A DNA stretch of 22,074 bases from a virus, in the IMG/VR virus record IMGVR_UViG_3300044637_000472, positions 1 to 22,074 of that record. The stretch is one strand, 5' to 3'. Below, piece after piece: positions 1 to 22,074 of this stretch. The notes beneath the pieces were generated by a model. The model searched no databases, was not told the DNA's origin, and worked only from the letters and a program-made list of their open reading frames with translations. Positions within the stretch are counted from its first letter, which is position 1; each line of letters opens with the position of its first letter. The position numbers and the translations under genes were made by a program.

Positions 1-160
1 GTTCGTATGCATGTTCTTTGAAAAGACGATCTAGCATAAACTCAAAATATCTGTCTACTGTTTCTCCCCATGATTCACGGCGATTCTCTTCTGGAATCCA
101 TCTTGCATAACGTGACAAAGCAATAAAATTTTCGTATGGGTTTTCAATAGTTCTTGACAT
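1..160 (-). CDS. Class II (adenosylcobalamin-dependent) ribonucleotide reductase, N-terminal fragment (nrdJ-like)
   Basis: Only the first 53 codons lie in the window; the gene continues beyond base 1. The N-terminus begins MSRTIENPYENF and contains YARWIPEENRRESWGETVDR. This matches the conserved N-terminal signature (YARW-PE...W-ETV-R) that I know from monomeric ribonucleoside-triphosphate reductases of the B12-dependent class. Such enzymes reduce ribonucleotides to deoxyribonucleotides for phage DNA synthesis and are common in actinophages. The start is the ATG at 160-158, preceded by AAAGGTG about 12 nt upstream. The catalytic part is outside the window, so the class assignment is inference from the N-terminus only. 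Confidence 0.72.
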   Translation of the reverse strand, partial: MSRTIENPYENFIALSRYARWIPEENRRESWGETVDRYFEFMLDRLFKEHAYE

Positions 161-249
161 TTTTAAATAACACCTTTTCTCCGCCCTGCGGTTTATGATT
201 TTTTAGTTGAAGTCTAATTCTACCAAACTTTAATCTAAAGGGGAAGGGG

Positions 250-1233
250 TTATGATATTTTTTTAAATACTTCTTCAAATGCTTTATTGGTCAACTGATC
301 CCAATTATATTCTTTATGTATTTCAGTTGACTGAGCATAATAGTATCCAGAATATGCTTTAAAATTAATTGCTGCATCTTCTATTAAACTAACTAAATGA
401 TTGCTATCTGGCTTGTAAACTTTTCCAGGATGCATAACATCCCATGGAGAATCTATAAGTGTAGAGTTTAACTTTAGAGGTCCTAAATATTTTTTGTAAT
501 CTGCCCAGTCGTGTGTTGATATAACTGGCATACCTGTTGCAAGAGCCTGGAATGGAATAAATCCAAATCCCTCTCCATAAGTAGGATAGATCATAACATC
601 ATGTTGATGATACATGTCTACTAGTTCGTTATCCTCTAAATCTCTTTCATCTAATTTAATATTACTATACATTTCGTGGGGAAGTCCAAGAATACTTCCA
701 TCTTTATCGTATACTCTAAGAACACTAGATTTATGAGCCTTTATTGTTAATGTATAATTAGGATTATTTCCAAACGCTTTTATAAATGCGTTTACTGTAT
801 CTTGTCCGCCTTTTCTTTCTGCTGGTTCTCCAACATGCAAGAACTTTACAACATTTGTAGACTCACGTTTTTTAGGTGACCAGATTGGATCTATGCCATG
901 CGGAAAAACATTAGATACCTTAAATCCATTATTCTCATATACATCTTTACACCATTGAGATGTTGTCCAAAACTCGTCACAAGAATTTATTCTTTCTCTC
1001 CAAGATTCTGGAATAACTGTTGATTCCCATGGAGTATAACCAATCTGATATTGATTTCTATGTAATTTATAATTTGTAGGTTGTGAAAAATTAATTTGTA
1101 ATTTAGCTTTAGGGTTTTGATAGGTTAATCTATGACCCATTTTGGTTAGACATTCTGCCACTTTAAATCCAGCATGACCATAACCATTTTTGGTTGTTAA
1201 GTTGGATCTAGGCGTAGAATATGATATTTCCAT
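250..1233 (-). CDS. Glycosyltransferase, GT4-like (GT-B fold)
   Basis: 327 aa. The C-terminal half has the GT4 pattern: a nucleotide-sugar-domain opening (FLHVGEPAERKGGQDT, about residue 130), then YPTYGEGFGFIPFQALATGMPVI (about 218-240), which is the family's E-G-F-G...E/Q-A-A-G-x-P donor-binding motif. The enzyme should transfer a sugar from an activated donor to an acceptor. In phages the targets are usually DNA bases, virion proteins or host-surface glycans; the sequence does not say which. The start ATG at 1233 has an AGAAAG site 6 nt upstream. The gene lies divergent from the lytic transglycosylase gene and upstream of the reductase fragment. Confidence 0.85.
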   Translation of the reverse strand: MEISYSTPRSNLTTKNGYGHAGFKVAECLTKMGHRLTYQNPKAKLQINFSQPTNYKLHRNQYQIGYTPWESTVIPESWRERINSCDEFWTTSQWCKDVYENNGFKVSNVFPHGIDPIWSPKKRESTNVVKFLHVGEPAERKGGQDTVNAFIKAFGNNPNYTLTIKAHKSSVLRVYDKDGSILGLPHEMYSNIKLDERDLEDNELVDMYHQHDVMIYPTYGEGFGFIPFQALATGMPVISTHDWADYKKYLGPLKLNSTLIDSPWDVMHPGKVYKPDSNHLVSLIEDAAINFKAYSGYYYAQSTEIHKEYNWDQLTNKAFEEVFKKIS

Positions 1234-1253
1234 TTAATCTTTCTGGTTGACTA

Positions 1254-1285
1254 ACTTGACACCTACTGTCAAGTAATGTTATGAT
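1254..1285 (+). promoter_or_regulatory. Sigma70-type promoter overlapped by a perfect inverted repeat (possible operator)
   Basis: TTGACA at 1256-1261 and TATGAT at 1280-1285 are separated by 18 nt. The -35 box lies inside a perfect 8-bp inverted repeat, ACTTGACA (1254-1261) and TGTCAAGT (1267-1274). It drives the lytic transglycosylase gene. The dyad could be a repressor site; no regulator is identified. Confidence 0.7.
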
Positions 1286-1318
1286 TATAGTTCGTTATCT
1301 CTAAAGGAGGAAATGCCA

Positions 1319-1870
1319 ATGGAGAAAATAAAAGAACGTTTGAGTGATGTTGCTCATAACTGGGCTTATATAGGAATGATAACATTGTTCCTGTTTACTG
1401 TCCAGCCTGGTCCAACAGAAACTCAAGCTCTTGAGGTGGAAACACCTAAATCAACAGTACAACTAAAGAAAGAAACCTTAGAGAAGTACAGCACTACTGT
1501 ATACAAGCCTTCTGAGATGCTAACAGACGGAGAACTAAAAGAACTCCTATCAGCTGTTGGTTTTGAAGGAAAAGCCCTTAAACAGGCTTGGGCTATTGCT
1601 AAGTCAGAATCCAATTCAAGGCCTATGGCTTACAATGGTGACAGGAAAACTGGAGACAGTTCCTACGGAATTTTTCAGATTAATATGTTGGGTGAACTCG
1701 GCATTGATCGTAAAGAAAAATTTGATCTAAAGTCAAACATTTTATTGTTTGACCCAGTAATTAACGCAGAGATAACGTATTATATGACTAAAGGCGGAAC
1801 CGATTGGTCATCATGGTCTTCCCTAAATGGGGCAAGATACAAAGAGTTCTTAGCTGAATTCAAAAATTAG
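1319..1870 (+). CDS. Lytic transglycosylase / lysozyme-like protein with N-terminal membrane anchor
   Basis: 183 aa. A hydrophobic segment (about residues 16-33) follows a charged N-terminus and looks like a signal anchor. The C-terminal domain has AWAIAKSESNSRP, where the Glu is the likely catalytic acid, then SSYGIFQINM, the G-(I/L)-x-Q-I signature of SLT/lysozyme-like folds. It probably cleaves peptidoglycan during lysis or DNA entry. I chose the ATG at 1319 because the AGGAGG at 1305-1310 sits 8 nt before it; the ATG at 1313 is only 2 nt from that site. It is the first gene of a plus-strand run. Confidence 0.78.
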   Translation: MEKIKERLSDVAHNWAYIGMITLFLFTVQPGPTETQALEVETPKSTVQLKKETLEKYSTTVYKPSEMLTDGELKELLSAVGFEGKALKQAWAIAKSESNSRPMAYNGDRKTGDSSYGIFQINMLGELGIDRKEKFDLKSNILLFDPVINAEITYYMTKGGTDWSSWSSLNGARYKEFLAEFKN

Positions 1871-1882
1871 AAGGGTAGGTAT

Positions 1883-2095
1883 ATGAACATACAATATGTG
1901 TCTAAATACCTACTTCTAGCAGAGAAGGGCCTTGTTCCTAGACTTAAATGTCCTATGGATCAGGGCCCTTTAATGTGCAACGAAACAAATGAGGGTATAA
2001 TTTATTTATACTGCTTATCCTGTCAGTATACAAATAATATTGGATTGGAATTTTATGGAGAGCTTAAAAAATCCGTTGACCGAAATTCAAACTGA
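1883..2095 (+). CDS. Small zinc-ribbon protein, function unknown
   Basis: 70 aa. Four cysteines are arranged as C-P-M-D-Q-G-P-L-M-C and, about 12 residues later, C-L-S-C, which suggests a structural zinc site. It starts 12 nt after the transglycosylase gene with an AGGGTAGG site upstream, so it is probably in the same operon. No enzymatic motif is visible. Its 3' end overlaps the next small gene in another frame. Confidence 0.7.
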   Translation: MNIQYVSKYLLLAEKGLVPRLKCPMDQGPLMCNETNEGIIYLYCLSCQYTNNIGLEFYGELKKSVDRNSN

Positions 2096-2177
2096 CGGAG
2101 GAACCATTAAAGAAACAGATGCCATGGGGCGGGAAAAGTTTTGGGAAGACCTAGGAAGGCCAGATGACAGAAAATAA
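2055..2177 (+). CDS. Hypothetical 40-aa protein in a nested overlap
   Basis: ATG at 2055 opens a 40-residue charged, soluble protein (begins MESLKNPLTEIQTD). It overlaps the preceding gene by 41 nt and the following one by 14 nt. Every gene in this stretch overlaps its neighbour, and without this gene there would be a gap of about 70 nt, so I regard it as likely real. The ribosome binding site (TTGGAA) is weak. No family is recognised. Confidence 0.5.
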   Translation: MESLKNPLTEIQTDGGTIKETDAMGREKFWEDLGRPDDRK

Positions 2178-2379
2178 TCCAGAGCCTCAAAATCTAGAAG
2201 ATAATTTGCCAATGGTAAATTATATTATGCTTCATAGAATTTATGACCTGCTCACTATAATATCTAATAAAATAGTGGGTGGCGAAGATACACAAAAAAT
2301 GATACAATATCATGAACAGGGGTTCCTACTTGGGCCCACCCCTTCTTATTCAGTTGAGGAAAATAAAGATGGCGACTAA
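2164..2379 (+). CDS. Hypothetical 71-aa protein
   Basis: Starts at ATG 2164 with AGGAAGG about 5 nt upstream. It is acidic at both ends, with a central amphipathic stretch (about residues 17-38, NYIMLHRIYDLLTIISNKI) that could be a helix for oligomerisation. It overlaps the next gene by 11 nt. Position between lysis-type and structural-type genes suggests a minor virion or lysis role, but nothing in the sequence proves that. Confidence 0.65.
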   Translation: MTENNPEPQNLEDNLPMVNYIMLHRIYDLLTIISNKIVGGEDTQKMIQYHEQGFLLGPTPSYSVEENKDGD

Positions 2380-2566
2380 AAACGCAATTGTAGAAATTAT
2401 GGTAGAACAACTTAATATCCAACAGCGTCAGGCGGCAGTAATGCATAAGCAGGACCTTGTTGAGTTAGAAAAGCACCTATTGTCAGTCCAAGAAGGATAT
2501 CGACAAATGTGTAGCGGCATGGTTGATGCACTAATTTCTCGTGGTGCTATTTCAGTAGATCAATAA
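2369..2566 (+). CDS. Hypothetical 65-aa helical protein
   Basis: Starts at ATG 2369 (MATKNAIVEIM) with GAGGA at 2356-2360, 8 nt upstream. It is almost entirely predicted helix, rich in Gln, Glu and Lys (VEQLNIQQRQAAVMHKQDL), and compatible with a coiled coil. It is the last gene before a promoter-containing gap. No family is recognised. Confidence 0.65.
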   Translation: MATKNAIVEIMVEQLNIQQRQAAVMHKQDLVELEKHLLSVQEGYRQMCSGMVDALISRGAISVDQ

Positions 2567-2569
2567 TAT

Positions 2570-2619
2570 TTGAGTTATTAGGTTCATGTGGGTATAATAA
2601 ATTTATGTCCCCACATGAA
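2570..2619 (+). promoter_or_regulatory. Promoter for a leaderless gene, -10 box enclosed by a 10-bp inverted repeat
   Basis: TTGAGT (2570-2575), 17 nt, TATAAT (2593-2598), then 6 nt to the ATG at 2605. Perfect arms TTCATGTGGG (2583-2592) and CCCACATGAA (2610-2619) flank the -10 box and the start codon. This is either an operator covering the promoter or an RNA/DNA structure. Confidence 0.72.
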
Positions 2620-2766
2620 TTTTCTAAGCAAATGAAGAACCCCTATTTCCAATCAAAATATTACAGGGAAGAAAGTCCTGCTGGGCAAATGGAAGCCAAG
2701 ATAGAAAAACGTATAGAAAAAATAATTTCTAAAATACTATTTTGGAGAAAGAAGAAAGATGCTTAA
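2605..2766 (+). CDS. Hypothetical 53-aa basic protein, leaderless start
   Basis: ATG 2605 lies exactly 6 nt after a TATAAT box, so the transcript probably starts at or next to the start codon; no ribosome binding site is present. The protein begins MSPHEFSKQMKNP and has a basic, amphipathic C-terminal helix (EKRIEKIISKILFWRKKKD) that could contact membrane or nucleic acid. It overlaps the following oxygenase gene by 8 nt (ATG inside its last codons), implying translational coupling. No family is recognised. Confidence 0.65.
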   Translation: MSPHEFSKQMKNPYFQSKYYREESPAGQMEAKIEKRIEKIISKILFWRKKKDA

Positions 2767-3319
2767 TTTTGAAAACAACCCAAACGTTCAAAGACTTCAC
2801 CCAGAAGAAGAGATTTGGGTTTATAAGAATTTTCTAAGTAAAGAAGAAGTGTCTAATCTATATGACGTATCTAAAAATTTAGGTGATGAGGCTTGGGGCG
2901 GAGACGCTGCCAGACATACAATCGAATGGTATAACGGAAGAAGTAGTTTAATTGTTCCAGAACTAATTCCAGTAAGAAATAAAATTCAAGATCTTGTTCA
3001 AGGATACAGTGTAACTCCTGGAGAATCACTTGCCAGAATGTGGGCTGGAGATACAATGCATGAGCATGAAGACAGTTGTGGTGATGAAGGAACTGATGAT
3101 ACCGACGACAACAACACATGTGCTATAACTGAGTATGGATGCGTTGTTTATATCAATGACGATTTTGAAGGCGGAAATCTATATTACCCAAATCTATCTC
3201 TATCATACACCCCTTCTGCTGGAGATTTAGTTATACATGGATCAAGAATCCGACACGGGGTTTCTGAAGTTAAATCTGGCATCAGATATGTTTATCCAAG
3301 CTTTTTATATAGGAGTTAA
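2759..3319 (+). CDS. 2-oxoglutarate/Fe(II)-dependent oxygenase (prolyl 4-hydroxylase-like)
   Basis: 186 aa. The C-terminal double-stranded beta-helix carries the expected ligands: H-E-D in MHEHEDS (about residue 102) as the HxD pair, then FEGGNLYYP, then the distal His in RIRHGVSEV, and an Arg nine residues on (SGIRYVYP) that would bind 2-oxoglutarate. The product should hydroxylate a protein, nucleic acid or small substrate using Fe(II), O2 and 2-oxoglutarate; phage members often lie near tail or glycan genes. An acidic insert (GTDDTDDNN) lies between the metal ligands and could bind a cation. A second protein of the same fold follows 6 nt later. Confidence 0.85.
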   Translation: MLNFENNPNVQRLHPEEEIWVYKNFLSKEEVSNLYDVSKNLGDEAWGGDAARHTIEWYNGRSSLIVPELIPVRNKIQDLVQGYSVTPGESLARMWAGDTMHEHEDSCGDEGTDDTDDNNTCAITEYGCVVYINDDFEGGNLYYPNLSLSYTPSAGDLVIHGSRIRHGVSEVKSGIRYVYPSFLYRS

Positions 3320-3325
3320 AATAAA

Positions 3326-3910
3326 ATGTCTCAAGTTTTTAAGCAAGAAGATTTTTTAACAAATATCAAAAACACTGAGTCTCTGACTGAAATAGGTCAT
3401 GGAATTCTTTTATATGAAAACTTTCTTCCAGAAGAAAAATTAAATTTAATTAAAAAAGAAATAGAGCAGATAAAGAAAGAGTCTTGGAGTAGCCATGAAG
3501 ATGCTTCTAGTGATATCGATGGCCTAATAAGCCCACCAGTAAGATCGCTTGAAATATTTCAAGATAAGCTAATTGATTTTATAATTCCTAAATATTGGAC
3601 CAATGGTCATATTTGGGTTAGTAGATCTGCTCCTCATTTAAAACATTTTAAAACTAAAATATCTAGAACCTGGACTGCCGCTGACTACATAGTAGTGCTT
3701 TATATTGGTGAGTTTGAGGGCGGAAACTTAGTCCTAAAGAGTAAAGACAACTGGGAAGATTTAGACTTTAGTATTCCAGTTAAAGAAAATCAACTATACC
3801 TACTTCCATTAAAAAATGGTGAACAGTATGAAACTGATGAAGTAACAGATGGCATCAAGTATGCTGCTGTTGACTGGATATATAGACACGATGAAATTTT
3901 CATCGGATAA
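3326..3910 (+). CDS. Oxygenase-fold protein, probably catalytically degenerate
   Basis: 194 aa. The core aligns with the upstream oxygenase: FEGGNLVLKSKD corresponds to FEGGNLYYP, and DEVTDGIKYAAVDWIYR corresponds to SEVKSGIRYVYPSFLYR. However, the distal metal His is missing (QYETDEV where the upstream protein has IRHGVSEV), and I see no clear HxD in the expected strand. The 2OG-binding Arg is Lys. It may be a non-catalytic partner, a scaffold, or an enzyme with different ligands. It is directly downstream of the intact enzyme, so duplication followed by divergence is plausible. Confidence 0.72.
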   Translation: MSQVFKQEDFLTNIKNTESLTEIGHGILLYENFLPEEKLNLIKKEIEQIKKESWSSHEDASSDIDGLISPPVRSLEIFQDKLIDFIIPKYWTNGHIWVSRSAPHLKHFKTKISRTWTAADYIVVLYIGEFEGGNLVLKSKDNWEDLDFSIPVKENQLYLLPLKNGEQYETDEVTDGIKYAAVDWIYRHDEIFIG

Positions 3911-3914
3911 ATCC

Positions 3915-3943
3915 TTGACATAGAATTTAAACTATTTTATACT
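3915..3943 (+). promoter_or_regulatory. Near-consensus sigma70 promoter
   Basis: TTGACA (3915-3920), 17 nt spacer, TATACT (3938-3943). It begins just after the stop of the preceding gene. The predicted start is near 3950 and the first downstream protein start is beyond a terminator, so the likely product is a short RNA. Confidence 0.8.
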
Positions 3944-3949
3944 TAATAT

Positions 3950-4045
3950 GTACTGGTTGTAGCATCCCACAGATTAAGCTCCCAGTATAATGTGTAGCAA
4001 TACACTAGCAATGCCCATTCGGATCCGCCTCTGAATGGGTTTTTT
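3950..4045 (+). ncRNA. Candidate small structured RNA, about 95 nt
   Basis: It is bounded by a near-consensus promoter and a Rho-independent terminator with no usable reading frame between. Three stems are visible: TACTGG (3951-3956) with CCAGTA (3982-3987); GTGTA-GCAA-TACAC (3992-4005), a five-pair stem closed by a GNRA-type tetraloop; and the terminator CCCATTC/GAATGGG. It matches no RNA family I know. An attenuated 5' leader for the gene at 4060 is an alternative, but that gene has its own -10 box. Confidence 0.6.
4014..4045 (+). terminator. Rho-independent terminator
   Basis: CCCATTC (4014-4020) pairs with GAATGGG (4033-4039) and is followed by six T. It ends the candidate small RNA. Confidence 0.85.
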
Positions 4046-4053
4046 GCTATAAT
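4044..4053 (+). promoter_or_regulatory. Extended -10 promoter for a leaderless gene
   Basis: TTGC-TATAAT: an extended -10 (TGN) with TATAAT at 4048-4053, 6 nt before the ATG at 4060. It begins in the T-run of the terminator. No -35 box is seen. Confidence 0.6.
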
Positions 4054-4059
4054 ATGGAT

Positions 4060-4335
4060 ATGATAAGAACTAGAAATTATACCCTAAATGCTACGACTCC
4101 TGTTGAGCTTTCAATTGAAGACGAAATAAATGTAAAATCAACAATGATAATTTCTAACACAAGTACCAATAAGCATCTAATTATTGGAAATAGCAATATG
4201 ACACCTACAGACTACGGAATAAGAATTGAACATGATGCACCGCCCGTCACTATCGACTTATATAAAGACGATAGACTGTATGCGCTTGGCGAAGATGGCA
4301 CAGTTACATGTGCTGTAATGATAATCGAAAGATAA
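4060..4335 (+). CDS. Hypothetical 91-aa beta-rich protein, leaderless start
   Basis: I chose ATG 4060 (MIRTRNYTLNATT) over ATG 4054 because it keeps the 6-nt distance from TATAAT seen at the other leaderless genes here. The protein alternates hydrophobic and Thr/Asn-rich strands (VELSIEDEINVKSTMIISN...), suggesting a small beta-sandwich such as a virion decoration or receptor-binding accessory. That is inference from composition only; no family is recognised. Confidence 0.65.
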   Translation: MIRTRNYTLNATTPVELSIEDEINVKSTMIISNTSTNKHLIIGNSNMTPTDYGIRIEHDAPPVTIDLYKDDRLYALGEDGTVTCAVMIIER

Positions 4336-4340
4336 TTAAG

Positions 4341-4412
4341 TATCCCTAGAGAGATTCGAACTCCCGACACACAGGGTAGAAACCTGTTGCTCTTCCGCTG
4401 AGCTATAGAGAT
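4341..4412 (-). tRNA. tRNA-Arg (anticodon TCT)
   Basis: Full cloverleaf: acceptor ATCTCTA/TAGGGAT, D-arm GCTC/GAGC, anticodon stem ACAGG/CCTGT with loop TTTCTAC giving anticodon TCT, T-arm GGGAG-TTCGAAT-CTCTC, discriminator A. CCA is not encoded. It reads AGA codons, which suit this low-GC genome and are typically rare in high-GC hosts. Confidence 0.92.
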
Positions 4413-4416
4413 TTAG

Positions 4417-4490
4417 TACACCAGGCAGGACTTGAACCTACGATAGCCGAATTATGAGTTCGGGGCCTTAACCAACTTGGCTACTGGTGC
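4417..4490 (-). tRNA. tRNA with CAT anticodon (elongator Met or Ile2)
   Basis: Acceptor GCACCAG/CTGGTGT, anticodon stem CCGAA/TTCGG with loop CTCATAA (anticodon CAT), T-arm GTAGG-TTCAAGT-CCTGC, discriminator A. The first pair is G-T and the anticodon stem lacks the GGG/CCC of initiators, so it is not an initiator tRNA. If the C34 is lysidinylated it would read ATA; the sequence cannot decide. Confidence 0.9.
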
Positions 4491-4494
4491 TAAG

Positions 4495-4567
4495 CTGGAC
4501 CACCAGGGCTCGAACCTGGGACATTAGAGTTAACAGCTCTACGCTCTGCCAGCTGAGCTATGGTCCA
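4495..4567 (-). tRNA. tRNA-Asn (anticodon GTT)
   Basis: Acceptor TGGACCA/TGGTCCA (seven perfect pairs), D-arm GCTC/GAGC, anticodon stem TAGAG/CTCTA with loop CTGTTAA (anticodon GTT), T-arm CCAGG-TTCGAGC-CCTGG, discriminator G as usual for Asn. It is the first of the leftward three-tRNA cluster. Confidence 0.93.
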
Positions 4568-4577
4568 TTATGTTATA

Positions 4578-4606
4578 AGTATACTAAATAAAGTGCGAAT
4601 TGAAAA
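4578..4606 (-). promoter_or_regulatory. Probable promoter of the tRNA cluster
   Basis: On the minus strand TTTTCA (4606-4601), 17 nt, TATACT (4583-4578). The predicted start is a few bases before the tRNA-Asn 5' end. Confidence 0.5.
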
Positions 4607-4644
4607 GTGAGTCCGAAAAAGTGCGACGGCGGCGATAGAAGAGA

Positions 4645-4929
4645 TTATTTATCTTTTTTAGCTATACGTCTTATATGTGTCCTAATACGATGACAATTAC
4701 TACATACGATCTCACATTTAGCAATTTCTTCATCTATCTTCTTTTTAGACAACGTGGGAATAAGTTCCATTACATTTGCATGTTTCTTGCCACGGACGTG
4801 GTCAAAATCCATGACATAGTATGGATAAAATTTCCCACAGTCTCTACAAGGAGATTTTTCTTTAAGGTCTCTGATATATGTAGCCAGATAAGCCTTCTGC
4901 TTGGCTATAGAGAGCTTTTCGGACTTCAT
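4645..4929 (-). CDS. HNH endonuclease (stand-alone, homing type)
   Basis: 94 aa. It has the phage HNH layout: C-R-D-C-G (about residue 28), then VMDFDHVRGKK (the first H of HNH in DFDH), then KCEIVCSNCHRIRTH (C-x2-C zinc knuckle with the N and H of the motif). All expected residues are present, so it should be an active metal-dependent nicking or cutting enzyme. It lies between the tRNA cluster and the oxygenase gene, in its own orientation with the minus-strand genes, as free-standing homing endonucleases often do. ATG 4929 has a weak AGG-type site. Confidence 0.88.
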   Translation of the reverse strand: MKSEKLSIAKQKAYLATYIRDLKEKSPCRDCGKFYPYYVMDFDHVRGKKHANVMELIPTLSKKKIDEEIAKCEIVCSNCHRIRTHIRRIAKKDK

Positions 4930-5021
4930 CCTAGGTAATACCTACAAGAGTGTCTCATATGGCTTAATTGTAGCAAAGAAAATTTCTTAGCGTTCCCGCT
5001 TTTTAAATTTACAATATATAT

Positions 5022-5031
5022 TAGTCGACTA
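5022..5031. repeat. Palindrome TAGTCGACTA
   Basis: One of five exact TAGTYRACTA palindromes in the window (others at 6385, 6838, 16169, 21212). This copy lies between the cupin-like gene and the HNH gene. Confidence 0.6.
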
Positions 5032-5039
5032 TAATTATA

Positions 5040-5582
5040 TTAGTCTTTATTAGGATGATATTCTCCACCAGAATAAACAATACCTGCTCTAGGAGTTAAA
5101 GATTCTACTCCATGCTCTGTGCCATATTTAATAAATACAATATCTCCTGGTTCAACTAAATATTCGTGAGCTTGACCATCCTGATATAGTGTCCATATGG
5201 TTGCACCAACTGTAGTCCAGTGAATTGTATCTGTTGTATCTGTATGTCTTTTAATTCCACTTAAATCTGTAACTGCTCTATAGTTCTCAGATATAACAAA
5301 TGTAAATGAATCCTGAGATGCTGGGACTTTATCATACACCTTACCCATGAACTCTAAAAACTCTTTAGTCCCCTTCATATGGGATATGTCATGGTGTTCC
5401 TTGCAGTGAAGAATATAGAATCCTTCATAATCTGATCTATAGTTTCCTGCAGTTCTTGAAAATTCGATATAACCTTGCATATCATCCCACGTAGGAGTTA
5501 CCACAAAAGCTTTCTTAAATATCTTGTGATTTACGTTAGGATCTTCAATAGCGTCTTTAAATTCTTTTACAAGGTCATCCAT
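5040..5582 (-). CDS. Cupin-fold, 2OG/Fe(II) oxygenase-like protein
   Basis: 180 aa. The C-terminal half is a cupin-type barrel: KRHTDTTD supplies an H-x-D pair (about residue 132), EPGDIVFIKYGTEHGVES supplies the G-D turn and distal His, and TPRAGIVYSGG an Arg that could bind the co-substrate. These are the ligands of a non-haem Fe(II) enzyme, but the fold is also used by non-oxygenase cupins, so the reaction is uncertain. The minus-strand TATAAT at 5594-5589 lies exactly 6 nt before the ATG, so translation is probably leaderless. The promoter overlaps the end of the SGNH hydrolase gene. Confidence 0.72.
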   Translation of the reverse strand: MDDLVKEFKDAIEDPNVNHKIFKKAFVVTPTWDDMQGYIEFSRTAGNYRSDYEGFYILHCKEHHDISHMKGTKEFLEFMGKVYDKVPASQDSFTFVISENYRAVTDLSGIKRHTDTTDTIHWTTVGATIWTLYQDGQAHEYLVEPGDIVFIKYGTEHGVESLTPRAGIVYSGGEYHPNKD

Positions 5583-5588
5583 ATCTAT

Positions 5589-5617
5589 ATTATACTATAC
5601 CCCTGAATTGATTGCAA
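5589..5617 (-). promoter_or_regulatory. Promoter for the leaderless cupin-like gene
   Basis: Minus strand: TTGCAA (5617-5612), 17 nt, TATAAT (5594-5589), 6 nt, ATG at 5582. It overlaps the last codons of the upstream gene. Confidence 0.7.
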
Positions 5618-6185
5618 TATCTATATATTCTATAAGCTTCAAAGAGTTTGCTAGATTTAAGTGACATCCATCATCTGTATTCTCTGATTTCAATATATTC
5701 GTATTAATTGCAGATGGAGTATCTATAACATTAGGAGCATATTTGTCTAGTGTCGAATAAAAAATATTTTGCTCCTCTAGCCTTTCCTCCAAATAGTATG
5801 CTCTTCTATTTTCCCCTAAAGTAGCTCCAGGCTTAAACTCCCAAGTGAGGTCATCTTCAGCTTGTGGTATAGGCTTTATGAAGAATAGATCATAGTCTTT
5901 AAAGTAGTCGACTGATTTATCAATGTATCTCTTAACAGTATCTTCAGTATTCTTGTATTTAGGTAAACTCTTGCGAATATCAATTTCGCCAAAGTGTAGT
6001 AGTATTTTACTACCTATAGGTATGTCGACATTTGAATAATCTACGTTATAGCAGTGCTTTCCAGGAAATGCATATAGATCTTTAATATGAACTATCTTTT
6101 GATTATTGCTATAAAATACTTCAAATGCTTTAGCTATGCCATTAGCGTGAGAGTCTCCGATTAAAGCTATGTTCTCTATTTTGAT
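5595..6185 (-). CDS. SGNH/GDSL-type hydrolase with no canonical start codon
   Basis: An open frame of about 196 codons follows the in-frame TGA at 6188-6186. SGNH blocks appear in order: IALIGDSHANG (block I, nucleophile Ser), LLHFGEIDIR (block III-like GEID motif, as in polysaccharide-associated members), and DDGCHLN near the C-terminus (D-x-x-H, catalytic Asp and His). It should be an esterase or deacetylase acting on glycans. No ATG, GTG or TTG precedes block I; only ATC (6185) and ATA (6179, overlapping the upstream gene's TAG stop) are available. Starting at the internal ATG at 5792 would remove the nucleophile. Possible explanations are a non-canonical start coupled to the upstream gene, a point mutation or a sequencing error. 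Confidence 0.72.
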   Translation of the reverse strand: MKIENIALIGDSHANGIAKAFEVFYSNNQKIVHIKDLYAFPGKHCYNVDYSNVDIPIGSKILLHFGEIDIRKSLPKYKNTEDTVKRYIDKSVDYFKDYDLFFIKPIPQAEDDLTWEFKPGATLGENRRAYYLEERLEEQNIFYSTLDKYAPNVIDTPSAINTNILKSENTDDGCHLNLANSLKLIEYIDIAINSGV

Positions 6186-6298
6186 TCACCGTCTTTACAT
6201 GCCCTATAGTGGTTATTCAGTGTCATATGGGCAAATCCAGATCTTACTTCGATTTCCCGCCCACAACTATCACATTTAACAATTCTATTGGATGCCAA
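6176..6298 (-). CDS. Zinc-finger mini-protein (40 aa), TTG start
   Basis: From TTG 6298 the frame encodes KCDSCGREIEVRSG followed by H, H and C, giving C-x2-C ... H-x3-C-like zinc ligands. The ORF is closed upstream by a TAG, so TTG is the only practical start. The stop TAG at 6178-6176 overlaps the open frame of the SGNH hydrolase, which suggests the two are co-transcribed and coupled. The ribosome binding site is weak. Confidence 0.5.
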   Translation of the reverse strand: MASNRIVKCDSCGREIEVRSGFAHMTLNNHYRACKDGESK

Positions 6299-6384
6299 GG
6301 TATACTATCCATGAGATCATACAAATCCAAGCAAAGTAATTAACATATCGCTTTACTTTATTTACTGTCATATTCTCTATATTC

Positions 6385-6394
6385 TAGTCAACTA
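6385..6394. repeat. Palindrome TAGTCAACTA
   Basis: Copy of the TAGTYRACTA palindrome. The minus strand reads TTAGTTGACTAGAATAT, almost identical over 17 bases to the promoter copy at 6838. Confidence 0.6.
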
Positions 6395-6556
6395 AGATAT
6401 ATATAATATATATAATCTTTTAATTACATTTCCAGATTTTTAGATTTTAGGAAAGCCCCCCTACCCCCCAAAATTTAAAATCAATTTTGTAGGATAGAGA
6501 AGCTACACATTTCCGTCATTATGAGTTTCAGTGTAAGCCCCCACAAACCAGCCTTA

Positions 6557-6586
6557 AGTATAACATGATGAAAATTGCTAGGTCAA
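6557..6586 (-). promoter_or_regulatory. Leftward sigma70-type promoter
   Basis: Minus strand TTGACC (6586-6581), 18 nt, TATACT (6562-6557), just downstream of the RNA terminator. It could supply transcription towards the zinc-finger and SGNH genes. Confidence 0.55.
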
Positions 6587-6595
6587 GAGTTAAAG

Positions 6596-6631
6596 CAAAA
6601 AATCCCAAAGATTTCTCCTTGAGATTTTTTA
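6596..6631 (-). terminator. Bidirectional Rho-independent terminator
   Basis: AAAAAATCCCAA (6597-6608) pairs with TTGAGATTTTTT (6619-6630), with one G-T pair. It has a T-run on either strand. On the minus strand it ends the structured RNA candidate. Confidence 0.75.
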
Positions 6632-6808
6632 GTGAGTAAGTGGATTGCCTTTTACCACTAAGAACAAGTCAACAGCTCAATTAGATCCGCTTTAGTTCTA
6701 CTAAGAGTTTAGATCACTAATCCTACCTGTTAAGGCCTCTTATGCAATTCCGCCTTGTTGACAAGGAGAATTTCTGCCATACTCCAGCTCGTCCGTCGAT
6801 TTGCTGTT
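6596..6808 (-). ncRNA. Candidate structured RNA, about 210 nt
   Basis: It lies between a good leftward promoter and a terminator, with no reading frame of note. A closing helix of eight pairs joins its 5' end (6810-6803) to bases 6676-6669. Inside is a hairpin AATTC..CCTTG-TTGA-CAAGG..GAATT (6746-6772), and AGTGG/CCACT forms another near 6640-6660. The architecture resembles a folded regulatory RNA; I could not match it to tmRNA, RNase P or 6S with confidence. Confidence 0.55.
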
Positions 6809-6814
6809 AAATAA

Positions 6815-6844
6815 ATTATATCATACAGATAATATTCTAGTCAA
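6815..6844 (-). promoter_or_regulatory. Promoter of the 210-nt RNA candidate
   Basis: Minus strand TTGACT (6844-6839), 18 nt, TATAAT (6820-6815). The -35 box lies inside the palindrome TAGTTGACTA, so a protein bound there would block it. Confidence 0.7.
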
Positions 6845-6847
6845 CTA
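6838..6847. repeat. Palindrome TAGTCAACTA overlapping a -35 box
   Basis: Copy of TAGTYRACTA that contains the -35 hexamer of the leftward RNA promoter. Confidence 0.65.
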
Positions 6848-6960
6848 GTATTTCAGATTTATGAAAATGTTAATATAGATTTTATTTGTATGATCCAGGG
6901 TTTTAGAATGTCCGATTTGTCTATATAGTGCGCCCATAGATTATTAACTCTGAGCGTGAA

Positions 6961-6976
6961 TGTGATGCTAATCACA
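6961..6976. promoter_or_regulatory. CRP/GlxR-like operator
   Basis: TGTGATGCTAATCACA, a perfect TGTGA-N6-TCACA palindrome. Its centre is about 46 bp upstream of the TGTCAG box of the next promoter. Confidence 0.65.
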
Positions 6977-7014
6977 AAAATAGTTTGAGAATACTTGCCA
7001 GTAACCCCCCTAAA

Positions 7015-7036
7015 TGTCAGTGCCCCGTGTTAGGCT
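7015..7036 (+). promoter_or_regulatory. TGTCAG-family promoter, copy 1
   Basis: TGTCAG (7015-7020), N10, TAGGCT (7031-7036). The -10 is weaker than in other copies; TATAGT at 7037-7042 is an alternative. It drives the gene at 7086. Confidence 0.65.
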
Positions 7037-7085
7037 TATAGTATAAAGAAAGTAAGAAAGTCTTACTAAAGAAAGGAGTCAGATA

Positions 7086-7256
7086 ATGACTCAACTAACA
7101 GAAACTCTGTATAGCACAATCGTGCACGATTTCCACAATGGTGGAGTAAAGTCCTCATATGGACTAAATGCCTACACACGCAAGGCTCTATTGCGTGATT
7201 TACTAAGTAGCAAGGCTTGCTACTGTATCAACTGTATAGATAAGGAGTCTAAATAA
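7086..7256 (+). CDS. Hypothetical 56-aa protein with Cys cluster
   Basis: ATG 7086 has AAAGGAG 9-10 nt upstream. It begins MTQLTETLYSTIV and ends with a cysteine cluster ACYCINCID (C-x-C-x2-C). It is the first gene of a five-gene string whose members are joined by TAATG junctions or 0-nt gaps. No family is recognised; the cysteines suggest zinc binding. Confidence 0.68.
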   Translation: MTQLTETLYSTIVHDFHNGGVKSSYGLNAYTRKALLRDLLSSKACYCINCIDKESK

Positions 7257-7408
7257 TGACTAATAGAATTTGGGAAAGTCGTAACGACTATCAGACTAAT
7301 AGCGACTATGTCGCTTGCTCTAGCGGTTGCGGTAGAGTAACCGCTTGGACTCTATGCGTAATGTGTGGCGGTAACTACGCTACACACGCCCTAGTAAATG
7401 TGGGCTAA
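7256..7408 (+). CDS. Small zinc-ribbon protein (50 aa)
   Basis: It overlaps the previous stop by one base (TAATG). It contains CSSGCGR and, 15 residues on, CVMCGG, a C-x3-C / C-x2-C pair typical of zinc ribbons. It is rich in Tyr, Asn and Thr. Probably a small DNA- or protein-binding factor; no specific function is visible. Confidence 0.7.
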   Translation: MTNRIWESRNDYQTNSDYVACSSGCGRVTAWTLCVMCGGNYATHALVNVG

Positions 7409-7425
7409 CTCACATACACACTAAC

Positions 7426-7434
7426 GGCGTGTCG
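7426..7434. repeat. GGCGTGTCG repeat
   Basis: One of several copies of GGCGTGTCG in the spacers between 7.4 and 10.9 kb (also 8137, 8186, 8229, 9548 and, inverted, 10841). It lies just before a TGTCAG-type promoter. Confidence 0.5.
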
Positions 7435-7442
7435 CTTGATAA

Positions 7443-7464
7443 TGTCAGACCGATACGCTACAAT
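7443..7464 (+). promoter_or_regulatory. TGTCAG-family promoter, copy 2
   Basis: TGTCAG (7443-7448), N10, TACAAT (7459-7464), followed by TAACGAAAG before the gene at 7501. Confidence 0.8.
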
Positions 7465-7500
7465 TTCACACATAACCTACTAACGAAAGAAGAACAGATA

Positions 7501-7695
7501 ATGATGACTAAATGGGATACTATCCAAGCAGATGTAAGCGATGCTTATGTTTATCTTGATGAAGAAGAAGCGTATAACAATGCGCTAAATAATGAAGATG
7601 AAGAAGATTTTTTCGGATTTTCTAAGGCTATTGAGTTAGACCATCTTACAGATGAAGAATTAGATAATGTCGCTACTATGTTAGGAATAAAATAA
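7501..7695 (+). CDS. Hypothetical acidic 64-aa protein
   Basis: I set the start at ATG 7501 because the frame's upstream GTG (7429) lies ahead of the promoter, whereas GAAAGAAG is 8 nt before 7501. It is strongly acidic (runs of Asp/Glu, EEEAYNNALNNEDEEDF) and lacks Cys and Pro. The acidity could mimic nucleic acid, as in some phage inhibitors, but that is speculation. The next gene begins directly after its stop. Confidence 0.7.
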   Translation: MMTKWDTIQADVSDAYVYLDEEEAYNNALNNEDEEDFFGFSKAIELDHLTDEELDNVATMLGIK

Positions 7696-7848
7696 ATGAC
7701 TATCACTTACTCACTATGGCAAGGCTCGCAACTACTAAGCGTAGATAACAAGGCTAATAGCGCAGATGAATTGCTAAATGTAATGACCGAACTAAATAAA
7801 CTAGGTAAAGGATTTACCTACAATGTAAGAGGAGTAGAGGTAAAATAA
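7696..7848 (+). CDS. Hypothetical 50-aa protein
   Basis: ATG 7696 follows the preceding stop with no gap. It begins MTITYSLWQGSQLL and ends GFTYNVRGVEVK. The pattern (beta strand, helix with LLNVMTELNKLG, beta strands) suggests a small alpha/beta domain. The next gene starts in its stop codon (TAATG), with AGAGG upstream. No family is recognised. Confidence 0.65.
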   Translation: MTITYSLWQGSQLLSVDNKANSADELLNVMTELNKLGKGFTYNVRGVEVK

Positions 7849-8003
7849 TGATACCTAACGGATTAGAGTTATACATAACAAGCGACTACGGATTAGAGTT
7901 AGATAGTTTTCTAGGCGCTATCTATTTACCTTGGCACACTATTGCTATTATCACCGCCCTAGTAATCGGCTATAAGATTTATAAGAGAAAGAAGAATAAG
8001 TAA
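7848..8003 (+). CDS. Small single-pass membrane protein (51 aa)
   Basis: It has one hydrophobic segment (about residues 22-44, FLGAIYLPWHTIAIITALVI) followed by a very basic tail (YKIYKRKKNK), which predicts an N-out/C-in topology. Such proteins can be phage membrane effectors or superinfection-exclusion factors; nothing specific is visible. It is coupled to both neighbours by TAATG junctions. Confidence 0.68.
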   Translation: MIPNGLELYITSDYGLELDSFLGAIYLPWHTIAIITALVIGYKIYKRKKNK

Positions 8004-8131
8004 TGACTACTAACCGCATACTAACTACGCTAGTGCAATTAGGTATTGGGATCCCCGCCCTATATATGGCTCGCCTAATGTGGGCAGACCTAAAAGAAGA
8101 TGTGAGGGAAGTCATAAAAGATTTTCGCTAA
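8003..8131 (+). CDS. Hypothetical 42-aa protein with hydrophobic N-terminal half
   Basis: It starts in the previous stop (TAATG). Residues 6-25 (ILTTLVQLGIGIPALYMARL) form a probable membrane segment, followed by a charged helix (DLKEDVREVIKDFR). Together with the preceding gene it forms a pair of small membrane proteins at the end of the operon. Confidence 0.62.
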   Translation: MTTNRILTTLVQLGIGIPALYMARLMWADLKEDVREVIKDFR

Positions 8132-8194
8132 ATAACGGCGTGTCGGCTTGACAAAATCAAGCTGGCCCGCAAAGGCACGGGGTCGGGCGTGTCG

Positions 8195-8226
8195 TTACGG
8201 ATTTGTTATAAAAAACCCTGAATTCT
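8195..8226 (+). repeat. TTACGR-N15-CCCTG repeat, copy 1
   Basis: TTACGG, 15 nt, CCCTGAATTCT. An AT-rich centre (TATAAAAAA) is shared with other copies. Confidence 0.65.
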
Positions 8227-8263
8227 GCGGCGTGTCGATTTGACAGACAAATCGGACATTTTG

Positions 8264-8302
8264 TGTGATGCTTATCACATAACTTGTGTGATGCTTATCA
8301 CA
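8264..8302. promoter_or_regulatory. Two tandem CRP/GlxR-like operators
   Basis: TGTGATGCTTATCACA at 8264-8279 and again at 8287-8302, exactly 23 bp apart, both perfect TGTGA-N6-TCACA. They precede promoter copy 3. Confidence 0.7.
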
Positions 8303-8349
8303 AAGCCCACGCTCCAAATAGTGAGACAAACCCTTGCCAAATTGGAAAA

Positions 8350-8371
8350 TGTCAGTCCGTTCGTGTATAAT
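8350..8371 (+). promoter_or_regulatory. TGTCAG-family promoter, copy 3
   Basis: TGTCAG (8350-8355), N10, TATAAT (8366-8371). Confidence 0.85.
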
Positions 8372-8406
8372 TCCATACATAACAACAAACGAAAGAAGGT
8401 CTGCCA

Positions 8407-8613
8407 ATGGCTACCAAACTATACACAATCGAAAGCCTACTTGTAGGAAAAAACTATCGCTCAAACTCTCGCCACTTTTCAGGCGAAATCGTTTCTGCTG
8501 AACCTCGCCCTGAAATTTACTACGGCGAAAAAACCGAAGCGTATCTAATCGAAATTCGCACGGGCGGTCTGCGAAATAAATTCGCAACAATCGCAGTAAA
8601 GGTTGGTGAATAA
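8407..8613 (+). CDS. Hypothetical 68-aa beta-rich protein
   Basis: ATG 8407 lies after CGAAAGAAGG (spacing about 6). It begins MATKLYTIESLLVG. Alternating strands (FSGEIVSAEPRPEIYYG, EAYLIEIRTGG, KFATIAVKVGE) suggest a small SH3- or OB-like barrel. It is the first gene of an operon of seven small genes extending to 9514. No family is recognised. Confidence 0.7.
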   Translation: MATKLYTIESLLVGKNYRSNSRHFSGEIVSAEPRPEIYYGEKTEAYLIEIRTGGLRNKFATIAVKVGE

Positions 8614-8615
8614 TA

Positions 8616-8741
8616 ATGGGACACATCGAAATTTTTCGCATAAATGAAAATGGTGCTGGCTGGGTAGATTTATCCGAAGCCACTCCAGATGAGTTATTTC
8701 AAATCGAAATCGGATTACTAAACGAAGGAGCGTTCGAATGA
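8616..8741 (+). CDS. Hypothetical 41-aa protein
   Basis: ATG 8616 lies 2 nt after the previous stop, with GGTTGGTGA upstream. It begins MGHIEIFRINENG; it is acidic and ends in a helix. The next start ATG overlaps its TGA stop (ATGA), so translation is coupled. No family is recognised. Confidence 0.6.
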   Translation: MGHIEIFRINENGAGWVDLSEATPDELFQIEIGLLNEGAFE

Positions 8742-8860
8742 ACCTAGACGAATTCAAAAAGCACGTTATCGCACAACGTGAAGCAAGCAAGGCGGAAGCC
8801 TTGTCAGTCCTATCTGCTACAATTACCAAAACAAACGAAAGGGAAAACCTAAATGGCTAA
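8738..8860 (+). CDS. Hypothetical 40-aa protein whose 3' end contains a promoter
   Basis: It starts at the ATGA junction with the gene before. The protein is a single charged helix (MNLDEFKKHVIAQREASKAEA). The last third of the coding sequence doubles as promoter copy 4 and the CGAAAGGG ribosome binding site of the next gene, whose ATG at 8853 lies within the last codons. The C-terminal peptide sequence is therefore constrained by regulatory DNA. Confidence 0.6.
   Translation: MNLDEFKKHVIAQREASKAEALSVLSATITKTNERENLNG
8802..8823 (+). promoter_or_regulatory. TGTCAG-family promoter, copy 4 (inside a gene)
   Basis: TGTCAG (8802-8807), N10, TACAAT (8818-8823), then ACGAAAGGG before the ATG at 8853. 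Confidence 0.75.
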
Positions 8861-9017
8861 AGTAAAAGAATACATAGAAATAATCGCAGCGAATTGCGAT
8901 GAGTGCGGTGGTGCTGGTTTCTTATTTTGGGGAAATGAAAATAACTATGATGTAGAGCCTTGCTCTTGCGTAGATGAAATCTCTGATGAACTAACACTAG
9001 ATTGGGTAAATAACTAA
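8853..9017 (+). CDS. Zinc-binding mini-protein, DnaJ-knuckle-like (54 aa)
   Basis: CDECGGAGF (C-x2-C-x-G-x-G, the zinc-knuckle form used in DnaJ) is followed 15 residues later by CSC, giving four Cys ligands. The rest is acidic. It has its own promoter embedded in the upstream gene. The next gene starts in its stop codon (TAATG). Confidence 0.7.
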   Translation: MAKVKEYIEIIAANCDECGGAGFLFWGNENNYDVEPCSCVDEISDELTLDWVNN

Positions 9018-9220
9018 TGTATAAACTAACTTGCGCTTATGATAGCAACGCTCCCCACTGGTCTGCCGAATACGAAAACGAATTTGGTGCGTGGGAAAAC
9101 TTTTTCCGCTTTACCGATTGGGGTTCTGCTAATGAATACTCAACTGTAAATTTATTTACACCAACTGGCAAATGCTACACTAAATTATTTTATCGTTCAG
9201 GAGAGGTCGTAGTAAAATGA
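9017..9220 (+). CDS. Hypothetical 67-aa protein
   Basis: Coupled to the previous gene by TAATG. It is aromatic-rich (HWSAEYENEFGAWENFFRFTDWG), with beta strands at both ends (YKLTCAYD and KLFYRSGEVVVK). It overlaps the next gene by 4 nt (ATGATGA). No family is recognised. Confidence 0.68.
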   Translation: MYKLTCAYDSNAPHWSAEYENEFGAWENFFRFTDWGSANEYSTVNLFTPTGKCYTKLFYRSGEVVVK

Positions 9221-9408
9221 TGACTAGAAAAGATTACATCGCAACCGCAGAAATTCTAAAGTATGCGAGCAATAAAACTCACCCCGCTTTATTTTCTAAA
9301 ATCGTAAATGATTTTGCGGAAATGTTTGCGAAAGATAATGAGCGATTTGATGTAAAAAGATTTCACGAAGCGAGTGGGTATAATGTTCCTAACTTCAGTT
9401 CAAGATAA
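9217..9408 (+). CDS. Hypothetical 63-aa helical phage protein
   Basis: Helical protein ending FDVKRFHEASGYN. The layout (YIATAEIL..., DFAEMFAKDNERFD...RF) resembles a common actinophage early-gene family in which the protein closes with F-D-x-x-R-F-x-x-A-x-G; this is recall, not a search. ATG 9217 overlaps the preceding TGA. Confidence 0.7.
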   Translation: MMTRKDYIATAEILKYASNKTHPALFSKIVNDFAEMFAKDNERFDVKRFHEASGYNVPNFSSR

Positions 9409-9514
9409 AGTAAAACGCATTCAGGAATTGCGTCGCAGTAATGCGGCGCAACCTGTTCGCAATAAAAAAAAATACACACGCAAGATCAAACATAAAAATA
9501 AATTAAATTCTTAA
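9383..9514 (+). CDS. Very basic 43-aa protein
   Basis: ATG 9383 lies inside the last 26 nt of the previous gene. The C-terminal half is almost entirely Lys, Arg and Asn (NKKKYTRKIKHKNK), typical of nucleic-acid binding. There is no clear ribosome binding site, so it may rely on coupling. It is the last gene before a regulatory spacer. Confidence 0.55.
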   Translation: MFLTSVQDKVKRIQELRRSNAAQPVRNKKKYTRKIKHKNKLNS

Positions 9515-9530
9515 TTGTCGACAAATGCCC

Positions 9531-9554
9531 GCAGAGCTGCGGAGTCGGGCGTGT
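9531..9554 (+). repeat. GC-rich spacer hairpin
   Basis: CCGCAG-AG-CTGCGG, inside GCCCG..CGGGC, directly after the basic protein gene. It resembles the terminator hairpins at 10758 and 13113 but has no T-run. Confidence 0.5.
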
Positions 9555-9556
9555 CG

Positions 9557-9588
9557 TTACGGGTGTGATATAAAACACCCTAGATTCT
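9557..9588 (+). repeat. TTACGR-N15-CCCTG repeat, copy 2
   Basis: TTACGG, 15 nt, CCCTAGATTCT. Inside it GGGTGT (9561-9566) pairs with ACACCC (9575-9580). Confidence 0.65.
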
Positions 9589-9606
9589 GGGGCGTGTTTC
9601 AAAAAA

Positions 9607-9628
9607 TGTCAGTGCCCTATGGTATTAT
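9607..9628 (+). promoter_or_regulatory. TGTCAG-family promoter, copy 5
   Basis: TGTCAG (9607-9612), N10, TATTAT (9623-9628), then CGAAAGG before the ATG at 9658. Confidence 0.8.
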
Positions 9629-9657
9629 TCTCTTAAATCGAACGAAAGGTCCAACTA

Positions 9658-9867
9658 ATGGAACAAATTACCGTTGCTTGCTTAAACTCTGAAATCTGTG
9701 GCTCAACTATGACTTTTGATAATGAGTCTGATTATGAAGTCTTTGGCGATGACTATATGTGTGCCGAATGTTATGATTCCGAAGAAATGGAATTCTATGA
9801 ACTAACTGGCTGGTCCGATTCCGACGCCCTTGCGTCTGCAGGACACGGAATGGATGAGGATTACTAA
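9658..9867 (+). CDS. Small acidic zinc-binding protein (69 aa)
   Basis: Cysteines at CLNSEIC and CAECYD could form a zinc site. The remainder is strongly acidic (ESDYEVFGDD, DSEEMEFYE). It starts at ATG 9658 after CGAAAGG. It ends just upstream of the Gp88-like gene and is probably co-transcribed with it. Confidence 0.68.
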   Translation: MEQITVACLNSEICGSTMTFDNESDYEVFGDDYMCAECYDSEEMEFYELTGWSDSDALASAGHGMDEDY

Positions 9868-9868
9868 T

Positions 9869-10618
9869 ATGTCAGATCTAACCGCTATAATTACCCCTAT
9901 GAAATTAAAACGTTCAAATGATCGAAAGGTGGCTAACCTTGTCACAAAAAATGGAAAGCAAGCAGCAATTGCCAACACGTTTGGCCTACCCGCAGGAAAA
10001 GATTTTTCATGTCCTGGTGCTACGTCTATCTGCGAGACTGTTTGCTATGCAGGCAAGCTTGAAAAGCTATTCCCAGGAGTAAAAACTAATCTTCTTCATA
10101 ACTGGGAGCTCCTACGTAATGCAGACATGGACGCCATGTTGCTATTGCTTGATGAGATGATTGTTGACTTTGTCAATGATTGTGAAAAGAAAGAGGCACC
10201 TAAGTTATTCCGTATCCACTGGGACGGCGATTTCTTTAACGATACCTACGCATATGCGTGGAAGACTATTATCATGAACCACCCAGATATTCAATTCTGG
10301 GTTTATACTCGTGTTAAGTCTGCAGCGCTTATTCTTAAGAATGTATCTAATCTTTCACTTTATTATTCAACGGATGATGAGAATAAAGAGATTGCACACG
10401 ATTTAAAACTTAATGACGGTATACGACTTGCTTACCTTGGCAAAACTTTTGCGCTTACTGAAAACACAATGAAAGAATTAACTGGTAAGCCTGGTGCTAA
10501 GTGTCCTGAGAATATGAAGAGCATTCCACTTATTAGCAATGCAGGGTCCGCATGTGTTTCATGTGGCCTATGTGTCTACGGTAAAGCGGATATTAGATTT
10601 AGCGCAACTAAGAAATGA
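9869..10618 (+). CDS. Gp88-like phage protein (PF17338-type)
   Basis: 249 aa from ATG 9869 (MSDLTAIITPMKLKR). It shows the layout I associate with the phage 'gene product 88' family: NTFGLPAGKDFSCPGA, ICETVCYAG (Cys cluster), then RIHWDGDFFNDTYAYAW and FWVYTRVKS. The C-terminus has SACVSCGLC, a C-x2-C-x2-C cluster. The clusters hint at a bound metal or Fe-S centre; the function is unknown in the literature I recall. GAGGA lies 9 nt upstream of 9869. A TGTCAG-N10-TATAAT match covers its first codons, so a shorter product from ATG 9899 is possible. Confidence 0.8.
   Translation: MSDLTAIITPMKLKRSNDRKVANLVTKNGKQAAIANTFGLPAGKDFSCPGATSICETVCYAGKLEKLFPGVKTNLLHNWELLRNADMDAMLLLLDEMIVDFVNDCEKKEAPKLFRIHWDGDFFNDTYAYAWKTIIMNHPDIQFWVYTRVKSAALILKNVSNLSLYYSTDDENKEIAHDLKLNDGIRLAYLGKTFALTENTMKELTGKPGAKCPENMKSIPLISNAGSACVSCGLCVYGKADIRFSATKK
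9870..9891 (+). promoter_or_regulatory. TGTCAG-family promoter match, copy 6 (over the Gp88 start)
   Basis: TGTCAG (9870-9875), N10, TATAAT (9886-9891), 7 nt before an in-frame ATG at 9899. It coincides with codons 1-8 of the Gp88-like gene. Confidence 0.5.
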
Positions 10619-10627
10619 GAAAATAAA

Positions 10628-10753
10628 ATGGCCGAACTAAAGTACTTTAATGCATTAATAAATTCCGTGGTTGGTAATGATGAAGAAAGAAAAACCGCTA
10701 AAGAATATTTAGCGGAGGTGGATCCTGAAGTCTGGGGAGATTCTCTAGACTGA
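10628..10753 (+). CDS. Hypothetical 41-aa acidic protein
   Basis: ATG 10628 lies 9 nt after the Gp88-like gene and is probably the last gene of that operon. It begins MAELKYFNALINSVV and ends in an acidic stretch (EVDPEVWGDSLD). A terminator hairpin begins 4 nt after its stop. No family is recognised. Confidence 0.6.
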   Translation: MAELKYFNALINSVVGNDEERKTAKEYLAEVDPEVWGDSLD

Positions 10754-10757
10754 AGGG

Positions 10758-10778
10758 CCCGCAACACTGCGGGGTTTT
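10758..10778 (+). terminator. Rho-independent-like terminator
   Basis: CCCGCA-ACAC-TGCGGG followed by GTTTT, right after the preceding stop codon. Confidence 0.7.
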
Positions 10779-10807
10779 CCACAGGCTTACGGCTTAGTTG
10801 TGGATAA
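10775..10807 (+). repeat. Hairpin with DnaA-box-like arms
   Basis: TTTTCCACA at the left and TGTGGATAA (10799-10807, the complement of TTATCCACA) at the right flank a TTACGG. Equivalent structures lie at 13130 and 20219. Confidence 0.55.
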
Positions 10808-10818
10808 CCCTGAATTTT
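10787..10818 (+). repeat. TTACGR-N15-CCCTG repeat, copy 3
   Basis: TTACGG, 15 nt, CCCTGAATTTT. It runs into the following CRP-like palindrome. Confidence 0.6.
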
Positions 10819-10833
10819 GTGAGAAAACTCACA
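10818..10833. promoter_or_regulatory. CRP/GlxR-like operator
   Basis: TGTGAGAAAACTCACA, perfect TGTGA-N6-TCACA, about 41 bp (centre) upstream of the TGTCGG box of copy 7. Confidence 0.6.
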
Positions 10834-10866
10834 AAAGCTGCGACACGCCGAGGATGTGTTAGCAAA

Positions 10867-10888
10867 TGTCGGTGGCCTAGTGTAAAAT
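10867..10888 (+). promoter_or_regulatory. TGTCAG-family promoter, copy 7
   Basis: TGTCGG (one mismatch, 10867-10872), N10, TAAAAT (10883-10888), then ACGAAAGG before the ATG at 10918. Confidence 0.72.
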
Positions 10889-10917
10889 ACCATTATTCCA
10901 ACAACGAAAGGTAACAA

Positions 10918-11142
10918 ATGTCTAATCTAATGAAGGTTCCACACACAGTAGTTTTTGAGGCAATTATTGACTTGGATAAAATCCCTGCAAATCTATTGCC
11001 TGCACTAATCAACCTACCACAATCTGAAATTGAAAAGATGTGCAAGGGTGCAACCATTCACGCTCTTGGTATGTCTAATACTCTTGAAGTAGCAAATGAA
11101 AATAACACTTGGGCAGAATTGACAGTAAAGGGAAATATCTAA
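10918..11142 (+). CDS. Hypothetical 74-aa protein
   Basis: Starts at ATG 10918 after CGAAAGG. It begins MSNLMKVPHTVVFEAIIDLD, has a leucine-rich middle (PANLLPALINLPQSEIEKMC) and a C-terminal beta strand (TWAELTVKGNI). It resembles a ferredoxin-like alpha/beta domain by pattern only. The next gene starts in its stop codon (TAATG). Confidence 0.7.
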   Translation: MSNLMKVPHTVVFEAIIDLDKIPANLLPALINLPQSEIEKMCKGATIHALGMSNTLEVANENNTWAELTVKGNI

Positions 11143-11417
11143 TGCTATCAACTGCTATTGAAATCTTAGACGCAACCAAATCAAGTATCTTTGACGAGGA
11201 CATAATGGGATTAGCGGGTGAACTGCACACACGCAGAAATGAACTATCAGATGAAATCTATGCTAAGTATTTATTTATGTATTCATCGGCTCTATCTGCT
11301 AAGGTTGCCGATAGCATAACTAAAATCCTATTGACCGAGCAAGAAATGTCAGACCTTGTTGCTACAATAGATGAAATGGACGACCTATCAGAAACTATCT
11401 TAGAGGAGAACGAATAA
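11142..11417 (+). CDS. Hypothetical 91-aa helical protein
   Basis: I set the start at ATG 11142 (MLSTAIEILDATKSS); AAAGGG lies 8 nt upstream and the junction is TAATG. All-helical, acidic. Its 3' part contains promoter copy 8, so it encodes protein and a start site for the next gene at the same time. No family is recognised. Confidence 0.7.
   Translation: MLSTAIEILDATKSSIFDEDIMGLAGELHTRRNELSDEIYAKYLFMYSSALSAKVADSITKILLTEQEMSDLVATIDEMDDLSETILEENE
11347..11368 (+). promoter_or_regulatory. TGTCAG-family promoter, copy 8 (inside a gene)
   Basis: TGTCAG (11347-11352), N10, TACAAT (11363-11368), about 50 nt before the next gene's ATG. Confidence 0.68.
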
Positions 11418-11696
11418 ATGGGAAGCACTTTCGCAACTGAACTAGCCGATAACGACTTATTAGGCTTAGACTTAGAAACACAAATTGGTATTCACTTATC
11501 AAGTAATCACTATCCACCCGTTCCCCGCTCAATGGTGCAACCTTGCATAGATGCTATTGACGCATACTATGAGGAGGACTATCAGCGTCTTATTGACCTA
11601 CCTGCACCGATTACTTGGCGGGATCAAAATACTGCACCTGCATCGGCTATCATCGAGGCTCACCACTTAGATGCGTGGCTTCCTGAGTGTGATTAG
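11418..11696 (+). CDS. Hypothetical 92-aa protein
   Basis: ATG 11418 directly follows the upstream stop, with GAGGAG about 10 nt before it. It begins MGSTFATELADNDLLGL; it is acidic and contains a Pro-rich HYPPVPRSMVQP. The stop codon (TAG 11694-11696) lies inside a CRP-like palindrome. No family is recognised. Confidence 0.7.
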   Translation: MGSTFATELADNDLLGLDLETQIGIHLSSNHYPPVPRSMVQPCIDAIDAYYEEDYQRLIDLPAPITWRDQNTAPASAIIEAHHLDAWLPECD

Positions 11697-11703
11697 TATC
11701 ACA
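11688..11703. promoter_or_regulatory. CRP/GlxR-like operator overlapping a stop codon
   Basis: TGTGATTAGTATCACA, perfect TGTGA-N6-TCACA; the centre is about 45 bp upstream of the TGTCAG box of copy 9. A second dyad TCTCA-AATAA-TGAGA (11713-11727) follows. Confidence 0.65.
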
Positions 11704-11729
11704 CTATAACCTTCTCAAATAATGAGATT

Positions 11730-11762
11730 AGGGTGGAAAATGTCAGACCCACCCTGTATAAT
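11730..11762 (+). promoter_or_regulatory. TGTCAG-family promoter, copy 9, inside a dyad
   Basis: TGTCAG (11741-11746), N10, TATAAT (11757-11762). Arms AGGGTGG (11730-11736) and CCACCCT (11749-11755) surround the TGTCAG box. Confidence 0.82.
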
Positions 11763-11787
11763 AAACCACCTAACGAAAGGAAACAAA

Positions 11788-11937
11788 ATGACAACACTAG
11801 AAATCGGAAGCACGATTACAACTGCTAAGTCAGGCGTAGTCGGAGTAATCAAGGCAGTAGATAACCACCCTAGCGGAGTGGCAAGAGTGCTACTTGATGT
11901 AAATGGCTCAGAGCGTTGGACTTCAGTAGAAGTCTAA
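11788..11937 (+). CDS. Small barrel-like protein, paralogue A (49 aa)
   Basis: I set the start at ATG 11788 (GAAAGG 7 nt upstream); the frame's upstream ATG (11722) is ahead of the promoter. It shares the pattern G-x-x-x-T-T-x-K-S-G-x-x-G-x-I ... L-D-x-x-G-x-x-R-x-x-x-V with the protein at 12561, so the two are paralogues. The strand pattern and lone Gly/Lys turns suggest an SH3/KOW-like barrel. Confidence 0.7.
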   Translation: MTTLEIGSTITTAKSGVVGVIKAVDNHPSGVARVLLDVNGSERWTSVEV

Positions 11938-12007
11938 CAAACTGAACGAAACAGGGGCAGTTTAGAGAGTGTTCTCGCCCAATGTCGTAAGTAAGAACTC
12001 TCACCCT

Positions 12008-12039
12008 TAGGGGTAAATGTCAGACCCCTATGTTATACT
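12008..12039 (+). promoter_or_regulatory. TGTCAG-family promoter, copy 10, inside a dyad
   Basis: TGTCAG (12018-12023), N10, TATACT (12034-12039). Perfect arms TAGGGGT (12008-12014) and ACCCCTA (12024-12030) place TGTCAG in the loop. Confidence 0.82.
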
Positions 12040-12072
12040 AATCAACCAACCAACCGAACGAAAGGGAAATAA

Positions 12073-12495
12073 ATGAGTAGAGGAAAATCTATTAGCGTGA
12101 AAATCGCTACACCTAAAGTAATCAAGGCACTAGAAACACGCCTTGCTGAGTTAGAAAAGAACTATAAGGCACAAGGCGAAAACGAAGCAAAGCACACTAA
12201 GGCGCACGAAGCGTGGAAAAAGGAAGTAGGCAAGTGGGCTATTGCTAACTTCTCAAAGGCTGAGAACCTTCGCACAAACTATCGCTCTTGGAACAACACT
12301 CTCAATGTTGATTTTGACATCATCACTAAAGAGGGAACTTTTCCTAAAGAACCTGAAAAGGATTTTGAGGTTGTTCATACTCACCAATACAATGAAATGA
12401 AAGAGGAAATCACGAACGCAATTCGTATCCTCAAAATGACAGATGAGGAAGTTGTAAATACTTCCACATACAACGCTATTGCTCGTTATCTATAA
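12073..12495 (+). CDS. Hypothetical 140-aa coiled-coil-like protein
   Basis: ATG 12073 lies after CGAAAGGG. It is Lys/Glu-rich with long helices at residues 14-60 (ETRLAELEKNYKAQ...) and 104-125. The middle (SWNNTLNVDFDIITKEGTFP) looks like a short beta insertion. It has no catalytic motif. It stands alone between two promoter regions. Confidence 0.75.
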   Translation: MSRGKSISVKIATPKVIKALETRLAELEKNYKAQGENEAKHTKAHEAWKKEVGKWAIANFSKAENLRTNYRSWNNTLNVDFDIITKEGTFPKEPEKDFEVVHTHQYNEMKEEITNAIRILKMTDEEVVNTSTYNAIARYL

Positions 12496-12511
12496 ATAAC
12501 AAGCAACGACC

Positions 12512-12534
12512 TGAGCAAGTCTAAAAACTGCTCA
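12512..12534 (+). repeat. TGAGCA/TGCTCA hairpin, copy 1
   Basis: TGAGCA (12512-12517) and TGCTCA (12529-12534) around an A-rich loop. A near-identical hairpin lies at 14294. Confidence 0.6.
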
Positions 12535-12560
12535 ACCCACCTACTAACGAAAGGAATAAA

Positions 12561-12743
12561 ATGTCTCCAATTCTAGATACCGCTAAGGGTCGCTTCTATC
12601 GTAAGGGCGATGTCTTTACAACTGGTAAGTCAGGTATTACTGGAACTATCTCAGAGATTATTGCTATCCGCCCTAATCTAACTAAACTAAGATTAGATAC
12701 AGGCGCAGGTATGCGTTATGCTATGGTAAAAATCGGCAAGTAA
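12561..12743 (+). CDS. Small barrel-like protein, paralogue B (60 aa)
   Basis: ATG 12561 after CTAACGAAAGG. Residues 15-60 (KGDVFTTGKSGITGTI...LRLDTGAGMRYAMVKIG) parallel paralogue A at 11788. It carries an extra N-terminal segment of about 12 residues. No TGTCAG box lies immediately upstream, only the hairpin and the usual ribosome binding site, so it may be read through from the 12018 promoter. Confidence 0.7.
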   Translation: MSPILDTAKGRFYRKGDVFTTGKSGITGTISEIIAIRPNLTKLRLDTGAGMRYAMVKIGK

Positions 12744-12750
12744 TACAAAT

Positions 12751-12786
12751 GGGGGCTAGACAAAATCTAGCCCCCAATGTTATAAT
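12751..12786 (+). promoter_or_regulatory. Hairpin fused to a promoter (degenerate family member)
   Basis: GGGGGCTAGA (12751-12760), CAAAA, TCTAGCCCCC (12766-12775), then TATAAT at 12781-12786. The hairpin could terminate the previous transcript. TAGACA with an 18-nt spacer may serve as -35; the TGTCAG position reads ATCTAG. Confidence 0.65.
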
Positions 12787-12813
12787 TATTATCCCTACTA
12801 ACAAAGGAACAAA

Positions 12814-13056
12814 ATGAAAAACCGTTATCGTGTAGAAATCTATGACGAGAACAAAGCAAATGACTTGACAATCTATTCAGAGCAAGGTGTGGATAAAGAA
12901 TATCTAACTGAATTAGTATTTTCTAATATGCGTAAGTTTGACGGAAACATCAGAGCATATGTTTATGATAATCTAAAAAAGAAAAAGACAACTGCTCTAA
13001 TTATAAATCGTGAATCTCTTCCACCAAAATCTGAACTAACTAACTTGCTTGGATAA
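12814..13056 (+). CDS. Hypothetical 80-aa protein
   Basis: ATG 12814 follows AAAGGA. It begins MKNRYRVEIYDENKAND. Alternating strand and helix (RYRVEIYD, EYLTELVFSNMRKF, IRAYVYDNLKKKKT) suggest a small ferredoxin-like alpha/beta domain. Basic in the C-terminal half. No family is recognised. Confidence 0.7.
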   Translation: MKNRYRVEIYDENKANDLTIYSEQGVDKEYLTELVFSNMRKFDGNIRAYVYDNLKKKKTTALIINRESLPPKSELTNLLG

Positions 13057-13073
13057 TGATCTTGGGGCGGGTT

Positions 13074-13098
13074 GCACACTAATCTAGATGCCCGCCCC
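13074..13098 (+). terminator. Terminator-like hairpin
   Basis: GGGGCGGG (13074-13081) pairs with CCCGCCCC (13091-13098), followed by ATTT. Confidence 0.6.
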
Positions 13099-13112
13099 AT
13101 TTCCCAAGCTGG

Positions 13113-13161
13113 CCCGCAGAGCTGCGGGGTTATCCACAGCCTTACGGCTGCCTGTGGAAAA
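13113..13161 (+). repeat. Two hairpins, the second with DnaA-box-like arms
   Basis: CCCGCAG-AG-CTGCGGG (13113-13128) is followed by TTATCCACA (13130-13138) and TGTGGAAAA (13153-13161) around a TTACGG. It is closely similar to 10758-10807, so the two spacers share an origin. Confidence 0.6.
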
Positions 13162-13173
13162 CGCCCAAAAATT

Positions 13174-13189
13174 TGTGAGATTACTCACA
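13174..13189. promoter_or_regulatory. CRP/GlxR-like operator
   Basis: TGTGAGATTACTCACA, perfect TGTGA-N6-TCACA, with its centre about 46 bp upstream of the TGTCAG box of copy 11. Confidence 0.62.
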
Positions 13190-13227
13190 CGGATCAATTC
13201 GGACAAATGACTAACTAATCTAGACAA

Positions 13228-13249
13228 TGTCAGTGCCACCTGTTATAAT
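13228..13249 (+). promoter_or_regulatory. TGTCAG-family promoter, copy 11
   Basis: TGTCAG (13228-13233), N10, TATAAT (13244-13249). TAGACA directly upstream gives a near -35 match. It drives the DUF932 gene. Confidence 0.87.
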
Positions 13250-13276
13250 TGCAACTAATCTAACGAAAGGTAAAAA

Positions 13277-14281
13277 ATGGCTCACAATCTCGAAGTCGAA
13301 AATGGCGAAGTTGCTTTCGCTCTCCGTGGTGCACCTGCTTGGCACAACCTTGCAAATCGCATCTTTACACAAGATGAAGAAGTTACAACCGCAACAATGC
13401 TTGAAGAAGCAAAGTTAGCGAATTGGAATGTTCGTTTATCTCCACTAACTGACCACATTTCAGAATCTTGGAATGATGTGTCTGAAGCCTCATTGGTTAT
13501 TCGTGATAACCCATTCAATGGCGGAACTGATGTTCTTGCTACTGTTGGTAAGCGTTATAAGCCAGTGCAGAATGAAGAATTATTTCAGTTCGCTGATGCA
13601 ATTCACGATGCCAATGCTGATTGCCGTTGGGAATCTGCTGGTTCTCTAAAGAAGGGCAAAGTTGTATTTGGAACTGTAGATATTCCTCGCACAATGGTTC
13701 TTGACCCACAAGGCGCCAATGACCAAACAAAGTTATATCTAATCGTATGGACATCACACGATGGTTCTGTTGCTGTTCAAGCAGCGGTTACACCTGTTCG
13801 TGTTGTATGCCAAAACACTTTGAATCTTGCAATGAAGAATGCAAAGCAATCTTTCAAGATTCGCCACACGCAATCTGTTGAAGGTCGCATTCAAGTTGCT
13901 CGTGAAACTCTTGGGCTTGCTCTTGGATATTTCGATGAATTCGAAGTTCAAGCAAAGGCGCTATACTCTCAAGCAATTACTGATGCTGAATTCTCTAAGT
14001 TGATTCAGACAATTTATCCTAAGCCCGATAAGGATACTAAGGGTGCATTGAAGAAGTGGGAAAACAAAGTTGTTCTCATTGACGATTTGTATCACAATTC
14101 ACCAACTAACGCTACAATCAAGGGAACAAAGTGGGGTGCGTTCAATGCACTAACTGAGCGTCTTGATTATTATCGTTCAGGTCGTGGCAATGGTGAAACA
14201 CTTATGGCGGGTGCATCTGGTTTTGACCCAGTTCTAACCGCAGAAAAAAATAAGTTGTATCGAATGGTTGCAACTTTCTAA
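13277..14281 (+). CDS. DUF932 phage/plasmid-like protein (TIGR03299-type)
   Basis: 334 aa, the normal full length for the family. The N-terminus (MAHNLEVENGEVAFALRGAPAWHNLANRIF) carries the family's 'W-H' element. Further conserved parts are NPFNGGTDVLATVGKRYKPVQNEE (about residue 78) and TPVRVVCQNTLNLAM (about 175). These proteins are frequent on phages and plasmids; their biochemical role is not established as far as I know. It starts at ATG 13277 after CTAACGAAAGG. It is the largest gene of the right arm and has its own promoter, so it is probably highly expressed early. Confidence 0.88.
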   Translation: MAHNLEVENGEVAFALRGAPAWHNLANRIFTQDEEVTTATMLEEAKLANWNVRLSPLTDHISESWNDVSEASLVIRDNPFNGGTDVLATVGKRYKPVQNEELFQFADAIHDANADCRWESAGSLKKGKVVFGTVDIPRTMVLDPQGANDQTKLYLIVWTSHDGSVAVQAAVTPVRVVCQNTLNLAMKNAKQSFKIRHTQSVEGRIQVARETLGLALGYFDEFEVQAKALYSQAITDAEFSKLIQTIYPKPDKDTKGALKKWENKVVLIDDLYHNSPTNATIKGTKWGAFNALTERLDYYRSGRGNGETLMAGASGFDPVLTAEKNKLYRMVATF

Positions 14282-14293
14282 ATAAAAAAATCC

Positions 14294-14316
14294 TGAGCAA
14301 GATTTAAAACTGCTCA
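14294..14316 (+). repeat. TGAGCA/TGCTCA hairpin, copy 2
   Basis: TGAGCA (14294-14299) and TGCTCA (14311-14316) with the same A-rich loop as 12512. It lies between DUF932 and tRNA-Asp, possibly an RNA processing or stability signal. Confidence 0.6.
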
Positions 14317-14322
14317 CCACTT

Positions 14323-14396
14323 GGTCCATTAGCTCAGTTGGTTAGAGCGCTACCCTGTCACGGTAGAGGCCGTCGGTTCAAGTCCGATATGGATCG
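14323..14396 (+). tRNA. tRNA-Asp (anticodon GTC)
   Basis: Acceptor GGTCCAT/ATGGATC, D-arm GCTC/GAGC, anticodon stem CTACC/GGTAG with loop CTGTCAC (anticodon GTC), T-arm GTCGG-TTCAAGT-CCGAT, discriminator G as expected for Asp. It lies 41 nt downstream of the DUF932 gene on the same strand and is probably co-transcribed with it. Confidence 0.93.
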
Positions 14397-14460
14397 CTAA
14401 GAATGAGATTTGAATTTCACATAATGAGACGCCCCCAGGGGTAGAGGCCAAATTTTTGTG

Positions 14461-14492
14461 TTACGGATCACATAAAAAAAGCCCTGAATTCT
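14461..14492 (+). repeat. TTACGR-N15-CCCTG repeat, copy 4
   Basis: TTACGG, 15 nt, CCCTGAATTCT. It overlaps a degenerate CRP-like dyad (TGTGT..ATCACA, 14457-14472). Confidence 0.65.
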
Positions 14493-14500
14493 ATTGTAAA

Positions 14501-14522
14501 TGTCAGTGGCCAGGTGTACAAT
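14501..14522 (+). promoter_or_regulatory. TGTCAG-family promoter, copy 12 (leaderless arrangement)
   Basis: TGTCAG (14501-14506), N10, TACAAT (14517-14522), then exactly 6 nt to the ATG at 14529. Confidence 0.8.
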
Positions 14523-14528
14523 ACTCGC

Positions 14529-15197
14529 ATGACAAAGTATCAGAAATATACATGGGTGTGCACGGGAGACTGTGACGCTTTAATTGAATATACAATTAAA
14601 GATGGATATGGATGGCCAGCGGGTGTGATGGACCTCACATGCCGATGCAATTCCAATTGCACATTATTGTCAGTGGAAGATGCTACAATACCGTATACAG
14701 ATACACCTATAACAGAAACGAAAGGGAATGAAATGGAAACTGCAGAGACAACAATAACAACGGTTCCTGATACATATAACCCAAATCTATTGGTTACCTA
14801 CAAAGTAATCAAGGGATATTCGGATGCAGAATATGCAACTGATAAGGTTACATCAATTGAGTGGGACCTACACAATGCACGTCAAGCACAGAAGCGTGTC
14901 GGAGTATTTGAAGACAAGATAAACACTGTCAAAGATATTATCGGCGAGGCATATGCTGACTCACAAGACCAAGATACACTTCGTGCAATCGCAGAAGCCC
15001 TTGGTATTGAGTTGACTAGAACAGTCGAGTGGACTGCATCTATCGAGGTTAGCGGAACAATTGAAATTGATTTGCTTTCTGATTATGATACTGATTACGA
15101 ACTTGAATCAGAGATTACAGATGCTATCTATGCCGACTCACACAATGGCAATATTGAAATCCTTGACCAAGAAGTTTGTAATGTGAGGGAAGCATAA
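14529..15197 (+). CDS. Hypothetical 222-aa protein with a second internal promoter and start
   Basis: Starts at ATG 14529, placed 6 nt after a -10 box with no ribosome binding site. The first 68 residues form a Cys-rich module (WVCTGDCD ... LTCRCNSNC). Inside the gene a complete TGTCAG-type promoter (14668-14689) and AAAGGG site precede an in-frame ATG at 14733. A 154-aa product lacking the Cys module should therefore also be made. The rest (KVTSIEWDLHNARQAQKRV...; ELTRTVEWTASIEVSGTIEI) is an alpha/beta region without a recognised family. The end overlaps the next ATG (TAATG). Confidence 0.72.
   Translation: MTKYQKYTWVCTGDCDALIEYTIKDGYGWPAGVMDLTCRCNSNCTLLSVEDATIPYTDTPITETKGNEMETAETTITTVPDTYNPNLLVTYKVIKGYSDAEYATDKVTSIEWDLHNARQAQKRVGVFEDKINTVKDIIGEAYADSQDQDTLRAIAEALGIELTRTVEWTASIEVSGTIEIDLLSDYDTDYELESEITDAIYADSHNGNIEILDQEVCNVREA
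14668..14689 (+). promoter_or_regulatory. TGTCAG-family promoter, copy 13 (internal, in frame)
   Basis: TGTCAG (14668-14673), N10, TACAAT (14684-14689), AAAGGG (14721-14726), ATG 14733 in frame with the outer gene. Confidence 0.75.
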
Positions 15198-15409
15198 TGT
15201 ATTTTGAGTTGACTGCTCCTGATAGGCTATCGATGGAGATGGCCTATTGGGATGCTCAGATGATGGGTCTTGACCCACAAGCATTAGCACCGTTGACATT
15301 CAACATTGGAACTGGTAGCATTGAGAAAGTAAGTCGCATTCGAGATAAGTATAATCTAATAGAGAGTTATACATCAGACTACGAACCGACAGGATATACA
15401 GGGAGATAA
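15197..15409 (+). CDS. Hypothetical 70-aa protein
   Basis: It overlaps the previous stop by one base. It begins MYFELTAPDRLSMEMAYWDAQ and contains DPQALAPLTFNIGTGSIEKVSRIRDKY, a helix-rich middle. The next gene starts 1 nt after its stop with GGGAG upstream. No family is recognised. Confidence 0.68.
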   Translation: MYFELTAPDRLSMEMAYWDAQMMGLDPQALAPLTFNIGTGSIEKVSRIRDKYNLIESYTSDYEPTGYTGR

Positions 15410-15410
15410 A

Positions 15411-15566
15411 ATGGATTACCAAGATGGTTTTGAAGACGGAGTCAAATTTGCACGAGAGGTTATTGTAACTAATATCCGACTGTGGGCAGAAACATCTGAG
15501 GACGGCGCAGCATATGATGATATCGCTGACCGCCTAGAATTTGGAACCGTTGACTATGACCTCTGA
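15411..15566 (+). CDS. Hypothetical 51-aa protein
   Basis: ATG 15411 follows GGGAGATAAA. It begins MDYQDGFEDGVKFAREVI, an acidic helix-forming start (a Y-x-x-G-F-x-x-G-x-x-x-A pattern common to small phage proteins). It overlaps the following zinc-ribbon gene by 11 nt. Confidence 0.66.
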   Translation: MDYQDGFEDGVKFAREVIVTNIRLWAETSEDGAAYDDIADRLEFGTVDYDL

Positions 15567-15765
15567 GGATCTAACTCGCTGGATTGGCTGTGATCAATGT
15601 GGCACAGCTCAGGCTATGTATCTAATTAAACTAGTAGATGGTGAACTATTCTTTTGTGGCCACCACTACAATAAAAACAAGGATGCCCTTGACAAGGTCT
15701 CATTCGAGATGATAGAATTAAACAAAAAAGAAGAAGCACCACAACTAACAGAAATGGCGGAATAA
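15556..15765 (+). CDS. DUF7455-like zinc-ribbon protein (69 aa)
   Basis: I set the start at ATG 15556 inside the preceding gene's 3' end. It has C-D-Q-C-G near residue 12, then DGELFFCGHHYNKNKDAL. This C-x2-C ... C-x-H-H layout is the actinobacterial DUF7455 pattern as I recall it. The function of that family is not known; a zinc-stabilised adaptor or DNA-binding role is likely. Confidence 0.75.
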   Translation: MTSEDLTRWIGCDQCGTAQAMYLIKLVDGELFFCGHHYNKNKDALDKVSFEMIELNKKEEAPQLTEMAE

Positions 15766-15766
15766 A

Positions 15767-16171
15767 ATGGGAGACAGAGCAAACTTTGGATTCGTCCAAC
15801 CTAACGGAAATACAATCGTCCTATACGGGCACTGGGCTGGACATAATATGCTAGCACAATTGGCAGAGGCAGTATTTAAAGCACGTCCTCGCTGGTCCGA
15901 CCCAGCATATGCAACACGCATTACAATCAGTCAGATGATTAACAATGACTGGAATTCAGAAACTGGATGGGGCCTGCACGTAAACGAAATTGGAGACAAT
16001 GAGCACAAGGTTGCTATTGTAGATTTCGAGCAGCAAACATTTAGTCTTCACGAAGAGGCTCCTCGCAATGACAAAGACAACAAGGTCAATGGGATGAAAA
16101 ATCAAGCAATCTTTACAATGGACCTGAGTAACTTTGTCGAGAAGTATGCGGACGTTGTCATCTCAGTTTAG
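15767..16171 (+). CDS. Hypothetical 134-aa phage protein
   Basis: It begins MGDRANFGFVQPNGNTIVLYGHWAG, a start I recall from uncharacterised actinophage proteins. An alpha/beta pattern follows (MLAQLAEAVFKARPRW, HKVAIVDFEQQTFSLHEE). ATG 15767 lies 1 nt after the upstream stop. The gene is followed by a promoter-like -10 and two terminators, so the operon ends here. Confidence 0.72.
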   Translation: MGDRANFGFVQPNGNTIVLYGHWAGHNMLAQLAEAVFKARPRWSDPAYATRITISQMINNDWNSETGWGLHVNEIGDNEHKVAIVDFEQQTFSLHEEAPRNDKDNKVNGMKNQAIFTMDLSNFVEKYADVVISV

Positions 16172-16178
16172 TTAACTA
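16169..16178. repeat. Palindrome TAGTTAACTA
   Basis: Copy of TAGTYRACTA at the stop codon of the preceding gene, 8 nt upstream of a TATAAT box. Confidence 0.55.
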
Positions 16179-16183
16179 AGATA

Positions 16184-16217
16184 TGATATAATATGGATAG
16201 GTCCTAGCGGACCTTTT
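16184..16217 (+). promoter_or_regulatory. Extended -10 box followed by a hairpin with T-run
   Basis: TG-A-TATAAT (16184-16192), with GGTCC-TAGC-GGACC-TTTT at 16200-16217. The hairpin may terminate the upstream operon or be the 5' stem of a short RNA starting near 16199. Confidence 0.5.
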
Positions 16218-16348
16218 CATTGAAGTATGGTGCGGCTACCAGGGGTTCCCCCAAGTCGTTAAATAAAGCAGCGTTTACTAAATTCCTTTCGTTCCTGCTA
16301 GCAGCCTTACTTATCTTAAGATCCTTCAGCTTAGCTGGGGGATTTTTT
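16199..16348 (+). ncRNA. Possible small RNA between two hairpins
   Basis: No reading frame of note in these 150 nt. It has a 5' hairpin, a C/G-rich short stem (AGGGG-TT-CCCCC, about 16240), and a strong 3' terminator. The extended -10 immediately upstream could be its promoter. Alternatively the region is only a double terminator. Confidence 0.35.
16321..16348 (+). terminator. Strong Rho-independent terminator
   Basis: ATCCTTCAGC (16321-16330), loop TTA, GCTGGGGGAT (16334-16343), ten pairs including two G-T, followed by TTTTTT. Confidence 0.85.
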
Positions 16349-16385
16349 GTTTGGCCCCCAAAAGCGTGAGGGTATCATATGCTAT

Positions 16386-16416
16386 TTACGGATGTCAATA
16401 TAAATCCCTGGAAATT
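16386..16416 (+). repeat. TTACGR repeat, copy 5 (one-base shorter spacer)
   Basis: TTACGG, 14 nt, CCCTGGAAATT. A degenerate dyad GGTGTAAAACACACC follows at about 16437. Confidence 0.5.
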
Positions 16417-16468
16417 TCAGTATTTGAGATCAATGTGGTGTAAAACACACCCATATTGCATAGACAAA

Positions 16469-16490
16469 TGTCAGTGGTCTAATATATAAT
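16469..16490 (+). promoter_or_regulatory. TGTCAG-family promoter, copy 14
   Basis: TGTCAG (16469-16474), N10, TATAAT (16485-16490), then GCGAAAGG before the ATG at 16516. Confidence 0.85.
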
Positions 16491-16515
16491 TGGGTTATTA
16501 GCGAAAGGAAATAAA

Positions 16516-17307
16516 ATGCCAAATTGGTGTTATAACACGTTAACTATTCAAGGACCAAAGTCAGAAGTTGATTATATCAAGGATAGACTGAATAAGCCAT
16601 TTACATTAGCACAAGAGACATATGGTATGGGTGATATTAGTTCTTCAGGTTTCCCCACCAAAATTAAACAGGTTACTTATAGTAATCCTGTCTTTGCATT
16701 CTTCAATATCCATTCATATAAGGATGAAGGTATTACTGATGAGGAATATGCCTGCCAGCCTTCTCGTGGAGACATAGATATCCAAAATGACCCTGATTGG
16801 TTCCGCAAGTCTGTTGAGTTTGCTAAAACTCAGAAGGATTGGTATTCGTGGAATAACTCTAACTGGGGAACTAAATGGGATGTTGCAGTTCGTGATGAAG
16901 AAGAATACTCAAATACAGAGTTACTTGAATACAAGTCAGAAGGTGATGACAACTGGGTTGTATATAAATATGAGACTGCTTGGTCACCTGCTGTAACTAT
17001 CTTAACTAAACTAAGTAATCTTGTTCCTAACTGCCTGCTCACATTAGAGTATGAGGAAGAAACAGGTTGGGGTGGAGAGTATGAGATTGTTCGTGGTGAG
17101 GTTAAAGAGATTCTTTCATATGAGAACCGTTGCTATGCTTGCCAGTCTTTTGATTGTGTTGAGTATTGTGAAGATGACTGTGGTGAATTCTGCTCTGAAT
17201 GTAATGAGGGCTCTTGGCAGGATGAAAAGGCTATGGCAGAATGTCAGACCCATAGTGTATTATTACCTTTGAAAACCTACACACAAGAGGAGGCACTAAA
17301 TGGCTAG
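16516..17307 (+). CDS. Api92/YubB-like ferredoxin-fold protein with Cys-rich C-terminal extension
   Basis: 263 aa. It opens with MPNWCYNTLTIQGPKSEVD, the hallmark start (MPNWC-N-L-x-I-x-G) of the Api92-like ferredoxin-fold family of phages and plasmids. The core includes WDVAVRDEEE and a W-S-P-A segment (YETAWSPAV), also typical. Residues about 212-236 form an extension with eight closely spaced Cys (CYACQSFDCVEYC, CGEFCSEC), probably a two-zinc module. The 3' end contains promoter copy 15, and the gene overlaps the next by 8 nt. Family function is unknown. Confidence 0.82.
   Translation: MPNWCYNTLTIQGPKSEVDYIKDRLNKPFTLAQETYGMGDISSSGFPTKIKQVTYSNPVFAFFNIHSYKDEGITDEEYACQPSRGDIDIQNDPDWFRKSVEFAKTQKDWYSWNNSNWGTKWDVAVRDEEEYSNTELLEYKSEGDDNWVVYKYETAWSPAVTILTKLSNLVPNCLLTLEYEEETGWGGEYEIVRGEVKEILSYENRCYACQSFDCVEYCEDDCGEFCSECNEGSWQDEKAMAECQTHSVLLPLKTYTQEEALNG
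17242..17263 (+). promoter_or_regulatory. TGTCAG-family promoter, copy 15 (inside a gene)
   Basis: TGTCAG (17242-17247), N10, TATTAT (17258-17263), then AGAGGAGG before the ATG at 17300. Confidence 0.76.
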
Positions 17308-17518
17308 TTTCTTAGAAGATGTAAACCAAATGGTAATTGACGCTTGCTATCAAGATATAGCAGAACAATTACTAGAAGATTGGATTAACAGTAATCTTGA
17401 CGAAGGTCAATATTATGCAGATAAACAATTTGCTGAAATGTCAGGGGATAAGTTTGTCCAACAAGAATTCAATAAGTTCTATGAACTTAAAGAGGGAGAT
17501 GAGGATTACTTTGAATAA
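17300..17518 (+). CDS. Hypothetical 72-aa acidic helical protein
   Basis: ATG 17300 after GAGGAGG (about 8 nt). It begins MASFLEDVNQMVIDACYQDI; all-helical, acidic, ending KEGDEDYFE. It is first of a chain of very small genes (17300-18035) each overlapping the next. No family is recognised. Confidence 0.7.
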   Translation: MASFLEDVNQMVIDACYQDIAEQLLEDWINSNLDEGQYYADKQFAEMSGDKFVQQEFNKFYELKEGDEDYFE

Positions 17519-17684
17519 GTATCCATTTGTAATTAGATTAGAAGGTGCTGTAATGGCCAATAATGAAAAGGAAGCACACGAGAAAATTAATCTACACCTA
17601 AACGATTTAGGTGATGTTGATAGCGAAAGATATGATTTAAATTGGCCTGACGTATCTTGGGATATGGAGTATGAACTATGCTAG
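17511..17684 (+). CDS. Hypothetical 57-aa protein, probable TTG start
   Basis: I prefer TTG 17511 (MNKYPFVIRLEGAV) because GAGG at 17501-17504 is 6 nt upstream; ATG 17499 is possible but only 2 nt from its AGAGGG. A beta strand (PFVIRLEGAVMA) then helix (NNEKEAHEKINLHLND) then strands give a small alpha/beta domain, with a W-P-D-V-S-W segment near the end. It overlaps both neighbours. Confidence 0.6.
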   Translation: MNKYPFVIRLEGAVMANNEKEAHEKINLHLNDLGDVDSERYDLNWPDVSWDMEYELC

Positions 17685-17863
17685 GTTATGAAATGGCAGA
17701 TATCGATAGAATGATTAATGCTATACACGATGTTAAGTTATTTTATCTTCGATCCCCGTCCGATTTAATGAACAAGGACCCACTGGTAAAAGACTTAGAA
17801 GACGCTGTCAGCTTTTTACAGGGTCTATGGGCAGAGGGGTATTTTGATGGTTACCAAGACTAG
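17678..17863 (+). CDS. Hypothetical 61-aa helical protein
   Basis: ATG 17678 lies in the last codons of the preceding gene. It begins MLGYEMADIDRMINAIHDV and ends FLQGLWAEGYFDGYQD. Helical throughout. The C-terminal A-E-x-Y-x-D-G-Y resembles the end of other small phage proteins. No family is recognised. Confidence 0.65.
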   Translation: MLGYEMADIDRMINAIHDVKLFYLRSPSDLMNKDPLVKDLEDAVSFLQGLWAEGYFDGYQD

Positions 17864-18035
17864 TAAGTTCTTAGAGTATATGAAACTTCATTTAATTAGT
17901 CTTAACCAGGATATGGAGAAAGACTTGAATGTTGAATCTAAGATAAACATCCAGGGACAAATTATGGCAACCGAGCATTTATTGTCAGTGGCTACTGATA
18001 TAATGAACTCTTCTAACGAAAGGGTATATGGATGA
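17847..18035 (+). CDS. Hypothetical 62-aa helical protein
   Basis: ATG 17847 has GAGGGG 7 nt upstream. It begins MVTKTSKFLEYMKLHLISLN and has heptad-like spacing in the middle. Its 3' end carries promoter copy 16 and the AACGAAAGGG site for the next gene, whose ATG overlaps its TGA. Confidence 0.66.
   Translation: MVTKTSKFLEYMKLHLISLNQDMEKDLNVESKINIQGQIMATEHLLSVATDIMNSSNERVYG
17983..18004 (+). promoter_or_regulatory. TGTCAG-family promoter, copy 16 (inside a gene)
   Basis: TGTCAG (17983-17988), N10, TATAAT (17999-18004), then CTAACGAAAGGG before the ATG at 18032. Confidence 0.8.
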
Positions 18036-18196
18036 AACTATCATCAGATGTAAAGGAAGACCTTCAAGACCAAGCCGACCAAATTATCTATTTTGAATCT
18101 GCTATGTCTAGCGAAAATAAAGCAAGCAAAGCGGTATATCAGCGTCTTGTTGAAATATATAAGGTTGCATATGAGGCAGGAGTTAATAGTAAATGA
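18032..18196 (+). CDS. Hypothetical 54-aa helical protein
   Basis: ATG 18032 follows AACGAAAGGG and overlaps the preceding TGA. It begins MKLSSDVKEDLQDQADQI; two helices, charged. It is first of an operon running to about 19452, with ATGA or nested junctions throughout. No family is recognised. Confidence 0.66.
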   Translation: MKLSSDVKEDLQDQADQIIYFESAMSSENKASKAVYQRLVEIYKVAYEAGVNSK

Positions 18197-18465
18197 ATAT
18201 TGAAGTTGTTGGGCTTCCGCCCCACCTGCAACGAATGGTCAATGCAGGTGTTACTGGATTAGATATAATGCACGGGGAACTTAAAAACCTAATGCTAATC
18301 GCTGAACAAGAACTAACTAATGCCCAACAGATTGAAGAAGAATCAGAAGAGGCAATGGATTCTATGGAGCGAAAGTATTGGGAGGGTGTCCTCGATACAT
18401 ATACAGAACTATATAAACTAACTTATGATTTATCTTTTGTGATTGGAGCACGGGATGAAGCCTGA
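18193..18465 (+). CDS. Hypothetical 90-aa helical protein
   Basis: Starts at ATG 18193 (ATGA junction). It begins MNIEVVGLPPHLQRMV; the remainder is a long acidic helix pair (EQELTNAQQIEEESEEAMDS) compatible with a coiled coil. It overlaps the next gene by 11 nt. No family is recognised. Confidence 0.7.
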   Translation: MNIEVVGLPPHLQRMVNAGVTGLDIMHGELKNLMLIAEQELTNAQQIEEESEEAMDSMERKYWEGVLDTYTELYKLTYDLSFVIGARDEA

Positions 18466-18769
18466 AGACAAAGATAAACTAAACAAATGTTTAGAGATTC
18501 TAGACACAACGGACCTAGGCCTATCAATGGTTTGGCTATGGACGTGGTCCACAATCAACAACATCTTAGATGATGAAACCTATAAGGCAAAGGTTACCCA
18601 AGATCAAATGTGGGACAACCTCTGTGAGGCTGTATCGGCTGGCCACGGGTTCTCTTTAGAATACGGGGCAGAACAGCACCAAGACGACGTCCTTGAATGG
18701 ATGACTAATCGTGACTACATTGTGGATACAATGTGGGAAGAAGAAGAGGATGAAGATGAAGACAACTGA
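18455..18769 (+). CDS. Hypothetical 104-aa acidic protein
   Basis: I set the start at ATG 18455 with GGAG 6 nt upstream. It begins MKPEDKDKLNKCLEILD, has a Trp-rich segment (SMVWLWTWSTINNI, about residue 24) that could be a hydrophobic core helix, and ends in a run of Glu/Asp. The very acidic tail also contains the next gene's ribosome binding site. No family is recognised. Confidence 0.7.
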   Translation: MKPEDKDKLNKCLEILDTTDLGLSMVWLWTWSTINNILDDETYKAKVTQDQMWDNLCEAVSAGHGFSLEYGAEQHQDDVLEWMTNRDYIVDTMWEEEEDEDEDN

Positions 18770-18896
18770 CAAATATGTGGATACCGTGCTAGCGGAAGCG
18801 CAGCGCTTACTATGGGGCGGGTCCGAAACAGAAAACATTGAAGCACATAATCTCATTGCTAAACTAATTAAAGATAGACTAGGCAACGATGAGTAA
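18756..18896 (+). CDS. Hypothetical 46-aa protein
   Basis: ATG 18756 has AGAGGA 5 nt upstream, all inside the previous gene's acidic tail. It begins MKTTDKYVDTVLAEAQRLL and is helical. The following gene starts within its last codons. No family is recognised. Confidence 0.62.
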   Translation: MKTTDKYVDTVLAEAQRLLWGGSETENIEAHNLIAKLIKDRLGNDE

Positions 18897-19041
18897 ATAC
18901 AAAGTTAAGATAGAGATAGTGGGAGGAGTCCCATATATCCTTGAATGCCCTCCAGAAGTTGATGTTGAGATTACACAAGTTAATCATTGGCAGCGCTGGA
19001 AGGAACAGCAAAAGTTGGCCAAAGAGAAAGGGACAAAATGA
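18889..19041 (+). CDS. Hypothetical 50-aa protein
   Basis: ATG 18889 overlaps the preceding stop by 8 nt. Beta-rich start (MSKYKVKIEIVGGVPYILEC), then a basic helix with Trp residues (HWQRWKEQQKLAKEKG). Coupled to the next gene by ATGA. No family is recognised. Confidence 0.62.
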   Translation: MSKYKVKIEIVGGVPYILECPPEVDVEITQVNHWQRWKEQQKLAKEKGTK

Positions 19042-19265
19042 ACGGTTATGAGCCAAGCTTAGAAATCCTGGAAGTTAATTACGGTTGCTCTCCTGGAGGA
19101 GTCGATATGTTTGAGGTGTATGATAAATCTGATATACCTTTAGATGTCCCAATATATGAGACAGAGTCATTGACAAAAGCGGTGAAATATTGTTATAATC
19201 TAGGTAAGGACTTTACTGTTAGAACATTAGCGGAATGGGAGAGTAGAGAGCTTGCCAGCTTATAG
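19038..19265 (+). CDS. Hypothetical 75-aa protein
   Basis: I set the start at ATG 19038 (ATGA junction, AAAGGG 6-8 nt upstream). It begins MNGYEPSLEILEVNYGCSPGG and ends in a helix (VRTLAEWESRELASL). Inside the gene, TTGACA (19170-19175) and TATAAT (19194-19199), 18 nt apart, form a plausible internal promoter for the next gene. Confidence 0.68.
   Translation: MNGYEPSLEILEVNYGCSPGGVDMFEVYDKSDIPLDVPIYETESLTKAVKYCYNLGKDFTVRTLAEWESRELASL
19170..19199 (+). promoter_or_regulatory. Internal sigma70-type promoter
   Basis: TTGACA (19170-19175), 18 nt, TATAAT (19194-19199), inside the gene at 19038. It would transcribe the gene at 19252. Confidence 0.5.
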
Positions 19266-19452
19266 AGTATTTGGAAATAAGTATCAGAACTATTATACAA
19301 TCATTGAGGCTGCCGATCAATTTGAGGCAGTTGATTTAGCCAATGCATTACCTGAGACAGAATGGGATTCCATTCCAACAGATGATGTGATCGAAGCTAC
19401 AGATGTGTATCTAAACGAAGATACATCATTAGATCTACAACTTAATATATAA
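19252..19452 (+). CDS. Hypothetical 66-aa protein, TTG start
   Basis: No ATG exists in the frame; TTG 19252 (MPAYRVFGNKYQNYYTIIEA) has GAGAG just upstream and overlaps the previous gene by 14 nt. The protein follows a strand-helix-strand pattern (YRVFGNKYQNYYTIIEAADQFEAVDLANAL), reminiscent of small proteins that fold like a double-stranded beta/helix repeat. No family is recognised. Confidence 0.65.
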   Translation: MPAYRVFGNKYQNYYTIIEAADQFEAVDLANALPETEWDSIPTDDVIEATDVYLNEDTSLDLQLNI

Positions 19453-19491
19453 GGCGGGACGTAGGGGCTGATCAAAGCTCTTACGGGGGTA

Positions 19492-19520
19492 TTTACAAAT
19501 TCGTCGATATCCGATATAAT
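19492..19520 (+). promoter_or_regulatory. Sigma70-type promoter of the mini-Lsr2 gene
   Basis: TTTACA (19492-19497), 17 nt, TATAAT (19515-19520). It does not belong to the TGTCAG family. A GAAAGGGG ribosome binding site follows. Confidence 0.75.
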
Positions 19521-19552
19521 AAATAAAACATCTCTTGAAAGGGGATAAACAA

Positions 19553-19699
19553 ATGGCAACAAAGCGTGAATATCTAAAGTCACAAGGAATTACTGTGGGT
19601 AAGCGTGGCCGCTTCTCAGCTGCCGCTGTAAAGGCAATTGCGGATGCTCAGACAAGTGGGATGACATTCGAAGCAGAAAAGCCACAGGCAAAGAAGTAA
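19553..19699 (+). CDS. Mini-Lsr2: stand-alone Lsr2 C-terminal DNA-binding domain (48 aa)
   Basis: The protein reads REYLKSQGITVGKRGRFS followed by a helix (AAAVKAIADAQ). Lsr2 proteins end in a domain of the form (I)REWA-x-x-x-G-x-x-V-x-x-R-G-R-(I/V)-x-x-x-(V/I)-x-x-A-Y, in which R-G-R inserts into the minor groove of AT-rich DNA. All of these features are here, but the N-terminal dimerisation/oligomerisation domain of Lsr2 (about 60 residues) is absent. Lsr2 is specific to actinobacteria, where it silences foreign AT-rich DNA. A domain-only phage form could compete with host Lsr2 on the phage genome or act as a regulator. ATG 19553 follows GAAAGGGG. Confidence 0.8.
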   Translation: MATKREYLKSQGITVGKRGRFSAAAVKAIADAQTSGMTFEAEKPQAKK

Positions 19700-19723
19700 G
19701 CTGTCCAGTAGGTGGACAATCGG

Positions 19724-19758
19724 GGGGCTGGCCAAGTGTCAGCCCCTCGTGATATAAT
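19724..19758 (+). promoter_or_regulatory. TGTCAG-family promoter, copy 17, overlapping a hairpin
   Basis: TGTCAG (19737-19742), N10, TATAAT (19753-19758). GGGGCTG (19724-19730) pairs with CAGCCCC (19740-19746), so the hairpin and the promoter overlap. Confidence 0.8.
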
Positions 19759-19778
19759 CTTAAGACGAAAGGCGGAGT

Positions 19779-20192
19779 ATGAAAACCAAGGAACAACAAA
19801 TAGCAGAACTTCTGTGTAACTATTCAGAAGACCATTTCTTCAATCCTGCTTCTCTGGGAGGCTTCCTAGCCGACCAGCCTACCTATACTCTAGACCGTAT
19901 TATGGAGGTTGTAGCGTGGGTGATAGAGAAGCAAGCAAGGCGCTATGAACGAGAAATCGAAAACGGCGGTATGGTATCAGAAGGTCTTGCCATAGCATAT
20001 AAGTTAGACCAAGTTATAGATAAGATTAAAGATAAGAATACATTTAACAATGTTAAACTACCTATAACTAACCAGGAGCGGAAAGCAATTATAGACCGTC
20101 TACCAAAAGAAAAAACGGGGGACTATAAATACTCTTGGCTCCATGAAACAAATAACACTAATAGAGTAACTATAGATCATCCATTCATGTAA
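19779..20192 (+). CDS. Hypothetical 137-aa protein
   Basis: ATG 19779 follows CGAAAGGCGGAG. It begins MKTKEQQIAELLCNYSEDHF, helical in the first 90 residues (IMEVVAWVIEKQARRYEREI). The C-terminal half is Lys/Asn/Asp-rich. No catalytic motif. It is the last rightward gene before the origin-like spacer. No family is recognised. Confidence 0.72.
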   Translation: MKTKEQQIAELLCNYSEDHFFNPASLGGFLADQPTYTLDRIMEVVAWVIEKQARRYEREIENGGMVSEGLAIAYKLDQVIDKIKDKNTFNNVKLPITNQERKAIIDRLPKEKTGDYKYSWLHETNNTNRVTIDHPFM

Positions 20193-20218
20193 AACTAATT
20201 AAATATATCTAGCCCAAA

Positions 20219-20261
20219 TTATCCACAGGTTATCCACAGCCTGTGGATTTTTTGTGGAAAA
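20219..20261. promoter_or_regulatory. Cluster of DnaA-box-like sequences (candidate replication origin or terminator)
   Basis: TTATCCACA twice (20219-20227, 20230-20238), then TGTGGATTT (20242-20250) and TGTGGAAAA (20253-20261) on the opposite strand. The inner part also forms ATCCACA/TGTGGAT followed by TTTTTT, so it could instead terminate the gene ending at 20192. Confidence 0.5.
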
Positions 20262-20282
20262 AATGTGGGCCAATTTGTCCGT

Positions 20283-20314
20283 TTACGACCACATATAAAA
20301 AATCCCTGAAAATC
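20283..20314 (+). repeat. TTACGR-N15-CCCTG repeat, copy 6
   Basis: TTACGA, 15 nt, CCCTGAAAATCT. It is not followed by a TGTCAG promoter. Confidence 0.55.
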
Positions 20315-20415
20315 TCAGATAATGAGATATAAATGTATATTAATCTTATTAAACATATATAAAATATAACAGAATGTGATCTAAATCTGTCAGAATTGGG
20401 GGCAAATTTTCCCGT

Positions 20416-20440
20416 TTACGGGAGAGATTTTTATGCCCCA
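20416..20440 (+). repeat. TTACGR-like repeat, copy 7 (degenerate)
   Basis: TTACGG, 14 nt, CCCCAG. Inside the longest plus frame of the spacer, which I do not accept as a gene. Confidence 0.4.
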
Positions 20441-20472
20441 GAAGCCTTGACAATGTGGGCCATATATGCTAT

Positions 20473-20504
20473 TTACGAGGGTATTGACAAAATCCCTCAA
20501 ATAT
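20473..20504 (+). repeat. TTACGR-N15-CCCTG repeat, copy 8
   Basis: TTACGA, 15 nt, CCCTCAAATAT. Confidence 0.5.
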
Positions 20505-20731
20505 GCCATGGATATGGCTGTATGTGGAGCAAAATGGATTACGGTGGAGTAAAAGGGAGAGTCCCATTACATGTATATCTAACTACATATATATCAGTAG
20601 TATTTACTCAAGAATTAGTAGTATATTTTATGGTAGATGATCTCTAAAATAGGTCAAATAAGGCTCTAGGAGGCTATTAGAGACATGTTATATGGCGGGG
20701 GGAACCTAGGATATGGAGCAGATTTTAGCCA

Positions 20732-20905
20732 TTAGAATGGAGTTTCTCCAGACTCTTTGGCTATACGTAGCTGCTCTCTACCCCATGCGTAGAATATATC
20801 TATCTGATTCTGGGTATATAGGCAAGAGTTACAGAGTGAATATATCAGATTGTTCTTAGTATATAGATATAGGTCCTTATTGAGATTACATACGTTACAG
20901 GTCAT
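20732..20905 (-). CDS. Zinc-ribbon mini-protein (57 aa)
   Basis: I set the start at ATG 20905 with GGGGAAG upstream. C-x2-C pairs at CNVCNLNK and CNSCLYTQ, about 22 residues apart, form a zinc ribbon. The C-terminal part is helical (YAWGREQLRIAKESG). It is the last gene of a leftward four-gene cluster of Cys-rich mini-proteins and overlaps the preceding gene by 11 nt. Confidence 0.7.
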   Translation of the reverse strand: MTCNVCNLNKDLYLYTKNNLIYSLCNSCLYTQNQIDIFYAWGREQLRIAKESGETPF

Positions 20906-21140
20906 TTTGCTTCCCCGCCCCACATTTCTTGCATCTATAATCAGGAGCATTAGGCATCCTATTTCCTCCCGCAAAAGCTCTTCCAGCCTTTACCTCTGGA
21001 GCATATATCTCTGGTGGACATCCATACAATATTGGTAGAAATTCGTGATCACATATGTCTACTAGTTCTATTGAACATTTACCTTGACCATTTCGATCAC
21101 ATCTTGGGAATAGACTTGACCCATCGCATTTACATCTCAT
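20895..21140 (-). CDS. Cys-rich zinc-binding protein (81 aa)
   Basis: ATG 21140 has AGGTAGGT 4 nt upstream. Cysteines: MRCKCDGSS, CDRNGQGKC, ICDHEF, YGC, then YRCKKCGAGK at the C-terminus. At least one complete C-x2-C ribbon plus an N-terminal C-x-C cluster suggests two zinc sites. Middle segment GGNRMPNAP is probably a flexible loop. No family is recognised. Confidence 0.7.
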   Translation of the reverse strand: MRCKCDGSSLFPRCDRNGQGKCSIELVDICDHEFLPILYGCPPEIYAPEVKAGRAFAGGNRMPNAPDYRCKKCGAGKQNDL

Positions 21141-21148
21141 ATACCTAC

Positions 21149-21325
21149 CTAATTTCTAAGTATCTCGTCATTCATCCAGAGTTCCCCCTGTATAATGCTA
21201 TATCTTAATTGTAGTCGACTAGAATTACATTTCAAACATTTGGGCTCATATGATATCTCATGAGATAAATCAAGATCAAGGACTGAACCACATTTACAGT
21301 AGAAGCTATATAGGTAATCTGTCAA
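21149..21325 (-). CDS. Zinc-ribbon mini-protein, TTG start (58 aa)
   Basis: The start TTG (21325-21323) overlaps the preceding stop as TTGA. Zinc ligands are YCKCGSVLD and CLKCNSS (C-x-C ... C-x2-C, about 18 residues apart). The codons of NSSRL contain a TAGTCGACTA palindrome that also supplies a -35-like TCGACT for the next gene. No ATG lies nearer the start. Confidence 0.6.
   Translation of the reverse strand: MTDYLYSFYCKCGSVLDLDLSHEISYEPKCLKCNSSRLQLRYSIIQGELWMNDEILRN
21189..21221 (-). promoter_or_regulatory. Possible promoter with palindrome-embedded -35
   Basis: Minus strand TCGACT inside TAGTCGACTA (21221-21212), 18 nt, TATACA. It lies inside the preceding gene and faces the gene at 21140. 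Confidence 0.45.
21212..21221. repeat. Palindrome TAGTCGACTA
   Basis: Copy of TAGTYRACTA inside the zinc-ribbon coding sequence at 21149-21325. Confidence 0.55.
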
Positions 21326-21462
21326 GGAGTCTCATTAACAAAATGACATTGGCAAACACCAATTACAGCATAGCGTTGTTTCTCAATCTCTGCTACATCT
21401 GTATATTTAGCCTTATTTGCACAGTAATGGCAAATCTCTTTTTCGGTATTTTCGTTAGACAT
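21322..21462 (-). CDS. Zinc-binding mini-protein (46 aa)
   Basis: ATG 21462 (MSNENTEKEICHYCANKAKY). Ligands C-H-Y-C and, near the end, C-Q-C-H. It is the first of the leftward zinc-ribbon cluster. A weak AGAAAGAG lies about 12 nt upstream; the next gene's TTG start overlaps its TGA. No family is recognised. Confidence 0.62.
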   Translation of the reverse strand: MSNENTEKEICHYCANKAKYTDVAEIEKQRYAVIGVCQCHFVNETP

Positions 21463-21507
21463 TTATAAATCTACTCTTTCTCTTATATACCAATTCTAGC
21501 ATATCTT

Positions 21508-21696
21508 TTATGAAGAAGAGTCTTTAGTTCTTATCCAATGCCCGTATTTAGTAGGAGTTGGGGAGCCTACATATTCCTGCCCCGTCTCCATATCGATCAG
21601 CTTCCATTTACCTGGAGCCTTAGTATGGACTATGAGATCAGTAGGAGCATCTAGCTCTTCTACCTCAGTTCCGTATATGTTTAGTAATTTTCGCAA
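21508..21696 (-). CDS. Hypothetical 62-aa protein, TTG start
   Basis: TTG 21696 has AGAAGAGAAG upstream. The frame encodes MRKLLNIYGTEVEELDAP followed by beta strands (DLIVHTKAPGKWKLIDMETGQEYVG) and a short C-terminal hydrophilic tail ending in three Ser. Small beta-rich domain of unknown role. It shares a CGAAAAAGTGCG motif with the region downstream of the HNH gene. Confidence 0.62.
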   Translation of the reverse strand: MRKLLNIYGTEVEELDAPTDLIVHTKAPGKWKLIDMETGQEYVGSPTPTKYGHWIRTKDSSS

Positions 21697-21747
21697 ATGT
21701 CTTCTCTTCTCGCCGCACTTTTTCGCACTATATAGGTCCTATTAATC

Positions 21748-21915
21748 TTATCTATTTCTACCAAAGAATGGGGTTATATTACCCTTATAGTCATCATCAT
21801 CCGACCACTTGCCTGTGCTGTAGCCTGCCTCTGACTTAGTCTCTAATTCTGGATCTTTATCAACATCTTCGCCAAAGTCTAGCCACTCTTCTAGGTTGTC
21901 TAGGAATCCCATCAT
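21748..21915 (-). CDS. Hypothetical 55-aa acidic protein
   Basis: ATG 21915 (or 21912, ATGATG). It begins MMGFLDNLEEWLDFGEDVDK, an acidic amphipathic helix, then a TGKWSDDDD segment and an aromatic end (NITPFFGRNR). It overlaps the upstream gene's stop by 4 nt. The D-rich stretch and 'T-G-K-W-S-D' motif are reminiscent of small phage proteins of unknown function. Confidence 0.62.
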   Translation of the reverse strand: MMGFLDNLEEWLDFGEDVDKDPELETKSEAGYSTGKWSDDDDYKGNITPFFGRNR

Positions 21916-22074
21916 ACACCGACTTCCGTTTCTGAAAGTATATCCATTACTTCCCCTAATGTTTTTTCTGGAGTATCGTGAAAATAGTAGGTTCCGTCAT
22001 CTTTGATAGCCCATCCTCGCCAGCCGTCTTCCTCATCCCAGAATGATGAAACAATCTTCATAGACTCTGGATCA
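21912..22074 (-). CDS. Hypothetical protein, possibly partial at the right edge
   Basis: The frame is open to the window end; the first in-frame ATG is 22061 (MKIVSSFWDEEDGWRGW), which would give 49 aa. Two W-x-x-W-like turns and KDDGTYYFHDTPEKTLGEV suggest a compact alpha/beta domain. No ribosome binding site is clear at 22061, so the real start may lie outside. No family is recognised. Confidence 0.55.
   Translation of the reverse strand, partial: DPESMKIVSSFWDEEDGWRGWAIKDDGTYYFHDTPEKTLGEVMDILSETEVGV

Follow-up and report, generated by a model that had tools for sequence, protein, structure and literature searches.

The regulator PafBC has been studied as a controller of DNA repair, mainly in mycobacteria. 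In prophages under LexA/SOS control, phage genes respond to the DNA-damage sensing of the host. Cluster A mycobacteriophages carry stoperators (consensus GGTGGMTGTCAAG), dispersed asymmetric sites that point in one direction and contain TGTCA and are not known to have a fixed -10 partner. In the available text of PMC5656591, the consensus of mycobacterial RecA-independent DNA-damage promoters (RecA-NDp) is tTGTCRgtg-8nt-TannnT. The accessible part of PMC11804915 describes how ssDNA activates PafBC and how the housekeeping polymerase then starts from a '-26 motif' contacted by PafB; in the absence of polymerase, promoter DNA is not bound by PafBC. At the middle promoters of T4, as described in the part of PMC2988021 available to us, one class of phage genes is served by an upstream box that replaces the -35 box, and the phage-coded MotA/AsiA adaptor works through sigma region 4 (sigma appropriation).

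We analysed a window of 22,074 nt, the whole stretch from position 1 to 22,074 of IMG/VR record IMGVR_UViG_3300044637_000472 (one strand). Its source is a freshwater virus, probably of actinobacteria, whose host order we infer. The original prediction had listed 17 plus-strand copies of an element with fixed layout, and a pattern scan of the window recovered every one of them, in the form TGTC(A/G)G-N10-TANNNT. Sixteen are exact TGTCAG-N10-TANNNT and the remaining copy, at 10867, has TGTCGG. Comparison with shuffled sequence and between strands, proposed at the same time, bore out the array: the plus strand of 7001-20200 has 17 sites of the TGTC[AG]G form, against a mean of 0.066 and a maximum of 1 in 500 dinucleotide shuffles. 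Counted over both strands, the exact pattern gave a mean of 0.41 and a maximum of 3 in 100 whole-window shuffles, and plus-strand sites of the TGTC[AG]G form are absent from 1-7000 and beyond 20200.

The hexamer is TATAAT, TACAAT or TATTAT in 14/17 copies and is weakest at 7015. If transcription is assumed to start 7 nt past the hexamer, TGTCAG lies at -28 to -23, as had been proposed. The claim that most copies lack a good -35 box was right, since a box with at most one mismatch from TTGACA at spacing 17-18 is found in only three of the 17 (7443, 13228 and 16469). Ribosome binding sites and start codons had been noted after nearly all copies. This holds for 15/17, where a start codon follows 20-49 nt past the hexamer with GAAAG(G) (13 copies) or GAGG (2 copies) upstream of it; when a promoter had several candidate starts, we chose the one with a ribosome site, or the nearest. 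It does not hold for the copies at 9870 and 14501, where ATG stands 7 and 6 nt past the hexamer and the mRNAs would be leaderless. Genes on the opposite strand of the phage more often have ordinary -35/-10 matches. The copies are given below; 'intact' counts the relatives with an intact site among those aligned at that copy.

7015-7036, plus strand: predicted PafBC-type promoter; -10 TAGGCT; next start ATG 7086; intact 65/70
7443-7464, plus strand: predicted PafBC-type promoter, also with -35-like TTGATA; start ATG 7501/7504; intact 33/36
8350-8371, plus strand: predicted PafBC-type promoter; start ATG 8407; intact 63/63
8802-8823, plus strand: predicted PafBC-type promoter; start ATG 8853; intact 40/42
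9607-9628, plus strand: predicted PafBC-type promoter; start ATG 9658; intact 63/63
9870-9891, plus strand: predicted PafBC-type promoter of the GP88 gene; ATG 9899, predicted leaderless; intact 32/32
10867-10888, plus strand: predicted PafBC-type promoter, TGTCGG variant; start ATG 10918; intact 72/76
11347-11368, plus strand: predicted PafBC-type promoter within ORF 11109-11417; start ATG 11418; intact 5/7, only 7 aligned
11741-11762, plus strand: predicted PafBC-type promoter; start ATG 11788; intact 71/75
12018-12039, plus strand: predicted PafBC-type promoter; start ATG 12073; intact 52/53
13228-13249, plus strand: predicted PafBC-type promoter of the DUF932 gene, also with -35-like TAGACA; start ATG 13277; intact 75/80
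14501-14522, plus strand: predicted PafBC-type promoter; ATG 14529, predicted leaderless; intact 57/62
14668-14689, plus strand: predicted PafBC-type promoter within ORF 14529-15197; internal ATG 14733 with GAAAGG site; intact 71/72
16469-16490, plus strand: predicted PafBC-type promoter, also with -35-like TAGACA; start ATG 16516; intact 69/69
17242-17263, plus strand: predicted PafBC-type promoter within ORF 16516-17307; start ATG 17300; intact 44/50
17983-18004, plus strand: predicted PafBC-type promoter within ORF 17844-18035; start ATG 18032; intact 59/59
19737-19758, plus strand: predicted PafBC-type promoter; start ATG 19779; intact in only 7/43

Related phages, about 110 kb long, have retained the array. 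The scan of relatives that had been suggested earlier gave 1179 sense and 7 antisense sites in 80 loci. When the hexamer was restricted (TGTCAG-Nx-TA[TC]AAT), these loci had 673 sites at spacing 10, and no other spacing from 5 to 17 had more than 8; with the loose hexamer TA...T, the 1179 sites at spacing 10 are accompanied by 220 at 5, 121 at 15, 89 at 12 and 62 at 16. All 16 long phage records carry the array, with 11-24 copies each on one strand, and the array strands together hold 261 sites, against 18 for the opposite strands and 34 for the backward pattern. Among 815 unique sites (unique 100-base contexts), the base after TGTCAG is T in 67% and the following one G in 54%, while the preceding base is A in 68% and T in 28%. 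Fewer than 5/6 matches to TTGACA were found at 686 of them, and the other 129 have a -35-like box, against 9 and 17 at control offsets. A blind scan found arrays in other phages, with at least three sites on one strand in 65/120 loci, whereas none of the 120 loci retrieved with shifted spacing had three or more at either spacing. The window has no nucleotide match in the phage collection. Stretches encoding related proteins show no array in two Streptomyces phages, Jay2Jay (0 matches at spacing 10) and Mandalore (1), or in mycobacteriophage CRB1 (1). The fixed spacing, the use of one strand and the conservation across relatives strongly support a coordinated, non-standard promoter family. This part of the original prediction stands. 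Its suggestion of a dedicated factor or altered polymerase is the less likely reading, given that sigma region 2 is found in 0/16 long phage records and that the layout is that of a host PafBC promoter.

The correspondence with the published element covers both core and spacing, including the R position, as far as the accessible parts of the three sources go (PMC5656591, PMC11804915, PMC6789036). The TGTCRG core is present in 17/17 window copies, one of them with G, and its distance to TANNNT is 10 nt in 17/17, where the printed consensus gives tg plus 8 nt. RecA-NDp promoters and recA P1, which PafBC activates by sigma adaptation in mycobacteria, share with the array this core and distance, a position at about -26 and the usual lack of a -35 box. 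They differ in that the sites described here are borne by a phage, in many copies on one strand, before genes without repair annotation. In addition, A is commoner than T before TGTC, and the -10 boxes are better than in the host recA sites that we saw.

WhiB, an actinobacterial marker, is encoded in 16/16 long phage records, and the host assignment is based on this marker and a single binned contig. WYL proteins occur in 61/61 genomes of the inferred host order. In 35 loci, profiles retrieved 35 PafB-like ORFs and 33 PafC-like ones, and one PafB/PafC pair matches the PafBC chains of PDB 7p5x (1.7e-45 and 7.5e-25). In this order, the motif lies upstream of recA on the same strand in 17/30 loci, and the phage sites are nearly identical to these. 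The other 13 lack the exact motif, as does the recA of the genome to which the binned contig belongs. Within the 28 nt after the motif, 15/17 recA loci have TCGAACAGRTGTTCGG, an SOS-box-like palindrome. Genome-wide, 54 extended matches were found (controls: backward pattern 9, shifted spacing 5 and its backward form 13), of which 21 sit 208-255 nt upstream of a recA profile match. Host genes downstream of other copies encode CarD, DUF7455, a VWA protein, NlpC/P60, an HD-domain protein and several proteins without family; among the host genes scanned behind motif copies, no repair set beyond recA was found.

With a probability of roughly 0.8, the 17 elements belong to the actinobacterial class of RecA-independent DNA-damage promoters (RecA-NDp, PafBC type) and are driven by host PafBC. 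The factor is most likely this host activator, acting on ordinary sigmaA polymerase, because sigma region 2 was not found in the 16 long phage records, the layout equals that of the host promoter and the motif precedes host recA. A phage sigma factor as reader of the array was rejected on the same absence; two isolated Nanopelagicales phages, unlike our 16 records, encode a sigma-70 gene according to the available part of PMC10202952. A phage-coded WYL/PafBC protein was rejected as well: the WYL domain was found in 0/16 long records, and PafB and PafC profiles had no match in the six phage records searched.

Could the host polymerase read these sites without help? The better -10 boxes, together with G at the TGn position in 81% of the 815 unique sites, indicate that the promoters may work without PafBC. 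They would then be strong extended -10 promoters used by unaided sigmaA polymerase on entry, TGTCAG providing a PafBC boost at most, and the many copies with TGn and a consensus -10, some also with -35-like boxes, are in line with this. We nevertheless find it rather unlikely: TGTCAG and the -10 are conserved jointly, at constant distance, and of the 16 plus-strand matches to an extended -10 in the window 8 have no TGTCAG, so that a -10 alone does not bring TGTCAG. An activator made by the phage, either a new protein or the phage WhiB-like protein, might instead read TGTCAG and redirect host polymerase in the manner of T4 MotA/AsiA, the likeness to PafBC being convergence. The presence of WhiB in all 16 records, the lack of family matches for nearly all small block proteins scanned and a layout recalling the T4 MotA box, centred at -30 in place of -35, all speak for this. 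Yet the T4 box has another sequence, TGCTT, and sits 12 +/- 1 from the -10 rather than at 10 (PMC2988021, available part), and the exact agreement with the RecA-NDp core and spacing and the sites upstream of host recA make such an activator improbable.

As a phage repressor operator, TGTCAG would silence genes in dormancy. The sites are dispersed and point in one direction, as in cluster A stoperators, and relatives of GP88 are common in mycobacteriophages. Here, however, there is a fixed -10 partner, which like the sites upstream of host recA suits a promoter element; the window sites, with TGTCAG mostly preceded by A, do not match the stoperator consensus by eye; no tyrosine integrase was found in 16 records; and the CRB1 stretch has a single match at spacing 10. 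We judge this the least probable reading. It is very doubtful, too, that the array is mainly a PafBC decoy blunting the host damage response. The number of copies per genome would favour a decoy, but each window copy has a coherently placed start codon after it, and PafBC without polymerase does not bind promoter DNA, according to the part of PMC11804915 available.

The ssDNA sensor of the host most likely controls a block of phage genes, so that sensing of DNA damage by the host itself probably turns these genes on. During infection, ssDNA from phage replication or from damaged host DNA would activate the PafBC heterodimer, which would dock on host sigmaA polymerase already at the phage sites. 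PafB would read TGTCRG at about -26, which takes the place of a -35 box, and small plus-strand genes over about 13 kb would be switched on together, the phage thus using the sensor as activator of one gene class. The adaptor of T4 middle transcription likewise acts through sigma region 4 (PMC2988021, available part), but it is phage-coded, whereas our searches of the phage records revealed neither a sigma factor nor a WYL adaptor, and the candidate is a host protein. The array also differs from LexA/SOS prophage genes: it would work by activation and not repression, the window has no SOS-box-like site for the pattern tried and the search of the 16 records gave no tyrosine integrase. We are evenly divided on whether several freshwater actinophage lineages placed a gene class under host PafBC as a switch for the onset of replication, a counterpart of T4 middle transcription with a host-supplied adaptor. 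No phage promoter array of this type is described among the titles and abstract openings listed in our literature searches on PafBC, RecA-NDp, WYL and LexA with phages, which covered few subscription journals. If the reading is true, phages of abundant freshwater bacteria can use the damage sensor of their host to activate their own genes. The array gives a direct test of the timing of phage expression and of PafBC activation in infection, and the 815 contexts constitute natural variants of PafBC-type promoters that can sharpen the motif. It is possibly also a signature for assigning phages to actinobacterial hosts.

Family scans of the block gave the following annotations.

9899-10618, plus strand: GP88 family protein (PF17338, phrog_1392; scanned from ATG 9869)
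13277-14281, plus strand: DUF932 protein (PF06067, phrog_1221)
15556-15765, plus strand: DUF7455 small protein (PF24254; Pfam scan)
16516-17307, plus strand: DUF1281_C-like protein

Ten small block proteins had no match in PHROGs, and ten others scanned against Pfam yielded DUF7455, a below-cut-off Lsr2-like match and nothing else. DNA-repair families were not found among the block proteins scanned, which have GP88, DUF932, DUF7455, DUF1281_C or no family. The promoters of the known PafBC regulon, in contrast, drive DNA-repair genes; this difference is a trait of the regulon and not of the promoter element. In two host loci, DUF7455 genes likewise stand downstream of a motif copy.

The original prediction had placed 17 copies of the motif TGTC(A/G)G-N10-TANNNT on the plus strand of the window, and all of them were retrieved (7015-19758, one strand). 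Equal frequency in shuffled sequence had been named as a refutation, and we found a clear excess: 17 copies against a mean of 0.066 and a maximum of 1 in 500 shuffles of the plus strand of 7001-20200. The claim that almost all copies precede a ribosome binding site and a start codon holds for the 13 of 17 with a GAAAG(G) site and the two with GAGG, the start lying 20-49 nt past the hexamer, but not for two that lack such a leader. Two copies have an ATG only 6-7 nt past the hexamer, and we therefore predict leaderless mRNAs for them. This reading places the start of GP88 at 9899, i.e. at residue 11 of the scanned ORF and near the beginning of the conserved part of the protein. Assuming a transcription start 7 nt past the hexamer, the upstream box lies at -28 to -23; a -35-like box is additionally present at 3 of the 17 copies. 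The block, some 13 kb of small plus-strand genes, also contains ordinary -35/-10 matches without TGTCAG (window 12757, 19170 and 19492), and hence may be subject to more than one control. Positions 14529-15197 and 14733-15197 encode nested forms of one protein, each preceded by a PafBC-type promoter, the long form being predicted leaderless.

We searched IMG/VR with the DUF932 protein of the block, which returned 280 stretches, and analysed the best 80 (1.34 Mb). The scan of related phages proposed with the prediction gave 1179 matches to TGTC[AG]G-N10-TA...T sense to the gene and 7 antisense in these 80 loci. There, the strict form TGTCAG-Nx-TA[TC]AAT gave 673 matches at x = 10 and no more than 8 at every other x in 5-17, while with a loose hexamer other spacings were also occupied (220 at 5, 121 at 15, 89 at 12 and 62 at 16). 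Since the loci are related, the sites are not independent events; they represent 815 distinct 100-base contexts. Combining 80 loci with 17 sites gives 1360 locus-site pairs; in 952 of them the alignment spanned the site, and we kept only these, 878 of which have an intact motif. Site 19737 clearly departs from this pattern (intact in 7 of 43). Identity at the remaining 16 sites was 0.84-1.00 for the fixed motif bases and 0.58-0.93 for the flanks; the downstream flank is conserved above the motif at 11347 (7 aligned), and flank and motif are about equally conserved at 10867. All 16 records of 105-120 kb carry the motif, one strand having 11-24 copies and the opposite strand 0-4. In G014, a long related record with a 127-base end repeat, the DNA polymerase, primase, helicase, UvsX-like recombinase and a terminase match lie on the strand opposite the block. 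Raw counts of ordinary -35/-10 matches are 37 there and 15 on the block strand; most genes, too, lie on the opposite strand.

The mycobacterial LexA/RecA-independent recA P1 promoter has the reported consensus tTGTCRgtg-8nt-TannnT (PMC5656591), whose core and spacing equal the TGTCRG-N10-TANNNT of the phage array, where the A/G choice appears once in the window. This promoter type was later named RecA-NDp, and PafBC, a host heterodimer activating DNA-damage promoters, is described as acting through it (PMC6789036). PafBC is reported to be activated by single-stranded DNA and to insert between promoter and sigmaA domain 4, the -26 motif being read by PafB (PMC11804915). We classify the array as a family of PafBC-type promoters found in a new setting and putatively dependent on PafBC. 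Neither sigma region 2 nor a WYL domain, as carried by PafB and PafC, was detected in the 16 long related phage records searched, and profiles built in this analysis found no PafB- or PafC-like proteins in six phage records.

WhiB, described as exclusive to Actinobacteria (PMC10202952, PMC8612146), is encoded by all 16 long phage records. Scanning named genomes for GP88 yielded 12 relatives. One (68% identity) lies on a short contig, L182, binned in G017, a 1.3-Mb actinobacterial genome. Binning is weak host evidence, because two further contigs with GP88 relatives (76% and 67%) are binned under a cyanobacterium and a Phycisphaerae bacterium. Related phage contigs L173 and L174 (one of 109,918 bases) are binned in genomes named cyanobacterium and Phycisphaerae bacterium, where they are probably misplaced. 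Genome size, phylum and what we know of freshwater suggest that the order of G017 is Nanopelagicales. WYL domains were found in 61 of 61 genomes of this order (G017 included), drawn from a larger group. By our reading, pafB is adjacent to pafC in the four complete stretches listed, and a gene that we interpret as a tRNA methyltransferase lies beside them; in three of the four a tatC-like gene lies beyond it. One PafB/PafC pair of the order matches the PafBC chains in PDB 7p5x (1.7e-45 and 7.5e-25).

The motif lies upstream of recA, on the same strand, in 17 of 30 recA loci of this inferred host order, and in 15 of these 17 the SOS-box-like palindrome TCGAACAGRTGTTCGG follows within 28 nt. The exact motif is absent from the other 13, that of G017 among them, which counts against the host link. 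Genome-wide, the extended motif at spacing 10 occurs in 54 places, 21 of them 208-255 nt upstream of a recA profile match; the controls gave 9 (backward pattern), 5 (spacing 11) and 13 (backward form of spacing 11). In core and spacing the conserved layout is identical to the PafBC type, and the candidate host order has PafBC as well as this motif ahead of many of its recA genes. In three genomes a CarD-like host gene lies 24 nt behind the motif (L271:1547-2026, L275 and L292; family confirmed for L271 only). The phage block encodes a DUF7455 protein (15556-15765), and in two loci a motif copy lies 111 nt ahead of a host DUF7455 gene (L281:1177-1389, L287:1177-1389); phage and host proteins share 34% identity over 47 residues.

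Single-stranded DNA from phage replication or damaged host DNA would load host PafBC, which would then activate the phage block. Since the phage sites often have a consensus -10 box and commonly a TGn element, basal expression without PafBC is likely, and graded activation instead of an on/off switch would not surprise us. In outline the proposed mechanism resembles that of the T4 middle promoters as described in PMC2988021, with an upstream box in place of -35 and an adaptor acting via sigma, but T4 relies on phage proteins, and its box and spacing differ.

A blind IMG/VR scan with TGTCAG-N7-TG-N-TATAAT gave at least 120 loci, as did a control scan with spacing 11. Of the 120 loci listed by the blind scan, 65 have at least three sites on one strand; of the 120 listed control loci, none reaches three sites at spacing 10 or 11. 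Many of these loci belong to the same phage group, as 70 of the 120 listed by the blind scan share at least two proteins with G014. Site-rich records whose locus shares 0-1 proteins with it include G092 (25 sites, one strand), G101 (12, plus 1 on the other strand), G089 (8) and G084 (7, plus 1 on the other strand). Of the 22 array records that are distant or divergent (several being short fragments), 9 contain WhiB, against 1 of 17 control records. In two Streptomyces phages and one mycobacteriophage, the stretches examined lack the array.

The window also encodes tRNAs:
4340-4567, minus strand, tRNA genes for Arg, Met and Asn
14323-14397, plus strand, tRNA gene for Asp

The palindrome TAGTYRACTA has five copies in the window (5022, 6385, 6838, 16169 and 21212) against one for a permuted control, and only three against one in G014. 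The copy at 6838 overlaps TTGACTA, the -35 box in a promoter match on the minus strand; the palindrome is possibly the operator of another phage regulator. A 50-residue protein encoded at 19547-19699 matches the Lsr2 DNA-binding domain weakly, below the cut-off. G014 encodes a luciferase-like monooxygenase (L166:8231-9037) and an HslV-family peptidase (L166:110-667).
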